Positions 1 to 64,000 of a stretch of 64,000 nt of DNA are shown here, in pieces. Numbering within the stretch: position 1 is the first letter of the stretch; each line of letters starts with the position of its first letter. The DNA is taken from assembly GCF_040409955.1 (NCBI RefSeq), contig NZ_CP123386.1, positions 124,001 to 188,000 on the forward strand. The letters are read 5' to 3'. The notes beneath the pieces are model-generated. The model did no database searches, was not told the origin of the DNA, and was given only the letters and a program-made list of their open reading frames with translations. This DNA comes from Salipiger sp. H15. Lineage in GTDB: Bacteria > Pseudomonadota > Alphaproteobacteria > Rhodobacterales > Rhodobacteraceae. A program made the translations under genes and the position numbers.

Positions 1-358
1 CGTCCCGCGCAAGAACGATGACCCGGCGCTCCCCCGCGCGGGCAATGAAGTCGCGCAATCCCTGCCGGACCTCCCCCGCATCGAGCGGCGCATCTCCGAT
101 ATTGTAGAGAACCGCCTCTTCCTCGACGTTGGCCTCTTCCGCCTGCTCCCACTCCTCGACCGTGCGGAACATGCGGATATCGGCCCCCGGAAAGGAATTT
201 TCCAGAAGCGCACCAAGAAGTTCCTGCTCCAGGGCGTGGCGCGAGATCATGCTGATCGTCATCTTGCACGCGCTGAAAACGGACGGGCTGGAAGCTACGC
301 ACTCCGAGAGCGAGTCACTCTTTCGCCCCCGTCCGGGAACATTCATTTCGCTGAGCAT
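1..358 (-). CDS. LuxR-type response regulator, N-terminal part (partial)
   Basis: Minus-strand reading frame cut by the left window edge, so only about 119 N-terminal residues are visible. The start chosen is the ATG at 358, preceded by GGGAG about seven bases upstream; a second in-frame ATG at 262 would give a shorter protein. The visible part has an acidic stretch near residue 80 and ends in a hydrophobic strand (VIVLARD) like the beta strands of a receiver-type domain, without a clear phospho-acceptor Asp. Small LuxR-family proteins with degenerate receiver domains often sit beside exopolysaccharide genes, which fits the nucleotide-sugar genes to the right. The helix-turn-helix is outside the window, so the family call is inference. 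It is divergent from the acyltransferase at 524, sharing a 165-bp gap. Confidence 0.45.
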   Translation of the reverse strand, partial: MLSEMNVPGRGRKSDSLSECVASSPSVFSACKMTISMISRHALEQELLGALLENSFPGADIRMFRTVEEWEQAEEANVEEEAVLYNIGDAPLDAGEVRQGLRDFIARAGERRVIVLARD

Positions 359-523
359 AAATTTCTCCCTGTTTCTCGAAAAACCAGATAACCGGAAATC
401 ACTCAACACATTTTGTGGAAATTGATTGCCCAAGCGGGCAGATTGGAAATTAGAAAACTGCCACCACTCAACCAAAATGGTCTGGCACCCCCTGCCAGCC
501 TACTCAAAGGTTCACCCTAGACA

Positions 524-1210
524 ATGACGGAATTCAAAGAGAGCCGTCAATTGGCCAAAAGGACACGTCACACCGTGGCAAAACAAGAAGTGATACCTTT
601 AGGGTGTAGCGGCAACCTCCTCGAGATTCTGCACTCGCTGGACAAGGTCTGCCACGTTTCCGCCATCATTGACGATGCTCCGCATCTTCAGGGCCGGGAG
701 TTTCAGGGTATACCGGTTTATCCGTTTGCGCGAACACAAGATTTTCCCGGGGCGAAGTTCCTCTGCCTGATCGGTTCCGCGCGGTCGTTCGCCGCCCGTT
801 CCGACATCATCGCAAGGACCGGCCTGCCCGCGGAACGCTTCGCAACTTTCCTCCATCCCACTGCTTTCGTTTCGGAAATGGCGGAAGTCGGGTGCGGCTC
901 CGTGGCCTATGACGGGGTGCTGGTCACGTCGAATGCACGGATCGGCGAACACGTGCTCATGATGCCGCGCTGCGTGATCCACCACGACGTGACGATCGGC
1001 AACTTCACGCTGATTGGCACCAATGTGATTCTCGCCGGGGGCGTCCGGGTCGGCGAGAGCTGCTACATCGGCAGCGGCAGCGCGCTGCGCGACGGAGTCG
1101 AAATCGGGGACGGCGCGCTCGTGGGAATGGGCTCGGTGGTCGTTCGAGACGTCGAGCCGGGCAGCATCGTCGCCGGGAATCCGGCACGTCCCTTGCCTCG
1201 CCGGACATGA
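524..1210 (+). CDS. NeuD-like sugar O/N-acyltransferase
   Basis: 228-residue protein of the NeuD/PglD acyltransferase family. Residues about 20-110 resemble the N-terminal Rossmann-like sugar-nucleotide-binding domain (LGCSGN in place of the usual GAGGHG), and residues about 110-225 form a left-handed beta helix with hexapeptide repeats (VGCGSVAYDGV, IGNFTLIGTNV, IGDGALVGMGS) ending in the typical GNPARPL. The catalytic His of this family would lie in the CVIHHDVTIG segment. It probably transfers an acetyl group from acetyl-CoA to an amino or hydroxyl group of a nucleotide sugar in the cytoplasm. The start at 524 has only a weak ribosome site; a GTG at 575 is an alternative. It faces the minus-strand sugar operon at 1740 and probably works in the same surface-polysaccharide pathway. 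Confidence 0.8.
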   Translation: MTEFKESRQLAKRTRHTVAKQEVIPLGCSGNLLEILHSLDKVCHVSAIIDDAPHLQGREFQGIPVYPFARTQDFPGAKFLCLIGSARSFAARSDIIARTGLPAERFATFLHPTAFVSEMAEVGCGSVAYDGVLVTSNARIGEHVLMMPRCVIHHDVTIGNFTLIGTNVILAGGVRVGESCYIGSGSALRDGVEIGDGALVGMGSVVVRDVEPGSIVAGNPARPLPRRT

Positions 1211-1739
1211 AATGGCGCGGCCCAGGGCATGGAAACTGCGCCGCCTGATGTCCCTGCCGCGCCTGCTTGAAATGGGAGCGCTCAAGAAAGTGGCGATTTT
1301 GCAGCAACTTGGTTGTCTGACTTCTGCTGCGTAAACCCCCGACGTCCCCCGGCGGCGAGTCACCCACCGTTATGGCGAAGGCACAGGGGACGGCGAGGGG
1401 GGCAAGGTGCAAACGCCCGGCGCCCTTTCGAGGGGCATCACCCGAAAACTCCGAAGCGCGACTCGGGAAATACGAAGGAGGACGATTTTCCTCGACGGGA
1501 AAAATAGACCTTTCGGTCTATGCGGAATTGGACAGAACCTGCTTTCGAAAGCTATGGGAAGTCCAGATTGCAGTCCGTAATATAGGGCCTCAAACGGATG
1601 TTTTTCAACCTTAGCGGGTATCGCGGAGACGCTCACTTCTGTGGAAAAGAGACGTCAAGAAAATTCGCGAAGACGATTGTCCCAATCGACAGTGACACAT
1701 TGCCGGCCCAAGAGAGAAATATTGGTCAGTGATCGTCAC
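1211..1739. other. Gap between convergent sugar genes
   Basis: About 530 bases without a convincing gene. Composition is less GC-rich than the flanks. Short open frames exist on both strands but none has a ribosome site, a family resemblance or a sensible codon bias. The one clear element is the minus-strand terminator at 1497-1521, which lies about 220 bases beyond the last codon of the sugar operon and so implies a long 3' untranslated region. Confidence 0.6.
1497..1521 (-). terminator. Rho-independent terminator of the sugar operon
   Basis: A perfect seven-base stem (1504-1510 with 1515-1521). Read on the minus strand it is ATAGACC, a GAAA tetraloop, GGTCTAT, then a T run. It is oriented to stop transcription of the minus-strand nucleotide-sugar operon ending at 1740. 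Confidence 0.65.
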
Positions 1740-2903
1740 TCATCCCGCTTTCGCCTGAGGGTATTCGGCGCCAATGGCATTTTCAAGTTCACCGAGAACG
1801 ATATCCTGATCCTCAGTCGTCATTTGCGCGAATAGCGGGATCAAAATTGCCTTATCCTGCGCAAATTCAGAATTATTCAGTGGAAATCTGACTGGAAGAT
1901 CCATCTGGGATTCCTCCCGGTGCATATTCATAATCCCGCGCCTCGTGGCAACGCCGGCATCGAGCAATCTTTGCATCACGATCCGCTGATCCAATTCCGG
2001 GGAAAGCCTCACCGCATAGCTCTGCCAATTCGACCTGGCCCATGCAGGCTCCCTGGGCGGGGTCACGCCCGGCAGCCCCGCAAGCGCCTCGTGATAGCGC
2101 TCGGCCAGCCTGCGCCGCGCGGCGATGATCGACGGCAGGCGCGCCAGCTGCGCGATGCCGATCGCCGCCTGGATGTCGGTCATCCGGTAGTTGTAGCCGC
2201 GGACCGGATAGCTCTCGAATATGACAGAACTGCTGCCATGGCGCTCGCGGTCCGACACGGACATACCGTGCTGGCGCCAGAGCCGGAACTTCGCGTCGAG
2301 CGCCGCGTCCTGCGTGGTCAGCATGCCGCCCTCGCCCGTGGTGAGGACCTTGCGGGGGTGGAAGGAGAAGCACGCGACATCGCCGAGCGGCCGTCCGATC
2401 GGCATCCAGTTCCCGTCGATATTGATTTCCGACCCGACCGCGCAGGCGGCATCCTCGATCACCGGCAATCCGTGATCGCGCGCAATCGCGAGTATCGCGG
2501 GCATGTCGCACGGCATTCCGATCTGGTGAACCACGAGGATCGCCCGGGTGCGCGCCGTCACCGCGGCCGCGATGCCCGCGGGATCGATATTGTAGCCCTC
2601 GGCCTCGATATCCACGAATATCGGCGTTGCGCCGCACTGCAGAATGGCGTTGGCCCCGGCAATGAAGGAATGGCTGACAGTGATGACCTCGTCGCCATTT
2701 CCGACGCCGACGCCTTGCAGGGCCAGATGCAGCGCCGTGGTGCAATTCGACACGGCGCAGGCATGGGCGGCGCCGGTCATTGCCGCGAAGGCCGCCTCGA
2801 ATTCCGCGACCCGCGGTCCCTGACTGACCCAGCCCGAGAGAACCGCCGCGCTCGCCGCCTCGGCCTCGGCCTCGCCGAGCAGGGGTTTCGCGATCGGGAT
2901 CAT
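1740..2903 (-). CDS. DegT/DnrJ/EryC1/StrS-family sugar aminotransferase (LegC-like)
   Basis: 387-residue PLP-dependent nucleotide-sugar aminotransferase. The family motif SFHPRKVLTTGEGG carries the Lys that binds PLP, the EDAACAVG segment holds the Asp that contacts the pyridine nitrogen, and GYNYRMTDIQAAIG is the usual C-proximal signature. The opening (IPIAKPLLGEAE) resembles the LegC/PglE/perosamine-synthase branch, which aminates 4-keto sugars, so it probably acts on a 4-keto or related intermediate. It is the last gene of a five-gene operon; its ATG overlaps the stop of the epimerase gene by four bases. Family assignment is firm; the exact sugar is unknown. Confidence 0.9.
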   Translation of the reverse strand: MIPIAKPLLGEAEAEAASAAVLSGWVSQGPRVAEFEAAFAAMTGAAHACAVSNCTTALHLALQGVGVGNGDEVITVSHSFIAGANAILQCGATPIFVDIEAEGYNIDPAGIAAAVTARTRAILVVHQIGMPCDMPAILAIARDHGLPVIEDAACAVGSEINIDGNWMPIGRPLGDVACFSFHPRKVLTTGEGGMLTTQDAALDAKFRLWRQHGMSVSDRERHGSSSVIFESYPVRGYNYRMTDIQAAIGIAQLARLPSIIAARRRLAERYHEALAGLPGVTPPREPAWARSNWQSYAVRLSPELDQRIVMQRLLDAGVATRRGIMNMHREESQMDLPVRFPLNNSEFAQDKAILIPLFAQMTTEDQDIVLGELENAIGAEYPQAKAG

Positions 2904-3898
2904 TGCGCCGGCGCCATTTCTGGCAGGTGGCCGCATTCGGCCTGCCACCAGGACACGAGGTCGCTCAGCCCCTCGCGGACGCCGATCTCGGCCCGGAAGC
3001 CGAGCTCTTCCTCCGCCGCGCGGCAGAGCGCGAGCCGCCGCGGCACCGGGTTGACCGCGCGTTCCGCCTCGTGGACCGGCGTCAGGTCGCCGCGGCCCAT
3101 GCATTCGGCGAGCGCCCGCGCCATGCCGAGCAGCGAGGTCTCGGTCTGCGTGCCGACGTTGTAGACCCGGTCCGTCGCCGGGGCCTGCGCGGCCAGCAGG
3201 TTCGCCCGCGCCACGTCGCGCACGTGCACGAGATCCAGCGTCTGCAGCCCGTCGCCGAAGATCACCGGCGGCAGGCCCTCCGACACGCGCTGCATCCAGC
3301 GCACCATCACCTCGGTGTACTTGCCGTGCAGGTCCATGCGCGGGCCGTAGACGTTGAAGTAGCGCAGCGCCACGTAGTCGAGCCCGTAGGCATCGTGGAA
3401 GTTGCGCAGCAGCCCTTCGCCGAAGCTCTTGGCCGCGCCGTAGAGCGTGCGGTTGTCGTAGGGCGGGTCGGTCTCGGGCGTGGGGAAATGCGGGGCAAGC
3501 CCGTAGATCGAGGCCGAGGAGGCCATGACGACCTTGCGCACCTTGTGGCGCACGCAGTCCTGCAGCAGGTCGAAGGTGGCCTGCACCATGACCTGCATCG
3601 CCTCCTCCGGCTGCTCGGCGCAATGGGTGATGCGCAGGGCCGCCTGGTGGAAGACCACGTCGCTTTCGGCGACCAGCGCCTCCATGGTGCCGCGCTCGCG
3701 GATGTCGCCCTCGACCAGCTCGACCCGGCCGCTGCCGAGCGCCCCGGCAAGGTTCTCGGGGCGGCCGCGCACCATGTTGTCGATCACGGTGATCTTGCGC
3801 ACGCCCGTGGCGAGCAGCTGGTCCGCGATATGCGATCCGATGAAGCCGCTGCCGCCGGTGATGAGGACGCGGGCGTCTTCGAGAATGTCCTTGGTCAT
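2900..3898 (-). CDS. NAD-dependent epimerase/dehydratase (extended SDR)
   Basis: 332-residue extended short-chain dehydrogenase acting on nucleotide sugars. The Rossmann motif TGGSGFIGSH lies near residue 14, the catalytic Ser is in the ASSASIYG segment, and the YGAAK (Tyr-x3-Lys) pair follows in order. NVYGPRM is the typical substrate-loop motif. It could be a UDP-hexose 4-epimerase, a C5 epimerase or a LegB-like dehydratase. It overlaps its neighbours by ATGA on both sides, so translation is likely coupled and all five enzymes probably serve one pathway. Confidence 0.88.
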   Translation of the reverse strand: MTKDILEDARVLITGGSGFIGSHIADQLLATGVRKITVIDNMVRGRPENLAGALGSGRVELVEGDIRERGTMEALVAESDVVFHQAALRITHCAEQPEEAMQVMVQATFDLLQDCVRHKVRKVVMASSASIYGLAPHFPTPETDPPYDNRTLYGAAKSFGEGLLRNFHDAYGLDYVALRYFNVYGPRMDLHGKYTEVMVRWMQRVSEGLPPVIFGDGLQTLDLVHVRDVARANLLAAQAPATDRVYNVGTQTETSLLGMARALAECMGRGDLTPVHEAERAVNPVPRRLALCRAAEEELGFRAEIGVREGLSDLVSWWQAECGHLPEMAPAQ

Positions 3899-5043
3899 CT
3901 GGCGACCTCGCTGCGGATGTGGCGGGCTTCGGGGGGTTCGGGTTGCGCGGGGGCGGGGAACGCGTTCACCGCCGCGACCACCTGCGCGATTTCGCCGGGC
4001 ATGAGCTCGGGGAAGATCGGCAGCGAGAGCGTGGTCTCGGCATAGGCCTCGGCGACGGGGAAGCTGCCGCCGGACTTGATCCGGCCCGCGTAGCCGCGCT
4101 GCAGGTGCACCGGGAGGGGATAGTGGACATTGCTGGCGATGCCCGCCTCGGCGAGCGCCTTGCGCAGGCCCTCGCGGTCCGGATGCCGCACGGCGTAGAC
4201 GTGGTAGACGTGGTCCTCGCCGGCCAGCGGGCTGGCCCGGGTCACCCAAGGCGCGAGCCCCTCGTCATAGGCGCGCGCGACCTCGCGGCGGGCGCTGTTC
4301 CAGCCCTCGAGCTGGCGCAGCTTGACGTCGAGCACCGCGCCCTGGATCGCGTCCATGCGGTAGTTGTAGCCGAGCCACTCGTGCTGCGACCGCTCGCGCT
4401 GGCCCCAGTCGCGCAGGATCCGCAGCTGCTCGGCCAGCCGGTCGTCGTTCGTGGTGACCGCCCCGCCCTCGCCGGCGGCGCCGAGGTTCTTGCCGGGATA
4501 GAAGCTGAAACAGCCCATGTGGCCGAAGCCGCCCGCCCGATTGCCGTCGCGCCGTGCGCCGTGGGCCTGCGCGGCATCCTCGATCAGCCACAGGTCATGC
4601 GCCTCGGTGATCCTGCGGATCGCCGCCATCTCGGCCAGCCGCCCGTGGAAATGCACGGGGATCACCGCGCGGGTGCGCTCGGTGATCGCGGGCTCGAGCA
4701 GCGCGGGATCCATCGTCAGGGTCAGCGGATCGACGTCGATCAGCACCGGCGTCGCGCCGCAGTAGAGGATCGCCGCCACCGTCGCGACAAAGGTCGCGGG
4801 AACGGTGATCACCTCGTCGCCGGGACCGATGCCCGCCGCGAGCAGCGCAAGGTGCAGCGCCGAGGTGCCGCTGCTCACCGCGACCGCGTGGCGCGTGCCG
4901 CAATAGGCGGCGAAATTCTCCTCGAAGCGCCGCACCGGCTCACCCAGCACGTAGTTGCCGCTGCGCAGCACCTCGAGCACGGCGCTTTCGAGCTCGTCGG
5001 AGATGGAGGCGTTCTGGCGTTTCAGGTCGAGGAACGGGATCAT
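3895..5043 (-). CDS. DegT/DnrJ/EryC1/StrS-family aminotransferase (WbpE/WlbC-like)
   Basis: 382-residue PLP-dependent sugar aminotransferase. SFYPGKNLGAAGEGG contains the PLP Lys, IEDAAQAHGA the conserved Asp, and GYNYRMDAIQGA the C-terminal signature. The start IPFLDLKRQ and the alanine-rich loop after the Lys match the WbpE/WlbC branch, which aminates the 3-keto group of UDP-3-keto-GlcNAcA. The gene directly upstream is a WbpB/WlbA-type dehydrogenase and the one before that a WbpD/WlbB-type acetyltransferase, which supports this branch. ATGA overlaps on both sides. Confidence 0.9.
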   Translation of the reverse strand: MIPFLDLKRQNASISDELESAVLEVLRSGNYVLGEPVRRFEENFAAYCGTRHAVAVSSGTSALHLALLAAGIGPGDEVITVPATFVATVAAILYCGATPVLIDVDPLTLTMDPALLEPAITERTRAVIPVHFHGRLAEMAAIRRITEAHDLWLIEDAAQAHGARRDGNRAGGFGHMGCFSFYPGKNLGAAGEGGAVTTNDDRLAEQLRILRDWGQRERSQHEWLGYNYRMDAIQGAVLDVKLRQLEGWNSARREVARAYDEGLAPWVTRASPLAGEDHVYHVYAVRHPDREGLRKALAEAGIASNVHYPLPVHLQRGYAGRIKSGGSFPVAEAYAETTLSLPIFPELMPGEIAQVVAAVNAFPAPAQPEPPEARHIRSEVAR

Positions 5044-6059
5044 GAGGCCACCTTGAGATCGTTGAGGTCCACGGGATGGCCGCGCAGCTGGCTCGAGCGG
5101 GACGCGGCGGTCAGCATCTTCACGATGCGCAGCCCGGCGCCGCCGCCGGTCACCGGCGTGGCGCCTTCCACGATGCAGCGCACGAATTCCTCGACCTCGG
5201 TCACCAGCGCCTCCTTGGACGAGAGCGCCGGCGCGTACATGTCGCCCAGCCGGTAGGACACCATGTGCTCGTAGGCGCCGAGCCCGTTGGTCGCGCCGCG
5301 GTCGTAGACCCGCAGCTTCTCGCTGGTCTGCATGTCGTCGTAGACCACCATCTTGCGGCTGCCGCCGATCAGCGTCTGGCGGATCTTCACCGGGGCGAGC
5401 CAGTTGACGTTGAGATGCGCAAAGGCGCCGCCGTCGTAGTGGATGGTCAGGTGCGCCATGTTCTCGGGACGGCCCGACAGGAACCCCGCCGCACAGGCCG
5501 AGATCGACACCGGCGACTGCTCCAGCAGGAAGTCGAGAATGGCGAAGTCGTGCACCGCGAGGTCCCAGATGACGTTCACGTCGCTCTGGAACAGGCCAAG
5601 GTTCACGCGGGTGGAATCGTAGTAGAAGACCTCGCCGAGTTCGTCGCTCCGGATCATCCGCTTTATCGCCTGCACCGCCGGTGTGTAGACGAAGGTGTGA
5701 TCGACCATCAGCAGCAGCCGGCGCCGCGCGGCAATCTCGATCAGCTCCTCGGCCTGCGCCGGCTCGGTGGTCATCGGTTTTTCCACGAGGACATGCTTGC
5801 CCGCGAGAAGCGCCGCCCGAGCGATGGGGTAATGGGTCTGCACCGGGGTGGCGATGAACACCGCGTCGACCGCCGGATCATTGACCAGCTCGTCGATCTC
5901 CTGGCTCAGCCGCGCCCCGGGATGGCGCAGCGCCGCCCGTCCGAGCGCGTCCGCCGAGCGATCCGCGATCATCTCCACCCGTGCCACGCCGCTCTCGGCG
6001 ACCGCCCGCGCAAGATTGGGGCCCCAGTAGCCGTAGCCCACGATACCGACCGAGATCAT
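5040..6059 (-). CDS. Gfo/Idh/MocA-family nucleotide-sugar dehydrogenase (WbpB/WlbA-like)
   Basis: 339-residue NAD(P)-dependent oxidoreductase. GYGYWGPN near residue 8 is the dinucleotide-binding loop and EKPM near residue 97 is the catalytic Gfo/Idh motif with the conserved Lys; WDLAVHDFAILD carries the substrate-side His. In the UDP-2,3-diacetamido-glucuronate pathway the WbpB/WlbA enzyme oxidises carbon 3 of UDP-GlcNAcA before transamination. Its place between an acyltransferase and a WbpE-like aminotransferase fits that route. The 5' end overlaps the acyltransferase stop by four bases. Confidence 0.88.
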   Translation of the reverse strand: MISVGIVGYGYWGPNLARAVAESGVARVEMIADRSADALGRAALRHPGARLSQEIDELVNDPAVDAVFIATPVQTHYPIARAALLAGKHVLVEKPMTTEPAQAEELIEIAARRRLLLMVDHTFVYTPAVQAIKRMIRSDELGEVFYYDSTRVNLGLFQSDVNVIWDLAVHDFAILDFLLEQSPVSISACAAGFLSGRPENMAHLTIHYDGGAFAHLNVNWLAPVKIRQTLIGGSRKMVVYDDMQTSEKLRVYDRGATNGLGAYEHMVSYRLGDMYAPALSSKEALVTEVEEFVRCIVEGATPVTGGGAGLRIVKMLTAASRSSQLRGHPVDLNDLKVAS

Positions 6060-6565
6060 CCCTGTGCCACCCGTGCCTGCTGCGCCGCGTCCCCGGCCCC
6101 GTCGGTCCGGCCGACAACCCGCGCCGGAACCCCGGCGACCACCGCGTGCTCGGGCACATCCTCGGTGACGACGGCCCCGGCGCCGACCAGCGAGAAGGCC
6201 CCGATCCGCACGCCCGGCAGGATGGTGGCGTTCGAGCCGATCGCCGCCGCGCGCCCGACATGCACCGGCTCGGACAGCCAGTCCTCGGCGGTCTTCAGGC
6301 TGCCGTCGGCATTGACCGCGGCCGGGTGGCGATCGTTGGTGAACATGACGCCATGGCCGATGAACACGCCGTCCTCCAGCGTCACCCCCTCGCAGAGGAA
6401 GGCGTGGGACGAGATCTTGCAGTTGCGCCCGACGTGGCAGCCGCCCTGGATTTCCACGAAAGGCCCGATCCCGGTGCCCTCTCCGATGGTGCAGCCATAG
6501 AGATTGACGAGGTCGGGCTGGAAGATGCGCACGCCGGGCGCCAAGGTGCAATTGCTTATGGGCAA
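6056..6565 (-). CDS. WbpD/WlbB-like nucleotide-sugar N-acyltransferase, TTG start
   Basis: 169-residue left-handed beta-helix acyltransferase with hexapeptide repeats (IGEGTGIGPFVEIQGG, VGRNCKISSHAFLC, GVFIGHGVMFTND). GHGVMFTNDRHP is a strong signature of the WbpD/WlbB/FdtC group, which acetylates the 3-amino group of UDP-amino sugars. No ATG gives a good N-terminus. The TTG at 6565 sits seven bases after AGGAG and gives PISNCTLAPGVRIF, so I chose it. It is the promoter-proximal gene of the five-gene operon. I see no UDP-GlcNAc 6-dehydrogenase in the window, so the pathway entry enzyme must be elsewhere. Confidence 0.85.
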   Translation of the reverse strand: MPISNCTLAPGVRIFQPDLVNLYGCTIGEGTGIGPFVEIQGGCHVGRNCKISSHAFLCEGVTLEDGVFIGHGVMFTNDRHPAAVNADGSLKTAEDWLSEPVHVGRAAAIGSNATILPGVRIGAFSLVGAGAVVTEDVPEHAVVAGVPARVVGRTDGAGDAAQQARVAQG

Positions 6566-6913
6566 GGGACAACTCCTCTCGAAGCGTGACCGGAAAGCGC
6601 CGCCGGACGGCGGCCTTTTCCGAAGGATCGCCGCGAAGACGGGCTTGGACAAATGGTCCGAACGGGTGCCCTTCTTCATCAGAATTCGCGGCGCGCGGCG
6701 TGCTCTACACCCTTTGAGCGGCGCGGCATCAATTCGGCCCGGCGCGGACGAAAGGCCCCTGCGCGCGGGTCCGCGACCTGTCCACCCGGGCCGACGCGCG
6801 CAAGGGCCCGCACCCGTGCAATCGCGAAATCCGATAACTCTCATCAGAAACTATCGGTATTTCTTTGAGCTGTCCGTGGTCACGATGGGCGCAACCCGAT
6901 CCGGAGACCGCGA
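6566..6913. other. Divergent promoter region between sugar operon and monooxygenase
   Basis: About 350 bases without a gene. It must hold the promoters of the minus-strand sugar operon and of the plus-strand monooxygenase. The only structure seen is a short inverted repeat, CCGATA at 6831-6836 and TATCGG at 6852-6857, about 55 bases before the monooxygenase start, a possible regulator site. Confidence 0.45.
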
Positions 6914-8011
6914 ATGAAACTCTCCTTCTTCACCATGCCCATCCACCCGCTCGGCAAGCCGATCGCCCAGAGCCTGCGCGAGGACCGCGAGGCCTTCCTG
7001 CTGGCCGACGAGCTGGGCTACGCCGAGGCCTATTGCGGCGAGCACACCACCGACCAGGCCGAGATCATCACCTCCTGCGTCGCCTTCCTCGCCAGCCTCG
7101 CCTACGAGACGAAACGGATCCGCCTCGGCACCGGCACGGTCAACCTGCCCAATTCCCACCCCGCCCGCATCGCGGCCGAGGTCGCCATGCTCGACCACAT
7201 GCTCGAGGGGCGGCTCATCTTCGGGATCTCGCCGGGCGGGCTGATGTCGGATGCCGAGGTCTTCGGCTCCATCGACCAGGACCGCAACGCCATGTTTGTC
7301 GAGTGCATCGACATGGTCCTCGACATCTGGGCGGGCAAGGCGCCCTACGATCTCGGCGGGGAGTTCTGGCGTGTCTCGACCGCGCGCACGATGATGCCCG
7401 AGATCGGCCAGGGCGAGATCATGCGCCCCTTCCAGGCGCCGCATCCGCCCATCGTCGGCACCGCGGTCGCGCCCTTCTCCAAAGGGGTCACCGCCATGGC
7501 CGCCCGCGGCTGGCAGCCGATCTCGGGCAATTTCCTGCTGCCGAAATGGGTCGCGACGCATTGGCCGAACTACGTCGAGGGCTGCACCAGCGCAGGAATC
7601 CTTCCGAGCTACGACGACTGGCGCGTCGCCAAGAACATCTGCGTCGCCGACGACGCCGAGACCGCGCGGCGCTACGCCCGCGATCCCGGCAGCCCCTACG
7701 TGCTCTACTATTCGCAACTGCTGCGGAAGATGCGCGCCGGGGGCAGGCTCAACCTCTTCAAGGAAGACCTGTCCATGCCCGACGAGGCGGTGACGCTCGA
7801 CTACGTGCTCGACCGGCTGGTGATCCATGGCGAGCCCGCCTCGGTCGCCGACCAGATCCTCGCGCTGCGCGAGGAGACCGGCCCGTTCAAGCACCTCGTC
7901 TACGCCGGGCACGACTGGACCGACCCGGCGCTCGGGCGGCGGTCGATGGTGCTGATGGCCGAGGAAGTGCTGCCGCAATTGCAGGACGCGACCCGCGCCG
8001 AGGCCGCCTGA
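6914..8011 (+). CDS. LLM-class flavin-dependent monooxygenase
   Basis: 365-residue member of the bacterial luciferase-like family (TIM barrel using reduced FMN). The N-terminus (KLSFFTMPIHPLG) and the segments LGTGTVNLPNSHP, GRLIFGISPGG and GTAVAPFSKG follow the family order, and length is normal. Such enzymes insert oxygen into aldehydes, sulfonates, amines or similar compounds using FMNH2 from a partner reductase. A flavin reductase gene lies immediately downstream in convergent orientation (8033-8542), so the two probably form a two-component monooxygenase. A shortened paralogue of its C-terminal half is encoded at 12784. Substrate unknown. Confidence 0.9.
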   Translation: MKLSFFTMPIHPLGKPIAQSLREDREAFLLADELGYAEAYCGEHTTDQAEIITSCVAFLASLAYETKRIRLGTGTVNLPNSHPARIAAEVAMLDHMLEGRLIFGISPGGLMSDAEVFGSIDQDRNAMFVECIDMVLDIWAGKAPYDLGGEFWRVSTARTMMPEIGQGEIMRPFQAPHPPIVGTAVAPFSKGVTAMAARGWQPISGNFLLPKWVATHWPNYVEGCTSAGILPSYDDWRVAKNICVADDAETARRYARDPGSPYVLYYSQLLRKMRAGGRLNLFKEDLSMPDEAVTLDYVLDRLVIHGEPASVADQILALREETGPFKHLVYAGHDWTDPALGRRSMVLMAEEVLPQLQDATRAEAA

Positions 8012-8032
8012 CGCCCGGCGCGGCCCGGCGAA

Positions 8033-8542
8033 CTAGAGCGTGCCGCCGAGTTGGGCGAACTGTCCGCGGTGGAAGATCAGCGGATCGCCGTCGCGGGCGT
8101 CGATCCGCAGCACGCGGCCGATGTAGATCTCATGGTCGCCGCTCTCGATCCGGGTCTCGGTCTCGCATTCCAGCGTCGCCAGCGCATCGGCGAGCACCGG
8201 CACGCCATGCACCCCGGGCCGCCAGTCGACATCGCGGAACTTGTCCCCGCCCGGCCGGGCGAAGCGCAGCGTCGCCTCCTTCGAGGCGGCGCCCATGATG
8301 TTCACCGCAAAGCCGGGATGGGCGCGGAAGGCCGGGCGCGACGGCGCGTCCAGCGCAAGGCTCCAGAGGATCTGCGGCGGCTCCAGCGAGACCGAAGAGA
8401 AGGAATTGACCACCAGTCCGACCGGCGCGCCGCCTTCGCCGCGGCTGGTCACCACGGTGACGCCGGTCGCGAAACAGCCCAGCACGTCGCGCAACCGCCG
8501 CGCGTCGAAGGCGGTGGACAGAACTGCCGAGTGACGTGTCAT
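8033..8542 (-). CDS. Flavin reductase domain protein (HpaC/DIM6-NTAB family)
   Basis: 169-residue flavin:NAD(P)H reductase-like protein. The family pattern is clear: LGCFATGVTVVTS, a VNSFSSVSLEPP segment and the NIMG strand, followed by DHEIYIGRVL near the C-terminus (the GDH-type motif). It should supply reduced FMN to the adjacent LLM monooxygenase. The start at 8542 was chosen because AGGAGG lies about seven bases upstream; an earlier in-frame Met would add an unsupported extension. It is divergent from the LysR gene at 8653. Confidence 0.88.
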   Translation of the reverse strand: MTRHSAVLSTAFDARRLRDVLGCFATGVTVVTSRGEGGAPVGLVVNSFSSVSLEPPQILWSLALDAPSRPAFRAHPGFAVNIMGAASKEATLRFARPGGDKFRDVDWRPGVHGVPVLADALATLECETETRIESGDHEIYIGRVLRIDARDGDPLIFHRGQFAQLGGTL

Positions 8543-8652
8543 CGAAGCCTCCTGGCCGGGGTGGATACCTGCAAGGATAGGGTTCGCCGGGCCTTCACAA
8601 CAACTCATAATAAAATATGCTCTCCATCAGGAAACATGTTGGCGGGACCGGA

Positions 8653-9588
8653 ATGAAGCTCCAGCAACTACGGTTTTTCGTGGCGGTCTACGAGGACGGG
8701 TCGTTCTCGGCCGCCGCCGAGCGCATGAACGCCACGCAGTCCGGCCTGTCCACCCATGTCAGCCATCTCGAGAAGCGTTACGGGGTCAGCCTCTTCACCC
8801 GCAGCTCTGCAGGCGTCACGCCGACCGAGGCGGGGCGGCTCTTCTACCGCGAGGCGGTGGCGGTGCTCGCCGCCTCCGCCCGCGCCGAGGACCGGCTCGT
8901 CGGCCTGTCGAAATCGCTGGTCGGCGACGTGCGGGTGGGGCTGATGCCGACCTTCACCCGCGCCGTGCTCGCCCCTGCCCTGCTGCGCTTCTCCGCCGAG
9001 CACCCCGACGTGCGCGTCTCGGTTTCCGAGGCCTATTCCGGGGCGCTCGGCACCGAGGTCGCCGAGGGCCGGCTCGACTTCGCCGTGGTCCCCGCCTTCG
9101 ACACCGCCGGATCGCTGAGCGGCGTGCCGATCGGGCGCGACCACGAATGTCTCGTGCAATGCGCCGCCCCCGCCCGGCCCTACCGGCAGGACATGACCCT
9201 GCGCGAGCTTGGCCCGCTGAAGATCGTGCTGCCGGGGCGGGCGAACGCGCGGCGCCTGCGGATCGAGACCTACCTTTCGGTGAACGGGGTCGAGATCGCC
9301 GAGATGATGGAGCTCGACTCGATGCACGGCACGCTCGACATCATCGGCCGCTCGGACTGGGTCGGCATCCTGCCCGGCATCCTCTGCCTGCCCGACCTCG
9401 ACGGCAGCCGCCGCCGCGTGACGCCGCTGACCGCGCCCGAGTTCGACGTGACCTACATCCGCATCACCCGCCGCGCCCGCCCGCTGACCCCAGCCGCCGA
9501 GGCCTTTGCCGCGGTGCTGCAGGCCGAGCTCGACGCGGCGCTCGAGGTCCTGCCGGAGAGCCTCCGCGCGGACGCGGCTCAGAGGTAG
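8653..9588 (+). CDS. LysR-family transcriptional regulator
   Basis: 311-residue LysR-type regulator. The N-terminal winged helix-turn-helix (LQQLRFFVAVYEDGSFSAAA) is followed by a periplasmic-binding-like effector domain from about residue 90. The ATG at 8653 gives the standard MKLQQLRFF beginning; a start at 8617 would add twelve atypical residues. It is divergent from the flavin reductase, the usual arrangement for a LysR protein controlling its neighbour, and it may also control the monooxygenase. Its stop overlaps the convergent dctM stop by about ten bases. Confidence 0.9.
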   Translation: MKLQQLRFFVAVYEDGSFSAAAERMNATQSGLSTHVSHLEKRYGVSLFTRSSAGVTPTEAGRLFYREAVAVLAASARAEDRLVGLSKSLVGDVRVGLMPTFTRAVLAPALLRFSAEHPDVRVSVSEAYSGALGTEVAEGRLDFAVVPAFDTAGSLSGVPIGRDHECLVQCAAPARPYRQDMTLRELGPLKIVLPGRANARRLRIETYLSVNGVEIAEMMELDSMHGTLDIIGRSDWVGILPGILCLPDLDGSRRRVTPLTAPEFDVTYIRITRRARPLTPAAEAFAAVLQAELDAALEVLPESLRADAAQR

Positions 9589-10886
9589 GTCTGCGGCAGC
9601 CAGGTGCTGAGCGGCGGCCAGAGGATCGCGAGCACCGCGACGAAGAGGATCAGCAGCCAGAACGGCACCGCGCCGCGGAAGATCTCGCCGAGCCGCACCG
9701 TCGGATCGGGCACCGCGGCCTTGACCGTGAAGACGAGGATGCCGAAGGGCGGCGTCAGCAGCCCCGCCTCGATCACCAGCACGCCGAAGATGGCAAAGGC
9801 CAGCGGGTCGAGCCCGAGCGTGTTGGCGACCGGCGCAAAGATCGGCACGGTGAGCAGGATGATCGAGGTGGAATCGATGAACATCCCCAGCACCAGCCAG
9901 ATCAGGAAGATGATCAGCACGATCACCGCGGTCGAGTCGCTGATCGACAGCAGCAGCCCGTTGATCACCTGCGTCGCCCCCGCCATGGCCAGAAAGCGCG
10001 AATACATCGAGGCGGTGATCAGCAGGATCATGATCGGCGCGGTGGTGCGCCCGGCGTTGTAGACCGCCTCCAGCACCTCGCGCACCCGCATCCCGCGCAG
10101 CAGCCCCAGCACGAAGGCCCCCGCCGCGCCGAAGCCCGCCGCCTCGGTCGGGGTCAGCACGCCGCCCCAGATGCCGCCGATGACGATGCCGATCAGCACG
10201 AGGATCGTGCCGCCCCCGATGATCTCGCGCGACAGGTCTCCCGGCGCGCGCGGCGCCTCGGTCCCGCGCGGCGCGTCCTGCGGCCGCCAGATGGCCCGCA
10301 GCGCACAGTAGAGCCCGAAGAGCGTCGCCAGCAGCAGGCCCGGCAGCAGCCCCGCGATGAAGAGCGCGCCGATCGACTGCTCGGTCAGCACCGCCCAGAC
10401 GATCATCAGGATGCTCGGCGGGATCAGCATGCCGAGGCAGGCGCTTCCCGCAATGGTGCCAAGCGCGTAGGGCCGGCTGTATCCCAGCGCGATCATCTCG
10501 GGATAGGCGATGCGCGAGAAGGTCGCCGCCGAGGCGATCGACACGCCGGTGATCGCGGCAAAGACCGCGTTGCCCATCACCGTCGCCACGCCAAGGCAGC
10601 CCGGCAGGCGGCGGAAGCCGCGGTTGCAAAGCCCGTAGAGGTCGCGCGCCGCGCCCGAGCGGCTGACGAAATCCCCCATCAGCACGAAGAGCGGGATGAT
10701 GATGAAGATGTCCTTGCGCAACGCCTCGTAGGCGGTGGTGCCGAGGATCGACAGCGCCACGTCCGCGCTGCCGATCATCCAGTAGACCCCCAGCGCGCTG
10801 ACGACGGCCAGCGCCACGGCGACGTGCACGCCAAGGAGGACGAGCACCATGAGGAGCGCGAGGATGCCGAAGATGATCGTGGTCAC
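9579..10886 (-). CDS. dctM: TRAP transporter large permease (DctM-type)
   Basis: About 435-residue integral membrane protein with around a dozen hydrophobic segments. Conserved DctM features are PLFVLMGDF near residue 60, GITGVS-like AAITGVSIASAATF, and GMLIPPSI. It forms the membrane channel of a sodium-driven TRAP importer for an organic acid or similar solute, with the small permease at 10897 and the binding protein at 11592. The GTG at 10886 was chosen because GAGGAG precedes it; an ATG at 10919 would reach into the dctQ coding end. Confidence 0.92.
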   Translation of the reverse strand: MTTIIFGILALLMVLVLLGVHVAVALAVVSALGVYWMIGSADVALSILGTTAYEALRKDIFIIIPLFVLMGDFVSRSGAARDLYGLCNRGFRRLPGCLGVATVMGNAVFAAITGVSIASAATFSRIAYPEMIALGYSRPYALGTIAGSACLGMLIPPSILMIVWAVLTEQSIGALFIAGLLPGLLLATLFGLYCALRAIWRPQDAPRGTEAPRAPGDLSREIIGGGTILVLIGIVIGGIWGGVLTPTEAAGFGAAGAFVLGLLRGMRVREVLEAVYNAGRTTAPIMILLITASMYSRFLAMAGATQVINGLLLSISDSTAVIVLIIFLIWLVLGMFIDSTSIILLTVPIFAPVANTLGLDPLAFAIFGVLVIEAGLLTPPFGILVFTVKAAVPDPTVRLGEIFRGAVPFWLLILFVAVLAILWPPLSTWLPQTYL

Positions 10887-10896
10887 GTCGCGCTCC

Positions 10897-11412
10897 TCAG
10901 CGGGGGTCCGGCGCGGCAAGCCCGCCCTTGGTCTCGTCGATGCGGCCGCGCCAGTCGGCGACGAGCAGAGACAGGTAGGCCAGTGCCGCGAGCAGGCTCG
11001 TCGCCACGATCAGGAAGCGCACCGGCCAGGTGTAGATGCGCAGCGCGCCCTCGCCCTCGTATTCCCCGAGCCGCACCGCGCTCATCGCCGAGGGGAAGGA
11101 GGCATGGGCCAGCGCCGCGAAGAGACCGAGGCCGAGCAGGCAGGCGAAGCTGCGCAGCAGGCACCGCCCGAGCGGCGGCAGCGCATCGGCCAGCATCGTC
11201 GTGCGCAGCATCGAGCCCGAGTAGATCGCCAGCGGCAGCTGCAGGAAACTCACCGCGATCACCGAGTTCTGCAGGATCTCCTTGGTCCCCTCGACCGGGT
11301 GAAGGAACAGCGTCCGGCCCAGCACGTCGGCGATGATGAGCCCGGCCAGCAGGAAGACCCAGATCGACGAGACGACGTGGATGGCCCGTGCCAGGGCGAT
11401 CTGTATCGACAT
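10897..11412 (-). CDS. dctQ: TRAP transporter small permease (DctQ-type)
   Basis: 171-residue protein with four predicted membrane segments (about residues 10-35, 45-70, 85-105, 125-150), the DctQ pattern. ADVLGRTLF near residue 28 resembles the family motif after the first helix. It is first in a two-gene minus-strand unit with dctM, ten bases apart. Unusually, the binding protein gene dctP is divergent rather than in the same operon. Confidence 0.88.
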   Translation of the reverse strand: MSIQIALARAIHVVSSIWVFLLAGLIIADVLGRTLFLHPVEGTKEILQNSVIAVSFLQLPLAIYSGSMLRTTMLADALPPLGRCLLRSFACLLGLGLFAALAHASFPSAMSAVRLGEYEGEGALRIYTWPVRFLIVATSLLAALAYLSLLVADWRGRIDETKGGLAAPDPR

Positions 11413-11480
11413 GCTCCCTCCTCGCGACAGGCCGACCTGCCGGAAGCCTAGGGACGGATCCGCCGCCGCACAATCAAATT

Positions 11481-11498
11481 ATTTATCGACTGATAATT
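11481..11498. promoter_or_regulatory. Operator-like palindrome in the TRAP divergon
   Basis: ATTTATC-GACT-GATAATT: two seven-base arms with one mismatch around a four-base spacer, in the 179-bp gap between dctQ and dctP. It nearly matches the perfect palindrome ATTTATC-ACAC-GATAAAT at 14992-15009 next to the TetR gene, so the same TetR protein may control the transporter. Confidence 0.65.
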
Positions 11499-11591
11499 TA
11501 TCGTATCCTGCATGCGTCGAAACGATTCCCGCCGCGGGGGAGGCCGCGCGGGAAGGCAGCACCCGGACCCGGTCCGGCAGGGAGGAGAACC

Positions 11592-12662
11592 ATGATTTCC
11601 AGAACTCTACTGGCCGCGCTTCTGGCGGTGGCGGCGGGCAGCGCCCTGTCCACCCGGGCCGAGGCCGACAGCTTCACCTTCAGGATCGGCTCGGGCCATC
11701 CGAAGGGCCCCGCGCCCTACGTGACCACAATGTCGGACTTCTTCGTCACCGAGGTCACCCGGCGCGCGCAGGAGAAGGGCCATGCCGTCACCTTCATCGA
11801 ATCCTACGGCGGCGGCATCGCGGGGGTTTCGGAAACGCTCGAGGCGGTGCAGCAGGGTCTGCTCGACTTCGGCGGCTACTGCGTCTGCTTCGAGCCCTCG
11901 AACCTCTTCCTGCACAACTTCCCCTATTTCGAGCCCTTCGGCCCGCAGAGCTCGTCCAAGGCGATCGAGGCGGTGCGCATGGTCTATGACCAGAACCCCT
12001 GGCTCAGCAGCGTCTTCGAGGACCAGTTCGGGCAGGAGCTGCTGGGGCTCGGCGCCTGGGACAACTACCACCTCGGCACCAAGATGGCCTGGGCCGAGGT
12101 CGCGGACCTCAAGGGCGTGAAGATCGGCGGCGCCGGGCCCAACCTGCCCTGGCTCGAATACGCCGGGGCGATCCCGGTGCAGTCGAGCCTGCCCGAGGGC
12201 TACATGGCGATGAAGACCGGCGTCTACGACGGCTGGCTGATGACCCCGGCGGGCTACAACGGCTTCAAGTACTACGAGCCCTCGCCCTACTACACGCTGA
12301 TCGGCTTCGGCGCGATGCCGGTGGTGGTGCTGACCGCCAACAAGGCGACGCTGGCACGCCTGCCCGAGGATCTGCGCGCGATCGTCGAGGAGGTCGGGCG
12401 CGAGTGGGAGGCGGGCAACGGCGCGGCGATGGACGAGAGCCAGGCCAAGGGGCTCGCGGCACTCAAGGAGAACGGCGCGATCATCACCGAGCTGCCCGAG
12501 GCGACCCGCGCGCAATGGGCCCAGAGCCTCGCCGAGTTCCCGCGCACCAACGCGAAGGACGCGGACTCGCGCGGGATGCCCGGCACCAAGGTGATGACCG
12601 ACTACATCGCCGCGGCGAAGGCGGTCGGCCATGTCTGGCCGGTGGAATACACGCTGGACTGA
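11592..12662 (+). CDS. dctP: TRAP transporter solute-binding protein (DctP-type)
   Basis: 356-residue periplasmic binding protein with a Sec signal peptide (hydrophobic LLAALLAVAAGSALS, cleavage probably after ARA/AEA near residue 25). It then follows DctP order: strand FRIGSGHPKG, the FIESYGGG segment, and GVKIGGAGPN near residue 175 in the region of the conserved carboxylate-binding Arg, where Lys is seen instead. GGAGGAG precedes the chosen ATG. It captures an organic acid or related ligand for DctQM; the ligand cannot be read from sequence. Divergent from dctQM. Confidence 0.9.
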   Translation: MISRTLLAALLAVAAGSALSTRAEADSFTFRIGSGHPKGPAPYVTTMSDFFVTEVTRRAQEKGHAVTFIESYGGGIAGVSETLEAVQQGLLDFGGYCVCFEPSNLFLHNFPYFEPFGPQSSSKAIEAVRMVYDQNPWLSSVFEDQFGQELLGLGAWDNYHLGTKMAWAEVADLKGVKIGGAGPNLPWLEYAGAIPVQSSLPEGYMAMKTGVYDGWLMTPAGYNGFKYYEPSPYYTLIGFGAMPVVVLTANKATLARLPEDLRAIVEEVGREWEAGNGAAMDESQAKGLAALKENGAIITELPEATRAQWAQSLAEFPRTNAKDADSRGMPGTKVMTDYIAAAKAVGHVWPVEYTLD

Positions 12663-12783
12663 GGCCCGGGGCCATATGAAAACCTGATAGGGACCCCGAA
12701 TTTATATAGCTTCATCTGCACCCCCCCTTCTCGCTAGCCTCGGGAAGGGGGTTGTTGCCCCCGCAGGACGGGAGGAACGGCAG

Positions 12784-13536
12784 ATGAACCTCGGATACCT
12801 TGCCAGCGCGATCCCCGGCCCCGGAGGCACCGCCGACCGGGCCAGTTATGCGAGGGCCGTCGGCTTCTCCGAAGTCCTGACCGAACTGCCGCACGCGCCG
12901 CGCGGGCCCGCGTTGTCGGGGGCGATGGCGGTTCACAGGCTCGACACCCTGCCCGGACGCGAGGCACGGCCCGCGCTGCAGCTGGTCGGCGAGGCGCCCG
13001 CCCCCTGCCCCCGGATCGTCGCGGCGGGGGCCGATCCCGCCGCGGTCCGGGCGCTGTCGCGGGCCGGTTACCAGCCGCTGTCGGACTGCCTGCTCGACCC
13101 CGAGGCGGTGGCGGCGCACTGGCCCGCCCACGTGACGGGCTGCACGCATGGATCCATCCGCGCCTGCCCGCGGCAATGGCGCGTCGCGCGCATCCTGCTC
13201 GTTGCCACCAACCCCGCCCGCGCCGAGACCGCGGTCCGCGATCCCGGCGATGCCTGCCGCGCCTACCTCGGCCAGAGGCTCGGGCGCGATCCGGGCTCGG
13301 AGGAGGTGGCCGAGCTTGCCGACCGCGTGGTGCTCCGCGGCACCCCCGAGACGGTGGCGGGTGGGCTGATCGACTTCCGCACCGCCTGCGGGCCCTTCGG
13401 GGCGCTGGTGCTCGTGGACCTCGGCTGGCACGACCGGACGCTGGCGCGGGACTCGCTGCTGCTGCTCTCGCAGGTCGTCGCGCCGCTCGTCGATGCCGAG
13501 ACCCGCTCCGCCGACCGCTGGCTGGAGCTCGCATGA
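12784..13536 (+). CDS. Shortened luciferase-like monooxygenase homologue
   Basis: 250-residue protein, about 115 residues shorter than its apparent paralogue at 6914. The C-terminal half aligns well by eye: AHWPAHVTGC with THWPNYVEGC, RQWRVARILLVA with DDWRVAKNICVA, GTPETVAGGLIDFRTACGPF with GEPASVADQILALREETGPF. The N-terminal part is compressed and lacks the FMN-binding beta strands of a full TIM barrel. It could be a non-catalytic partner subunit, as the beta chain is for bacterial luciferase, or a decaying copy; the intact frame, good GGAGG-type ribosome site and translational overlap with the next gene favour a working protein. Confidence 0.7.
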   Translation: MNLGYLASAIPGPGGTADRASYARAVGFSEVLTELPHAPRGPALSGAMAVHRLDTLPGREARPALQLVGEAPAPCPRIVAAGADPAAVRALSRAGYQPLSDCLLDPEAVAAHWPAHVTGCTHGSIRACPRQWRVARILLVATNPARAETAVRDPGDACRAYLGQRLGRDPGSEEVAELADRVVLRGTPETVAGGLIDFRTACGPFGALVLVDLGWHDRTLARDSLLLLSQVVAPLVDAETRSADRWLELA

Positions 13537-14309
13537 CCGACCTTTATTCCGAAGTCTCGGGCCGCGACGGCGCGCCGTTCCTGCTGCTGCTGAACAGCCT
13601 CGGGGCCACCCATGCCATGTGGGACGGTCAGCTCGGTCACCTGAACAGCTTCTACAGGGTCATTCGCTGCGACGCGCGCGGCCATAGTCGCAGCCCCGCG
13701 CCGGACGGCCCCTACTGTTTCGACGATCTTGTCGCCGACGCCTTCGGCGTGCTCGACCGCCACGGCGCCGCGACGGCCTCGGTCATGGGCCTGTCGCTCG
13801 GCGGCATGACGGCGCTTGGCATGGGGCTCGCGCAGCCCGCGCGGATCGAGCGGATTCTCTGCTGCGCCGCCCGCGCCGACGCGCCGCCGCCCTTCGTGCA
13901 GAGCTGGCAGGACCGGCTGCACCTGCTCGACACGGGCGGGCTCGAGGCGGTCTGGCAGGTGACCGAGGACAAGTGGCTCTCGGCGGAGAGCCGCGCCGCG
14001 CATCCCGAACGCACCGAGGCGCTGCGCGCGGGCTTTCTCGGCACCAGCGAGGCGGGTTATCGCGGCTGCGCCGCGGCGCTCCTGCAGCTCGACTACCTGC
14101 GCCAGTTGCCGGGGCTGCTGCCGCCGACGCTCTATGTCGCCGGCGAGAAGGACGCGGCCGCCCCCGCCGGTGCCATGCAGGCGATGGCGGCGGCGACCCC
14201 GGGCGCGCGCTGCGTGGTGATCCCCGGCGCCGCCCACGTGGTCAACGTCGACAACCCCGCCGATTTCCAGCACGCCATCGGAGGCTTCCTCGGGCTGGAC
14301 GTGGAGTAG
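13533..14309 (+). CDS. Alpha/beta hydrolase (3-oxoadipate enol-lactonase-like)
   Basis: 258-residue alpha/beta hydrolase. GLSLGGM near residue 88 contains the nucleophile Ser, the late Asp lies in the AGEKDAAAP segment, and the catalytic His in GAAHVVNVDNP near residue 240. The strand LLLLNSLGATHAMWD matches the oxyanion region of PcaD-like enol-lactonases. It probably hydrolyses a lactone or ester formed by the monooxygenase system. Its ATG overlaps the stop of the shortened luciferase-like gene (ATGA), so the two are co-translated. Confidence 0.85.
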   Translation: MTDLYSEVSGRDGAPFLLLLNSLGATHAMWDGQLGHLNSFYRVIRCDARGHSRSPAPDGPYCFDDLVADAFGVLDRHGAATASVMGLSLGGMTALGMGLAQPARIERILCCAARADAPPPFVQSWQDRLHLLDTGGLEAVWQVTEDKWLSAESRAAHPERTEALRAGFLGTSEAGYRGCAAALLQLDYLRQLPGLLPPTLYVAGEKDAAAPAGAMQAMAAATPGARCVVIPGAAHVVNVDNPADFQHAIGGFLGLDVE

Positions 14310-14328
14310 TTGCCCTCAGTCTCTGCCC

Positions 14329-14967
14329 TCAGTCGCCGGGCATCCGCAGGCTGTCGTAGGAGACCATCACGTGCTCGCGGTAGGCGGGCCGTTCGCAGAG
14401 CCGCGCGTAGTACTCCGCGAGTGCCGGAAGCTCGGGGCGCTCGATCTCCATGGTATAGTAGCGGAAGAGCGCCGAGCCCGCCGGGATGTCGCCCATGGTG
14501 AGCCGGTCGCCCGCGAGGAAATCGCCCTCGGAGAGCCGCGCCTCAAGCAGCCGGAACGCCTCGGTCACAACGCCGAGCCCCGCCGCGCGGGCCGCCGGGT
14601 CGCGCTGCGACGGCGGCAGGCGGACGGTGTTGTGAAAGACGCTGGTGAAGGCGGCGTAGACGTTGTTCTGGAACCATTCCATCCAGATGTCCGCCCGCGT
14701 CCGCCCGGCGATGTCCTGCCCGCCGAACCCGCCCTCGCCGTAGGCCCCGGCAAGGTAGCGCACGATGGCGTTCGACTCCCAGACGCAGAGACCCCCGTCG
14801 ATCAGCGTCGGCACCTTGCCGATCGGGTTGAGCGCGCGGTACTCGGGCGTGTCGAGCCCGCCGAAGACGCCGCCCATCTCCACCGTCTCGTGGTCGACAC
14901 CCAGCTCCGCCAGGGTCCATGCCACCTTCTGCACGTTCACGGACGTGCGCCGACCAAGCAATTTCAT
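14329..14967 (-). CDS. Glutathione S-transferase family protein
   Basis: 212-residue cytosolic GST. The N-terminal thioredoxin fold shows MKLLGRRTSVNVQKVAW, with Ser near residue 9 in the position of the catalytic hydroxyl, the cis-Pro motif KVPTLID and the ESNAIVRYL glutathione-binding segment; the alpha-helical C-terminal domain follows from about residue 90. It may conjugate or isomerise an electrophilic intermediate of the neighbouring oxidation pathway. It is divergent from the TetR gene at 15079, with a perfect palindrome between them. Confidence 0.9.
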   Translation of the reverse strand: MKLLGRRTSVNVQKVAWTLAELGVDHETVEMGGVFGGLDTPEYRALNPIGKVPTLIDGGLCVWESNAIVRYLAGAYGEGGFGGQDIAGRTRADIWMEWFQNNVYAAFTSVFHNTVRLPPSQRDPAARAAGLGVVTEAFRLLEARLSEGDFLAGDRLTMGDIPAGSALFRYYTMEIERPELPALAEYYARLCERPAYREHVMVSYDSLRMPGD

Positions 14968-14991
14968 GCGGGCCTCCTCTGCTGCCGGGCT

Positions 14992-15009
14992 ATTTATCAC
15001 ACGATAAAT
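14992..15009. promoter_or_regulatory. Perfect palindromic TetR operator candidate
   Basis: ATTTATC-ACAC-GATAAAT is a perfect inverted repeat with seven-base arms, located about 25 bases upstream of the GST start and 70 upstream of the TetR start. TetR proteins usually repress divergent promoters through such palindromes. A near-identical copy is found at 11481-11498 in the TRAP divergon. Confidence 0.72.
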
Positions 15010-15078
15010 TTCCGGGCTGCAAGTCTCCCCGGGCTCGACTATGGTTGCTGCGAAGAATCCGCCCGAAGGAAGCCGTTC

Positions 15079-15735
15079 GTGACGAAAGGCCGCGCGACGC
15101 CCGCGTCTGACAGCACCGCCCCGCGCAAGCGCCTCTCTCCCGAGGCCCGGAGGGGCCAGATCGTCACGGCCGCGACCGAGCTTTTCGCCGAGAAGGGCTT
15201 CGACGCCTCGACGCGCGACCTCGCCAAGCTTGCCGGGATCACCCAGCCGCTGCTCTACCGCTACTTTCCCGACAAGGACGGCCTGATCGAGGCGGTCTAC
15301 GCGCGGGTCTTCCTCGACCGCTGGAACCCCGAGTGGGACGCCACGCTCGAGGACCGCGGCCAGCCGGTCCGGGCGCGTTTCGCGGCGTTCTACGACGCCT
15401 ATACCGACAGCATCTTCGACCCGGTCTGGCTGCGCATCTCGAGCTTTGCCGCGCTGCGCGAGGCGCGCATCAACCGCTGGTACAACCACGTGGTCGAGGA
15501 GCTCATCCTCAAGCGGCTGGTGCGCGAGACCCGGGTCGAGCGCGGCGGCGAGGACCGGATCCGGGTCACCCGCGCCGAGCTGGAACCGGCCTGGCTGCTG
15601 CATGGCGGGCTGCTGAACTACGGCATGCGCCGCCATATCCTCGGCCTGCCGGTGCTGGACGACAAGCCGCGGGTGATCCGCGGGGCGATCGACCAGTTCC
15701 TCGCGGGCTTCGGGGCGGAGGGCGGCGGCTCCTGA
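15079..15735 (+). CDS. TetR-family transcriptional regulator
   Basis: 218-residue TetR regulator. Residues about 20-65 form the helix-turn-helix domain (IVTAATELFAEKGFDASTRD then ITQPLLYRYFPDKDGL), the rest a helical ligand-binding domain. The GTG at 15079 was chosen because GGAAG lies about eight bases upstream and no in-frame ATG fits. It is divergent from GST across a perfect palindrome and probably represses itself, GST and, through the related site at 11481, the TRAP transporter genes. The ligand is probably the pathway substrate. Confidence 0.9.
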   Translation: MTKGRATPASDSTAPRKRLSPEARRGQIVTAATELFAEKGFDASTRDLAKLAGITQPLLYRYFPDKDGLIEAVYARVFLDRWNPEWDATLEDRGQPVRARFAAFYDAYTDSIFDPVWLRISSFAALREARINRWYNHVVEELILKRLVRETRVERGGEDRIRVTRAELEPAWLLHGGLLNYGMRRHILGLPVLDDKPRVIRGAIDQFLAGFGAEGGGS

Positions 15736-15857
15736 CGGCCCGGGGCGCCCGCCTCTTCCCGGCAGGGCCGCGACCGGGATTTGCACTTCGGCCCGAAATC
15801 GCTTTCGATGCGCGCGAGGCAAATCACGCATCCCGCGGATGCGGACGAGGAGGAGAC

Positions 15858-17465
15858 ATGGCTTTCATCGGTATCGACGTGGGCACCGGCAGTGCGCGCG
15901 CCGGGGTGTTCGACGAGCGCGGAACGCTGCTTGCCGCCAGCGGCCGCGAGATCACCATGTGGCGCCCCCGTCCCGGCTGGGCGCAGCAGAGCAGCGCCGA
16001 CATCTGGCAGGCGATCTGCGCCGCGGTGCGCGAGGCGGTCGCGGCCTCGGGCATCCGGCCGGAGGAGGTCGCAGGACTCGGCTTCGACGCCACCTGCTCG
16101 CTGGTGCTGGCGGATGCGGACGACCGGCCCGTGTCGGTCGACCCGGAGGGCGCGGCCGCGCAGGACATCATCGTCTGGATGGACCACCGGGCGCTGATGG
16201 ATGCCGAGGAGATCAACGCCACCGGCGGCGCGCCGCTGCGCCACGTCGGCGAGGTGATCAACCCCGAGATGCAGATGCCGAAGCTGCGCTGGCTTCAACG
16301 CGAGATGCCGGACCGTTTCGCCCGTGCCGCGCAGCTGTGGGATCTGCCCGACTGGCTGGTCTGGCGCGCCTGCGGCAGCCGGGCGCGCTCGCTCTGCTCG
16401 CTGGTCTGCAAGTGGACCTATCTCGGCCATCTCGGGCTTGAAGGCGAGGGCTGGGACGACGGCTTCCTTTCGGCGATCGGCCTCGACGCGCTGACCGGCC
16501 CCGGGGGCCACGCGCGCATCGGCACCGAGATCGCCGCCCCCGGCACCCGGCTCGGCGGGCTGACGGCACAGGCCGCTGCCGAGCTTGGCCTGCCCGAGGG
16601 CATCGCGGTCGGCGCGAGCCTGATCGACGCCTATGCCGGGGCGCTCGGCACGCTGGGTGCAGGGGGCGGGGAGAGCCTCGCGATGATCGCCGGGACCTCG
16701 ACCTGCCACATCGCGGTGACCGCCGAGCCCGCCTATGTGCCCGGCGTCTGGGGGCCCTATTTCGGCGCGCTGCTGCCGGGGCTCTGGGTCAACGAGGGCG
16801 GCCAGTCGGCGGCGGGGGCGCTGATCGACGCCGTGCTCGCCCGCCACGGCGCCTACCCCGCGCTGAAGGCCGAGGCCGCGGCGGCGGGCCGTCACCCCGC
16901 CACCCTGCTGGACGCGCGGCTCGCGGAGATGGCGGAGGAGACGGCCACGCTCACCCGTTCGCGCCACGTCCAGCCCGACGCGCATGGCAACCGCTCGCCG
17001 CTGGCCGCGCCCTGGCGCAAGGGCGGTATCGACGGGATCACGCTCGACACCGGGCGCGACGATCTGGCGCTCGACTACCTCGCGACGCTGCAGGCGCTCG
17101 CCTACGGCACGCGGCACATATTGGAGGAGATGCGCGCCGCCGGGGCCGGGATCGGCAGCATCGTCGTCTCGGGCGGGCTGGCGAAGAACGCGCTCTACCT
17201 GCGCGAGACGGCGGATGCCTGCGGCGTGCCGGTGATTGTCCCGGAGGCCCCCGAGCCAGTGCTGCTCGGCTCGGCCATGCTGGGCGCGGTGGCGGCGGGG
17301 GCGCAGCCGTCGCTTGGCGAGGCGATGCGCGCCATGGCCCCCGCGGTGCAGCAGATCGCGCCACGTGGCGGCCGGATCGCCGCCTACCACGACGCCAAGT
17401 ACCGCGTGTTCCGCCGGATGCAGGCGGACCACGCGGCCTATCGCGAGATCATGGCGGCGCCCTAA
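15858..17465 (+). CDS. FGGY-family carbohydrate kinase (pentulokinase-like)
   Basis: 535-residue sugar kinase. FIGIDVGTGSARAGVFD at the N-terminus is the phosphate-binding loop of FGGY kinases, GFDATCSLV contains the typical segment of the D-ribulokinase/YDR109C branch, and SGGLAKN near residue 440 is the adenosine motif. Length fits ribulokinase-like members (about 530). It phosphorylates a ketopentose or similar keto sugar with ATP. GAGGAGGAG precedes the ATG. It is convergent with the sugar/polyol operon at 17486-24914 and probably acts in the same catabolic route. Confidence 0.88.
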   Translation: MAFIGIDVGTGSARAGVFDERGTLLAASGREITMWRPRPGWAQQSSADIWQAICAAVREAVAASGIRPEEVAGLGFDATCSLVLADADDRPVSVDPEGAAAQDIIVWMDHRALMDAEEINATGGAPLRHVGEVINPEMQMPKLRWLQREMPDRFARAAQLWDLPDWLVWRACGSRARSLCSLVCKWTYLGHLGLEGEGWDDGFLSAIGLDALTGPGGHARIGTEIAAPGTRLGGLTAQAAAELGLPEGIAVGASLIDAYAGALGTLGAGGGESLAMIAGTSTCHIAVTAEPAYVPGVWGPYFGALLPGLWVNEGGQSAAGALIDAVLARHGAYPALKAEAAAAGRHPATLLDARLAEMAEETATLTRSRHVQPDAHGNRSPLAAPWRKGGIDGITLDTGRDDLALDYLATLQALAYGTRHILEEMRAAGAGIGSIVVSGGLAKNALYLRETADACGVPVIVPEAPEPVLLGSAMLGAVAAGAQPSLGEAMRAMAPAVQQIAPRGGRIAAYHDAKYRVFRRMQADHAAYREIMAAP

Positions 17466-17471
17466 CGTTCC

Positions 17472-17503
17472 CGCGCCCTGCCGGGTCAGCCGTGCAGGGC
17501 GCG
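17472..17503. terminator. Hairpin between FGGY kinase and aldo/keto reductase
   Basis: Ten-base arms CGCGCCCTGC (17472-17481) and GCAGGGCGCG (17494-17503) around a twelve-base loop, just after the kinase stop and overlapping the last codons of the convergent reductase. No strong T run follows, so it may be a weak bidirectional terminator or an RNA-stabilising hairpin. Confidence 0.4.
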
Positions 17504-18523
17504 CTCGGGTCCGCCGAAGCGGGCGCTGGCGAACTGCGCCTGGTGCCAGTGCGGGTAGATCAGCGGCGGGCGGCTCACCGCGTCGATGCGGGCGAGGTCC
17601 TCGTCGCTGAGGGTCACGTCGAGCGCGCGCAGGTTGCGCTGCATCTGCTCGGGCGCGCTGGCGCCGACCACCAGCGAGGCCACCGCGGGGCGGCCCAGCG
17701 TCCAGGCCAGCGCCACCTGCGCCGCCTCGACGCCATGCGCGGCGCCGATCTCGGCCAGCACGTCGACGATGTCCCAGAGCCGGTCCCAGTCGCGGATCGG
17801 CGGCTCGGTCCAGCCCTTGGCCTGACGGCTGCCCTCGGCGAAGCCGTCGCGCCGGTGCTTGCCGCTGAGCAGCCCGGCGGCGAGCGGGCTCCAGACCGTC
17901 ACCCCCAGCCCCTGGTCGAGCGAGATCGGCAGAAGCTCGTATTCCGCCTCGCGCGCCTCGACCGTGTAGTGGATCTGCTGGGTGACGAAGCGCGCCAGGT
18001 CGTGCCGCTCCGAGGCCATCAGCGCCTTCATCAGCTGCCAGCCTGTGTAGTTCGAGCAGCCGGCGTAGCGGATCTTGCCCTGCCGGGTCAGCGTGTCGAG
18101 CGCCTCCATGGTCTCTTCGACCGGGGTGAGTCCGTCCCATTCGTGGATGTGGTAGATGTCGATGTGATCGGTGCGCAGCCGCTTGAGGCTGCGCTCGCAT
18201 TCGCGGATCAGGTGCCAGCGGCTGGCGCCCTCGTCGTTCGGCCCCTCGCCGATGCGCATCCGCGCCTTGGACGAGATCAGCACCCGCTCGCGCCTGCCGT
18301 CCAGTGCCTCGCCGAGGATCTCCTCTGCCAGCCCGGTCGAGTACATGTTGGCGGTGTCGAGCAGGTTGATGCCGTGATCGAGGCAGGTGTCGATGAGCCT
18401 TTGCGCCTCGGGCACGCCCTGCGCCCCCACCATGCCGAAATCGCCCCTGCCGCCAAAGGTGAAGCTGCCCATGGCGAGCACCGAGACCTTGAGCCCGCTG
18501 CGGCCGAGTTGCCTGTAGTGCAT
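17486..18523 (-). CDS. Aldo/keto reductase
   Basis: 345-residue NAD(P)H-dependent oxidoreductase with a TIM barrel. The tetrad is present: Asp56 and Tyr61 (LLDTANMYS), Lys86 (ISSKA) and a His in DIYHIHEWD near residue 127. Length and the long loops match the YajO/Kv-beta-like branch. It interconverts a sugar or polyol carbonyl and alcohol. As last gene of the operon with DhaK and DhaL it may make the keto-sugar that those proteins phosphorylate. Confidence 0.9.
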   Translation of the reverse strand: MHYRQLGRSGLKVSVLAMGSFTFGGRGDFGMVGAQGVPEAQRLIDTCLDHGINLLDTANMYSTGLAEEILGEALDGRRERVLISSKARMRIGEGPNDEGASRWHLIRECERSLKRLRTDHIDIYHIHEWDGLTPVEETMEALDTLTRQGKIRYAGCSNYTGWQLMKALMASERHDLARFVTQQIHYTVEAREAEYELLPISLDQGLGVTVWSPLAAGLLSGKHRRDGFAEGSRQAKGWTEPPIRDWDRLWDIVDVLAEIGAAHGVEAAQVALAWTLGRPAVASLVVGASAPEQMQRNLRALDVTLSDEDLARIDAVSRPPLIYPHWHQAQFASARFGGPERALHG

Positions 18524-18557
18524 GATCCGTCCTCCTTCCGGTCCGGCTCTGCCGGTG

Positions 18558-19193
18558 TCAACCCTGCTCCGCCGCGCGGGCGACGTCGCGCATCACCTCG
18601 ACGAGGATCAGCGCCACGGTGCCGCCCGCGTCGGGCAGGCCCCGCGATTTCTCCTGGAAGGCCGCCGCCTTGCCGTGCTGCGCGACCATGTCCTTCGTCG
18701 CCTCGAGCGCTTTGGCGGCGGCCTCGACCGCCGCGTCGAGCGCCCCGGCAAGACCCGCGTCGCTGCCCTCGAGCGCACCGGCGATCGGGTCCAGCACGTC
18801 GAGCACCGTCTTGTCGCCGAGTTGCGCCTTGCCGCGCTGCGCGACGCCCTCGGCGAAGGCGCGCCAGAAGGTCGCCGCCTCGGCCGTGCCGAAGCGCTCG
18901 GCGCTCTCCAGCGCCTTGAAGCCGCGCAGGAAGCCGGTCGCCATCAGCGTGCCCATGGTCGAGGGCGCGGCCTTGGCCAGCGCCGCCCCCGCCGCCTTCA
19001 TCTGGCCCGAGACCGACGCGCCCTCGAGCGCCGCGACCGCCTCGTTCGCGGCGGCGAAGCCCTTGGACATGGTGATCCCGAGATCGCTGTCGCCGACCTT
19101 GCCGTCGAGGGCGATCAGCGCCTCGCGCTCGGCGGCGAAGCGGGCGGCCCAGGCGGCGTAGAAGCCCCGGGTCTCTTCAGCCGAAAGCGCCAT
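18558..19193 (-). CDS. dhaL: Dihydroxyacetone-kinase-like ATP/ADP-binding subunit (DhaL)
   Basis: 211-residue all-helical nucleotide-binding subunit. ALDGKVGDSDLG holds Asp30, Asp35 and Asp37, at the same positions as the magnesium-binding Asp residues of Escherichia coli DhaL, although the usual text is closer to GDGDHG. STMGTLMATGF and LPDAGGT are the other nucleotide loops. Together with DhaK it forms a two-subunit kinase. No DhaM phosphotransferase gene is visible, so the phosphate donor may be ATP directly. Four bases separate it from dhaK. Confidence 0.88.
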   Translation of the reverse strand: MALSAEETRGFYAAWAARFAAEREALIALDGKVGDSDLGITMSKGFAAANEAVAALEGASVSGQMKAAGAALAKAAPSTMGTLMATGFLRGFKALESAERFGTAEAATFWRAFAEGVAQRGKAQLGDKTVLDVLDPIAGALEGSDAGLAGALDAAVEAAAKALEATKDMVAQHGKAAAFQEKSRGLPDAGGTVALILVEVMRDVARAAEQG

Positions 19194-19197
19194 CGCC

Positions 19198-20199
19198 TTA
19201 CCCCTTGATCTGCGTGAAGAAGGGCGTGTGCGCGGGCCGGGCGATCAGCGGCTCGAGCTCGTCGTCGAGATGCAGCACCGAGATCGAGGCCCCGGCCATC
19301 TCCATCGAGGTGGCGAACTCGCCCAGCCAGCAATGGCGGATGGTCACGCCCCGCTCCTCCATCAGGATCGAGACGCGGCGGAAGAGGATGTAGAGCTCCT
19401 CGAGCGGCGTGCCGCCCAGCCCGTTGACCAGCACCGCGACCTCGTCGCCGGACCTGTAGTCGGTCTCGGCGAAGATGCGCGCCATCATCGTGTCGACCAC
19501 CTCGTCGGCGGGCTTGATCGTCTCGCGCGAGATGCCGGGCTCGCCATGGATGCCCATGCCGATCTCCATCTCGTTCTCGCCGATCTCGAAGCCGGGCTTG
19601 CCGACCTCGGGCACGATGCAGGGCGAGAGGGCGACACCCATGGTGCGGGTGCGGGCGCGGGCCTTGTCGGCGATGCGCGCCACCTCGTCGAGCGGCAGCA
19701 TCTCGGCCGCCGCCGCCCCCGCGGCCTTGTAGAGGAAGAAGATCCCCGCCACGCCGCGCCGCTTGTGCTCTTCGCCGACCACCGAGGAGGCGACGTCGTC
19801 GTTGCCCATGACGGTTCGGGTGGCGATGTCCTCGAGCTCGGCCAGCTCGCCGGCCATGTCGAAGTTCATGATGTCGCCGGTGTAGTTGCCGTAGAGGTAG
19901 AGTACGCCGGCGCCCTGGTCGACATGCTTGGTGACCTCGAGGATCTGGTCCGAGCTCGGCGACTGGAACACCCCGCCCACGGCGCAGCCGTCGAGCATGG
20001 ATGCGCCGACGAAGCCGAGGAAGGTCGGCAGGTGGCCCGAGCCGCCGCCGGTGACGATACCGACCTTGCCCGGCACCGGATTGGCGGTGACGTAGCAGCG
20101 CAGGTCGCCCGCGGCATAGGTCACCTGCGGATGGGCGCGGTAGATGCCGTCCAGCATCTCGTCCACGAAGTTCTCGGGATCGTTGAGGAATTTCTTCAT
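19198..20199 (-). CDS. dhaK: Dihydroxyacetone-kinase-like substrate-binding subunit (DhaK)
   Basis: 333-residue DhaK-type subunit. His56 (GGGSGH), Asp109 (NYTGD) and His218 (GMGIHGEPG) fall at the positions of the catalytic residues of Escherichia coli DhaK, where His218 binds the substrate carbonyl covalently. The segment after His56 reads LPTFLGFVG instead of the usual EPAHAGFVG, which suggests a different keto-sugar, perhaps a tetrulose or branched pentulose. The ATG at 20199 follows GGAAG; a GTG at 20208 overlaps the permease stop and is an alternative start. Confidence 0.9.
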   Translation of the reverse strand: MKKFLNDPENFVDEMLDGIYRAHPQVTYAAGDLRCYVTANPVPGKVGIVTGGGSGHLPTFLGFVGASMLDGCAVGGVFQSPSSDQILEVTKHVDQGAGVLYLYGNYTGDIMNFDMAGELAELEDIATRTVMGNDDVASSVVGEEHKRRGVAGIFFLYKAAGAAAAEMLPLDEVARIADKARARTRTMGVALSPCIVPEVGKPGFEIGENEMEIGMGIHGEPGISRETIKPADEVVDTMMARIFAETDYRSGDEVAVLVNGLGGTPLEELYILFRRVSILMEERGVTIRHCWLGEFATSMEMAGASISVLHLDDELEPLIARPAHTPFFTQIKG

Positions 20200-20204
20200 A
20201 GCGG

Positions 20205-21266
20205 TCACTTCCGGGTGAGGGATTGCAATTTGCGGCGGCGGGTCACGAAGAAGGCCGCAGCGAGAAGGATGAAGGCGCCGACCACCACGCGCTGCCAGGT
20301 CGAGGGGATGCCCACCAGCACCAGCACGTTGTTGACGACGGTGATCAGCAGCACGCCGGTCACCGTGCCGAAGACCGAGCCGGTGCCGCCGGTGATCCGC
20401 GCCCCGCCCAGCACCACGGCGGCGATGACGCCGATCTCGGTGCCGACGAGGTCGAAGGGGTTGGCCATGCGGTTGGCGCAGACATGCACGATCCCCGCAA
20501 GCCCGGCGAGCGCGCCGGCGAAGGCGAAGACGAAGAGATGCACGCGGCGCTGGTCGTAGCCGAGCCGAGCCGCCACCTCGGCATTGCCGCCGGTGGCAAA
20601 GATCGCCCGGCCCATCAGCGTGCGGTTGAAGATCACCCAGGTCAGCAGCGCGGCGGCCGGGAAGACGAGGAAGTACCAGGGCAGCGTCACCGTCGCGCCG
20701 TTCGCGGTGGTGACGTCGAGCATCGAAGCCTTGCCGAAGGCGACCATCTGCGGCGGCAGCTCCATCAGCCAGACCGTGCCGATGAACGCGAGGAGGATGC
20801 CGCGGAAGAGGTACTGCGTGCCGATGGTGACGATCAGCGCCGCCACCTGCAGCTTGTGCACCAGCCAGCCGTTGACCGCGCCGAGGAGCGTGCCGCCCGC
20901 GACGGCGATCAGCAGGATCGCCGCCATTGGCAGGCCCGGTGCCAGCTTCAGCACGAAGAGCGTCAGCGAGTACATGGAAAGCGCCGCGATGGCGGTGAAG
21001 CTCACGTCGATGCCGCCCGCCGCGAGGACGGCGAAGACCCCCAGCGCGAAGAGCCCGGTCACCACCGAGGCGCGGCCCATGTCGATCAGCGAGGTCGGCG
21101 ACAGGAAGGCCGGGTTGATCACCGCCACCACGACGCAGATCGCGATCAGCAGGCAGAGGCTGACGAGTTCGGGGCGGCGGGCGAAGGTCTCGGCGATCCC
21201 GGCGCGGCGGTGCGCGGCGGGTTGGGAGGGCTTCGCGGTATCGAGGGAAGAATGTGTCATGGTCAT
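20205..21266 (-). CDS. Sugar ABC transporter permease (RbsC/BPD-transp-2 family)
   Basis: 353-residue inner-membrane permease with about ten hydrophobic segments. VLAAGGIDVSFTAIAALS and GTQYLFRG, VIAAVVLGGARITGGTGSVF are typical of the RbsC/AraH family. It pairs with a second permease at 23901 to make the channel of the sugar importer. Its ATG overlaps the ATPase stop (ATGA), and the DhaK gene follows within a few bases. Confidence 0.92.
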   Translation of the reverse strand: MTMTHSSLDTAKPSQPAAHRRAGIAETFARRPELVSLCLLIAICVVVAVINPAFLSPTSLIDMGRASVVTGLFALGVFAVLAAGGIDVSFTAIAALSMYSLTLFVLKLAPGLPMAAILLIAVAGGTLLGAVNGWLVHKLQVAALIVTIGTQYLFRGILLAFIGTVWLMELPPQMVAFGKASMLDVTTANGATVTLPWYFLVFPAAALLTWVIFNRTLMGRAIFATGGNAEVAARLGYDQRRVHLFVFAFAGALAGLAGIVHVCANRMANPFDLVGTEIGVIAAVVLGGARITGGTGSVFGTVTGVLLITVVNNVLVLVGIPSTWQRVVVGAFILLAAAFFVTRRRKLQSLTRK

Positions 21267-22810
21267 TCCGCGGCCTCCGCGTGGGAGGCGAGCATTGCCA
21301 GGTAGATGTCGTCCTCGCTGGCGCTGGCGCCCGGGACTTCGAGGGCGATCCGCCCGGCGTTCATCACCAGGATGCGGTCGCAGTTCTGCAAGAGCTCGGG
21401 CAGGTCGTCCGAGACGATGACGAGCCCGATGCCGCGCTCGGCCATGGCCTGGATGGCGCGGTAGATCGTGTCCTTCGAGCCCACGTCCACCCCCACGGTC
21501 GGCCCGTGCAGCACGAGGATGCGCGGCTCGATGCTGAGCCAGCGCCCGATCAGCACGCGCTGCTGGTTGCCGCCCGAGAGCGCGCCGACCGGCAGGTCGA
21601 TGTCGGAGGTGTTGAGCTTCATCTCGTCCGAGATGCGCCGCGCGGCGCCGCGCGCCTTGCCGCGGTCGACGGTGCCGAGCGGGCCGAGGATGCGGTCGAG
21701 GATCAGCGGCACCTCGTTCTCGAGGATGGATTTCTCGATGAAGAGCCCCTCGCCCAGCCGGTCCTCGGGCACGTAGCCGATGCCAAGCGCGATGGACTGG
21801 GCAGGGCTGTCGATGCGGGCGTGCGTGCCGCCGATGCTGACCGTGCCGTCGGTGATCTGCCGGTGCCCGGCGAGGGCCAGCGCCAGCTCGTTGCGGCCCG
21901 AGTCCGACAGGCCGGTGACGCCGAGGATCTCGCCCTTGCGCAGCACCGTGCCGACGCCCTGGAAGGCCTCGCCCGAGCCGAGATTCTCGAGTCGCAGCAA
22001 TTCCTCCGCGCCGGGAGCGCCGGTGCGGTAGCGGCGGGATTCGATCGCGCGCCCGGTCATCAGCTCGCTGAGCTGGCCGCGGCTGTAGCCGGCGATCGGT
22101 CCCTGCGCCACGCAGCGGCCGTCGCGGAAGACGATGGCCTGCCCGCCGATGCGGTAGCATTCCTCGAGCTTGTGGGTGACGAAGAGCACCGCGACGTTCT
22201 GCGCGCGCAGCCGGCCCACCACCTCGATCAGCGTCTCGACCTCGTGGCGGGTGAGCGAGGTGGTCGGCTCGTCCATGATCACCAGCCGCGCCTCCTGCGC
22301 GATGGCGCGGGCGATGGCGACGCGCTGGCGGATGGCGAGCGGCAGCTCCGAGACGCGGGTGCCGAGCAGCGCCCGCGTCGGCTCGAGCCCGACCTCGCGC
22401 AGCGCCCTCGCGGCGGTCTCGCCCATGCGGCCCCGGTCGAGCCAGCGCAGCATCCGGCCGCGCCCGCCGACCAGCTGCTCGCCGAGCGCGACGTTCTCGG
22501 CGACGCTCAGGTTGGGCAGCAGCGACAGGTCCTGGTAGACGGTCTCGATCCCCGCCTCGAGCGCCATGATCGGGCTCAGCGCGTCATGGCGGACCCCGTC
22601 GAGCAGGATCTCGCCCTCGCTCGGGGCATGGGCGCCGGACATGATCTTGATGACCGTGCTCTTGCCGCACCCGTTCTCGCCCAGCAGGTGATAGGCCTCG
22701 CCGGCGCGTAGCGTCAGGTCGACGCCGCGCAGCGCGTGCACGCCGCCGAAGCGCTTGTGGATGCCGCGCAGCTCGAGAAACGGCTGATCCGGATGATCGC
22801 TCTGGGTCAC
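21263..22810 (-). CDS. Sugar ABC transporter ATPase (two-domain, RbsA-like)
   Basis: 515-residue protein with two ABC domains. Domain one has Walker A GENGCGKST and Walker B LVIMDEPTTSLT. Its signature reads ELPLAIRQRVAIARA in place of LSGGQ, which is degenerate. Domain two has GLSDSGRNEL in the Walker A position and an intact LSGGNQQRV signature, then LVLHGPTVGVDVG. Such asymmetry is usual in RbsA-like ATPases. The GTG start at 22810 has AAGAGG about ten bases upstream. It powers import of the sugar bound by the protein at 22881. Confidence 0.92.
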   Translation of the reverse strand: MTQSDHPDQPFLELRGIHKRFGGVHALRGVDLTLRAGEAYHLLGENGCGKSTVIKIMSGAHAPSEGEILLDGVRHDALSPIMALEAGIETVYQDLSLLPNLSVAENVALGEQLVGGRGRMLRWLDRGRMGETAARALREVGLEPTRALLGTRVSELPLAIRQRVAIARAIAQEARLVIMDEPTTSLTRHEVETLIEVVGRLRAQNVAVLFVTHKLEECYRIGGQAIVFRDGRCVAQGPIAGYSRGQLSELMTGRAIESRRYRTGAPGAEELLRLENLGSGEAFQGVGTVLRKGEILGVTGLSDSGRNELALALAGHRQITDGTVSIGGTHARIDSPAQSIALGIGYVPEDRLGEGLFIEKSILENEVPLILDRILGPLGTVDRGKARGAARRISDEMKLNTSDIDLPVGALSGGNQQRVLIGRWLSIEPRILVLHGPTVGVDVGSKDTIYRAIQAMAERGIGLVIVSDDLPELLQNCDRILVMNAGRIALEVPGASASEDDIYLAMLASHAEAAE

Positions 22811-22880
22811 GGGAAATGCGCCTCTTGATCGGGGAAGTCCGGGGGCGCGGCGTCGCGCGCCCCCGCTCGAAGGGGCTGCC

Positions 22881-23870
22881 TCAGAAGAGGTAGTCCTTGT
22901 AGGTGTCCTTGTCGGCCAGCACCATGCCGTTGCCGACCAGCAGCTTGCCGGTGCCCGGACCGTCCTTGAGCGTGACGCTCTCGTAGCCCTCGACGCCGAG
23001 GTCCATGCCGTCCGACAGCTCGCCGCCCTCGAGCAGCAGCTTGGCGACGGCATTCATCGCCATGCCGGCCTTCTGCGGATCCCAGAAGCCGATCGCGGTG
23101 ATCGCGCCGCTGTCGAGATAGGCCGCCGAGGGGTTGGGCAGGCCGGTGCCGACGAGGCAGACCTTGCCGGTCAGCCCGGCCTCCTCGATGGCGCGGCCGA
23201 CGCCCAGCACATCGTTGCCCGCCGAGGTCTGGAAGCCCTTGATGTCGGGGTGCTTGCGCAGCACTTCCTTGGCCTTCTCGTAGGTGCCGTTGGCGTCGTC
23301 GAAGCTTTCGTTGTTGGGATCGACGAGTTCCATGCCCGGGTATTGCTTGGCGTTCTCCTCGCCCGCGCCGACCCATTGCATGTGGGTGCGGCTGCCCAGC
23401 GAGCCGACGAAGGTCGTCCACTTGCCCTCGCCGCCCATGCACTCGGCCAGGCGCTCGTTCAGCGCCGCGCCGTACTCGGCGTTGTCGAAGGCCTCGACGT
23501 CCACCATCGTGTTCATCTGGTTGTCGGCCTCGTGGGTGACGATGATCGTGCCCCGGTCCATGGCGCGCTTGAAGACGCCCTCGAGGATCGCCGGGTCCAT
23601 CGGCACCACGGCCAGCGCGTCGGTGCCCTTGGCGATGAGGTCCTGCACGATCTGCAGCTGCTGCGCGCTGTCCGCCTGCGCCGGGCCGACCTGGCTGATG
23701 TTCATGTCGGGGTTCGCCTCGGCGAACTTCTCGACGCCGGTCTCCATCCGGTCGAACCACGGGATGCCGCTGATCTTGACCACCGTGGTGATCGTGCCCT
23801 CGGCCAGTGCGGCGCTTGCAGCCGAGACCATCAGGGCCGCGACGCAGCCCAGTTTCAACGTCTTCTTCAT
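22881..23870 (-). CDS. Sugar ABC transporter substrate-binding protein
   Basis: 329-residue periplasmic protein with a Sec signal peptide (LKLGCVAALMVSAASAALA, cleavage near residue 23). The fold is Peripla_BP_4-type: ISGIPWFDRMETGVEKFA, VVPMDPAIL, QTSAGNDVLGVGRAIEEAG. It resembles RhaS/LsrB-like proteins more than RbsB. Ligand unknown; pathway context suggests a keto-pentose, tetritol or branched sugar. Confidence 0.9.
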   Translation of the reverse strand: MKKTLKLGCVAALMVSAASAALAEGTITTVVKISGIPWFDRMETGVEKFAEANPDMNISQVGPAQADSAQQLQIVQDLIAKGTDALAVVPMDPAILEGVFKRAMDRGTIIVTHEADNQMNTMVDVEAFDNAEYGAALNERLAECMGGEGKWTTFVGSLGSRTHMQWVGAGEENAKQYPGMELVDPNNESFDDANGTYEKAKEVLRKHPDIKGFQTSAGNDVLGVGRAIEEAGLTGKVCLVGTGLPNPSAAYLDSGAITAIGFWDPQKAGMAMNAVAKLLLEGGELSDGMDLGVEGYESVTLKDGPGTGKLLVGNGMVLADKDTYKDYLF

Positions 23871-23900
23871 GGTGTACTCCTCCCTAGAGTTCCCTCGTGG

Positions 23901-24914
23901 TCAGCCCTTCGACGCGCGAGGGACCCGCGCCGAAGTGATCCCGGCGGCCAGCCGCTCGATGAGCTGGAACCGTCCCACCGCGAGGAAGGCGAGCAGCAGC
24001 GCGCCCCAGGCGAAATCGCGGACGAAGTTCGACAGGCCGATGAAATTCAGAAGGCTCGACAAAAGCTGCAGCACGATGGCCGAGAGCACGACGCAGAGCA
24101 CGCGCCCGTAGCCGCCCTCGGGCCGCACCCCCGCCATGACCGCGATCAGGATCGCGATGAGCAGGTAGCTGGTGCCGTAGTCCCATTTCACGTTCACGTT
24201 GCGCGCGGCGATGATGACGCCCGAAAGCCCCGCCAGCGCGCCCGAGATCGTGTAGGTCACGGTGAAGATCGCCGCCTTCGGAAAGCCGCTGTAGTCGGCG
24301 GCGCGGGCATTGGCGCCGGTCAGCATGAGCCGCATGCCGAAGGGGGTGAAGCGCAGCACCGCCCCCAGCACCAGCGCGACGCCGAGGAAGATCAGGAAGC
24401 TGTAGGGCACGCCGAGGATCACCCCGTTGCCGAGCTCGTAGAGCGGGTCGGGCGAGCCGATGGTCACCGAGCGCCCGTCGGAAAGCACCACGGCGAGCCC
24501 GGTGAACAGCATCTGCGTGCCGAGCGTGCAGAGGATCGGCGTGATCCCGAGCCGCGAGATGATGAGCCCGTTCAGCAGCCCGCCGAGCGCGCCCACCGCC
24601 ACCGCGACCGCCGCGAAAGCCAGGGTGAAGGCCCAGGGCGCAGCGTTGACGTCGAAGACCTGCGCGACGAGCAGGCCCGAGGCCACGCCCGACAGGTTCG
24701 CCAGCGCGATGCCAGACAGGTCGATCCCGCCATTGCCCGAGCACATGGCCAGCATGACGCCGATCGCCAGCAGGCCGATCTCGGGCACCTGCGTCGCCAT
24801 GGACTGCAGGTTGAACAGGGACAGGTAGGTGCCGCCCGAAACGATGCCTCCGACCGCCAGCAGGGCCAGCACGAGCACCGACAGAATGGCCAGCCGGCCA
24901 TCGAGCTTACGCAT
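23901..24914 (-). CDS. Sugar ABC transporter permease, first gene of operon
   Basis: 337-residue RbsC-family permease with about ten membrane segments; GNGGIDLSGIALANLSG is the family motif equivalent to GGIDLS. It is promoter-proximal in the seven-gene minus-strand operon (permease, binding protein, ATPase, permease, DhaK, DhaL, aldo/keto reductase). Two operator-like sites of the divergent LacI gene lie within 50 bases upstream of its start. Confidence 0.92.
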   Translation of the reverse strand: MRKLDGRLAILSVLVLALLAVGGIVSGGTYLSLFNLQSMATQVPEIGLLAIGVMLAMCSGNGGIDLSGIALANLSGVASGLLVAQVFDVNAAPWAFTLAFAAVAVAVGALGGLLNGLIISRLGITPILCTLGTQMLFTGLAVVLSDGRSVTIGSPDPLYELGNGVILGVPYSFLIFLGVALVLGAVLRFTPFGMRLMLTGANARAADYSGFPKAAIFTVTYTISGALAGLSGVIIAARNVNVKWDYGTSYLLIAILIAVMAGVRPEGGYGRVLCVVLSAIVLQLLSSLLNFIGLSNFVRDFAWGALLLAFLAVGRFQLIERLAAGITSARVPRASKG

Positions 24915-24927
24915 CCTCTCCTCCTAG

Positions 24928-24960
24928 GATTTAGTAAACTTCTGCTTGATTTAGTAAATC
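24928..24960. promoter_or_regulatory. Paired LacI operator-like sites upstream of sugar operon
   Basis: Two copies of TTTAGTAAA, centred at 24934 and 24954, exactly 20 bases apart. The second is a 13-base palindrome around a central base, GATTTA-G-TAAATC. They lie directly before the permease gene, where a bound LacI-type repressor would block transcription. Confidence 0.7.
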
Positions 24961-25048
24961 GCTAACAAATAATTCAGGAGCGTTCAATAGGCTTTCCGTC
25001 GCTGTCACGAAGGCGTTCCCGCTTGCGAAACGGCGCGTTCGGAAAGAT

Positions 25049-25059
25049 GTTTACTAAAC
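25049..25059. promoter_or_regulatory. Third LacI operator-like site
   Basis: GTTTACTAAAC, an 11-base palindrome around a central C, centred at 25054, exactly 100 bases from the centre of the site at 24954 and about 30 bases before the LacI start. The same core on both sides of the divergent region suggests autoregulation and possible DNA looping. Confidence 0.68.
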
Positions 25060-25089
25060 AGATCGGCCGCACGGGACCCGCAGCAAGCC

Positions 25090-26136
25090 ATGACAAAAAC
25101 AGACAAAAAGCCGGTCACCCTGCGCCAGGTCGCCGAACATGCCGGGGTCTCCGCGGCCACCGCCTCGCTGGTCCTGAACGGCAAGGGAGAGATCTCGGAG
25201 GCGACTCGCCAGCGGGTGCTCAGCGCCGTGCGCGAGATGAAGTACCGGCCCCGCGCCGGCCGGGCGCGCCCCGATTCCGTCCACACGCTGCGCTTTCTCA
25301 AGATCGCGCGGCACGGCCACACGGTGAACCGCGACCACAACCACTTCATCTCGGACTACATCGACGGCATGTCCTACGAGGCGACGCGGCGGGACTATTC
25401 GCTGCAGGTCGAGAGCTTCGAGGGCACCGACGTCGACAAGATCGCCGAGTCGCTGCGCTCGGGCGACCTGCGCGGCGCGGTGATCCTCGGCACCGAGCTG
25501 ACCGAGGAGGAGGTGCAGTTCCTCGCCCGCGCGCCCCTGCCCGTCGTCTTCATCGACACCTACCACCCGCTGCTCGACCTCAGCTTCGTCGACATGGACA
25601 ACGACCAGGCGGTCTTCGCGGTGCTGCGCCACCTTGCCGGGCGCGGCTTCCGCCGCATCGGAATGGTCGCCAGCCACACCGCGGTGACCAACTTCGCGCT
25701 GCGCCGCGACGCCTTCCTGCGCGGCATGGCGGCGCTGGGGCTCGAGGCGGACGAGGCGCTGATCCTGTCGGTGGATTCGACGCTCGAGGGCGCCTATGGC
25801 GACGGGCTCGCCCAGCTTGCCGCCGCACCGCGCGTGGCCGAGGCCTACTTCTGCGCCAATGACATGATCGCCTTCGGCTTCATGAAGGCGCTGCGCGAGC
25901 ACGGGCTGCGCATCCCCGAGGATGTCTCGGTCGTGGGGTTCGACAACCTGCCGATGAGCGCGATGAGCGAGCCCGCGCTCAGCACCATCGAGGTGCCCAA
26001 GCGCCGCATCGGCGCCATGGCGGTGCGCCTGCTCGACGACATGCTGATCGCCACCGCGCCCGAGCCCGCCACCAAGGTGCTGATCAGCGGCGCGCTCGTC
26101 AGCCGCGAGAGCGTCGGCTCGACCGGCGGGGACTGA
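25090..26136 (+). CDS. LacI-family repressor of the sugar/polyol operon
   Basis: 348-residue LacI/GalR regulator. Residues about 9-55 are the helix-turn-helix and hinge (LRQVAEHAGVSAATASLVLN), the rest a periplasmic-binding-like sensor with YFCANDMIAFGFMKAL and VSVVGFDNLPMS. It is divergent from the seven-gene operon, with three TTTASTAAA sites between, so it most likely represses that operon and itself until the sugar or its phosphate binds. Its stop is three bases from the stop of a second, convergent LacI gene. Confidence 0.92.
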   Translation: MTKTDKKPVTLRQVAEHAGVSAATASLVLNGKGEISEATRQRVLSAVREMKYRPRAGRARPDSVHTLRFLKIARHGHTVNRDHNHFISDYIDGMSYEATRRDYSLQVESFEGTDVDKIAESLRSGDLRGAVILGTELTEEEVQFLARAPLPVVFIDTYHPLLDLSFVDMDNDQAVFAVLRHLAGRGFRRIGMVASHTAVTNFALRRDAFLRGMAALGLEADEALILSVDSTLEGAYGDGLAQLAAAPRVAEAYFCANDMIAFGFMKALREHGLRIPEDVSVVGFDNLPMSAMSEPALSTIEVPKRRIGAMAVRLLDDMLIATAPEPATKVLISGALVSRESVGSTGGD

Positions 26137-26139
26137 GGA

Positions 26140-27153
26140 TCAGCGCGACGCGGGCCCGACCGTGCCGCGGCGGATCAGTCGCGGGGGCAGTACCGAGACC
26201 TGTGCCGGTGCCTCGCCGAGCAGGCAGCGCGCCGCGGCGCGGCCGATCTCGGACTTGTCCACCGCCACCGTCGTCAGCCCGGGCCAGGTGAACGCCGCCT
26301 CGTCCATGTCGTCGCAGCCGACCAGCGACACGTCCCGCCCCGGCTCGAGCCCGCGCTCGCGGATCGCCGACAGCACGCCGAAGGCCAGCAGGTCGCTGAA
26401 GCAGACGATCCCGGTCGGGGCGTCGCTTCCCTGCAGCAGGTCGAGCGCCGCCGATCGCCCGAAGGCCCGGCTGGTCGGTCCATGGCGGACCAGCGGCGGC
26501 GGCAGCCCGGCATCCTCGAGCGCGGCGCGGAAGCCGCCGAACCGCCCGCGCGCCGTGGAGGTGTCCTGACCGCCGCCGATCCAGCCGATGCGGCGATGTC
26601 CCGCCTCGATCAGGCACTCCGCCGCCAGCCTCCCGGCCAGCGGGTCGTCGTTGAGGAACTGCGGCAGCGCCACGCCCTCGACCTGCCGCGAGAAGATCGC
26701 CGTGGGCACGATCGGTGCCGCCCCGGGACCACGCGGCAGCAGCATGTCGAGATCGGCCGGACGGGTGCCGTGCACCGGGCAGAGCACGATCCCGCCCACC
26801 CCATGTTCGAGCGCGGTCTGCAGGAAGCGCCGCTGCTGATCGAGGCTCTCGCGCGCGACGCCGAGAAAGACCTTGCGGTCGCGGGTGCAGAGCTCGTCCT
26901 CGATCTGCACGAGGAACTCGTTGAACACCGGGTTGGACAGGTCGCTGAGGCAGACCGCGACAAGGTGGCTCTCGGCCCGGCGCAGGTCGGCGGCGGCGCG
27001 GTTGTAGATGTAACCGAGCCGCGCCGCAGCCTGTCGCACCGACTCGGCCGTGGCGGCGGGAATCCGGGGATGCGCGCGCAGCGCAAGCGAGACGGAGGAG
27101 ACCGAGAGCCCCAGCTCCTCGGCAATGTCGCGCAGCGTCGTTCTCTTTGTCAT
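26140..27153 (-). CDS. LacI-family regulator of the tct operon
   Basis: 337-residue LacI/GalR regulator with the N-terminal helix-turn-helix (LRDIAEELGLSVSSVSLALR) and a sensor domain containing GIVCFSDLLAFGVLSAI and VSLVGCDDMD. It is divergent from tctC. A LacI-style palindrome with central CG at 27216-27233 lies between them, so it probably controls the TctCBA transporter and aldolase. Its sequence differs from the LacI protein just before it, so this is not a recent tandem duplication. Confidence 0.9.
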   Translation of the reverse strand: MTKRTTLRDIAEELGLSVSSVSLALRAHPRIPAATAESVRQAAARLGYIYNRAAADLRRAESHLVAVCLSDLSNPVFNEFLVQIEDELCTRDRKVFLGVARESLDQQRRFLQTALEHGVGGIVLCPVHGTRPADLDMLLPRGPGAAPIVPTAIFSRQVEGVALPQFLNDDPLAGRLAAECLIEAGHRRIGWIGGGQDTSTARGRFGGFRAALEDAGLPPPLVRHGPTSRAFGRSAALDLLQGSDAPTGIVCFSDLLAFGVLSAIRERGLEPGRDVSLVGCDDMDEAAFTWPGLTTVAVDKSEIGRAAARCLLGEAPAQVSVLPPRLIRRGTVGPASR

Positions 27154-27215
27154 GCCGTCCCCGCCTTTCTTTCCTCACTATCCGCGCGCTTTCGCCGAAC
27201 CAATCGAAAAATGCT

Positions 27216-27233
27216 TAGTCAAACGATTGACTA
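27216..27233. promoter_or_regulatory. LacI-type operator candidate upstream of tctC
   Basis: TAGTCAA-ACGA-TTGACTA: seven-base inverted arms around a centre with CG, the form typical of LacI/GalR operators. It sits about 60 bases upstream of the LacI start and 80 upstream of tctC. A second, different palindrome (27238-27247) follows within five bases, so two regulators may act here. Confidence 0.72.
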
Positions 27234-27237
27234 GAGA

Positions 27238-27247
27238 TGGTATACCA
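27238..27247. promoter_or_regulatory. FCD-GntR operator-like site, tctC promoter
   Basis: TGGTATACCA, a perfect ten-base palindrome, 66 bases before tctC. It is the leftmost member of the site family found in nine promoter regions up to 50.9 kb. FadR-subfamily GntR proteins bind TNGTNNACNA-type palindromes, and UxuR/ExuR sites contain TTGGTATACCAA. Confidence 0.68.
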
Positions 27248-27312
27248 TGGTCCAACTATCCCCGGGCACTGCCGGAGGATGAATTGGGGCAGTGCATCAA
27301 TGGGAGGATTAC

Positions 27313-28293
27313 ATGAACGGATTTGCTCGGGCGGCCCTCTGCGCCGCCGCCATTGCCACGACCGGAACCGTGCTGCACGCACAGGACAGCTGCGACTGGA
27401 AACCCGACCGTGCGGTCACCTACATCGTGCCCTGGGGCGCGGGCGGCGGCACGGATGCCAACTCGCGGATGCTGGCGAGCCTTCTCGAGAAGTCCTGGGG
27501 CGTGCCGTTCAACGTGGTGAACCGCACCGGCGGGAACGGCGTCACCGGCCACTCGGCGATTTCGCGCGCCGAGCCCGACGGGTACACGGTGGGCGCGGTG
27601 ACGGTCGAGATCAACACCATGCATTGGGTCGGCCTGACCGACATGAGCTACAAGGACGTCACCCCGATCGCGCTGGTGGACATCGTTCCCGCCTCGGTTC
27701 TGGTGGGCAAGGACAGCCCCTTCAACACGGTGGCCGAACTGCTCGACCACGCCCGCGCCAACCCCGGCGAGCTGACCGGCTCGGGCACCGCGCTCGGCGG
27801 CATCTGGCACCTTGCGCTGGCGGGGATGCTGAACGCCGAGGGCATGGCCCCCGACGCGATCCGCTGGATCCCGTCGCAGGGCGCGGCCCCTGCCCTGCAG
27901 GAACTGGTCGCGGGCGGCGTCGACGTGGCGACCCCGGCGCTGTCCGAGGGCAAGACGCTGGTCGAGTCGGGCGAGGTCAAGGCGCTGGCCTACATGCACG
28001 GCAGCCCGATGGCGGCCCTGCCCGACGTGCCGCTGACCTCCGAGGCGCTGCAAAGCGGCTGGACGCTGGCGGCCTACATCACCATCTCGGGGCCGAAGGA
28101 CCTGCCGCAGAACATCGTCTGCTCCTACGAGAAGGCGGTCGCCGATGTCGTCGCCTCGCCCGAGTGGGCCGAGTTCAAGGCCAGCCGCGGCGCCGACGTG
28201 GTCAGCATGGGGGCCGCCGATCTTGCCGCCTACATGGAGCAGCAGGACGCCGCGCTCGGCGAGGTGATCCAGGCCGTCGGCCTCGCCAAGTAA
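27313..28293 (+). CDS. tctC: Tripartite tricarboxylate transporter binding protein (TctC/Bug family)
   Basis: 326-residue periplasmic binding protein with a Sec signal peptide (ALCAAAIATTGTVLHAQ, cleavage near residue 19). ITYIVPWGAGGGTD-like VTYIVPWGAGGGTDANSR and NRTGGNGVTGHSA are the hallmark TctC/Bug segments. It binds a carboxylate for TctAB. The ATG at 27313 follows GGGAGG; an earlier frame start at 27292 would spoil the signal peptide. Confidence 0.92.
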   Translation: MNGFARAALCAAAIATTGTVLHAQDSCDWKPDRAVTYIVPWGAGGGTDANSRMLASLLEKSWGVPFNVVNRTGGNGVTGHSAISRAEPDGYTVGAVTVEINTMHWVGLTDMSYKDVTPIALVDIVPASVLVGKDSPFNTVAELLDHARANPGELTGSGTALGGIWHLALAGMLNAEGMAPDAIRWIPSQGAAPALQELVAGGVDVATPALSEGKTLVESGEVKALAYMHGSPMAALPDVPLTSEALQSGWTLAAYITISGPKDLPQNIVCSYEKAVADVVASPEWAEFKASRGADVVSMGAADLAAYMEQQDAALGEVIQAVGLAK

Positions 28294-28307
28294 GCGGGCC
28301 GGGACAG

Positions 28308-28763
28308 ATGACTGCAACACGGGACATCGTGACGGGGGCGGCGCTGGTCGCCCTCGGCATCCTGATGATCTGGATCGCCTCGGGCTTTCCGCAAATCGGC
28401 GCCATGAGCTACGGGCCCGACCTCTTTCCGCGCATCATCGCCTCGGGGCTGATCCTGTCGGGCCTGGGCATCCTTCTCGAAGCCGCCCGCGGCATCGCCC
28501 CCGAAAGCGAGGGGCCGCGGCTTGCGGCGCTGCCGATCCTGATCCTGCTGGCGCTGGTGGCCGCCTTCGCGGTGCTGCTGCCGCTGCTCGGCTTCCACGT
28601 CGCGGCGGCGCTGGCGCTGCTGGTCGCGGTGCGCATCTTCGGCGGCGGCTGGACGGTCGCGGGCGCGGTGGCGATCCTCGGGCCGCTCGCGCTGCATTAC
28701 ATCTTCTACAGCGTGCTGCGCGTGCCGCTGCCCTGGGGGCTGCTGACCCCGGTGGCCTGGTAG
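28308..28763 (+). CDS. tctB: Tripartite tricarboxylate transporter small membrane protein (TctB)
   Basis: 151-residue membrane protein with four hydrophobic segments (about residues 8-26, 43-60, 74-100, 115-140). GPDLFPRIIASGL is the TctB family motif after helix one. It stabilises the TctA channel. It lies 14 bases after tctC and 10 bases before tctA. Confidence 0.9.
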   Translation: MTATRDIVTGAALVALGILMIWIASGFPQIGAMSYGPDLFPRIIASGLILSGLGILLEAARGIAPESEGPRLAALPILILLALVAAFAVLLPLLGFHVAAALALLVAVRIFGGGWTVAGAVAILGPLALHYIFYSVLRVPLPWGLLTPVAW

Positions 28764-28773
28764 GGAGGCGGCG

Positions 28774-30294
28774 ATGGACGTTCTCGCGATCTTCGCCGCC
28801 GTGCTCGAGCCGCACCTTCTGATGACGGTGCTGCTCTGCACGCTCTACGGCGCCTTCGTCGGCTCGATGCCCGGGCTCACCGCCACCATGGCCGTCGCGC
28901 TGCTGGTGCCCTTCACCTATTTCATGGCCCCCGCGCAGGCGGTGGCCGCCATCGTCGCCACCACCACCACGGCGATCTTCGCCGGCGACATCTCGGGCGC
29001 GCTGCTGAAGATGCCCGGCACCCCCGCCTCGGCCGCCTATGTCGAGGACAGCTACGCGCTCGCCCAGTCCGGCAAGCCGCGCACGACGCTGTTCGTCTCG
29101 CTCTTCGCCGGGGTGCTCGGCGGCATCATCGGGGTGATCCTGCTGACCGTGGCGACGCCGCAGCTCGCCCGACTCTCGGCCAGCTTCTCGAGCGACGAGG
29201 CCTTCTGGCTGGCGACGCTCGGCCTCAGCTGCGCGGTCTTCGTCGGCGGCGCCTCGGTGGCGCGCAACTTCGCCTCGCTGTTCATCGGGCTGGCCATCGC
29301 CACGGTCGGCATCGACGTCGCGGTCGGGCATCCGCGCTACACCTTCGGGCTCGAGGATCTCTACGACGGGGTCAGCTTCATCCCGGCGATGATCGGACTC
29401 TTCGCGCTGTCCGAGCTCTTGCGCAACGCGGGCTCCGGCGAGGAGACGCACCTGCAGCGGATCCGCATCGAGCCGCTCCTACCCAGCCTCGGCGCCGCGC
29501 TCCGCGAGATCCGCGCGCGCTGGGTCTCGGTGCTGCGCTCGGGCGTCGGCGGCACGGTGGTCGGCGCCCTGCCCGGCGCGGGGGCGGATGTCGCGGCGTG
29601 GATCGCCTATGCCCTCTCGCGGCGGTTCTCCCGCACGCCCGAGAAGTTCGGCAAGGGCCACCTTGAAGGCATCGTCGACGGCGGCGCGGCGAACAACGCG
29701 GCAGTCGCGGGGGCCTGGACCCCGGCGCTGGTCTTCGGCATCCCCGGCGACAGCGTCACGGCGATCGCCATCGGCGTGCTGCTGATGAAGGGGCTGACCC
29801 CGGGGCCCGACATCTTCACCACCGACGCGACGCTGGTCTACACGATCTTCGGCGCCTTCTTCATGGCCAACCTGCTGATGCTGCTGACCGGCGGGCTGGC
29901 GGTGGCGGTGGCGACGCACCTTCTGCGCATCCCGCGCGCAGTGCTGATGCCGCTGGTGCTGATGCTCTCGATGATCGGCGCCTACGCGATCATGGGCAGC
30001 ACCATGGCGATCTGGATCATGCTGGTGCTCGGCCTGCTCGGCTTTGCCATGGCCTGGGCGCAGATCCCTCTCGCCCCCGCCATCCTCGGCATCGTGCTCG
30101 GCAAGGTCGTCGAGGGCAATTTCATGGTCTCGATGATGAAGGCGCAGGGCGACCTCACCGGCTTCTTCGAGCGCGGCACCGCCGCGGTGCTCGGCGTCGT
30201 CACCCTGATCGTCTGGGGGCTGCTGCTGCTGCGCGCGGCGCTCGAAATCATTTCCAAACGCACTTCACACTCCGCAAAGGAAGCAAAGACATGA
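28774..30294 (+). CDS. tctA: Tripartite tricarboxylate transporter large permease (TctA)
   Basis: 506-residue channel protein with about eleven membrane segments. GSMPGLTATMAVALLVPFTY near residue 30 and the glycine-rich GALPGAGADVAAWIAYALS near residue 265 are the two conserved TctA blocks. It moves the TctC-bound carboxylate with sodium or protons. GGGAGG precedes the ATG; its stop overlaps the aldolase start. Confidence 0.93.
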   Translation: MDVLAIFAAVLEPHLLMTVLLCTLYGAFVGSMPGLTATMAVALLVPFTYFMAPAQAVAAIVATTTTAIFAGDISGALLKMPGTPASAAYVEDSYALAQSGKPRTTLFVSLFAGVLGGIIGVILLTVATPQLARLSASFSSDEAFWLATLGLSCAVFVGGASVARNFASLFIGLAIATVGIDVAVGHPRYTFGLEDLYDGVSFIPAMIGLFALSELLRNAGSGEETHLQRIRIEPLLPSLGAALREIRARWVSVLRSGVGGTVVGALPGAGADVAAWIAYALSRRFSRTPEKFGKGHLEGIVDGGAANNAAVAGAWTPALVFGIPGDSVTAIAIGVLLMKGLTPGPDIFTTDATLVYTIFGAFFMANLLMLLTGGLAVAVATHLLRIPRAVLMPLVLMLSMIGAYAIMGSTMAIWIMLVLGLLGFAMAWAQIPLAPAILGIVLGKVVEGNFMVSMMKAQGDLTGFFERGTAAVLGVVTLIVWGLLLLRAALEIISKRTSHSAKEAKT

Positions 30295-31067
30295 CTGGCA
30301 AGAACCACCTCAAGGCACGGCTCAAGGCCGGCGAAACCGTCACCGCCGCGTGGCTCGAGCTTGGCACGCCCGAGGCGGCCGAGATCCTCGTGCACACCGG
30401 CTGGGACGTGGTGGTGATCGATTGCGAGCACGGCACCGCCGGGCTCGAGGCGGGGCTGGGCCTCATCCGCGCCGTCGAGGGCGCCGGGGGGCAGGCCGTT
30501 GTGCGCGTGCCCGATGCCTCGGAGGCGACGCTGAAGCGCGCGCTCGACCGGGGTGCCCGTTCGCTGATGGTGCCGATGGTGAGCTCCGCCGCCATGGCCC
30601 GCGACATCGCCTCCTTCTGCCTCTACGCGCCGCGCGGCCGCCGCGGCTATGCCGCGCCGATCGTGCGCGCCTCGGACTACGGCAAGCGCACCGACTACGC
30701 CAAGACCGCGCATGAGGAGCTGCTGATCATGGCGCAGGTCGAGCATGTGGACACCGTGGCCGAGGTCGCCGAGATCGCCGGGATCGAGGGCATCGACATG
30801 GCCTTCGTCGGGCCCAACGACTTTGCCGCCTCGATGAACCATCTCGAGGATATGACCCATCCCGACGTGCAGGGGCAGATCGCCGAGGTCGAGAGTACCG
30901 CGCAGGCAGGCGGGCTGATGCTGGGCACCATCGTCGGCGCCGGGCGCAGCTACGCCGACCTGCGCGCCTCGGGCTATACCTTCATCGTCGGGCCGAACGA
31001 CATCAGCCTGCTCGCCGGTGCCTCGCGCGCCGCCCGGGCCGAGGCCGAAGCCAACCTCGGCGCCTGA
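30291..31067 (+). CDS. HpcH/HpaI-family aldolase
   Basis: 258-residue metal-dependent class II aldolase or lyase. VVVIDCEHG near residue 42, the AQVEHVDTVAEV segment with the metal-binding Glu and the DMAFVGPNDFAASM segment with the metal-binding Asp follow HpaI/GarL order. Such enzymes cleave 2-keto-3-deoxy or 4-hydroxy-2-keto acids to pyruvate and an aldehyde. It is co-translated with tctA (ATGA), so the transported carboxylate is probably converted to its substrate. Confidence 0.9.
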   Translation: MTGKNHLKARLKAGETVTAAWLELGTPEAAEILVHTGWDVVVIDCEHGTAGLEAGLGLIRAVEGAGGQAVVRVPDASEATLKRALDRGARSLMVPMVSSAAMARDIASFCLYAPRGRRGYAAPIVRASDYGKRTDYAKTAHEELLIMAQVEHVDTVAEVAEIAGIEGIDMAFVGPNDFAASMNHLEDMTHPDVQGQIAEVESTAQAGGLMLGTIVGAGRSYADLRASGYTFIVGPNDISLLAGASRAARAEAEANLGA

Positions 31068-31083
31068 CGCAAGCCTTCGAAGC

Positions 31084-31115
31084 GCGGCCCCCCGGCGGCT
31101 TGTCCGGGGGGCCGC
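31084..31115 (+). terminator. Terminator after the tct-aldolase operon
   Basis: A perfect 12-base stem, GCGGCCCCCCGG (31084-31095) with CCGGGGGGCCGC (31104-31115), loop of eight, followed by CCTTCATTTT. It lies 17 bases after the aldolase stop. It can also fold on the other strand, just after the convergent RidA gene. Confidence 0.75.
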
Positions 31116-31130
31116 GCCTTCATTTTCCGC

Positions 31131-31598
31131 TCAGCTTTCGGCGCGCAGCTCGACGATTGCCTCGACCTCCACCGAGATGCCGCCCGGCAGCGCCGCGACG
31201 CCGACCGAGGTGCGCGCGTGCACCCCGTCCTCGCCGAAGGCCTCGATGAACACGTCCGAGCAGCCGTCGATCACCTGCGGGATCTGCGCAAATCCCGGCG
31301 CGGCAAGCACGTAGCCATTGACCTTGACCACGTGCGAGATGCGGTTCAGGTCGCCGATCTCGGCTTGCAGATTGGCGAGCAGCGCCAGCCCGACGCGGCG
31401 CGCGCGGGCGCGGGCCTCGGCGAGGTCGATGTGCGTCCCGACCTGCCCGGTCATCGGCGTGCCCGCGTCGTCGAGCGGCGCGAGCCCCGACAGGTAGACC
31501 GCGGATCCGAGCCGCCGCGCGCCGCGGAACAGCCCCACCGGGGCCGGCGCGGCGGGCAGCTGCGCCAGAAGCGCCGCGGGGACGGGTGCCCGGCTCAT
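31131..31598 (-). CDS. RidA/YjgF-family protein
   Basis: 155-residue Rid protein. VKVNGYVL and the C-terminal HARTSVGVAALPGGISVEVEAIVEL match the family; Arg129 corresponds to the conserved carboxylate-binding Arg of imine deaminases. It may hydrolyse an enamine or imine intermediate, or an aminoacrylate-like product, of the pathway encoded around it. Co-translated with the NIPSNAP gene (ATGA overlap). Confidence 0.88.
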   Translation of the reverse strand: MSRAPVPAALLAQLPAAPAPVGLFRGARRLGSAVYLSGLAPLDDAGTPMTGQVGTHIDLAEARARARRVGLALLANLQAEIGDLNRISHVVKVNGYVLAAPGFAQIPQVIDGCSDVFIEAFGEDGVHARTSVGVAALPGGISVEVEAIVELRAES

Positions 31599-32209
31599 TG
31601 CAGGTCCGACACGGCGGTGGCGACGGCAAGTTCGGACTGCAGCGAGGTCAGCTGCGCCGAGCCGCCGGGCGGCGGCCAGATGCCTTCGCTGCTGGCCTGC
31701 TTGCGCGCCTTCACCCGGTCCTCGAGGCTGCGATAGGGCCAGATGTGGATCATCTTTGTCGGCGCGCCCTCGATGCTGCCCATGATGGTCAGCAGCGGCG
31801 ACATCTCCTCGCGGCGCGGGATCACCTTCGCCCAGGCCTCCTCGGTCTCGGGCAGGCCGCCCGGCGCGACGGTGTAGGTGCGGAACTCGTAGAACGGGCC
31901 ATAGCTGCCCGGCACGATGGGTCGCGCGAAGGAGAGCGGCTTGCAGGCCACGCGCGAGACCCCGCCGAGATGCTCGCCGATGCCGTAGGGGTCGGCGGCT
32001 TCCATCACCCGGGCGCGCTCGGCCTGCAGCGCCTCGAGCGACTCGTAGGCGGCGAGGAAGTGGAAGCGGTTGAGCTGGCCGAACTCGATCGAGAAGCAGC
32101 CGAGCATCGTGCCGGTACTGCTGAAGTTTCCGTAGACATCGCCAAGCGCGGGCATCACCGCCCCCAGCCTGTTCGGCAGAAGGGCCAGCGTCGTGAGGTC
32201 GTAGATCAT
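31595..32209 (-). CDS. NIPSNAP-family protein
   Basis: 204-residue protein with two ferredoxin-like NIPSNAP repeats: one opening with MIYDLTTLALLP, the second with YEFRTYTVAPGGLPE near residue 115. Function of bacterial NIPSNAP proteins is not well known; they occur beside monooxygenase and catabolic genes. The ATG at 32209 was chosen because family members begin MIYELRT and GGAAAG lies seven bases before it; longer in-frame starts up to 32356 lack support. An FCD-GntR-type site is 35 bases upstream. Confidence 0.85.
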   Translation of the reverse strand: MIYDLTTLALLPNRLGAVMPALGDVYGNFSSTGTMLGCFSIEFGQLNRFHFLAAYESLEALQAERARVMEAADPYGIGEHLGGVSRVACKPLSFARPIVPGSYGPFYEFRTYTVAPGGLPETEEAWAKVIPRREEMSPLLTIMGSIEGAPTKMIHIWPYRSLEDRVKARKQASSEGIWPPPGGSAQLTSLQSELAVATAVSDLQ

Positions 32210-32243
32210 GGGCATTCTTTCCGGCATTACCATTGTGTGCAGT

Positions 32244-32253
32244 TGGTATGCCA
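32244..32253. promoter_or_regulatory. FCD-GntR operator-like site, NIPSNAP-RidA promoter
   Basis: TGGTATGCCA inside TTGGTATGCCAA (32243-32254), about 35 bases upstream of the NIPSNAP start. One-base variant of the recurrent TGGTATACCA palindrome. Confidence 0.65.
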
Positions 32254-32325
32254 AAGGAAGACCATCGAGACGCCAACATTGCAAGCCCCGGCGCGACGAA
32301 TGCTGCGCGGGTGCGGGCCGGGCAT

Positions 32326-32356
32326 GAAAAATGCCCGGTGAATCATCACCGGGCAT
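32326..32356 (-). terminator. Rho-independent terminator of GntR regulator gene
   Basis: Ten-base perfect stem ATGCCCGGTG (32331-32340) and CACCGGGCAT (32347-32356). Read on the minus strand it runs into TTTT from the A run at 32327-32330. It lies about 50 bases after the GntR stop. Confidence 0.82.
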
Positions 32357-32406
32357 TCGCGGGATCGTGGGAATGGGGGCTTCCTAAGCGGAAATCCCGA
32401 GCGATG

Positions 32407-33090
32407 TCAGCGCGTGACGCCGGTGAGCCGGTTGATGATGGCGATCTTCACCGTGGCGATGTGATCGGCCATGGCCTTCTGCGCCGCCTCGGGCGGGCCG
32501 TCGACCACGGCGTCGAGCAGCTGGCTGTTCTCCTTGTGGTCGTAGCGCGAGTCATGCGGGCTGCGATAGGCGTTGAGCACATGGGTGCGGCGACGCAGGT
32601 CGCGGATCATCCCGGCCAGCAGCTCGTTGCCCGCCGCATCGGCGATGCTTCCGTGCAGCATGTCGTCGACCCGCCAGATGTCGGCCAGCGTCGGGTCGGT
32701 CTGCTCCGCCAGCGCGGCCATCTCGGCGCGGATCCCGGCCACCCGCTCGGGCGCGAGCCGCCCCGCGGCAAGCCGCGCCGCCTCGGCCTCGAGCACCTGG
32801 CGCACGTTGAGGATCTCCATCAGCGCCTCGGTGCTGAACGGGCTGACGGTGACGCCGCGGTTGGCCTGCTTGTAGACCAGCCGCTCCGCCTCGAGCCGCC
32901 CCAGAGCCTCGCGGATCGGCGTGCGCGAGGCGTTGAGCCGCTCGGCCAGCCGCCGCTCGACGATGATGTCGCCGGGCCGCAACTCGCCGCTGATCAGGAT
33001 CTGGATGAGCTGCTCGTAGATCTGGTCGGTGAGATTCGGCTTGCTGTCCGCCGATGCCGACTCCGGGCGCTGTTTGGTGGCAATCGTCAT
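32407..33090 (-). CDS. GntR-family regulator, FCD (FadR) subfamily, copy 1
   Basis: 227-residue regulator. Residues about 20-85 form the GntR winged helix-turn-helix (LTDQIYEQLIQILISGELRP, LNASRTPIREALGRLEAE), and residues about 95-220 the all-helical FCD domain with RVDDMLHGSIADAAGN, where the metal-binding Asp/His pattern of FCD proteins falls. It lies between two transcription units carrying TGGTATACCA-like sites (NIPSNAP-RidA and the nitrilase-Rieske operon). It shares about the same length and FCD signature (RRRTH) with copy 2 at 43443; the two may bind the same sites. Confidence 0.92.
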   Translation of the reverse strand: MTIATKQRPESASADSKPNLTDQIYEQLIQILISGELRPGDIIVERRLAERLNASRTPIREALGRLEAERLVYKQANRGVTVSPFSTEALMEILNVRQVLEAEAARLAAGRLAPERVAGIRAEMAALAEQTDPTLADIWRVDDMLHGSIADAAGNELLAGMIRDLRRRTHVLNAYRSPHDSRYDHKENSQLLDAVVDGPPEAAQKAMADHIATVKIAIINRLTGVTR

Positions 33091-33289
33091 GCAGGGTCTC
33101 CTTGGCCTTGCTCCTGTCTACCGGCTGTTCGGCGAGGGCGAAAGACCATTGCGCGCCCATTGTAGACCACCTGTGTTCCTGCTGCCGACAATTCTGCCGC
33201 TTTTCCGCGCGCTCTGCCGCGCAGGGCACAAAAATTTTCACCGCGACCACAGAGAGAGGTTGAAACGGGCGAAGTTTGCGGGAAACTGA

Positions 33290-33299
33290 TGGTATACCA
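33290..33299. promoter_or_regulatory. FCD-GntR operator-like site, nitrilase-Rieske promoter
   Basis: Perfect TGGTATACCA palindrome, 45 bases before the nitrilase start and 200 bases from the divergent GntR start. A repressor bound here would control the three-gene nitrilase, Rieske oxygenase and reductase operon. Confidence 0.72.
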
Positions 33300-33343
33300 C
33301 TGGCGTACAAACGTGACGCCAACCGAGTCAGGAAAGGACTGCC

Positions 33344-34411
33344 ATGACCCGCTGGAGAGCGACCTGCATCCAGATGCCCAGCGAGAGGGCCTGCGAAGCG
33401 CCCGACCTCGCCTCGGCCCGCGCGGTGATCGGGCGCAACCGCGACCGGCTCGTCCGGCTGATCGAGCAGGCCTGCGCCTCGGAGCAGCGGCCCGACCTCG
33501 TGGTCTCGCCCGAGTTCGCGATGATGGGCCCGCCGCTCGGCATGCCGGTGCGCGACTGGATCGCGCGCGGCTGCATCACCCTGCCCGGTGACGAGACCGC
33601 ACCGCTGCAGGCACTGGCGAGGCGCGAGGGCATCTACATCTGCGGCAATGCCTTCGAGGCGCCGCCCGAGTTCCCGGGCCGCTATTTCAACACCTCCTTC
33701 ATCATCGGCCCCGACGGCGAGATCATCCTGCGCTACCGCCGGGTGAACACCGCCGCCTTCCCCTCGGTGCACGACTTCCGCAGCGACTACCTGAAGGTGA
33801 CGCCCGAGGATGAGGTCTTCCCGGTGGTCGACACGCCGCTCGGCCGGCTCTGCGTCATCGCCTGCGGCGAGATCAACGTGCCCGAGGTGGCGCGGGTGAT
33901 GATGATGCAGGGCGCCGAGATCCTGCTGCACCCGACCAACTCGCGCGCCTCCGCCGCGCAGGAGGCCGCGAAGCTCTGCCGCGTGTCGGAGAACATGGTG
34001 GCGCTGGTCTCGGCCAATGTCGCGGGACCGATCGGCTTCTCGCCGGACGGCACCTTCACCGGCGGGCGCTCGCATATCCTCGACCACCTCGGCAACACGC
34101 TCGGCTGGCGCGAGAGCGACGACGAGAGCACCGCGGTCAGCGCGGTGATCGACCTCGAGCAGCTGCGCCACGACCGCCGCGCCGACACCGGCCTTGCCAA
34201 CCCGCACCTGCGCGCCCGCTACGAGATGTACGTGCCCTACTACCAGAAGGCGCGCTTCTACCCCGCCGATTTCTTCCTCGACGCGCCGATGACCGAGGTC
34301 TCCGAGACCGCCGCAGCCATCGCCCTCGCGCGCCGGAACCTCGAGCGCGCCCGCGTGCTCACCCCGCTTGCCGCCGGTGCGAAAGAGCCGGCCTCCACCG
34401 TCGAACACTAG
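33344..34411 (+). CDS. Carbon-nitrogen hydrolase (nitrilase superfamily), copy 1
   Basis: 355-residue nitrilase-superfamily protein. Glu57 (SPEF) and Cys174 (ACGEINVPE) are in place for two members of the Glu-Lys-Cys triad, but the usual Lys motif (YRK) reads YRRVN, with Arg133 at that position. Length is above that of typical amidases (about 280-300), with a C-terminal extension. It probably cleaves an amide or nitrile C-N bond in the cytoplasm. It is first in a three-gene operon with a Rieske oxygenase and its reductase. A second copy is at 42209, sharing WRATCIQM at the N-terminus and the same Arg substitution. Confidence 0.88.
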   Translation: MTRWRATCIQMPSERACEAPDLASARAVIGRNRDRLVRLIEQACASEQRPDLVVSPEFAMMGPPLGMPVRDWIARGCITLPGDETAPLQALARREGIYICGNAFEAPPEFPGRYFNTSFIIGPDGEIILRYRRVNTAAFPSVHDFRSDYLKVTPEDEVFPVVDTPLGRLCVIACGEINVPEVARVMMMQGAEILLHPTNSRASAAQEAAKLCRVSENMVALVSANVAGPIGFSPDGTFTGGRSHILDHLGNTLGWRESDDESTAVSAVIDLEQLRHDRRADTGLANPHLRARYEMYVPYYQKARFYPADFFLDAPMTEVSETAAAIALARRNLERARVLTPLAAGAKEPASTVEH

Positions 34412-34420
34412 GAGACGACC

Positions 34421-35755
34421 ATGATTACCGCCGAAGAGAACATCGACCTGTGCAGCGTCGGACGGGGGACCCTGATGGGGGACTTCTTCCGCCAGTTCTG
34501 GATCCCGGTCTGCCTCTCCTCCGAGCTTGTCGCCGATGGCGACCCCGTGCGCCTGATGATCCTCGGCGAGAAGCTGATCGGCTTCCGCGACACCGAGGGC
34601 CGGGTCGGCGTGATGGACCACCGCTGCCCGCACCGCTGCGCCTCGCTGTTCTTCGGGCGCAACGAGCATGGCGGCATCCGCTGCGCCTACCACGGCTGGA
34701 AGTTCGACGTGAACGGCAAGTGCCTCGACCAGCCGAACCTCGAGGACAAGTCCAAGTACCCCGCCGGCACCCCGGCCTATGCCTACAAGACCCGCGAGAG
34801 CGGCGGCCTCGTCTTCGCCTATTTCGGCGAGCGTCAGGACAACCCGCCGCCGCTGCCCGAGATCGAGGCGATCATGGGCGAGGGCGACGACCGCAACATC
34901 GCGCTGACCCACCGCGACTGCAACTACATGCAGGCGCTCGAAGGCGACATCGACACCTCGCACCTCGGCTTCCTGCACATGGGCGGCATCGACGGCGACA
35001 ACCTCGACATGTCCGACCCCGAGACCTACACGATCACCGAGAAGGCCCCGAAGATCAACGTCTCGGTCATGCCCTTCGGCACCATGTACTCGGCGCAGCG
35101 CGACGCGATGGACGGGCACGAACACCAGCGCTACGCCTCCTACCTCTTCCCGTTCTGGGTGACCTATCCGGGCGGCGGCGAGCTCGGCAACGCCAAGACC
35201 GCCAACGCCTGGGTGCCGATCGACGACGACAGCTGCATGATCTTCAACATCGACCTGTCGCGCGCGTCGGGCGGCGGCCACAAGAAGCTGAAGTACAAGG
35301 ACGGCACCCCGGTCTCGGGCCTCGCGCGGCCGCTCGAGTACCTGCCGACGACGACCGACTGGAAGGGCCGCTGGCGCCCGGTCAAGGATGCCAGCAACGA
35401 TTACGGCATCGACCGCGAATGGCAGCGCTCGGGCGACAGCTACACCGGCATCGTCGGCGTGCCGCTGCAGGACCAGGCGATCCAGGAGAGCATGGGCCAC
35501 GTGGTCGACCGCACCATGGAGCACCTCGCCGCCTCGGACCGCATGGTGATCCTCACCCGGCGGGTGATGCTCGACGCGGCGCTCGCCTGGCGCGACAGCA
35601 AGGAGCTGCCGGAGTTCGTCGATCACCCCGAATTCGCCCGGCAAGCGCATGGCGGCGACATCGTGGTTCCCAAGGGCACCGACTGGCTGGAAGGCTACGA
35701 GGACCACATGGCCAAGGTGAAGGGCTACGTCCCGCCCAAGGACGCGGCGGAATGA
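34421..35755 (+). CDS. Rieske non-heme iron oxygenase, large subunit
   Basis: 444-residue ring-hydroxylating or demethylating oxygenase of the phthalate 4,5-dioxygenase-like branch (single-subunit alpha-only oxygenases). Cys69 and His71 (CPHRC) with Cys88 and His91 (CAYHGWKFD) bind the Rieske cluster; His181 and His186 in GDIDTSHLGFLH bind the catalytic iron, with Asp residues just before for electron transfer. It probably oxidises an aromatic or N-heteroaromatic compound with O2. Its reductase is the next gene, overlapping by four bases. AGGAG precedes the ATG. Confidence 0.92.
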   Translation: MITAEENIDLCSVGRGTLMGDFFRQFWIPVCLSSELVADGDPVRLMILGEKLIGFRDTEGRVGVMDHRCPHRCASLFFGRNEHGGIRCAYHGWKFDVNGKCLDQPNLEDKSKYPAGTPAYAYKTRESGGLVFAYFGERQDNPPPLPEIEAIMGEGDDRNIALTHRDCNYMQALEGDIDTSHLGFLHMGGIDGDNLDMSDPETYTITEKAPKINVSVMPFGTMYSAQRDAMDGHEHQRYASYLFPFWVTYPGGGELGNAKTANAWVPIDDDSCMIFNIDLSRASGGGHKKLKYKDGTPVSGLARPLEYLPTTTDWKGRWRPVKDASNDYGIDREWQRSGDSYTGIVGVPLQDQAIQESMGHVVDRTMEHLAASDRMVILTRRVMLDAALAWRDSKELPEFVDHPEFARQAHGGDIVVPKGTDWLEGYEDHMAKVKGYVPPKDAAE

Positions 35756-36750
35756 CGGCGCATTTCTGCGCCAAGGACGAGGCCGCGCCGCAGGGCGTGG
35801 CCTCGTCCACCCCGCTCCTGCTGCGGGTCGAGGCGATCCGTTTCGAGGCGCGCACGATCCGGTCGATCGAGCTGCGCGACCCCTCGGGCCGGCCGCTGCC
35901 GCCGGTCGAGCCGGGCATGCACCTCGACCTCGCGCTGCCGGGGGAACTGATGCGCAGCTACTCGCTGACCAACGGCCCCGGGATGACCGACGCCTGGGTG
36001 ATCGGCGTCAACCGCGACCCCCGGAGCACCGGCGGTTCGGCCTATCTCTGCGAGACGCTGCGGGTCGGCGACCTGCTCGAGGTCACCCTGCCCCGCAACA
36101 CCTTTCCGCTGACCGCCGCCCCGGCGCTGTTCTTCGCCGGCGGCATCGGCGTCACGCCGATCCTGTCGATGATCCGGCACCTTGCCGCGAAGGGCATCGA
36201 CTGGCGGCTGGTCTATGCCGCGCGCAGCCGCAGCGACGCCGCCTTCCTGCCCGCGCTCGCCGCGCTCGACCCCGAGGGCACCCGCGTCCACCTGCATTTC
36301 GACGACGCCGAGGGCACGGTGCTCGACCTTGCCGCCCATGTCGCCGAGGCGCCCGCCGGAACGCATCTCTACTGCTGCGGCCCCGCGCCCATGCTCGACG
36401 CCTTCGAGGCCGCCACCGCCGACCGCCCCGCCGGGCAGGTGCATCTCGAGCGCTTCCAGGGCGGCGAGGTCGCCGGCGCCGAGACCGGCTTTACCGTCGT
36501 GCTGAAACGCTCGGGCCGCGAGTTCACCGTCGCCCCCGGATCGACCATCATCGAGACGCTTCAGGAGGCGGGCGTGCGCGTCTCCTACTCCTGCCGCTCG
36601 GGCGTCTGCGGCACCTGCGAGACGCGGGTCATCGAGGGCACCCCGGACCACCGCGACAACCTGCTCTCCGAGCGCGAGCGCGAGAGCGGCAAGGTGATGC
36701 TGATCTGCTGCTCCCTCGCCAAGAGCGAACGGCTGGTGCTCGACCTCTGA
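35752..36750 (+). CDS. Oxygenase reductase (FMN/NAD domain plus 2Fe-2S ferredoxin)
   Basis: 332-residue phthalate-dioxygenase-reductase-type protein. RSYSLTNGP near residue 70 is the flavin-binding motif, GGIGVTPILSMI near residue 132 and YCCGPAPMLDAF the NAD domain, and the C-terminal ferredoxin has Cys281, Cys286 and Cys289 (CRSGVCGTC) plus a late Cys at 319 or 320. It passes electrons from NADH to the Rieske oxygenase. Start overlaps the oxygenase stop (ATGA). Confidence 0.93.
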   Translation: MTAHFCAKDEAAPQGVASSTPLLLRVEAIRFEARTIRSIELRDPSGRPLPPVEPGMHLDLALPGELMRSYSLTNGPGMTDAWVIGVNRDPRSTGGSAYLCETLRVGDLLEVTLPRNTFPLTAAPALFFAGGIGVTPILSMIRHLAAKGIDWRLVYAARSRSDAAFLPALAALDPEGTRVHLHFDDAEGTVLDLAAHVAEAPAGTHLYCCGPAPMLDAFEAATADRPAGQVHLERFQGGEVAGAETGFTVVLKRSGREFTVAPGSTIIETLQEAGVRVSYSCRSGVCGTCETRVIEGTPDHRDNLLSERERESGKVMLICCSLAKSERLVLDL

Positions 36751-36770
36751 TAACTCCCCGACTGGCATGG

Positions 36771-36799
36771 CCCCGCGGAGCAATCCGCGGGGATTTTTT
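36771..36799 (+). terminator. Rho-independent terminator of the Rieske operon
   Basis: Perfect nine-base stem CCCCGCGGA (36771-36779) and TCCGCGGGG (36784-36792), four-base loop, then ATTTTTTG. It lies 20 bases after the reductase stop and just before the IS element. Confidence 0.9.
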
Positions 36800-36827
36800 G
36801 TCCCGCGCGGAGATCTAGGGTCAGGAT

Positions 36828-37217
36828 TCATAACCAGTAGATGACGAGGGCGGCTAGGGCGACGGCCGAAAGGAAGACCTTCGGGCACCGGTCATATCGG
36901 GTGGCCACACGCCTCCAGTCCTTGAGCCTTCCGAACATGATCTCGATGCGATTGCGCCGCTTGTATCGGCGTTTGTCGTATTTGACCGGCTTCTTGCGTT
37001 TCTTTCGGCCTGGGATACAGGCGCGTATCCCTTTGTTCTGCAGCGCTTCTCTGAACCAATCAGCGTCATAGCCACGATCCCCGAGCAGCCATTTGACGTT
37101 TGGTAGGCCGCTGAGCAATACGCGTGCGCCGATGTAATCGCTGACCTGTCCGGCGGTGACGAACAGGTCGATCGGTCGTCCCAGACTGTCGCAGATGGCG
37201 TGCAGCTTGGTGTTCAT
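36828..37217 (-). CDS. IS5-family transposase, C-terminal frame (OrfB)
   Basis: Frame of 129 residues from its first ATG; it is open back to the slippery run near 37266 and reads GGRGRLIGRTKGGMNTKLHA there, so it is expressed mainly by -1 frameshift from OrfA. LLGDRGYDADWF carries the second Asp and RRNRIEIMFGRLKDWRR the Glu of the DDE triad. No internal stop is seen, so the element may still be active. Confidence 0.9.
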   Translation of the reverse strand: MNTKLHAICDSLGRPIDLFVTAGQVSDYIGARVLLSGLPNVKWLLGDRGYDADWFREALQNKGIRACIPGRKKRKKPVKYDKRRYKRRNRIEIMFGRLKDWRRVATRYDRCPKVFLSAVALAALVIYWL

Positions 37218-37237
37218 GCCGCCTTTGGTTCGACCGA

Positions 37238-37585
37238 TCAGGCGACCGCGCCCCCCTTTTTTGCGGCCATGCTGGTCGCCGTTCGATGGGCCTTGAGATA
37301 TGTCGCGTCGATCATCACGGTCTTCTCTTCGCCGTGCTCAGCGGCCAGACCTGCCATCATCCGAGCGAAGATGCCTTTCTCGCTCCACCGCTTCCACCGG
37401 CTGTAGAGCGTCTTGTGCGGACCGTACTCCTTCGGCGCATCCCGCCAACGCAAGCCATTGCGATTGATGAAGATAATCCCACTCAAAACCCGTCTATCAT
37501 CGACCCGAGGCTTACCATGAGGCTTGGGGAAGAAAGGGGCCAGGCGTGCCATCTGCGCGTCGGTCAGCCAGAAGAGATCGCTCAT
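37238..37585 (-). CDS. IS5-family transposase, N-terminal frame (OrfA)
   Basis: 115-residue frame beginning MSDLFWLTDAQMARL, a typical IS427-group DUF4096 domain with VDDRRVLSGIIFINRNGLRW; VMIDATYLKAH near residue 90 holds the first catalytic Asp of the DDE triad. Near its end an AAAAAAGGGGGG run (minus strand, around 37255-37266) would let the ribosome slip back one base into OrfB, making the full transposase. Confidence 0.9.
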   Translation of the reverse strand: MSDLFWLTDAQMARLAPFFPKPHGKPRVDDRRVLSGIIFINRNGLRWRDAPKEYGPHKTLYSRWKRWSEKGIFARMMAGLAAEHGEEKTVMIDATYLKAHRTATSMAAKKGGAVA

Positions 37586-37648
37586 GTCACCGCTCCGTTT
37601 TCGAAGCCGTGAATCATGCTGTTCGAGCGAAATCAATGCATCCTGACC

Positions 37649-37906
37649 CTAGTAGATATCCATCGAGGTCGGCCCCTGGCTTATTTCCGCGAGGGGGCCG
37701 GCCTCGATCTCCTGCTCGATGCGGATTCGCAGCCGTCGCGCCGCGCGCCAGGTCAGGACCATCTCCTGGCTCACCGCCTTGCCCTCAATGTGGTCCGCGC
37801 TCAGGACCAGCGCCGACCAGTAGTTCTCGTGCTGCGTCAGCGCGTGGAGAAGGCTGGCGACTTCCCGCCCTTCGAAGCTGGTTTCCAATTTCCGTACCCG
37901 TACCAT
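37649..37906 (-). CDS. Small hypothetical protein, possibly cut by the IS
   Basis: 85-residue frame (MVRVRKLETS at the N-terminus) with GAGG about seven bases before the ATG at 37906. The middle is amphipathic helical, rich in Leu, Ala and Arg (TWRAARRLRIRIEQEIEAG). I recognise no family. The stop codon lies in the CTAG duplicated by the IS insertion, so the original C-terminus was probably lost. Codon use is less GC-rich in third positions than in neighbours, which suggests foreign origin. Confidence 0.4.
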   Translation of the reverse strand: MVRVRKLETSFEGREVASLLHALTQHENYWSALVLSADHIEGKAVSQEMVLTWRAARRLRIRIEQEIEAGPLAEISQGPTSMDIY

Positions 37907-38359
37907 CCGAGACCTCAACAGTAACAATTCCAGTGCAAACGGGCAAAGGCCCGCCGGAGCATTGGGGCAGCGTGATGGTCTGTCCTCGATGGAAACCCAT
38001 ATGTCGCCGAATTCCGCGGCTTTCAATTCCTCACCTGCCCGGAATCATGGTTCCACATAAATCGAGCGATTCCAAGAAAATGAGTGATCCCTGCAATTGC
38101 ATATATACCAAAGATATAAATATCGCTCAGGATATATACTTATTGGACGGTAGCGGCCATCATATCGGATATGCATATCAAAACCCCGGCACTTGAGGAT
38201 TACCCGGATCGTCGTGCCTTCGACTCATATGGCGCGCGGGCTGGATATGACTTTCGTCCCGTCAATCCAGCCCCATATCGGCGGCATCCGGAAGCGTTCC
38301 ACCCGGAAAGCAGGAGCCTGCCGCGACTGGGGCGCGGCAGGCTCGGGGTTTACGGAGGC
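37907..38359. other. AT-richer gap right of the IS
   Basis: About 450 bases without a supported gene. The stretch around 38090-38190 is strikingly AT-rich for this window, with overlapping ATATA-type repeats and TATACCAAAG resembling half of the recurrent GntR site. It may be a remnant of imported DNA. The hairpin at 38314-38344 belongs to the ABC operon on its right. Confidence 0.5.
38314..38344 (-). terminator. Hairpin terminator after the first NitT/TauT operon
   Basis: Perfect 12-base stem GAGCCTGCCGCG (38314-38325) and CGCGGCAGGCTC (38333-38344) with seven-base loop, 15 bases after the permease stop on the minus strand. The T run after it is weak (CTGCTTTCC). Confidence 0.65.
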
Positions 38360-39178
38360 TCAGCCCTTGCCCGACAGCTCGACGCTCTCGCGCCAGGGGA
38401 TCGCCACGCGCTCGAGCCAGGTCAGCAGCCCGAAGAAGCTCATCCCCATCACCGAGATCAGGATGATCGAGGCGAATTGCCGGGCAATGTCGAAGTTGGC
38501 CCCGGCGATCAGGATGAGGTAGCCGAGCCCCTTGTCGGCCCCGATGAACTCGGCGACGATCGCGCCGATGACCGAGAGCGCGGTGGCCAGCTTCAACCCG
38601 CCGAAGACGAAGGGCAGCGCCTTGGGCAGGCGGAACTTCCAGAAGATCTGCCAGCCGTTCGCCCCCATCGAGCGCGCAAGGTGCAGCATCTCGGGGGTCG
38701 TGGCGCGCAGCCCCATGACCGTGTTGATCACGATGGGGAAGAAGCTCAGCATGATGACGATGACGATCTTCGGCGTGATGCCGTAGCCGAACCAGCTCAG
38801 CAGCAGCGGCGCCACCGCGACCTTGGGAATGGTCTGGCTCATCACGATGATCGGGAAGACCGCCCGCGCCATGAAGCGCGAGTAGACCACCGAGACCGCC
38901 AGCGGCACGGCGATGGCGACCGCGCAGGCAAAGCCGAAGAGGATCTCGCCCATGGTCACCAGCGCGTTGGGCCAGAGCCGGTGCCAGTAGCTGACGATCT
39001 CGGCCATGATCACCGAGGGCGCGGGCAGGATGTATTCCGGGATCTCGCGCCAGCGCACCATCAGCTCCCAGAAGAGCAGCAGCGCGATCAGCGTCCAGAC
39101 CGCCGGGGGGATGCGCTCTCCCAGCTGTTTCAAGGGGTTGCGGCGGGCGATGTAGGTGGTGTCGGGAACCGAGGCCAT
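38360..39178 (-). CDS. NitT/TauT-family ABC transporter permease, copy 1
   Basis: 272-residue permease with six hydrophobic segments. EAA-type loop: LARSMGANGWQIFWKFRLPKALPF near residues 175-200. ADKGLGYLI in the last third is typical of SsuC/TauC/ThiX-like permeases. GGAGG for this gene lies in the end of the ATPase gene, four bases upstream. It works with the ATPase at 39183 and the binding protein at 40961. Confidence 0.92.
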   Translation of the reverse strand: MASVPDTTYIARRNPLKQLGERIPPAVWTLIALLLFWELMVRWREIPEYILPAPSVIMAEIVSYWHRLWPNALVTMGEILFGFACAVAIAVPLAVSVVYSRFMARAVFPIIVMSQTIPKVAVAPLLLSWFGYGITPKIVIVIMLSFFPIVINTVMGLRATTPEMLHLARSMGANGWQIFWKFRLPKALPFVFGGLKLATALSVIGAIVAEFIGADKGLGYLILIAGANFDIARQFASIILISVMGMSFFGLLTWLERVAIPWRESVELSGKG

Positions 39179-39182
39179 GGGT

Positions 39183-39989
39183 TCATTCCTCCTTGAAGAC
39201 GCCGAGGGACTTGAAGATCTCGGTCAGTTCGCGGACGTAGCCGATGAACTTGGGATCCTCGCGCATGGCGAGGCGGCGGGGGCGCGGCAGGTCGATCTCG
39301 AGCACCCGCTCGATCCGCCCCGGGCGCGGCGTCATCACCACCACCCGGTCCGACAGGAAGACCGCCTCGGAGATCGAGTGGGTGATGAAGAACACCGTCA
39401 TGTCGCGCGCCGAACAGAGCTTCAGCAGGTCGATCTGCAGCTGGTCGCGGGTCATCGCGTCGAGCGCGCCGAAGGGCTCGTCCATCAGCAGCAGCGGCGG
39501 CTGGTGCAGCAGCGAGCGGCAGATCGAGACCCGCTGGCGCATCCCGCCCGAAAGCTCGCGCGGATAGGCGTCCTCGAAGTCCTGCAGCGAGACCATGCGC
39601 AGGAGCTCGCGGGCGCGGGTGCGGGCCTCGGTCATGTCGCTCTTGCGGATCTCGGCCTGCAGCAGCACGTTGTCGAGTGCCGAGCGCCACTCGAGCAGCA
39701 CGTCCTGCTGGAAGACGATGCCGAGGTCCGAGTTCGGCCCGGCGATGCTGGTGCCATCCACGGTGATCTCTCCGGCGCTGCGCCCGAGAAGCCCCGAGAG
39801 CAGCATGAGCAGCGTCGACTTCCCGCAGCCGGACGGGCCGACCACCGAGACGAACTCGCCGCGGCGGATGTCGAGGTCGATGGTGCGCAGCGCCTCGACC
39901 TCGCCCTTGCGGCCGGAGAAGACCTTGGTCACCCCCGAGATGCTGACATGAGGGGGCGCGAGGTCCCCGTTGCTTGGCATGACGTTCAT
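39183..39989 (-). CDS. NitT/TauT-family ABC transporter ATPase, copy 1
   Basis: 268-residue ABC ATPase. Walker A GPSGCGKST, Q-loop FQQD, signature LSGGMRQRV, Walker B LLLMDEPFGALD and switch His in ITHSISEAV are all intact, in the order of the SsuB/TauB/ThiZ branch. A downstream in-frame ATG at 39980 is an alternative start. A small GGCCCC/GGGGCC hairpin at 40036-40052 separates it from the SDR gene. Confidence 0.92.
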   Translation of the reverse strand: MNVMPSNGDLAPPHVSISGVTKVFSGRKGEVEALRTIDLDIRRGEFVSVVGPSGCGKSTLLMLLSGLLGRSAGEITVDGTSIAGPNSDLGIVFQQDVLLEWRSALDNVLLQAEIRKSDMTEARTRARELLRMVSLQDFEDAYPRELSGGMRQRVSICRSLLHQPPLLLMDEPFGALDAMTRDQLQIDLLKLCSARDMTVFFITHSISEAVFLSDRVVVMTPRPGRIERVLEIDLPRPRRLAMREDPKFIGYVRELTEIFKSLGVFKEE

Positions 39990-40067
39990 TCTGTGCGGCC
40001 GGTGACCCGGCCCCCCTGTTGTGTGTGGTGAACGCGGCCCCCTGAAGGGGCCGGGCTGGTGTCTGCG

Positions 40068-40856
40068 TCAGATCGCACGGATCGCGCCGCCGTCGATGCG
40101 GATGGTGCTGCCGGTGACGTATCCGGCGGCCGCGCTGGCGAGGAAGGCGGCGACGGCGCCGAACTCGGCCGGGGTGCCGTAGCGCCCGGCGGGAATGCTC
40201 GCGGCCGAGGCGCGGGCCACCTCCTCGACGGTCTTGCCGGTCTTGGCGGCGGCGGAAGCGTCAAGCTCGGCGGTGCGGGCGGTGGCGATGCGCCCCGGCG
40301 CCAGCACGTTGACCGTGACGCCGTCGGCCGCGACCTCGCCGGCGAGCGATTTCATGAAGCCGACGAGCGAGGCGCGCAGCGCGTTCGACATCGGCAGGTG
40401 CGGGATCGGCTGGATCACCCCCGAGGAGGCGACGGTGAGCACCCTTCCCCAGCCGCGCGCCCGCATCCCCGGCACCAGCGCCAGCGTCAGGCGCAGCACC
40501 GGGTCGATCATCCTGCCGTACTGCGCTGCCATCTCCTCGGGGTCGATGGCGCTCGGCAGGCCCGGGGGCGGGCCGCCGGTATTGGCGACGAGAATGTCCA
40601 CCCGGCCGGTCTGCCGCGTCGCGGCCGCGAGCATCGCCTCGACCGCGCCGGATACCCCGAATTCCGCCGCGACCATGTCGCAGCGGGCGCGCTGGTCCCC
40701 GGGCAGCGCGGCGATCGCCGCCTGCAGCTTCTCGGCCGAGCGGGCGGCGAGGGTGACGCTGGCGCCTTCGGCCAGCAGGCTCTGCGCGATGGCCAGCCCC
40801 AGCCCCGAGCTTGCGCCGGTGACGAGGGCATGCCTGCCCGAGAGTTCGAAATCCAT
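40068..40856 (-). CDS. Atypical SDR oxidoreductase without the Tyr-Lys pair
   Basis: 262-residue SDR. The cofactor loop TGASSGLG is normal and VANTGGPPPG near residue 90 marks the subgroup called BKR-3-like. After the catalytic Ser region (TVASSGVIQP) the segment that should read Tyr-x3-Lys is PMSNALR, with Met156 and Leu160 in those places. The Asn of the usual tetrad is also replaced (IDPV). Other members of this subgroup read LSNA(L/V)R here, so it is a family trait rather than damage. Role unknown; embedded in the ABC operon, between ATPase and binding protein. ATG at 40856 chosen over a longer unsupported N-terminus. Confidence 0.85.
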   Translation of the reverse strand: MDFELSGRHALVTGASSGLGLAIAQSLLAEGASVTLAARSAEKLQAAIAALPGDQRARCDMVAAEFGVSGAVEAMLAAATRQTGRVDILVANTGGPPPGLPSAIDPEEMAAQYGRMIDPVLRLTLALVPGMRARGWGRVLTVASSGVIQPIPHLPMSNALRASLVGFMKSLAGEVAADGVTVNVLAPGRIATARTAELDASAAAKTGKTVEEVARASAASIPAGRYGTPAEFGAVAAFLASAAAGYVTGSTIRIDGGAIRAI

Positions 40857-40960
40857 GGGCCTGTCTTTCCGCCGGCGCGCGCCGGCACGTCCTGCCGGTT
40901 GCCCGGCTGTCATGGGAAACGGGGGCCGGGCGGCCCCCGCCTGGGATCAGGGCGCTGCGC

Positions 40961-41971
40961 TTACTGCGTCAGGACCGGCAGGTAGGCATCCGAGTAGATG
41001 TCAGCCGGGGTGAGGCCGGGCGTCATGCCCGAGTATTTCTCGAGCAGCGAGATGGTCAGCTCGACGTCCGACGGCGCGACCCAGCCATAGGGTTTGCCCT
41101 CGGAGGCGGCCGTGTGCTCGTATTTCTGCATCACCTTGATCTCCTGCAGGATCGCGTCGGCATCGGCGTCCGGGCGGTACTCCATGAAGATGTCGCGCGC
41201 GGCCTCGGGATCGGCGGCGACGTCGGCCTTGCCCTTCTGCAGCGCCGCGATGAAGCCCTTCACCGCGTCACCGTGCTCGGCCAGCCAGTCCTTCTTCACG
41301 ATCACCGACGAGCCGATGAGGTTCACGCCGTAATCGGCAAAGAGCAGCGGCTCCTCGATCGGGCGCTGCGCGGCAACCTTGTCGCCATCGGGGTTGGCCC
41401 AGCCGTTGATGAAGTCGACGTCGCCCTTGAGCAGCGCCACGCGGTCGGCGCCGCCGTTGATGACGATGAGTTCGACCTTGTCGAAATCGACGCCGTTGGC
41501 CTCGGCGAAGGCGCGGATCATGCCGTCCTCGAGGTTGCCCGCGTCGGTGCCGAGGCGCTTGCCCTCGATGTCCTTGGGCTCCTTGATGCCCGAGCCCTCG
41601 AGCGAGATGATCGAGGTCGGGTCCTTCTGCAGGAGCCCCGCGACCGAGATGATGTCGCGCGCGCCAGCCGCCTGCTGCGCCTGCGCCAGCGCGCCCATGC
41701 CGGCGATGCCGATGTCGAAGTCGCCGCTGCCGATCGCCTGGATCGTGCCGGTCGAGCCGTTGCCGTCGACGATCTCGACCTCGAGACCGGCCTCGGCGAA
41801 ATAGCCCTTCTCGGCGGCCATGAAGACCGGGGCATCAACGCCGCCGGCAATCCAGGCAAGGCGCAGGCGGACGTCCTGCAGGTCCGCGGCCGAGGCCAGG
41901 CCCGGCAGCGCGAGGCTGGCAAAGGCACCGACAGCGAGCGCCCTGAAGTCTATGCGAAGTTGCTTTGTCAT
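40961..41971 (-). CDS. NitT/TauT-family substrate-binding protein, copy 1
   Basis: 336-residue periplasmic protein with a Sec signal (ALAVGAFASLALPGLASA, cleavage near residue 29) and an NMT1/SsuA-like fold: RLRLAWIAGGVDAPVFMAAE, GSGDFDIGIAGMGALAQA. Ligands of this family include sulfonates, nitrate, pyrimidine fragments and aromatic acids; the ligand here is not readable. A GC hairpin (40921-40938) after the gene may favour its higher expression over the genes behind it. A TGGTATACCA site lies about 50 bases before its start. Confidence 0.9.
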   Translation of the reverse strand: MTKQLRIDFRALAVGAFASLALPGLASAADLQDVRLRLAWIAGGVDAPVFMAAEKGYFAEAGLEVEIVDGNGSTGTIQAIGSGDFDIGIAGMGALAQAQQAAGARDIISVAGLLQKDPTSIISLEGSGIKEPKDIEGKRLGTDAGNLEDGMIRAFAEANGVDFDKVELIVINGGADRVALLKGDVDFINGWANPDGDKVAAQRPIEEPLLFADYGVNLIGSSVIVKKDWLAEHGDAVKGFIAALQKGKADVAADPEAARDIFMEYRPDADADAILQEIKVMQKYEHTAASEGKPYGWVAPSDVELTISLLEKYSGMTPGLTPADIYSDAYLPVLTQ

Positions 41972-42018
41972 TGTGGTTCCCTGCTGTTTTGCGTGCCGGG
42001 TCTTTTATGGCACATTGG

Positions 42019-42028
42019 TGGTATACCA
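42019..42028. promoter_or_regulatory. FCD-GntR operator-like site, NitT/TauT operon 1
   Basis: Perfect TGGTATACCA palindrome 48 bases upstream of the binding-protein start (minus strand), between a terminator and the gene. It marks an independent, probably repressed promoter. Confidence 0.72.
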
Positions 42029-42141
42029 TCGGAATTCCCAAAACCGATTCAGATCCAGAGTTTTTGCGGGCGCGGGGGGAAAATCCGGGTCTTCGCGGCG
42101 CGGCTGCCTGAAAAGGTGGCGCTTGCCCGGCCTGCTGCCGG

Positions 42142-42169
42142 AAAAAGATAGCCGCCCCGAAGGGCGGCT
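42142..42169 (-). terminator. Terminator of nitrilase copy 2
   Basis: Stem AGCCGCCC (42150-42157) with GGGCGGCT (42162-42169); on the minus strand the loop is TTCG and the stem is followed by ATCTTTTTC. It is 40 bases after the nitrilase stop and separates it from the ABC operon. Confidence 0.82.
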
Positions 42170-42208
42170 TGCGCGTGGTCTCTTGTCCGGTCGCCGGAAG
42201 GTGGCCGA

Positions 42209-43234
42209 TCACTCGCTGCGCAGCACGCCTGCGCGGGCAAGTTGCGCGATGGCCTTTTCCTGGACCGGGGCGAAGTCCTCGTTCTGCGCGACCGGCGTCT
42301 GCGCCAGCGCGTTCGCCGGGTAGAACTCGGCGGTCGAGTAGTAGCTGCGGTACATGTCGAAGCGGCTGCGCAGCAGGCTGTTGCCCATGCCGCGGTCCTG
42401 CCGGGCTGCCTGCAGCGCCTCGATGTCGATCATCGCCGAGCAATCCACGGTCTCTTCGGCGCTGTCCTCGTAGGCGATGCGGTTGCCGCGGAAATCGACG
42501 ATCATCGAATGCCCGCCGGTCGCCGTGTCGGAGAAGCCCGCAACCCCGGCGATGTTGGCCGAGATGAGATAGGTCATGTTCTCGAAGGCGCGGCACTGCT
42601 TGGCCATGTCGGCGATCGGGGTCAGCGGCTCGTTGTTGGGGTGCAGGATCACCTCGGCGCCGCGCAACATGAAGACGCGGGTGATCTCGGGCACGTTGAC
42701 CTCGCCGCAGGGGTAGATCGCCAGCCGGCCAAGCTCGGTGTCGGCCACCGGGAAGATGCCGTCCTCGCCATAGGCCTCGCGGTATTCGTCGAGGATGTCA
42801 TGCGGCGAAGTCCAGCTGCCGGTGTTGATCCGGCGGTAGCGCAGGATCACCTCGCCCTTGGGGTCGAGCAGGAAGGACGAGTTGAAGTAGCGGTCGGGCC
42901 ATTTCGGATCGACCTCGAAATGGTTGCCCGCGATGTAGATGCCGAACTCGCGGCAGAGGTCCGCCAGCGTCTCGGTGATCGCGCCGGGAATGGTGGTGCA
43001 GGCGCGCTCGATCCAGTCGGCCACGGCGGTGGCGCGCTGCGGGCCGGTGAAGACGAACTCCGGCAGCACCACCAGCTTCGGCGGCGTCGGCCCCTCGCAG
43101 GCCGCGCGGATCTTGCTCAGCGCGTTGGCGATATTGCCGTTGATGATCTCCCATGCCGCCTCTTTCGAGGATGCGTTGCTGGCGATGCGGCTTTCCATCT
43201 GGATGCAGGTCGCGCGCCAAGGTGCGATGGCCAT
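42209..43234 (-). CDS. Carbon-nitrogen hydrolase (nitrilase superfamily), copy 2
   Basis: 341-residue paralogue of the protein at 33344. Glu59 (LPEF) and Cys176 (PCGEVNVPE) are conserved; the Lys position reads Arg135 (YRRIN), as in copy 1. RYFNSSFLLDPKGEVILRYRR closely follows RYFNTSFIIGPDGEIILRYRR in copy 1 apart from small changes. The ATG at 43234 follows GGGAGA; an upstream in-frame start at 43306 would run through the GntR-type site and is rejected. It is a single-gene unit with its own terminator and its own operator-like site. Confidence 0.87.
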   Translation of the reverse strand: MAIAPWRATCIQMESRIASNASSKEAAWEIINGNIANALSKIRAACEGPTPPKLVVLPEFVFTGPQRATAVADWIERACTTIPGAITETLADLCREFGIYIAGNHFEVDPKWPDRYFNSSFLLDPKGEVILRYRRINTGSWTSPHDILDEYREAYGEDGIFPVADTELGRLAIYPCGEVNVPEITRVFMLRGAEVILHPNNEPLTPIADMAKQCRAFENMTYLISANIAGVAGFSDTATGGHSMIVDFRGNRIAYEDSAEETVDCSAMIDIEALQAARQDRGMGNSLLRSRFDMYRSYYSTAEFYPANALAQTPVAQNEDFAPVQEKAIAQLARAGVLRSE

Positions 43235-43275
43235 ATGGGGTCTCCCTTTCAGGTCTGGCGTGATTGGTACGCACT

Positions 43276-43285
43276 TGGCATACCA
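43276..43285. promoter_or_regulatory. FCD-GntR operator-like site, nitrilase 2 promoter
   Basis: TGGCATACCA within TTGGCATACCAA (43275-43286), 42 bases upstream of the nitrilase 2 start and in the divergent gap to GntR copy 2. Confidence 0.7.
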
Positions 43286-43374
43286 ATGGGACACAAATTT
43301 GGTCAATCACGCAGCGCGGCGGGACTGCCATGTTTCTCGACGCTTCACAGGCTCTGCCCAATAAGGTATCACAT

Positions 43375-43384
43375 TGGTCGACCA
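43375..43384. promoter_or_regulatory. Variant GntR operator-like site before GntR copy 2
   Basis: TGGTCGACCA, a perfect palindrome with the same TGG/CCA arms but TCGA centre, 59 bases before the GntR 2 start. It fits the general TNGTNNACNA pattern and may mediate autoregulation. The GTCGAC core is common in GC-rich DNA, so this one is less certain. Confidence 0.5.
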
Positions 43385-43442
43385 CTGGGATGCAATGCCG
43401 CCGCCTGCGCCCTCATCACGCATCAAACCACGGGGAAAGCGC

Positions 43443-44135
43443 ATGGACGGAATCGACGACAGGAGCCTTCCGGCGAGTCCGCCGCAGCTCGCGCCGGTGG
43501 AGCAGAGCCTGTCCGACCAGGCCTACACGCGCATCCTCGAGATGTTGCTGGCCGGGCAGCTGGTGCCGGGCGAATCGCTGCAGGAGCGGCGGCTGGCACA
43601 GATGATGCAGATCTCGCGCACCCCGGTCCGCGAGGCGCTGTTCCGGCTCGAGGCCGAGGCGCTGATCCTGCGCGGCCCGGGCCGCAAGCTGGTGGTCAAC
43701 GACATCAGCATCGAGAGCTACGTGCGGCTGCTGGATCTTCGGAAAATCCTCGAGATGGAGGCCGCTGCCCGCGCCACCGGCCGGATCACCCCCGGGAAGC
43801 TGGCCGAGGTCGAAGCCGGGCTGGACGAGATGCTGCGGCTCGAGACGGTGAGCGCGGCGCAGCACTGGGCGGTGGACGACCTCGTGCACCACACCATCGC
43901 CGAGGCGGCGGGCAACCCGATGCTGACCCGCAGCATCCTCGACCTGCGGCGGCGCACCCACATCTTCAACACCAATCGCATCTCGCACCGCCGCCGGCCC
44001 GGCACCGAGGAGCACCTCGCCCTCATCCGCGCCGCCGCCGGGAGCGATCCCGAGCTGACGCGGCGGCTGATGGGCACCCACCTCGACCACGTGCGCAATG
44101 CCATCGTCGATTTCATCCTCGGGATCCGGCACTGA
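43443..44135 (+). CDS. GntR-family regulator, FCD (FadR) subfamily, copy 2
   Basis: 230-residue regulator. Winged helix-turn-helix at residues about 25-90 (SLSDQAYTRILEMLLAGQLV, QISRTPVREALFRLEAEA) and FCD domain at about 100-225 (WAVDDLVHHTIAEAAGNPML). Recognition-helix text SRTP(I/V)REAL(G/F)RLEAE is nearly the same as in copy 1, which supports shared DNA targets. The ATG at 43443 follows GGGGAAAG; an upstream frame start at 43374 lies inside a palindrome. An MFS exporter gene follows four bases after the stop. Confidence 0.92.
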   Translation: MDGIDDRSLPASPPQLAPVEQSLSDQAYTRILEMLLAGQLVPGESLQERRLAQMMQISRTPVREALFRLEAEALILRGPGRKLVVNDISIESYVRLLDLRKILEMEAAARATGRITPGKLAEVEAGLDEMLRLETVSAAQHWAVDDLVHHTIAEAAGNPMLTRSILDLRRRTHIFNTNRISHRRRPGTEEHLALIRAAAGSDPELTRRLMGTHLDHVRNAIVDFILGIRH

Positions 44136-44139
44136 CCCC

Positions 44140-45570
44140 ATGACCGACATGTCCACCGAAACCCCCGAGCCGACCTGCGGGCCGGGCCTGCTCGGCTTCC
44201 TCGCGCCGGGCACGCCCCGGCTGCTCTCCGCAGCGCTGCTGGCGCTCTTCGTCGCCGCGCTCGAACAGACCATCGTCGGCCCCGTTCTGCCGGACATCCT
44301 GAACCGGCTCGGCGGCGGCGCGCTGCTGGGCTGGATCGCCACCGGCTACCTCGTCGCCGCCACCGTCGCCGCCCCGCTCTACGGCGCCATCGCCGACCTG
44401 CGCGGGCGGCGGCAGGCGCTGCTCATCGCCAACGGGCTCTTCCTCGCGGGCTCGGTGCTCTGCGCGCTGGCGCCAACGCTGCCGATGCTGGTGCTGGCGC
44501 GGCTGGTGCAGGGCGCGGGGGCGGGCGGCATGGTCGCCCTGCCCTTCATCATCATCGCCGACCGCGTGCCCATGTCGAAGCGCGCGGGCTACAGCGCCTA
44601 TATCTCGACCATCTACGCAGTCGCCGGGCTGATCGGCCCGCTGCTCGGCGGGCTGGTGGCCGAGCGGCTGAGCTACACCGTGGTGTTCTGGCTCAACCTG
44701 CCCGCCTGCGCCGCCGTGTGCTGGGGCGTGATGACTGCGCTCGCCCCGCGCGCCGCCACCAAGGGGCGCCGCATCGACTGGCCGGGGGCGGGTTTCCTGC
44801 TGCTGGCCACGGTGCCGACGCTGGTGCTGATCGACGGCATCGCCGGGGCGCAGCTGCTGCCCGGCTGGGCACCGGTGCTGGCGGCGGCGGGCCTCTTCGG
44901 CTGGATCGCCTTTGGCCTGCGCATGGCGCGCGCCGGGGATCCGCTGATCCCGCTGACGGTGTTTCGCAGCCGCACGATCCTGCTCGCCGCACTGTCGCTC
45001 TCGACCTGCCAGGCGGTGAACATCGGCCTCGCGGTCTACCTGCCGCTCTACTACCACGCGGCCTTCGGCTTCTCGCCGGCGATGGCAGGCGCGGCGCTGC
45101 TGGCGCTGGTCGGAGGCATCATGATCGGCGCCTACGCGCCGCCGGTGCTGCTGCGCCGCAACCCCGCCTACAAGCCGCTGCTGGTGAGCGCGGCGCTGGC
45201 GGGCACGGCGCTGGCGGCGGGGTTCACCGCGCTCGTCGCGCTGGCCCCGACACCGGGGCCGGTGATCGCCAGCACCTTCGGGCTCGGGCTCGCCATCGGC
45301 ATGCTCTACCCGGTGTTCACGCTGGCGGTGCAGAACGACGCCGAGCCCGGACAGATGGGCGCGGCGATCGGCGTGCTGGCCTTCATGCGCTCGATCGGCG
45401 GCACGCTCGGGGTCTCGCTGATGGGGCTCGCGGCGCTGAACGCGGGCCTCGCCGGAGAGCCCGCGACCCTGCCGCTCTGGTCGCTGCCCGCCGCCGCCTG
45501 CGCGCTGATGGCCCTGGGCCTCGCGGCGAACATCCTGATGCCCGCCCGCAGGCTGAAGGGGTTCCGCTGA
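44140..45570 (+). CDS. MFS exporter, DHA2 (14-helix) family
   Basis: 476-residue membrane protein with about fourteen hydrophobic segments. ALEQTIVGPVLPDI in helix one and GAIADLRGRRQALL in the first cytoplasmic loop are DHA2/EmrB-QacA motifs; VQGAGAGGMVALPF is motif B-like. It probably exports the pathway substrate or a toxic intermediate by proton antiport. It is directly downstream of GntR copy 2 and shares its promoter. The stop codon sits in the loop of a hairpin terminator. Confidence 0.9.
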   Translation: MTDMSTETPEPTCGPGLLGFLAPGTPRLLSAALLALFVAALEQTIVGPVLPDILNRLGGGALLGWIATGYLVAATVAAPLYGAIADLRGRRQALLIANGLFLAGSVLCALAPTLPMLVLARLVQGAGAGGMVALPFIIIADRVPMSKRAGYSAYISTIYAVAGLIGPLLGGLVAERLSYTVVFWLNLPACAAVCWGVMTALAPRAATKGRRIDWPGAGFLLLATVPTLVLIDGIAGAQLLPGWAPVLAAAGLFGWIAFGLRMARAGDPLIPLTVFRSRTILLAALSLSTCQAVNIGLAVYLPLYYHAAFGFSPAMAGAALLALVGGIMIGAYAPPVLLRRNPAYKPLLVSAALAGTALAAGFTALVALAPTPGPVIASTFGLGLAIGMLYPVFTLAVQNDAEPGQMGAAIGVLAFMRSIGGTLGVSLMGLAALNAGLAGEPATLPLWSLPAAACALMALGLAANILMPARRLKGFR

Positions 45571-45580
45571 GCGGAACCCC
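45558..45580. terminator. Hairpin with the MFS stop codon in its loop
   Basis: GGGGTTCCGC (45558-45567) and GCGGAACCCC (45571-45580) form a perfect ten-base stem whose three-base loop is the TGA stop of the exporter gene. The convergent gene stops at 45588, so it can act in both directions. Confidence 0.6.
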
Positions 45581-45587
45581 CTTGGTC

Positions 45588-46523
45588 TCAGGCGGGCTCG
45601 GTCAGCGCCGCCAGCTTCGCCGCCTGCCGGGCCAGCATCCGCTCGACCTCGGCCACGGCGGCGGGCGGTAGGGCCGCGCCGGGTCGCCGCTGTGCCGCCG
45701 AGGCAATGGCGCCGCGCTTTTCCAGCACGTACTTGCGCACCGCGAGGCCGACGCCCGGCTGCTGCTCGTAGCGCACCAGCGGCATGTAGGCCTCGAAGAC
45801 ATCCGACGCGCGCTCCCACGCGCCCGCCTGTGACAGGCGCACGATGTCGCGCATCATCTCGGGGAAGCCGAAGCCGGTCATCGCGCCATCCGCGCCGCGC
45901 CGCATCTCCTCGGGCAGGAAGAGCCCGCCGTTGCCGCAGAGGATCGACACGCGCCGACGCCCCGCTGCCTCGGCCTCGCGCAGGGCGGTGATCTTGGCCA
46001 GACCCGGCCAGTCCTCGTGCTTGACCATGACGATGCTGTCATGTGCCTCGAGGATGCGGCCGAGCGAGCCCGTCGAGATCGGCACCTTGGTCGAGAGCGG
46101 GAAGTCCTGCAGCACCAGCGGCACGTCGGGGCCGAGCACCTCGACCACCTGCGCGAAATAGGCCTCGACCTGCTCGTTGGTCGCAAGCCCCATGGGCGGC
46201 GCCACCATCACACCGGCGGCGCCGAGATCCATCACCGCCTTGGACAGCTCGCCGATCGCCGCCAGCCCCGGCGCCGAGACGCCGACCACCACCGGCCTTC
46301 CCCCGGCGCGGCGGATGGTGGCGGCGGCGACCTCGCGGCTTTCGACCTGGGTCAGCTTGGGAGCTTCACCCATCATGCCGAGGATGGTCAGCCCGTCGGC
46401 GCCCTTCTCGAAGTAGAAGTCGGTCACCCGGTCGATACTCTCGCGGTCGAGCGATCCGTCCGGGGTGAAGGGGGTGACGGCGATGACGAAGACACCCTTC
46501 GTCCGGGTCGTGATGAGGCTCAT
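45588..46523 (-). CDS. DapA/NanA-family lyase or synthase
   Basis: 311-residue TIM-barrel protein of the dihydrodipicolinate synthase family. GVFVIAVTPFTPDGSLD opens the barrel; Lys168 in IVMVKHEDWPG is the Schiff-base Lys. The Tyr of the usual LYN-P motif is missing: the strand reads LVLQDFPLST. Loss of this Tyr suggests a reaction other than DapA, for example aldol cleavage or dehydration of a 2-keto acid. It follows the NitT/TauT binding protein gene in the same direction, separated by a GC hairpin (46575-46598). Confidence 0.86.
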   Translation of the reverse strand: MSLITTRTKGVFVIAVTPFTPDGSLDRESIDRVTDFYFEKGADGLTILGMMGEAPKLTQVESREVAAATIRRAGGRPVVVGVSAPGLAAIGELSKAVMDLGAAGVMVAPPMGLATNEQVEAYFAQVVEVLGPDVPLVLQDFPLSTKVPISTGSLGRILEAHDSIVMVKHEDWPGLAKITALREAEAAGRRRVSILCGNGGLFLPEEMRRGADGAMTGFGFPEMMRDIVRLSQAGAWERASDVFEAYMPLVRYEQQPGVGLAVRKYVLEKRGAIASAAQRRPGAALPPAAVAEVERMLARQAAKLAALTEPA

Positions 46524-46627
46524 GTCGGCGCTCTCCTGGAAATTCCGGCCCGGAAGCGGGCCCTTGAAACCGCACCGCCCGGCGCGGGCACCGGGCGGAA
46601 GGACGTGGCAGGGGCAGCAGGCCCGGC

Positions 46628-47620
46628 TTACTCGGCGACCTGGTAGACGACGTCCTCGGCAGTCAGCGGCTTCGACAGCGGGGTGACCTTGTCGACCACC
46701 TCGATGTTGTGCGCGACGCGGGCCATGTCGAAGTCGTAGCCGTTCTTCTCGAACACCGCGTTGTCGAAGGCGAAGGCGAGCGAGTTCGGCACCATCCGCG
46801 CCTGGCTCTCGCGCAGCGTGCCGTCCACATGGGCAACGATGGCGTCGATCGCCGCCTCGGGGTCGTCGCGGGCGGCATCGTAGGTGCATTGCACCGCCGC
46901 CTTGAAGCGCTTCACGAGGTCCGGGTTCTCGGCGATCAGCTTGTCGGAGGTGAAGATCGAGGCGTTGTAGATGTCGAGCCCGTCGCCGTAGTAGATCGCC
47001 CGCACCTTCTTGCCGGCGTTCTCGGCCAGCGCCTGGATGCCGACGACCGAGGTCACGTAGCTGGCCAGCGCGTCGATCCGGCCCTGCAGCAGCAGCCCGT
47101 TCAGGGCCGAGCCGTCCGCCGTCTCGACCTTCACCGCGTCCATGTCAGCCCCGGCCATCTCCATCCCGAGCGGCAGGAAGGAGAAGGCGGCGTTGCCCAC
47201 CGAGGTGCCGATGGTGCGGCCCTGAAGGTCGGCCAGCGTCTGGATCGGGCTGTCCTCGAGCACGGCGATCGAGGCCGGGTTCTGCGACACGATGGGCACG
47301 ATGGCCTTCACCGGGGCACCGCTCTCGGCGATGGTGCCGATGATGGTGCCAAGGTCGGTCACCGAGAAATCCGCGACGCCCGTCGCCACCTTGGTCACCG
47401 CGTCCGCCGCGCCGTAGCCGCGCGAGATGGTCACGTCGATGTCCTGATCGCTGAAGCAGCCCTGGTCGAGCCCGAGGTAATAGGCGGCCGAGATGCCCCC
47501 GGGGGTCCAGTCGAGCTGGAAGTCGACCTGGTCGGCGGCTTGCGCCGGTCCGGCGGCGGCGGTGAGGCCCGCAACTGCCCCCGCAACAAGCATCGCGCTC
47601 GGGAACTTCGTCGGCATCAT
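46628..47620 (-). CDS. NitT/TauT-family substrate-binding protein, copy 2
   Basis: 330-residue periplasmic protein with a Sec signal (AMLVAGAVAGLTAAAGPAQA, cleavage near residue 29). DFQLDWTPGGISAAYYLGLD and ATGVADFSVTDLGTIIG match the NMT1/THI5-like fold. Its transporter partners are probably the permease and ATPase at 49035-50659, on the same strand but beyond the M20 gene. AGGAG precedes the ATG. It shares an operator-like site at 47653 with the divergent M20 gene. Confidence 0.9.
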   Translation of the reverse strand: MMPTKFPSAMLVAGAVAGLTAAAGPAQAADQVDFQLDWTPGGISAAYYLGLDQGCFSDQDIDVTISRGYGAADAVTKVATGVADFSVTDLGTIIGTIAESGAPVKAIVPIVSQNPASIAVLEDSPIQTLADLQGRTIGTSVGNAAFSFLPLGMEMAGADMDAVKVETADGSALNGLLLQGRIDALASYVTSVVGIQALAENAGKKVRAIYYGDGLDIYNASIFTSDKLIAENPDLVKRFKAAVQCTYDAARDDPEAAIDAIVAHVDGTLRESQARMVPNSLAFAFDNAVFEKNGYDFDMARVAHNIEVVDKVTPLSKPLTAEDVVYQVAE

Positions 47621-47652
47621 GGAATCTCCTGTCGGTGTGGTTGGTTTGTCGT

Positions 47653-47662
47653 TGGCATACCA
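47653..47662. promoter_or_regulatory. FCD-GntR operator-like site, binding protein 2 / M20 divergon
   Basis: TGGCATACCA, with flanking T making TTGGCATACCAT, 33 bases before the binding-protein start and 86 before the M20 start. A single site could control both directions. Confidence 0.7.
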
Positions 47663-47747
47663 TTAGGATACCGATACGGTCCGACAAAGCGAATAACGCA
47701 GGATCGGGCTGCTTCAGCCCCAGGGACCCAACCGGAGAGGAAAAATC

Positions 47748-48953
47748 ATGCAGATGGAAAAGGTCTTTGCCGCCTTCGAGGCGCGGCAGGATGAAATGGT
47801 GGCGCTGCGGCGCGACATCCACATGCATCCCGAGACCTCCTACGAGGAGGTCCGCACCTCGGCGCTGGTCAGTCAGAAGCTGGACGCGTGGGGAATCGAG
47901 AACCACGCCGGCCTTGCCGGCACCGGCGTCGTGGCGGTGATCCGTGGCCGCCTGCCCGGCAACCGCGCCGTCGGCCTGCGTGCGGACATGGACGCGCTCA
48001 ACATGGACGAGACCAACACCTTCGGTCACCGCTCGACCATCCCCGGCAAGTTCCACGGCTGCGGCCATGACGGGCACACCACCATGCTGCTCAATGCCGC
48101 GCGCTACCTGTCCGAGAACCCCGATTTCGGCGGCACTGTTCATTGCATCTTCCAGCCCGCCGAGGAGGGCGGCGCGGGCGGGCTGCGGATGATCGAGGAA
48201 GGGCTCTTCGAGAAGTTCCCCTGCGACGCGGTCTATTCGCTGCACAACAAGCCCGGCATCCCGGTCGGCAAGTTCATCACCCGGGTCGGCGGCCAGCTTG
48301 CCTGCGCCGACCAGTGGACCGTCACCTTCAACGGCACCGGCGGCCACGCCGGCGCGCCGGAGAAGGGCATCGACCTGATGACCGCGCTGGCGCATTTCAT
48401 CCTCGGCATCCAGGGCATTGTCGCGCGCAACGTGGTGGCGCAGGACTCCGCCGTGCTCACCATCGGCATGATCGAGGCGGGCACCTCGCACAACGTCATG
48501 CCGGCGCAGATCGTGGTCACCGGCACCGCCCGCTGCCACAACCCCGAGGTGCGCGACCTGCTCGAGAAGCGGCTGGCCGAGGTGGCGGACAGCGCCGCCG
48601 CCATGTGCCTTGCCAGCGCCGTGACCGACTACCAGCGCGGCTACCCGCCGCTGGTCAACGCCCGGGCCGAGACCGACAAGGCCGTGGCCGCTGCCGCCGC
48701 GGTGAACGGGATCGAGAATGTCGACCCGAACTCGCCGCCGATCAACGCCGCCGACGATTTCGCCTACATGGCCATCGCGCGGCCGGGCTGCAACGTGATG
48801 ATGGGCAATGGCGACGGGCCGGAGTGGAAGAACAACCACCGGCCGGACTACGATTTCAACGACGCGGCGATCCCCTACGGCTCGGCCTACTGGGTCTCGG
48901 TGGTGAACCAGGAGCTCGGGCAAGGTGTTGAGGCGCAGCAGGCGGTGGCCTGA
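47748..48953 (+). CDS. M20-family amidohydrolase (hippurate-hydrolase-like)
   Basis: 401-residue zinc-dependent amidohydrolase. GLRADMDALNMDE, HGCGHDGHTTML (Cys105, His107) and FQPAEEGGAGG (Glu139/Glu140) are the metal and catalytic motifs, and NGTGGHAGAPEKGID marks the dimerisation domain boundary. Such enzymes cleave N-acyl or N-carbamoyl amino acids, hippurate or IAA-amino acid conjugates. It may release an amine or amino acid from the compound imported by the adjacent ABC system. A strong terminator follows. Confidence 0.92.
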   Translation: MQMEKVFAAFEARQDEMVALRRDIHMHPETSYEEVRTSALVSQKLDAWGIENHAGLAGTGVVAVIRGRLPGNRAVGLRADMDALNMDETNTFGHRSTIPGKFHGCGHDGHTTMLLNAARYLSENPDFGGTVHCIFQPAEEGGAGGLRMIEEGLFEKFPCDAVYSLHNKPGIPVGKFITRVGGQLACADQWTVTFNGTGGHAGAPEKGIDLMTALAHFILGIQGIVARNVVAQDSAVLTIGMIEAGTSHNVMPAQIVVTGTARCHNPEVRDLLEKRLAEVADSAAAMCLASAVTDYQRGYPPLVNARAETDKAVAAAAAVNGIENVDPNSPPINAADDFAYMAIARPGCNVMMGNGDGPEWKNNHRPDYDFNDAAIPYGSAYWVSVVNQELGQGVEAQQAVA

Positions 48954-48974
48954 GCGCCCACTGCGCGACATGAC

Positions 48975-49006
48975 AAAGGCCGGCGGGGACGCCGGCCTTT
49001 TCGCTT
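48975..49006 (+). terminator. Rho-independent terminator of the M20 gene
   Basis: AAAGGCCGGC (48975-48984) and GCCGGCCTTT (48991-49000) with six-base loop, followed by TCGCTTTT. It lies 22 bases after the M20 stop and faces the end of the convergent ABC operon. Confidence 0.85.
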
Positions 49007-49034
49007 TTCCCGGAAGTCTTGCGGCAGGTGCCGC

Positions 49035-49802
49035 TCACTCGCCGGCCTTGGTCTTGATCGACCAGCCGAAGAACGCCCGGTGCGCCCAGTTCACCGCCTC
49101 GTAGAGCGCCACCGAGATCACCGCGAGGATCACCACGCAGGCGGTCGCGGTGGGGATGGCGAATTGCGCCGTCGACGAGGTGACGAGGAAGCCCAGCCCC
49201 TTGTTGGCATTGACGAATTCCGCCACCACCGCGCCCACCACGGCGACGGTCACGCCGATCCGCAGCCCGCTGAAGATGAAGGGGATGGCGCTCGGCAGGC
49301 GCACGCTCAGGATCTCGCCCATGCGCGAGGCGCCGGCGACGCGCGCCAGATCCAGCATCTCCTTCGGCGTGTCCATCATCCCGGCGGCGGTGTTGACCAT
49401 GATCGGGAAGAAGCAGGTGAGCGTCACGATGATCAGCCGCGTCGTCATGTCGGTGCCGAAGATCACCACGAGGATCGGCGCGATGGCGATGATCGGGATG
49501 GCGTTGAGGAAGACGATCAGCGGGTAGATCATCTCGGACACGGTGCGGTTGACCGAGACCACAACCCCGAGCGGGATGCCCACCACGCAGGCGCAGAGGA
49601 ACCCGAGCAGGATGGTCTTCATCGTCTCGACCGTGTTGCTGAGGATCGCCGGGCCGAGCTTGCCGCCGCCCTCGACGATGTCGAGCGGCGAGGGCAGCAG
49701 GTAGACCGGGATGTCGAGCGCGTCGCTCAGCAGCTGCCAGCCGAGCAGGAAGGCCAGGAAGGTGCCGACGGGCAGGACGATCTTTCTCAGGGCGGGGCTC
49801 AT
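49035..49802 (-). CDS. NitT/TauT-family ABC transporter permease, copy 2
   Basis: 255-residue permease with six membrane segments. The EAA loop is LARVAGASRMGEILSVRLPSAIPF, and NANKGLGFLV parallels ADKGLGYLI in copy 1, so the two systems are related. Start overlaps the ATPase stop (ATGA). Confidence 0.92.
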   Translation of the reverse strand: MSPALRKIVLPVGTFLAFLLGWQLLSDALDIPVYLLPSPLDIVEGGGKLGPAILSNTVETMKTILLGFLCACVVGIPLGVVVSVNRTVSEMIYPLIVFLNAIPIIAIAPILVVIFGTDMTTRLIIVTLTCFFPIMVNTAAGMMDTPKEMLDLARVAGASRMGEILSVRLPSAIPFIFSGLRIGVTVAVVGAVVAEFVNANKGLGFLVTSSTAQFAIPTATACVVILAVISVALYEAVNWAHRAFFGWSIKTKAGE

Positions 49803-50659
49803 GCGCGGCGTCCTTTGCGGCCGGTGCGGGGTCCGAAGATGTCGTCGCGGATGCGCTGCGACAGGGCGAGGAAATCGGGACGCGCGGCGCTGTCCGCCCC
49901 GCGCGGCTTGGGCACGTCGATCTCGACCAGATCCTGCATCCGTCCGGGCCGCGCCGACATCACCGCCACGCGGTCCGACAGCAGCACCGCCTCGCCTATC
50001 GAATGGGTGACCAGCAGGATCGTCTTGCGGGTTTCGGCGTGGATATCGAGCAGGTCGAGTTGCAGGTCCTCGCGGGTCAGCGCGTCGAGCGCGCCGAAGG
50101 GTTCGTCCATCAGCAGGATCTTCGGGTCGAGGATCAGGCTGCGGGCAATCGACGCCCGCTGCTGCATCCCGCCCGAGAGCTCGTGCGGCATCCGCTCGGC
50201 CATGTCCTGCAGACCCACCAGCGCCAGCAGTTCCATCGCTCTCGCGCGGTGGGCCTTGGTCGGGCGCTGCAGCACCTTCACCGGGTAGAGCACGTTGTCC
50301 ATCACGTTCAGCCAGGGCAGCAGGGTCGGCCGCTGGAAGACGATGGCCACCTCGGAAAAGCCCCGGCGCGCCTTGCCGCCGCCGATCCAGATGTCGCCGG
50401 TGCTGGGCTGCTGCAACCCGGCCAGCATGCGCAGCACCGTGGACTTGCCGCAGCCCGAGGGACCGACCAGCGAAACGATCTCCTCGCGGTAGATGGTCAG
50501 GTTCATGTCCTCGACCGCCACCAGCGGATCGCCCTTGGCCGTCGCGAAGGTCACGCCGGCATGGGCCAGCTCGATGATCGGCTCGCGGCGCTCCGGTTCC
50601 GGGGCCCCGGGCGTCTGCGCCGCGCTCTGCGCCGCCTGCACCGGCGTTGCGTGGATCAT
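49799..50659 (-). CDS. NitT/TauT-family ABC transporter ATPase, copy 2
   Basis: 286-residue ABC ATPase. Walker A GPSGCGKST, FQRP Q-loop, signature LSGGMQQRA, Walker B ILLMDEPFGALD and VTHSIGEAV are intact. The ATG at 50659 follows GGAGACGACGAC; a start at 50797 would read through the operator-like site and is rejected. The first 25 residues before the ABC fold are Ala/Pro-rich. Promoter carries a TGGCATACCA site. Confidence 0.92.
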   Translation of the reverse strand: MIHATPVQAAQSAAQTPGAPEPERREPIIELAHAGVTFATAKGDPLVAVEDMNLTIYREEIVSLVGPSGCGKSTVLRMLAGLQQPSTGDIWIGGGKARRGFSEVAIVFQRPTLLPWLNVMDNVLYPVKVLQRPTKAHRARAMELLALVGLQDMAERMPHELSGGMQQRASIARSLILDPKILLMDEPFGALDALTREDLQLDLLDIHAETRKTILLVTHSIGEAVLLSDRVAVMSARPGRMQDLVEIDVPKPRGADSAARPDFLALSQRIRDDIFGPRTGRKGRRA

Positions 50660-50713
50660 GTCGTCGTCTCCTTTTGCACCGCGCGCCACCACCGCGGCCT
50701 GCGTTTGCAGCGA

Positions 50714-50723
50714 TGGCATACCA
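50714..50723. promoter_or_regulatory. FCD-GntR operator-like site, NitT/TauT operon 2
   Basis: TGGCATACCA followed by AAAG, 55 bases upstream of the ATPase start on the minus strand. Same sequence as the sites at 43276 and 47653. Confidence 0.7.
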
Positions 50724-50890
50724 AAGGAACACCAAGCGCCAGAGCTGGCGCGCCACAGCCCTGCCGCTTCGTCATCCGGCGCTGAAATCTTGTGCATTCA
50801 GGCGCTCGAAGCTGGCTCCCTGCCTCCGAAACCGCCCCGAATTTCCGTATCCGCACGCCGCGACTTGCCGAATATCCCGAATCTGGCATT

Positions 50891-50908
50891 CCAATTGTCG
50901 ACCATTGG
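50891..50908. promoter_or_regulatory. Variant GntR operator-like site, SDR pair promoter
   Basis: CCAAT and ATTGG form inverted arms (50891-50895, 50904-50908) around TGTCGACC; the inner TTGTCGACCA is one base from the TGGTCGACCA before GntR copy 2. It is about 20 bases before the SDR start. Confidence 0.5.
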
Positions 50909-50926
50909 AACTCCAAGGAGAACGAC

Positions 50927-51601
50927 ATGCCCAGATTGCTTGTGTCAGGGGCGAATCGCGGGATCGGGCTGGAGCTTGCCCGGCAGTTCGCCGCCGCGGG
51001 CTGGGAGGTGATCGGCACCGCCCGCCAACCGCAGACCGCCGCCGCGCTGGCCGAGACCGGCGCGCGGGTGCTGCCGCTCGAAGCGGATGACGAGCGCTCG
51101 ATCACCGCGCTGAAGGAGATGCTGGACGGCACGCCGATCGATGTGCTGATCGCCAACGCCGGCATCGCCATCAACCTCGAGGCCGGTCCCGCCGAGGTGA
51201 CCCGCGCTGACTTCACGCGGACCATCCGCACCAACACCTGGGGCCCGCTGGCACTGGCGCGCGCGCTGAAACCGAACATCGCCGCCTCGGAGCGCAGGAC
51301 CTGCTGCGCCATGTCGAGCCTCATGTCGTCGATCTCGGCCAATGACTGGGGCACGCAATACGGCTACCGGGCCTCGAAGGCGGCGCTGAACGCGGCCTGG
51401 GTCGGGCTTGCCGACGAATGGCGCCCCGAGGGGATCACCTGCCTGCTGCTGCGCCCCGGCATGGTCGCCACCGACATGACCGAGGGGCGCGGCATTCCCG
51501 TGCAGGAGAGCGTCGCCGGGATGCGGCAGGTGGTCGAAGGGATCACCGCCGCCGATGCCGGGCGGATCATCGGCTACGACGGCCTCGACGTGCCGTGGTG
51601 A
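50927..51601 (+). CDS. SDR oxidoreductase (CsgA-like), catalytic residues intact
   Basis: 224-residue classical SDR. Cofactor loop SGANRGIG at residues 7-14, IANAG near residue 75, catalytic Ser near 131 (MSSLMSS), Tyr147 and Lys151 in YRASK. It reduces or oxidises a carbonyl compound with NAD(P)H. AAGGAG precedes the ATG. The second SDR begins 30 bases downstream. Confidence 0.88.
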   Translation: MPRLLVSGANRGIGLELARQFAAAGWEVIGTARQPQTAAALAETGARVLPLEADDERSITALKEMLDGTPIDVLIANAGIAINLEAGPAEVTRADFTRTIRTNTWGPLALARALKPNIAASERRTCCAMSSLMSSISANDWGTQYGYRASKAALNAAWVGLADEWRPEGITCLLLRPGMVATDMTEGRGIPVQESVAGMRQVVEGITAADAGRIIGYDGLDVPW

Positions 51602-51631
51602 GCCCGGTTGCCGAAAGATAAGGAGACAGAC

Positions 51632-52279
51632 ATGCCCACCGTCCTGATCACCGGCGCCCATGCCGGACCCGGCCTTGCCCTCGCCCATGCCTTCGCCCGC
51701 CGGGGCTGGGCCGTGCTGGCGGCCAACCCCCGCCCCTTCGCCGCCGCTGATTTCGCCACGCTCGGGCCCGACGTGTCGGAGCTGCGCTACGATCCCGCTT
51801 CGGATGCCAGCGCTCGCGACATCGCGCTGCGCCTCAGCGGGCGGGTGATCGACGTCGCGATCTTCACCCACGTGCTGCGCGAGGAGACCGCCCTGCCGAT
51901 CGAGCGTGTCACCGCCGCCGGCTTCGAGCGCATGATGCTCGAGAACACCTTCGCGCCGCTGAGCCTTGCCGCGCTGCTGGCGCCCAATCTCGCCGCCGCC
52001 GCGGAGCCGCTGGCCGTGGCGCTGGTCGATCCCGCCGGGCGCACCGGGCGCTTCCACGGCCCGGCGCAATACGGGCTGCGCGCCTCGCAGGCGGCACTGG
52101 TGCAGATGTGGCGCAATCTCGCGGTGGAGTGGCAGGAGCCCGGCATCCGCTGCCTCGCCCTGCAAGGCGCGGGCGATCCTCGGGCGCTGGCCGAGGCGGT
52201 GCTGCGGGTCGTCGACACGGACGGCGACGCACCCTCCGGCGCGATCATCGACCTCGCGCCCGAGCCGGCCACCGCCTGA
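51632..52279 (+). CDS. Degenerate SDR paralogue, likely non-catalytic
   Basis: 215-residue SDR-fold protein. The cofactor loop TGAHAGPG survives, but the active site does not: NAG reads FTH, the Ser strand reads LVDPAG, and YRASK of the partner aligns with LRASQ (Leu149 and Gln153). The frame is intact, with AAGGAGA before the ATG at 51632. It may form a heterodimer with the active SDR at 50927 and help bind substrate, like other catalytic/non-catalytic SDR pairs. Alternatively it is a decaying duplicate. Confidence 0.8.
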   Translation: MPTVLITGAHAGPGLALAHAFARRGWAVLAANPRPFAAADFATLGPDVSELRYDPASDASARDIALRLSGRVIDVAIFTHVLREETALPIERVTAAGFERMMLENTFAPLSLAALLAPNLAAAAEPLAVALVDPAGRTGRFHGPAQYGLRASQAALVQMWRNLAVEWQEPGIRCLALQGAGDPRALAEAVLRVVDTDGDAPSGAIIDLAPEPATA

Positions 52280-52333
52280 CACGGCTCACCTCTCACCGCT
52301 CCCGGCCCGCTCTACCCCCAAGCGCAAACGGAA

Positions 52334-52357
52334 AGGCCCGGTCCTCGGACCGGGCCT
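52334..52357. terminator. Bidirectional hairpin between SDR pair and PotABCD operon
   Basis: AGGCCCGGT (52334-52342) and ACCGGGCCT (52349-52357) around a six-base loop. On the minus strand it is followed by TTCCGTTTG, after the potA-like stop at 52382. Confidence 0.7.
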
Positions 52358-52381
52358 GACCTCATCGAGTGACGGGCGCGG

Positions 52382-53476
52382 TCACTGGCGGAGCACGGAC
52401 AGGCTCGCGCTGTCCCAGCCCAGCCAGACCGGCGCGTCGCCGAGCTTCGCGGTGGTGTCGGTGTCGGCATAGGCCCGCAGCCGCGCCGCGCCCGCCTCCT
52501 CCACCACGATGTCGACCGCCACGCGGCTGCCGAGGAAGGTCTTCTCGACGATCCGCCCCTGCACCGCATTGCCGGTGAGCGGCTTCTCCGCCGCCAGCGC
52601 GATCTTCTCGAGCCGCAGCGAGGCGCTGACCTCCTGCCCGGTGGCGGGCACGCCGGCCGGGGCGCGGCCGCGCAGCTCGATGCCGCGCCAGTCGACGACC
52701 ACCTCCTCGGACGCGCGGTCCACGCCGCGCACCGTTCCGTCGAGCAGGTTGGTGGCGCCGATGAACTCGGCCACGAAGCGCGTCTCGGGACGGAAGTAGA
52801 GGTCCTCGGGCGTGCCGTCCTGCTCGATCCGGCCGCCGTTCATCACCACGATCCGGTCGGACATGGTGAGCGCCTCGTCCTGGTCGTGGGTCACGAAGAG
52901 GAACGTCTTGTCGGTGCGGCGCTGGATCGACTTCAGCTCCATCTGCACCTGCGCGCGCAGCTTGGCGTCGAGCGCACCGAGCGGCTCGTCGAGCAGCAGC
53001 AGCGCGGGATCGGGCGCGAGCGCCCGGGCCAGCGCCACCCGCTGACGCTGGCCGCCCGAGAGCTGCGAGGCGTAGCGGTCGGCAAAGGGCATCAGCTCGA
53101 GGAAGCTCATCACCTCGTCGAGACGGCGCTTGATCTCGGCCTTGCCGAGCCCCTTCAGCTCCAGCCCGAAGGAGATGTTCTGCGCCACGGTCATGTGCGG
53201 GAACAGCGCGTAGTCCTGGAAGACCATGTTGACCTTGCGCTTCTCCGGCGGCTGCGCGGTGACGTCCTGGCCCTCGAGGATGATGCGCCCGGTGTCGGTC
53301 TTCTCGAAACCGCCGAGGATGCGCAGCGTCGTCGACTTGCCGCAGCCCGACGGGCCGAGGAAGGTGACGAACTCGCCCGGGGCGATCGAGAGATCCAGCG
53401 GGTGCAGCGCCTGCGACTTGCCGTAGGCCTTGGACACGCCCTCGAGGCGGACGATGGGTTCCTTGTCGGACAGCAT
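52382..53476 (-). CDS. ABC transporter ATPase (PotA-like)
   Basis: 364-residue ATPase. Walker A GPSGCGKST, FQDYALFPH, LSGGQRQRV, LLLLDEPLGALD and THDQDEAL are intact; residues about 240-360 form the TOBE domain of PotA/UgpC-like proteins. It powers the importer with PotB/PotC-like permeases upstream. Last gene of the nine-gene operon. The true ligand may be an opine or amine rather than spermidine, given the opine-type dehydrogenase in the same operon. Confidence 0.92.
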   Translation of the reverse strand: MLSDKEPIVRLEGVSKAYGKSQALHPLDLSIAPGEFVTFLGPSGCGKSTTLRILGGFEKTDTGRIILEGQDVTAQPPEKRKVNMVFQDYALFPHMTVAQNISFGLELKGLGKAEIKRRLDEVMSFLELMPFADRYASQLSGGQRQRVALARALAPDPALLLLDEPLGALDAKLRAQVQMELKSIQRRTDKTFLFVTHDQDEALTMSDRIVVMNGGRIEQDGTPEDLYFRPETRFVAEFIGATNLLDGTVRGVDRASEEVVVDWRGIELRGRAPAGVPATGQEVSASLRLEKIALAAEKPLTGNAVQGRIVEKTFLGSRVAVDIVVEEAGAARLRAYADTDTTAKLGDAPVWLGWDSASLSVLRQ

Positions 53477-53477
53477 G

Positions 53478-54263
53478 TCAGTGCTCCCTGTTCATGCGGC
53501 GGCTGGAGCGTTCGGCCCAGACCCCCAGCACCGCGGTCAGGATCAGCACCACGGTGGAGATTGCGTTGATTTCCGGCGACATGCCCGAGCGCAGCTTGGC
53601 GAAGATCAGCACCGGCAGCGTCGGGTCGTAGGAGCCGAGGAAGAACGAGCGGACGAAGTCGTCGAAGCTCAGCAGCAGGCAGAAGATCGAGGCGCCGATG
53701 ATCGCGGGCATGAGGTAAGGCAGCGTCACGCGGGTGAAGGTGACGAAGGGATCCGCCCCGAGGTCGCGCGCCGCCTCGCCAAGGCTCCTTGGCAGGGTCG
53801 AGAGCCGCGCCATCACCACCAGCGCAACGAAGGGCACGTTGTGCACCGCGTGCGACCACATGATGGCGAAGCCGCCCGGCTCGATGCCGAGCTGGCGCGC
53901 GTAGACGCGGAAGGCGATGGCCGAGATGATCCCCGGCACCAGCGCCGGCAGGATGGTCAGCGCGTAGACCGCGAAGCGCCCGGCGAACTTGCGCCCGCTC
54001 AGCAGCACCGCGAGCCAGGTGCCCATGACCACCGAGACCACGGTCGAGCAGACCGCGATGATCAGCGAGTAGACGAAGCTCGACAGCACCGTTCCGTCGT
54101 CGAAGACGCCGAGATACCAGTCGAGCGTCCAGCTCTTGATCGGGAAGCCGATGAACTTGCTGTCCTTGAACCCCATGAGGATCATCAGCAGCAGCGGCAC
54201 GAAGAGGTAGACCACGAAGGCCCAGAAGAAGACGGAAAGCCAGACACGGCCGGAGCGGGTCAT
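53478..54263 (-). CDS. ABC transporter permease (PotC-like)
   Basis: 261-residue permease with six membrane segments and the EAA loop EAARDLGADPFVTFTRVTLP near residue 165. SFDDFVRSFFL is typical of PotC. It overlaps the PotB-like stop by ATGA and lies one base from the PotA-like start. Confidence 0.92.
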   Translation of the reverse strand: MTRSGRVWLSVFFWAFVVYLFVPLLLMILMGFKDSKFIGFPIKSWTLDWYLGVFDDGTVLSSFVYSLIIAVCSTVVSVVMGTWLAVLLSGRKFAGRFAVYALTILPALVPGIISAIAFRVYARQLGIEPGGFAIMWSHAVHNVPFVALVVMARLSTLPRSLGEAARDLGADPFVTFTRVTLPYLMPAIIGASIFCLLLSFDDFVRSFFLGSYDPTLPVLIFAKLRSGMSPEINAISTVVLILTAVLGVWAERSSRRMNREH

Positions 54264-55252
54264 TTGCTGTCTCCCTTGCGGAGCGCCGAGATGAAGCGGG
54301 CGAACACCCCGGTCAGCACCAGCGCGGCGAAGAACATGATGACGGCAAAGGCCGCGCCCGTGGGCCACTGGTCCCCCGCGACGTGGAAGAAGCCCGCGAT
54401 GGTCTCGGCAAAGACCGTGGTGTTGGGCCCGCCGAGCAGCACCGGGGTGCCGTAGTAACCGGTGGAGATGAGGAAGACGAGCGTGCAGCCCGAGCCGATC
54501 CCCTCGAGCGTCAGCGGCAGGGTGATGCGGCGGAACCGCGTCCAGGCCCCCGCGCCGAGGTCGGCCCCCGCCTCGGAGAGGTTCCTCGGCAGCTTCTCGA
54601 GCGCCGAGTAGAGCGGCAGCAGCATGTAGAGCGCGGTGAGGTAGATCAGGCCCACGCTCACCGAGAAGCCGGTGTACATGAAGGGGATCGGCCGGTCGAT
54701 CAGCCCCAGCGTTTTCAGCGCGAGGTTGATGGCGCCGTTGTTGCCGAGCAGGATCATGATCGCGTAGGTCCGCACGATCTCGCCGGTCCAGAACGGGATC
54801 AGCAGCAGCAGGAGCAGCGCCAGCTGGTGGTCGCGCTTGACGTGCCGCGCGAGATAGTAGGCGACCGGGTAGGTGATGAGCATCGTCACCACCGTCAGCA
54901 CCGCCGAGTAGGTGATCGTCCGCAGGAACGGCATCATGAACACGCTCTCGCTGAAGAAGCGCGCGTAATTGGCCAGCGTGTAATGGTTTTCCTGCCCCGG
55001 AGCGATGGGATAGGCGTCCAGCAGGCTGACCTGCAGCATCTGCAGCATGGGTCCGAGGTGCTGCGTGACGATCCAGATCACCGGCAGCACCGCCAGCAGC
55101 ACGAACTGCCTGCGGGGGGAAGCGAAGAGCAGCGCGACGAGCGCCTGGTAGGGCGCCCAGTTGACCAGCCTGCCCCAGAACGGGCGGCGGTCGGCTGCGT
55201 CTCCCGCCGCGGCGGAGCGGCGCGCCCCTGCGTCGACGGCGTTGTTGGTCAT
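54260..55252 (-). CDS. ABC transporter permease (PotB-like)
   Basis: 330-residue permease with six to seven membrane segments. EAGADLGAGAWTRFRRITLP is the EAA loop; PFWTGEIVRTYA is a PotB/PotH signature. The ATG at 55252 follows AGAGGAAA. The N-terminal 50 residues before the first helix are charged and unlike core PotB. Confidence 0.92.
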   Translation of the reverse strand: MTNNAVDAGARRSAAAGDAADRRPFWGRLVNWAPYQALVALLFASPRRQFVLLAVLPVIWIVTQHLGPMLQMLQVSLLDAYPIAPGQENHYTLANYARFFSESVFMMPFLRTITYSAVLTVVTMLITYPVAYYLARHVKRDHQLALLLLLLIPFWTGEIVRTYAIMILLGNNGAINLALKTLGLIDRPIPFMYTGFSVSVGLIYLTALYMLLPLYSALEKLPRNLSEAGADLGAGAWTRFRRITLPLTLEGIGSGCTLVFLISTGYYGTPVLLGGPNTTVFAETIAGFFHVAGDQWPTGAAFAVIMFFAALVLTGVFARFISALRKGDSK

Positions 55253-55331
55253 GGCGTTTCCTCTCTGCACGAAAGCGCGTGCGTCGGGCTGCGGCGGCCC
55301 TGTCCTGCCCCCGCAGCCCCTGTGCTTGTGC

Positions 55332-56438
55332 TCAGGCGGCCTTGATGGCTTCGACGGCCGGATCGACGAGGCCGTACTTCATCTCGTTCGCCTCGGAGCG
55401 GAAGAACTTCATGCCCGCCAGCTCTTCCTCGGAGAAGGAGGTCGCGGCCTTCTCGGCGTCGCTCAGGTATTCATCGGCGCCCTTGAAGGTCGAGATGAAG
55501 CCCGACGCCTTGGTCATCGCGGCACCGACCTCGGGCGAGGCCAGCACGGCGTTGAGGAAGGTGTAGGCATTGTCCATGTTCGGCGCGTTGTTGGCGATGT
55601 TGTAGGTGTAGACGAAGCCGTAGCTGCCTTCCTTGGGGATGGTCATCGCCACCGGGAAGCCTTCGGCCATCAGCGCGGCGATCGGGCCGTTCCAGGCGCA
55701 GGCCATGGTGATGTCCTGGTTGACGAACATCTGCTGCACCTCGGCGCCGCCGTCGTAGTACTTGCGCGCCAGCGGCTTCTTCTCGATCAGGAAGTCCCGC
55801 GCCTCGGCGACGATGGCGGCGGCCTTCTCGGGATCGTTGAGATACTCGACCATGTTGCCGTCGTAGCCCTTCATCAGCATGACGATCGACATCATGTCCT
55901 GCAGCACGTAGGCGGTCTGGCCGGCGAACTTGTCCGAGAAGAACGGCTCCCAGGACTTGGTGTCCTCTTCCGAGACCATCTCGGTGTTGTAGGCCAGCAC
56001 TTCCATGCCCGACAGGATCGGCGCGCCCCACTTGTTGCCGTTGATCGTCGACCAGTCGCTCTCCGAGTAGATCGGGTTGATCGTGCCCCAGTTGGTCAGG
56101 CGGTCGGTGTCGAGCGGCGACAGCAGGTCCGAGGAGATGAACTGCAGGAAGCGGTGGCCGGCGACGGTGAGGATGTCCACGGTCGGGTTCGGCGCCTCGG
56201 CGGCCAGCAGGTTGAACTGCTTGCCCTGGTCATCGACGAGGCGGATGTTCACCTTGATGCCGGTCTCGTCCTGGAACTGGGTCTTGAAGTCCTCGGGGAT
56301 GAAGTCGGTGTAGGTCCAGATGTTGACCTCGCCGCCCTGCGCATAGGCGCGGCGCAGGTAGACGGGGCTGGCGAGGGTGCCGGCGGTGACGGCCGCGGTG
56401 CCCATGAAGCGGCGGCGGTTCAGGATGAGTTTCGACAT
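55332..56438 (-). CDS. ABC transporter substrate-binding protein (PotD-like), Tat-exported
   Basis: 368-residue binding protein. NRRRFMGTAAVTAGTLAS is a twin-arginine signal, so it is probably folded before export; AYAQGG is the cleavage area near residue 34. NIWTYTDFIPEDFKTQF and the Trp/Tyr-rich WGAPILSG region match PotD/PotF and other amine or opine binders. The ATG at 56438 is supported by the Tat signal; the longer in-frame extension has no ribosome site. Preceded by a hairpin cluster after the opine-type dehydrogenase. Confidence 0.9.
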   Translation of the reverse strand: MSKLILNRRRFMGTAAVTAGTLASPVYLRRAYAQGGEVNIWTYTDFIPEDFKTQFQDETGIKVNIRLVDDQGKQFNLLAAEAPNPTVDILTVAGHRFLQFISSDLLSPLDTDRLTNWGTINPIYSESDWSTINGNKWGAPILSGMEVLAYNTEMVSEEDTKSWEPFFSDKFAGQTAYVLQDMMSIVMLMKGYDGNMVEYLNDPEKAAAIVAEARDFLIEKKPLARKYYDGGAEVQQMFVNQDITMACAWNGPIAALMAEGFPVAMTIPKEGSYGFVYTYNIANNAPNMDNAYTFLNAVLASPEVGAAMTKASGFISTFKGADEYLSDAEKAATSFSEEELAGMKFFRSEANEMKYGLVDPAVEAIKAA

Positions 56439-56496
56439 GTCGTTCGCTCCTAGTTGGGAGAATGCGGGTCTTTGAGGCCCGTCTGGTTGCGGTAGG

Positions 56497-56549
56497 CGCC
56501 GGCCCGTCGGCCGGCGTCTCGAGCGATGCGCCGGCTCGTCAGCCGGCGC
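56497..56549. repeat. Tandem GC hairpins between dehydrogenase and PotD-like gene
   Basis: Two hairpins in a row: CGCCGGCC-CGTC-GGCCGGCG (56497-56516) and GCGCCGGCT-CGTC-AGCCGGCGC (56528-56549), with the same CGTC loop. The second overlaps the dehydrogenase stop. They may attenuate transcription or protect the binding-protein mRNA, giving it a different level from the enzymes upstream. Confidence 0.55.
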
Positions 56550-57645
56550 TGGCCCGGAGCGTCTCCGGGCCGGGAAGCCGCCCCGACAGGGCAACCTCCC
56601 GCATCTGGTCGAGGCTCAGCTCGGCCAGCGGCAGCGCGGCGAGCAGCTCGTTTTCCTCTTCGAAATCGCGGCCGTACATGGCCGAGAACAGCTTGACCCC
56701 CGAGCGGTGCAGCTCGGCCGGCAGGCCGATGAGATCGCCCAGCACCACCGTCGGCACGAGGCCGTAGGGCACGTCCTCGGTCACGTAGCGGCTGTCGGCG
56801 GTCGCGGGGCCCTGCCCGCCGGTGCCCGCCTCGACCAGCGCCGCGTTCATCTCGTGGATCGAGGCGACGGGCACGTGGTAGCTCTGGTGGTAATGCTCGA
56901 AGATGGTCTTCACGCTGAGCCCCAGCGCCCGCGCGATGTTCAGCCGTTCCTCGTCCAGCGCCTCCATCAGGCGGCCGACGTTGGGCGTGACGTTGCCGGC
57001 CTGCGACCATGTCTCGCCGTGTTCCATGCGGGTCATGTTGCCGAGCGCGATGCCCATGTGGTTCTGCGGGTTGAGGTTCGAGAGCGCGATGGCCAGCAGC
57101 CCGTCGCGCGCCACGAAGACATCGCCGAAGAGCGTCCGGCAGGTCTCGAGCGCGCCGTCCTGCGCTGAGGCGGGCACGGTGCACATGTCGATCTTGGCGC
57201 GGATGGTGTTGACGTTGCACGCCGCGGGCCCGGTGCGGCGCCCGGTGAGCGCCGTGGTGCCCCAGGCGGTGACCGGCAGCGTGAGGCCGCGCGCGGCCAG
57301 CAGCTCCGACAGGTACACCGCGCCGAAGGAGGCATGGGACGAGACGATCACCTGCTGGCCCGCGCTAAGATGCGGCGCGATGGCGTCCATCACCGCCTTG
57401 TGCCCGTAGCCCGGTACGGCGATCAGCACCACGTCGCGGCCCGTGACCAGTGCCTCGGCGCTGCCCGCCACCTCGGGGTGGAAGACACCCGAGAGCGCGC
57501 CGGAGGCGGTCAGCCCCTGCCCCAGCCCGTCGGTGCCGGTGCCCGAGGGCGACCAGAGCGCGGTCCTGTGGCCGCGGCTTTCCAGCACGGCGGCGGTGCC
57601 AAAGGCGATGCTCCCCGCCCCGGCGATTCCGACCGAAAGGCTCAT
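56539..57645 (-). CDS. NAD/NADP octopine/opine-dehydrogenase-family protein
   Basis: 368-residue dehydrogenase. GIAGAGSIAFGTAAVL is the dinucleotide-binding motif; the C-terminal octopine/nopaline dehydrogenase domain begins near residue 190 with the catalytic His in LNPQNHMGIALGN. It oxidises or forms a secondary amine dicarboxylate (opine) such as N-(1-carboxyalkyl) amino acids. Co-translated with the CMD protein upstream of it. With a PotABCD-like importer in the same operon, catabolism of an imported opine-like compound is plausible. Confidence 0.88.
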   Translation of the reverse strand: MSLSVGIAGAGSIAFGTAAVLESRGHRTALWSPSGTGTDGLGQGLTASGALSGVFHPEVAGSAEALVTGRDVVLIAVPGYGHKAVMDAIAPHLSAGQQVIVSSHASFGAVYLSELLAARGLTLPVTAWGTTALTGRRTGPAACNVNTIRAKIDMCTVPASAQDGALETCRTLFGDVFVARDGLLAIALSNLNPQNHMGIALGNMTRMEHGETWSQAGNVTPNVGRLMEALDEERLNIARALGLSVKTIFEHYHQSYHVPVASIHEMNAALVEAGTGGQGPATADSRYVTEDVPYGLVPTVVLGDLIGLPAELHRSGVKLFSAMYGRDFEEENELLAALPLAELSLDQMREVALSGRLPGPETLRASAG

Positions 57646-58229
57646 GCGTCCACCTCCTTGCGCACCGGATCGCCGAGGATGTGCATCAGCCGGTTGGCCC
57701 AGCCGAAGAGCGCGGTCGACAGGATGAGGTCGAGGATCTCGGCCTCGTCGAGCCCGGCTGCCTTCAGCGCCGCCATGTCCTCGGCCGTGGCCTCGGAGGG
57801 CGCCGCCGAGAGCTTGCGGGCGAAATCGAAGATGGCACGGTCGCGCGGGCCGAGATCGGCCTTCTCGCCCTTCAGGAAGAGCTCGTCGGTGACCGTGGTG
57901 TCCTTGAGGATCTGTGCGTGGCGCGAGGCGTGCACGGCGGCGCAGTAGATGCAGCGGTTGACCATCGAAGCGGCCAGCGCACCGACCTCGCGCTCGGCGC
58001 GGCTGAGCCCGTCCTTGTCGTACATGATCGCGTTGAAGAGCGGCGAGCGCACCTTCAGGCTCTCGACGTCATGCGCCAGCGTCAGCACGTAGTCCGAGAC
58101 CTTGGTGTTCGACGGCGTGACCTGCAGCGCCTCGAGCTGATCCGGCGTCGCCTCGTCGAGCCGGACCGGGGTCACGCGCGGCTGCCAGTGCGGCACGTTG
58201 CGGGTGAACTTGTGGATGACCTTGCTCAT
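57642..58229 (-). CDS. Peroxidase-related AhpD/CMD-fold protein with CxxC
   Basis: 195-residue alkylhydroperoxidase/carboxymuconolactone-decarboxylase-fold protein. Cys93, Cys96 and His100 (CIYCAAVH) form the redox centre of AhpD-like proteins; the DLILSTALFGWANRLMHILG tail is typical of the uncharacterised peroxidase-related group. It may remove peroxide made by uncoupled turnover of the flavin monooxygenase upstream. ATGA overlaps on both sides. Confidence 0.88.
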   Translation of the reverse strand: MSKVIHKFTRNVPHWQPRVTPVRLDEATPDQLEALQVTPSNTKVSDYVLTLAHDVESLKVRSPLFNAIMYDKDGLSRAEREVGALAASMVNRCIYCAAVHASRHAQILKDTTVTDELFLKGEKADLGPRDRAIFDFARKLSAAPSEATAEDMAALKAAGLDEAEILDLILSTALFGWANRLMHILGDPVRKEVDA

Positions 58230-58717
58230 GCGCCCGCTCCCGTCATAAGCCTGAGTCCCGCGATCAGCCGCAGCTGGTAGGCCAGGAAGGCGTTGAGCTC
58301 GCAGAGCCGCACGATGTCGGCATCGGAGACGCCCGCGCCGAGCAGGGCCGAGATCTCCTCGGCCGTCACGTCGCGCGGCAGCATGGCGACGGAATCCATG
58401 AAGGCGACGACGCGCGCCAGACCCAGCGCGGCCCCGTCCTCCGAGGGATCGGCCAACGCGGCATAGTCCGCGCCCGCCATGCGCGCGGCGTAGCGCAGCC
58501 CGGTCGCCTCCTCGCCGTTCAGTCGCGCGATACGGGCGGCCAGCGCCGCGCGCAGGTCGGCGGGCCAGGCGCCGCAATCGGCGGGGGCGAGCACCGCCTC
58601 CTCGGCGGTCTGGGTCATTTCCATGATGTTGCCGCGCAGCGCTGCCGCGGCGGCGGCGGGGCCTCCTTCCGTCACACCGCCCATGGCGATGCTGGTCAGG
58701 GTCGAGAGGTCACTCAT
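58226..58717 (-). CDS. CMD-domain protein lacking redox cysteines
   Basis: 163-residue helical protein of the CMD fold, resembling the Avi_7170-type family that accompanies AhpD-like partners. The position of CxxC reads LRYAARMAGAD, without Cys, so it may be a structural partner of the protein at 57642. ATGA overlaps with both neighbours show strict co-translation. Confidence 0.78.
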   Translation of the reverse strand: MSDLSTLTSIAMGGVTEGGPAAAAAALRGNIMEMTQTAEEAVLAPADCGAWPADLRAALAARIARLNGEEATGLRYAARMAGADYAALADPSEDGAALGLARVVAFMDSVAMLPRDVTAEEISALLGAGVSDADIVRLCELNAFLAYQLRLIAGLRLMTGAGA

Positions 58718-60198
58718 GCCACAAGTCCTTTGGTCGTCTTGTCTTCGCCCGGCAGTTCGCTGGGCGTCCATTCCTCGCCGGTCAGCTCCGGCGTCCGGTA
58801 ATCCTGCAGGATCTGCCAGTGCGTGGCCACATCCTCGGCGTAGAGCTTCGCGCAGAGCTCGCGCGCCAGCCACGCCGCCCCTTCCGAGACGCCGGGGATG
58901 TCGCCGCTGACCTTGCCGAGGCTGGCGGTGGCGCCGTAGTTGAAGCAGTAGACGTTGCCGAGCCAGGGCGCGGTGCCGGGCACCTTCTCGCGGAAGGTGA
59001 AATCGGGGTTGAGATAGGGGAAGCGGCCGAGATCGGCGCTCTTCTCGCCCTCGGGCGGCGTGTAGACGTCGTGCCAGAGCTGGATCGCGTTGGCCGCCTC
59101 GCCGAATTCGCGGCGCATCTCGGGATCGGTGACGAAGCCGGTGCCGAGGATCAGGAAATCGGCGGTGTAGCTGCTGCCGTCGGCGAAGCTGATCTTCACC
59201 TGATCGCCGACATCCTCGACCGAGACCGTGGCCTTGCCGAAGTGGAAATGCGCGTTGGGATGACGGCTCACCCGCAGGGTCGAGCCATGCGGCGGCGGGG
59301 TCTGGGTGGCGAAGCTGTACTGCATGAAGCGCCAACGCCATGCGTCCGGCAGCTCGGCATAGCCGCAGGTGAAGCCGTAGGAGCCGATGCCCATCATCTT
59401 GTTGATCGTCGGCATCTCCTTGCGGCGGATCAGGTGGCGGACCTCGGCGGCGCCGTGTTCCAGCGCCTCGGCGGAGTTGTCGACGGCGGACGCTCCCACC
59501 CCGATCACCGCGACCTTGCGGCCCTTCAGCGCGCCGAAGTCGATGTCGTCGGCGCTGTGCGCCCAGAGCTTGCGCGGCAGTGCGGCCATGAAGCCGGGGA
59601 TGTTGGGCTTGCCGGTGCCGTCGCGGCCGGTGGCCGAGATCAGCTTGCGGGTCAGGATCGAGGCCTCGGGCGCGCCGCTGAGGTGCAGCCGCAGCAGCTC
59701 GCCCTCGGGCTCGACGCGGTCGACGCTCACCCCGTTCTCGACCGGCACGTCCAGCGCCTTGCGGTACCAGCGCAGGTAGTCCATCCACTGCGGACGCGGG
59801 ATCTTGTCGAGCCTGTCCCACGCCTCGGCGCCGAACTGCGCGCGGAACCACGCCTGGAAGGTGAGCGCGCCAAGGCCGAAGGCGGGGCCGGTCAGCGTCT
59901 TCGGCGAGCGCAGCGTGACCATGCGCGCGTAGTTGAGCCAGGGCCCCTCGAGCCCCGCCGGGCTGCGGTCGAGCACCCGGACGTTGTCGATGCCGCCGGT
60001 GCGCAGCGCCAGCCACGAAACCAGCCCGCACATGCCCGCGCCGATGATCACCACGTCATGGACCTTTTCGCCGTTCACCTCGCGGGCCGGGACCCAGGAC
60101 TTTCCCGGGTAGCAGAGGAACGCGAGGTCCTCCTGCAGCCGCGCCTCGAGGGCGGCGAGGCCCTGTCCGTCGATGGCCGGGGTGGCGAGTTCGGTCAT
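58714..60198 (-). CDS. FAD-dependent monooxygenase (flavin-containing, two Rossmann domains)
   Basis: 494-residue class B-type flavin monooxygenase-like protein. GAGMCGL near residue 53 binds FAD, ISATGRDGTGKP is the linker, GVGASAVDNSAEAL near residue 240 binds NADPH, and ILGTGFVTDPEM is the late FAD motif. The Baeyer-Villiger/FMO fingerprint FxGxxxHxxxW is not clear, so it could be an amine N-oxygenase. About 31 bases separate it from the MFS gene. Confidence 0.87.
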   Translation of the reverse strand: MTELATPAIDGQGLAALEARLQEDLAFLCYPGKSWVPAREVNGEKVHDVVIIGAGMCGLVSWLALRTGGIDNVRVLDRSPAGLEGPWLNYARMVTLRSPKTLTGPAFGLGALTFQAWFRAQFGAEAWDRLDKIPRPQWMDYLRWYRKALDVPVENGVSVDRVEPEGELLRLHLSGAPEASILTRKLISATGRDGTGKPNIPGFMAALPRKLWAHSADDIDFGALKGRKVAVIGVGASAVDNSAEALEHGAAEVRHLIRRKEMPTINKMMGIGSYGFTCGYAELPDAWRWRFMQYSFATQTPPPHGSTLRVSRHPNAHFHFGKATVSVEDVGDQVKISFADGSSYTADFLILGTGFVTDPEMRREFGEAANAIQLWHDVYTPPEGEKSADLGRFPYLNPDFTFREKVPGTAPWLGNVYCFNYGATASLGKVSGDIPGVSEGAAWLARELCAKLYAEDVATHWQILQDYRTPELTGEEWTPSELPGEDKTTKGLVA

Positions 60199-60229
60199 GG
60201 TTCTGTCCCTGTGGTCTGAAATGCGTGGA

Positions 60230-61570
60230 TCAGGCGCGCTGCGGCCAGTGCCGGTGCAGCTCGTCGATGTGGAAATCGTGCTCGTGCCGGTGCCCGTCGC
60301 CGAGCGCCGGGTGGTCCCGAAGGTGCGGGTGGTCCGCCGGCAGCTCGGGATGGCTGTGCGGCTTCGCGAGCGGGTCCTCGGCGGGCCAGATGCGCAGCGC
60401 CAGCAGCGTCGCGCCGATCGTCGCCAGCGCCAGCACGCCCATGGCATGCTCCGGGGCGATCGCCGCACCGAGCCAGCCCGCCAGCGGATAGGCCAGCAGC
60501 CAGCCGGCGTGGCTGAGCGAGAACTGCGCCGCAAAGACCGCCGGGCGGTCGTCGCGCCGGGCCGAGCGCGCCAGCACCAGCCCGCCCGGGGTCAGCACCA
60601 GCGACGAGGCCAGCCCGAAGGCCCCCCAGAGCGGCATCAGCCCCGGCACCGGCAGGCCCGGCACAAGGCTGAGCACGAGGCCGAGTCCGGCGAAGAGGAA
60701 CGCGCCCGCGGCCATGCAGCGGCGCTCGCCGAGGTGCCGGACGAGGCGCGGCACGGTCGTCGCGCCAAGCGCGGCCCCCGCCCCGTAGCAGGTCATCAGC
60801 AGCGTGTAGTAATGCTCGGCATCGCCGAGGCGGCCGCCGGCGAAGACCACCGTGTTGACCAGCACCCAGGCCATCGACAGCGACAGCGCAAAGTTCAGCA
60901 TGAAGAGCCCGCGCAGCCGCGGCGTCAGCGCGTAGATGCGCATCCCCTTCGAGACCCGCTCGAGGAAGGGCGCCTTGCGCGGCGCGTAGCCCGCCGGGAA
61001 GCGCGTGGTGAAGAGGAAGACCGCCGAGCCGAGGAAGCAGCTCGACGCGAGGAAGAAGAGCCCGTCCGCCGTGATCACCTTCAGCGCCGTCGCCGCGATG
61101 ATCGGGCTGAGGATCGATTCCAGCGTGTAGGCGATGCGCGACAGCGCCAGCGCCCGGGAATAGCTGTCCTCGTCCTCGAGCAGGTCCGGCAGCACCGACT
61201 GGAAGAGCGGCGTGAAGCCCGAGGAGATGGCGAAGAAGACGAAGGCCAGCGCCGCGATCTGCCAGCTCGAGAAGGCAAAGCCCATGAGCGCGACCATGCC
61301 GAGGCGCAGGATGTCGATGGTCACCAGCGTGGCCCGGCGCGGGCGGCGCGACAGCACCGTCTCGGCCAGCGGCGCGATCAGCACGTAGGCGATCATCTTG
61401 AGCGCGAGGATGCCCCCGAGGATGGTGCCCCCCGCCTCGGTGCCGCCGGCCTCGAAGGCGGTCAGCGAAAGCGACACGGTCATCACCCCCACCCCGACCA
61501 GCGACAGGATCTGCGCGGCGAAGAGGTGGCGGAAGTCGCGGTGCCTAAGAGGAGAGTTCCGAGCGATCAT
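60230..61570 (-). CDS. MFS transporter with histidine-rich C-terminal tail
   Basis: About 446-residue MFS protein with around twelve membrane segments, first gene of the minus-strand operon. The last 40 residues are cytoplasmic-tail-like and His-rich (HSHPELPADHPHLRDH, then GDGHRHEHDFHIDELHRH), with about eleven His. It could bind a metal ion or sense it. The ATG at 61570 gives the usual short N-terminus; a start at 61627 would add 19 residues. Exporter of a pathway product is the simplest role. Confidence 0.85.
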   Translation of the reverse strand: MIARNSPLRHRDFRHLFAAQILSLVGVGVMTVSLSLTAFEAGGTEAGGTILGGILALKMIAYVLIAPLAETVLSRRPRRATLVTIDILRLGMVALMGFAFSSWQIAALAFVFFAISSGFTPLFQSVLPDLLEDEDSYSRALALSRIAYTLESILSPIIAATALKVITADGLFFLASSCFLGSAVFLFTTRFPAGYAPRKAPFLERVSKGMRIYALTPRLRGLFMLNFALSLSMAWVLVNTVVFAGGRLGDAEHYYTLLMTCYGAGAALGATTVPRLVRHLGERRCMAAGAFLFAGLGLVLSLVPGLPVPGLMPLWGAFGLASSLVLTPGGLVLARSARRDDRPAVFAAQFSLSHAGWLLAYPLAGWLGAAIAPEHAMGVLALATIGATLLALRIWPAEDPLAKPHSHPELPADHPHLRDHPALGDGHRHEHDFHIDELHRHWPQRA

Positions 61571-61972
61571 GTCATGTGGCCCCAATGCGATTGGCAGAGG
61601 TAGATCCGGGATGGAGGGGCCGTGCAAGCGAGGGATGATCCCCCGGCGATATCATGCGACATTCCGGCAACGACCCCGTTCGGTGATTTCCCCGATTGCA
61701 TCAGACATGCCGGAAAATTTCCAGCCTGCCGCGCCATAGGCCGGTGTTGCAGCGCGAACGCCTGTTCTTTGGGCAAAGGCGACGGGACCGCGTGCGGCCG
61801 GGAATTTCCGCGTCCTGCAAGGCACTTCCGGCCTTTTCCTGATCCGGCATCCGGGTCATTCACCCTCTGCAACCTCGGTAAAACTCGTTGGTTGATACTT
61901 GACCAACAGATTTGGAAATTCACCACATATTTTAACCTTTGTGAGCGCCGAATTCGTTCATATGATCGAACT
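61571..61972. other. Divergent promoter region, MFS operon / lrp-like gene
   Basis: About 400 bases without a supported gene. The half next to the lrp-like gene is AT-richer and holds an inverted repeat, GTTGGT (61887-61892) and ACCAAC (61902-61907), about 70 bases before the regulator start. Nothing was recognised in 61600-61860. Confidence 0.5.
61887..61907. promoter_or_regulatory. Inverted repeat, possible Lrp operator
   Basis: GTTGGT-nine bases-ACCAAC spanning 21 bases in the divergent gap. Lrp/AsnC proteins bind such AT-rich-centred palindromes near their own promoters and often the divergent operon. Confidence 0.5.
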
Positions 61973-62443
61973 ATGACCCACAAGCTCGATCAGATCGATT
62001 GTCGCATCCTCGAGGAACTCCAGCGCGACGCGTCGCAGTCGCAGCGGGCGCTTTCCGATCGGGTGGGCCTGTCGCAGAACGCCTGCTGGCGCCGCCTCAA
62101 GGCGCTCGAGGCGGCCGGGGTGATCCGCAACTACACGGTGCTGCTCGACCGCGAGCGGCTGGGGGCCGGGCTGGTCGTCTTCGTGATGATCCGCACGCGC
62201 CATCACTCGGTCAGCTGGCTCGACCAGTTCCGCAAGCATGTCTCGACGATCAAGGACGTGGTCGACTTCTTCCGCATCGGCGGCGAGTACGACTACCTGC
62301 TGAAGATCGTCACCCGCGACATGGCCAGCTACGACGAGTGCTACAAGCAGCTCATCGCGAAGGTCGAGCTCGAGACGGTGACCTCCTATTTCGCCATGGA
62401 GGCGATCGAGGAGCAGCGGCCGATCCCGCTCTCCTCGCTGTAG
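61973..62443 (+). CDS. Lrp/AsnC-family transcriptional regulator
   Basis: 156-residue regulator. Residues 5-60 are the helix-turn-helix (LDQIDCRILEELQRDASQSQ, VGLSQNACWRRLKALEAAGV), and the RAM ligand domain follows (FFRIGGEYDYLLKIV). It is divergent from the nine-gene opine-dehydrogenase/Pot operon and probably activates or represses it in response to an amino acid or amine. An ATG at 61973 starts the canonical N-terminus. Confidence 0.92.
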   Translation: MTHKLDQIDCRILEELQRDASQSQRALSDRVGLSQNACWRRLKALEAAGVIRNYTVLLDRERLGAGLVVFVMIRTRHHSVSWLDQFRKHVSTIKDVVDFFRIGGEYDYLLKIVTRDMASYDECYKQLIAKVELETVTSYFAMEAIEEQRPIPLSSL

Positions 62444-62464
62444 CGGCGGCGCGGCCTTCCGCGC

Positions 62465-63361
62465 TCAGAGGAAGGGGATGGCCAGCTGCGCCGTCTTGCA
62501 GGCCTCGGTCTTCGGCGGGGCGATGCCCCACTGGTCGCTGCGCCCGGGAGCCCATGTCCAGTCCTCCGGCCCGCCGACGCGGTAGGTCTCGTCCACCTGC
62601 AGCACCTCGGCGGTGTGCTCGATCACCATGCCGAAGGGATCGACGAAATAGAGGAACACGTTGTCCCCCGGCCCGTGCCGCCCCGGCCCCCAGCCGATGC
62701 CGAAGCCCGCGTCGCACATCCGGCCCGAGGCCTTCATCACCGCCTCCCAGTCCGGGTGGTTGAAGGCGACGTGGTTCAGCGTGTCCACCTCGGCAATGGC
62801 CAGCACCACGGCGTGGTGGTCCGAGTTGGTGCGCAGGAAGCCCATCATCTTCGAGCGGTCGGTCAGGGTGAAGCCGAGCCCCTCCTCGAAGAAGCGGATG
62901 TCGGCATCGAGGTCACGGGTGTTGATGTTCACATGCGCCAGCCGGTCCGGCATCTGGCGCCCCGCGGCCTCGAGCGGCACGGAAAGCGCATCGCCCTGCA
63001 CGACGCGGTAGAGCCGCCCCGAGGGATCGCGCACCGCAAAGCCCGTGCCGCCGCCATGGTCCGCGAGCCGGGCGATGCCGCCCTCCGCCGTGCCCCCCGC
63101 CGCGACCAGCCGGTCGCGCAGGGCGGACAGGTCGGTTTCCTCCGCGGCGCGAAAGGTGACCGAGATCACGCACGTCGCCGCGCCCTGTGTCAGGCGCAGC
63201 ACGTAGGGATCGCCGCCGCTGGCCCGCAGCCAGACATTCCCCGCGTCGCGCGCAGCCTCGTCGAGCCCCCAGACGCGGGTGTAGAACTCGGTGGCGGCGG
63301 CGAGGTCGGGCGTCGCGACCTCGACGCTGCGCAGGCCGGTGAGGGGAAATTCCGCGCCCAT
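62465..63361 (-). CDS. VOC-superfamily extradiol-type dioxygenase
   Basis: 298-residue two-domain vicinal-oxygen-chelate protein. Domain two has the iron ligands His143 (DRLAHVNINT), His197 (LNHVAFN) and Glu248 (FGMVIEHTAE), the pattern of type I extradiol ring-cleavage enzymes such as catechol 2,3-dioxygenase. It probably opens a catecholic ring with O2. It follows the FAH-family gene by one base, so the two are one operon entering from the right. Confidence 0.88.
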   Translation of the reverse strand: MGAEFPLTGLRSVEVATPDLAAATEFYTRVWGLDEAARDAGNVWLRASGGDPYVLRLTQGAATCVISVTFRAAEETDLSALRDRLVAAGGTAEGGIARLADHGGGTGFAVRDPSGRLYRVVQGDALSVPLEAAGRQMPDRLAHVNINTRDLDADIRFFEEGLGFTLTDRSKMMGFLRTNSDHHAVVLAIAEVDTLNHVAFNHPDWEAVMKASGRMCDAGFGIGWGPGRHGPGDNVFLYFVDPFGMVIEHTAEVLQVDETYRVGGPEDWTWAPGRSDQWGIAPPKTEACKTAQLAIPFL

Positions 63362-63362
63362 C

Positions 63363-64000
63363 TCAGGCCTCCGCCACGATCTTGCTGACCAGCGAGCCGA
63401 CGCCGTCGATGCGCACCTCGATCTCGTCGCCGGGCTTCATCCACACCGGGGGGGTGCGCTTCGATCCGACCCCGCCCGGCGTGCCCGTGGCGATCACGTC
63501 GCCCGGCGCCAGCGGGGTGAACTGCGAGACATAGGCGATAATCACCGGGATCGGGAAGATCATGTGCGCGACCGGCGCCTCCTGCATCACCTCGCCGTTG
63601 AGCACCGAGCGGACCACCACGGCGCGCAGGTCGGCGATCTCGTCCGGGGTCACCAGCTCGGGGCCGAAGGGCGCGGTGCCGGGGAAGTTCTTGCCCGGGA
63701 TGAACTGCCGGGTGTGCCACTGCCAGTCGCGCACCGAGGCGTCGTTGAAGCAGGCGAAGCCCGCGACATGCTCCATGGCCTCGGCCTCGGGGATGTTGCG
63801 ACCGCCGCGGCCGATGACGATCGCCAGCTCCGCCTCGTAGTCGAGATCGCCCGAGACGGCGGGGCGGATCACCGGGTCACCGGCGGCGACCAGCGTGTCG
63901 GCGAAGCGGGTGAAGATCGACGGGTGCGCCACCTCGGCGCGGCCGGTTTCCTTGCGGTGGCTCTCGTAATTGTGCCCGACGCAGAGAATTTTTCCCGGGT
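63363..64000 (-). CDS. Fumarylacetoacetate hydrolase family protein (partial)
   Basis: FAH-family enzyme cut at its N-terminus by the right window edge; the frame is open to the last base. GKILCVGHNYESHRKE is the family opening, DLDYEAELAIVIGRGG carries the metal-binding Glu residues, and IATGTPGGVGSKRTPPVWMKPGD is the typical C-terminal block. It hydrolyses or decarboxylates a product of ring cleavage. Upstream genes lie outside the window. Confidence 0.9.
   Translation of the reverse strand, partial: PGKILCVGHNYESHRKETGRAEVAHPSIFTRFADTLVAAGDPVIRPAVSGDLDYEAELAIVIGRGGRNIPEAEAMEHVAGFACFNDASVRDWQWHTRQFIPGKNFPGTAPFGPELVTPDEIADLRAVVVRSVLNGEVMQEAPVAHMIFPIPVIIAYVSQFTPLAPGDVIATGTPGGVGSKRTPPVWMKPGDEIEVRIDGVGSLVSKIVAEA

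Follow-up and report, generated by a model that had tools for sequence, protein, structure and literature searches.

The question raised by this locus is whether the palindrome TGGYATRCCA, which recurs between its genes, marks the operators of a single regulon, and which regulator would bind them. According to the original prediction, the palindrome lies at 27238, 32244, 33290, 42019, 43276, 47653 and 50714, a TGGTCGACCA-type variant lies at 43375 (exact) and 50895 (one mismatch), and all nine sites stand before start codons and outside genes. All of these coordinates proved right in the window, i.e., the whole 64,000-nucleotide stretch analysed here: TGGYATRCCA is present in seven copies, whereas 100 shuffles average 0.11 and none of them reached seven, and the nine sites are all intergenic by the gene calls, 23-66 bp from the nearest start codon. 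The TGGTCGACCA variant is weak by itself, because the window holds seven more one-mismatch copies besides 43375 and 50895 (nine matches at up to one mismatch, 1.79 expected).

The concentration of the 10-mer also held at the genome scale, where 16 copies were found in 6.1 Mb (one for the reversed control), seven of them in a 23.5-kb section of the window and the other nine outside that section; six of the seven lie in a conserved island. The 10-mer alone is not specific. It occurs in 4-18 copies in 17 genomes of the genus without GntR1/2, the two GntR-FCD regulators encoded here, and in 16, 21 and 16 copies in the three genomes with both, which ruled out its count as a regulator marker. A promoter scan remained at chance level (three found, 1.7 expected).

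Judged from the DNA, we consider it highly likely that the eight sites at 32244-50895 are putative operators of one local regulon, bound by GntR1, GntR2 or both. The regulon would be the 21-kb island at 31131-52279, with about 20 genes putatively for the breakdown of a nitrogen compound (Table 1), which is very probably one co-regulated unit, since eight phased sites front its operons and travel with two regulator genes.

Table 1. Putative operators and genes of the island, with the separate tctC site.
Feature	Position	Strand	Remarks
tctC site, TGGTATACCA	27238-27247		same core; before tctC, outside the island
Operator 1	32233-32264		core 32244-32253; before NIPSNAP-RidA; counterparts in Pseudooceanicola (L147:1260), Tropicimonas (30762, L149+L150) and Rhizobium (24123, L152+L153)
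Operator 2	33290-33321		core 33290-33299, phased copies 33301 and 33312; between GntR1 and nit1; autoregulation of GntR1 likely
Operator 3	42008-42039		core 42019-42028; before SBP-SDR-ATPase-permease operon; core with one mismatch in congener G1085
Operator 4	43265-43296		core 43276-43285; before nit2
Operator 5	43364-43395		core TGGTCGACCA 43375-43384; before GntR2; Pseudooceanicola likewise has two sites between nit2 and GntR2
Operator 6	47642-47673		core 47653-47662; between second SBP and M20 gene
Operator 7	50714-50734		core 50714-50723 plus right element; before second ATPase-permease pair; flanks weakest of the eight
Operator 8	50884-50915		phased copies 50884, 50895, 50906; before SDR pair; right element lost in G1085
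NIPSNAP and RidA-like genes	31131-32209	-	RidA start provisional
GntR1, GntR-FCD regulator, 227 aa	32407-33090	-	Pfam PF00392 and PF07729
nit1, nitrilase-superfamily hydrolase 1	33344-34411	+	
Rieske oxygenase	34421-35755	+	
Ferredoxin reductase-like gene	35752-36750	+	
ABC permease, ATPase, SDR, NMT1-type binding protein	38360-41971	-	
nit2, nitrilase-superfamily hydrolase 2	42209-43234	-	
GntR2, GntR-FCD regulator, 230 aa from ATG	43443-44135	+	best genome match of GntR1
MFS transporter	44098-45570	+	overlaps GntR2 end
DHDPS-family gene and second NMT1-type binding protein	45588-47620	-	DHDPS start estimated
M20 amidohydrolase	47748-48953	+	nearest solved structure is an IAA-amino-acid-hydrolase homologue
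Second ABC permease and ATPase	48950-50658	-	permease called by similarity to Pseudooceanicola and Tropicimonas stretches that also match permease 1; no Pfam match on the frame
Two SDR genes	50927-52279	+	right end of conserved island

The core palindrome of the original prediction is real, and the predicted operator exceeds it: instead of 10 bp it spans about 31 bp, approximately TGG-N8-TGGYATRCCA-N8-CCA, as an array phased at 11 bp. The central palindrome is TGGYATRCCA or TGGTCGACCA/TTGTCGACCA, and weaker related copies, which had escaped the original prediction, lie 11 bp away on one or both sides, with three phased copies in operator 8 and again in operator 2. With half-site boxes picked after the alignment was seen, the half-site score was 67/96 at a spacing of 11 (runner-up 39 among 21 spacings tried), and a three-box version scored 57/72, which was reached in 0 of 200,000 flank shuffles. 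The eight sites match 5-9 of the nine box letters, the outermost box being 14.5 bp from the centre. A sigma-54 promoter as the source of the TGG-TGG spacing was rejected, given the palindromic element and its spacing of 11. An extra weak site at 33160 (score 16.1) was excluded from the operator count; its 10-mer is also found near the same place in congener G1079 and is absent from the G1085 stretch examined.

Pseudooceanicola sp. HF7, Tropicimonas marinistellae and the congeners G1079 and G1085 also have the island with both GntR genes, and Rhizobium sp. S152 has part of it; in all of them sites occupy the matching intergenic regions. Operator cores are identical at 8/8 sites in G1079 and 7/8 in G1085, and the right-hand extension is largely kept. 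These footprints are less informative at 43276, 43375 and 47653, because G1079 and G1085 conserve much of the wider spacer there, and that of operator 4 is accordingly less sharp, its wider flanks being conserved as well. A matrix built from the eight window sites detected sites in the matching promoter regions of Pseudooceanicola (6/6), Tropicimonas (6/6) and Rhizobium (5/5), of which four, three and three, respectively, lack an exact TGGYATRCCA. Reciprocally, a matrix derived from 10 sites with exact cores in the other genera placed the eight window sites, 27238 and 11-bp-shifted neighbours at the top of the window. The flank-only part of the matrix gave 6.8-19.3 for the eight (modest at 50714, 6.8, and 33290, 7.0) against at most 2.6 for the nine non-island genome sites. 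Total scores separate the groups less well at the bottom of the range, where 27238 (23.5) and the best exact core outside the island (21.7) lie within or close to the range of the eight (22.7-36.8).

Of 20 genomes of the genus, three carry both GntR1 and GntR2, and no others have the extended operator in repeated copies: at up to one mismatch, these three gave four, three and three matches, and the other 17 a single match in total. Cross-genus footprints, reciprocal matrices and this presence/absence pattern thus tie the shared operator to the two FCD-GntR genes, and the co-occurrence does not separate GntR1 from GntR2.

The original prediction had drawn one FCD-GntR regulon over 24 kb, with all nine sites, the 10-bp palindrome as operator and tctCBA-aldolase included. 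A shared operator for the cluster stands, but the full nine-site version is unlikely, and the regulon is better placed at 31.13-52.28 kb. The site at 27238 has a perfect core close to the island, a total matrix score inside the range of the eight and a half-site count of 5/9, the same as 50714. However, its flank score of 4.5 is under all eight, no close TctC was found in the island-bearing G1079 and G1085, and no tct match was found in the Pseudooceanicola, Tropicimonas and Rhizobium stretches examined, of which only that of Tropicimonas runs several kb past RidA. Its core is kept before tctC in two congeners, G1084 and G1081, both without a GntR1/2 match, and it therefore probably belongs to another regulator.

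It is also conceivable, but very improbable, that another of the 34 GntR matches of the genome binds the eight sites and that the local pair acts on something else. Other FCD genes do carry the same core upstream (C1:1974041 and C4:318482), and the core alone is not discriminating; yet within the genus the extended operator tracks the presence of the GntR1/GntR2 pair, and in Pseudooceanicola, Tropicimonas and Rhizobium the region between each GntR gene and the divergent gene next to it contains sites. We give almost no credence to the sites being a repeated mobile or structural element instead of protein operators: they are clustered and intergenic, as such a repeat might be, but they differ from one another while holding their places across genera, and their TGGT-N2-ACCA core fits the FadR-subfamily consensus (PMC4494728).

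Both regulators of the favoured local regulon match PF00392 (N-terminal GntR wHTH) and PF07729 (C-terminal FCD) above cut-off, and palindromic TKGT-N2/3-ACMA sites, the putative operators, lie beside regulator gene and targets, the arrangement by which an FCD-GntR regulon is recognised. The nearly identical recognition helix had been offered as a further argument, which is weak because SRTP occurs in 12 of the 34 GntR matches; what holds is the fuller combination E-R plus SRTP[IV]REALxRLEAE, common to GntR1 and GntR2 only (2 of 34; an HTH alignment was obtained for 32 of the 34). By visual comparison with Table 1 of PMC4494728, ERR and SRTP-R in both proteins correspond to the base-contact residues of FadR (E34-R35, T44/S-R45-T46, R49). 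GntR1 and GntR2 appear as diverged paralogues whose linkage extends across Rhodobacterales and Rhizobiales.

What the sequence shows is the sites, their phasing, their conservation and their link with the gene pair, from which we infer that one or both regulators bind the eight candidate operators. Repression is the most likely effect, since in each of the six promoter regions (operons as read) a start codon follows the sites at 23-59 bp, and binding of a pathway compound to the FCD domain would release the operons and both regulator genes from repression. As the 11-bp spacing is about one helical turn, neighbouring dimers could sit side by side on one DNA face, perhaps cooperatively. A joint action of the pair, with mixed or alternating dimers on the phased arrays and the island opening only in response to two distinct pathway compounds, is a more speculative reading of low probability.

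Among FadR-subfamily regulons (Suvorova et al. 2015, PMC4494728), the parts consulted describe the same TGGT-N2-ACCA palindrome, single or double sites next to the regulator gene, in promoter regions shared by divergent genes, and, in 13 groups, weaker extra half-sites 7-12 nt from the site centre whose function was left open. The island operators are thus a further case of a known type, and a well-conserved one for testing the role of such half-sites. They differ from the cases described there in that their extra elements stay in 11-bp phase, their outermost box lies 14.5 bp from the centre and one island encodes a pair of paralogous regulators; those parts do not mention this regulon by name. 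In the consulted portion of a study of E. coli NanR, one regulator, neighbouring dimers bind (GGTATA)3 cooperatively, which requires a defined spacing and maps to a 32-residue N-terminal extension (PMC8012715). The island likewise combines an FCD-GntR regulator with several phased elements; unlike that case, its elements are palindromic and repeat every 11 bp, GGTATA is mostly absent outside the core, and only 19 (GntR1) and 22 (GntR2, from its ATG) residues precede the Pfam HTH. An operator of the NanR type as described there was therefore rejected. Literature searches with TGGTATACCA, TGGCATACCA, TGGYATACCA, TGGNATACCA and TGGTATGCCA yielded no such regulon among the matches listed (title and abstract start, including a Bradyrhizobium RpoN paper), and those for a matching gene cluster found none.

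The island is rare in the sampled genomes of the class, the family and the Rhizobium family. GntR1 orthologues were confined to the own genome among 385 genomes of the class (E 1e-55) and to the starting genome among 297 of the Rhizobium family (E 1e-50), nothing above 41% identity to GntR2 occurred outside the own genome in 198 genomes of the family, and neither nit2 nor GntR1 had a close relative in a plasmid collection. The extended pattern TGGYATACCANNGGNANNC, scanned in 394 family genomes, gave three matches in the own genome and singles in five others, a yield that did not exceed that of the reversed control, and hence no new carrier. Orthologues of GntR1 and GntR2 were on contig entries of equal length for 13 of 30 GntR1 clusters (contigs of at least 30 kb), and genomes of Devosia, Kaistia, Oricola and Celeribacter also hold these regulators. 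Among the matches listed (at least 80 loci), five were inspected: L049, L050 and L101, which hold orthologues of at least 64%, and L051 (40%) and L062 (38%). Of ten distant relatives from nine genomes, only one (G040) showed an exact core within its locus (2.2-3.6 kb covered), and the Azospirillum picis relative had none.

Some 20 genes to which no common role had been assigned would thereby fall into one regulon with a defined predicted operator, and one pathway is therefore predicted, for which operator DNA could serve as bait and the regulon as readout in finding the substrate. Homarine was considered as the substrate, and a literature search yielded no paper on it with the terms used. A hydantoinase-like gene in Tropicimonas has ErtD as its best NCBIfam match, below cut-off, and one in Rhizobium is similar to it, judged by eye. 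The best solved-structure match of the Rieske oxygenase is 7fhr, named putative phthalate 4,5-dioxygenase; as in clusters of that type, a ferredoxin reductase-like gene accompanies the oxygenase, whereas the island adds two nitrilase-superfamily hydrolases, M20, DHDPS, NIPSNAP, RidA and two NMT1-type ABC systems.

The palindrome TGGYATRCCA occurs at the seven window positions named in the original prediction (27238, 32244, 33290, 42019, 43276, 47653 and 50714), whereas dinucleotide shuffles gave 0.11 on average. Seven of its 16 genomic copies (6.1 Mb, 7 contigs searched, the window being C3:124001-188000) lie in this stretch; a reversed control pattern matched once genome-wide. The variant TGGTCGACCA is exact at 43375; the second proposed variant, at 50895, does have one mismatch, as do seven further copies in the window. 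Under the gene calls used here, each of the nine sites falls between genes, as had been noticed, with the nearest start codon 23-66 bp away.

The 10-mer does not, however, make up the whole operator. The operator is longer, and the flanks of the aligned sites show a repeated element on the sides at a distance of 11 bp. At the eight sites of the catabolic island (31131-52279; 27238 excluded), TGG 11 bp upstream of the core agreed in 18 of 24 letters (the left offsets tested averaged 6.8), TGG 11 bp downstream in 20 of 24, and CCA 18 bp downstream in 19 of 24. The three-box total of 57/72 was matched by none of 200,000 letter draws from the same flanks, although the boxes were picked post hoc from an alignment already seen; the safer control is the spacing scan, in which the four-box score reached 67/96 at spacing 11 and 39 at the runner-up among 21 spacings. 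Three phased copies are present in each of two operators (50884/50895/50906 and 33290/33301/33312). Counted in one orientation, box letters numbered 5-9 of nine at the island sites, 5 at 27238 and 0-4 at the nine other genomic exact-core sites.

The island gene order is the same in Pseudooceanicola sp. HF7, the same but inverted in Tropicimonas marinistellae, and partially recurrent in Rhizobium sp. S152, where the M20 gene, the second binding protein with its ABC pair and the MFS gene were unmatched in the compared stretch. The profile of 18 sites from the window (without 27238) and these three islands has the same peaks. Run on these islands at a threshold of 13, a matrix of the eight window sites located sites in 6/6 promoter regions of Pseudooceanicola, 6/6 of Tropicimonas and 5/5 of Rhizobium, including matches without exact TGGYATRCCA (four, three and three, respectively). 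The eight Pseudooceanicola sites, among them the double sites, are positioned like those of the window, and 10300 scores lowest (13.7); matches outside these regions were few, e.g., Pseudooceanicola 34944 (14.2) and Rhizobium 10318 (13.3). The reciprocal matrix, from ten exact-core sites of the three islands, scored the eight window sites at 22.7-36.8 (better strand), 27238 at 23.5, and the rest of the window, apart from 27238 and 11-bp-shifted copies, at no more than 16.1. The lower margin is narrow on total score, because an exact-core site gave the top score of 21.7 in 105,526 bases of other stretches of the same genome. Flanks alone separate the island sites better (6.8-19.3, against 4.5 for 27238 and at most 2.6 for the nine non-island sites). 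Near the GntR1 start, window 33160 reads TTGTAGACCA, also in congener G1079, a possible weak extra site.

Coordinates of the regulators and of genes that differ between islands
Feature	Location	Position in island	Remark
GntR1 (FCD-GntR)	window 32407..33090, -		
GntR2 (FCD-GntR)	window 43443..44135, +		
Transposase-like ORFs	window 36828-37636	between Rieske reductase and ABC permease	Pfam on 36828-37217; unmatched in congener islands
Amidohydrolase gene, Tropicimonas	L150:9317-10747	between GntR1 and NIPSNAP	hydantoinase-like
Amidohydrolase gene, Rhizobium	22725-24074 of L152+L153	between GntR1 and NIPSNAP	

Two congeners also possess the island. G1079 aligns with window 31147-52284 in four pieces (88-92% identity) and G1085 with 31138-52208 in five (80-90%), a sixth piece (75%) joining two transporter ATPase genes; the gaps lie chiefly at 36.75-38.36 kb, a region with transposase pieces in the window. 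The match ends on the left at RidA in both, the contigs going on for 14 kb (G1079) and 1.6 kb (G1085), and on the right just past the SDR pair in G1085, with 17 kb of contig remaining, and at the contig end in G1079. Cores are identical at 8/8 sites in G1079 and 7/8 in G1085 (one change at 42019), and the right-hand extension is mostly retained, the exception being 50895 of G1085. Because the wider spacer is largely conserved too at 43276, 43375 and 47653, the clearest footprints are those at 32244, 33290, 42019 and 50714.

GntR1 and GntR2 are 38-39% identical and each other's strongest match in the genome. Matches at E 1e-40 were found in three of 20 genus genomes, each with both genes; the extended operator (at most one mismatch) has 4, 3 and 3 matches in these genomes and a single match in one of the 17 others. 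In the protein database, orthologues are paired for 13 of 30 GntR1 clusters (contigs of at least 30 kb; hand count among the matches listed, with location on one contig deduced from equal longest-contig size), including Alloyangia, Oricola, Celeribacter, Devosia and Rhizobium. The nearly shared recognition helix holds in part: SRTP recurs in 12 of 34 GntR matches (two unaligned), but a preceding E-R combined with SRTP[IV]REALxRLEAE is confined to GntR1 and GntR2. According to PMC4494728, arginine at that helix position accompanies G in TKGT, which agrees with TGGT of the operators. Among distant relatives, TGGTATACCA lies ~200 bp upstream in Stella (40%) and ~130 bp ahead of the matched stretch in G040 (41%); exact TGGYATRCCA was absent from the compared loci of nine others and of the Azospirillum picis relative.

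In each of the six island promoter regions (operons as read), one or two operators stand 23-59 bp ahead of a start codon, and two of these regions contain the gntR genes. Such an arrangement is usual for an autoregulated local repressor, and the island regulators would act likewise through the predicted operators. The 11-bp phase would place adjacent elements on one helix face, which suggests that neighbouring dimers may sit side by side. In this model, repression, cooperativity, the inducer and how the two GntR proteins divide the task are inferred. In PMC8012715, side-by-side dimers are shown for NanR on its repeats, as proposed here, but NanR has a long N-terminal arm, unlike GntR1 and GntR2. 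Divergons of comparable layout, and in general half-sites additional to GntR palindromes, are described in PMC4494728. FCD regulons are common, and the island is a new, unusually clear example.

The enzymes (Rieske oxygenase and reductase, two nitrilase-superfamily hydrolases, M20 amidohydrolase, DHDPS-type protein, three SDRs, NIPSNAP and RidA) and transporters (two ABC systems and MFS) point to degradation of a nitrogen-containing compound, perhaps aromatic. The amidohydrolase gene of Tropicimonas and Rhizobium, absent from that place in the window, is a clue to the substrate; the best NCBIfam match of the Tropicimonas gene is ErtD, under the cut-off.

The predicted nine-site regulon most likely retains its eight island sites and probably loses 27238, which lies outside the island and whose core is kept without GntR1/GntR2. 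Close TctC orthologues occur elsewhere in the genus in two genomes, G1084 and G1081, and were not found in G1079 or G1085; TGGTATACCA is kept before tctC in both, neither having a GntR1/GntR2 match, and in G1081 the flanks are unmatched (score -6.7). A LacI-type palindrome, AGTCAAACGATTGACT (window 27217-27238), lies directly beside TGGTATACCA, in the interval that separates tctC from a lacI gene; G1084 conserves it, and G1081 has a variant. From these sequences, a different regulator, perhaps of the FCD type, seems the best assignment for 27238.

Elsewhere in the genome, the core also precedes a set of genes of sugar-acid type, on C1, and a related aldolase at C1:2907336 (judged from first residues read off the sequence). 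Two other FCD-GntR-like genes each have TGGTATACCA (C1:1974041 and C4:318482), without the phased extension, ~60 bp ahead of them, probably as autoregulatory sites. A second TGGTATACCA cluster (C1:1775532, 1786807 and 1791925; L156, L157), with CATT before all three, adjoins genes with 3-hydroxyisobutyrate-dehydrogenase-like, SBD_N/NBD_C kinase and xylose-isomerase-like domains, and comparably spaced core groups occur in congeners G1079 and G1080.
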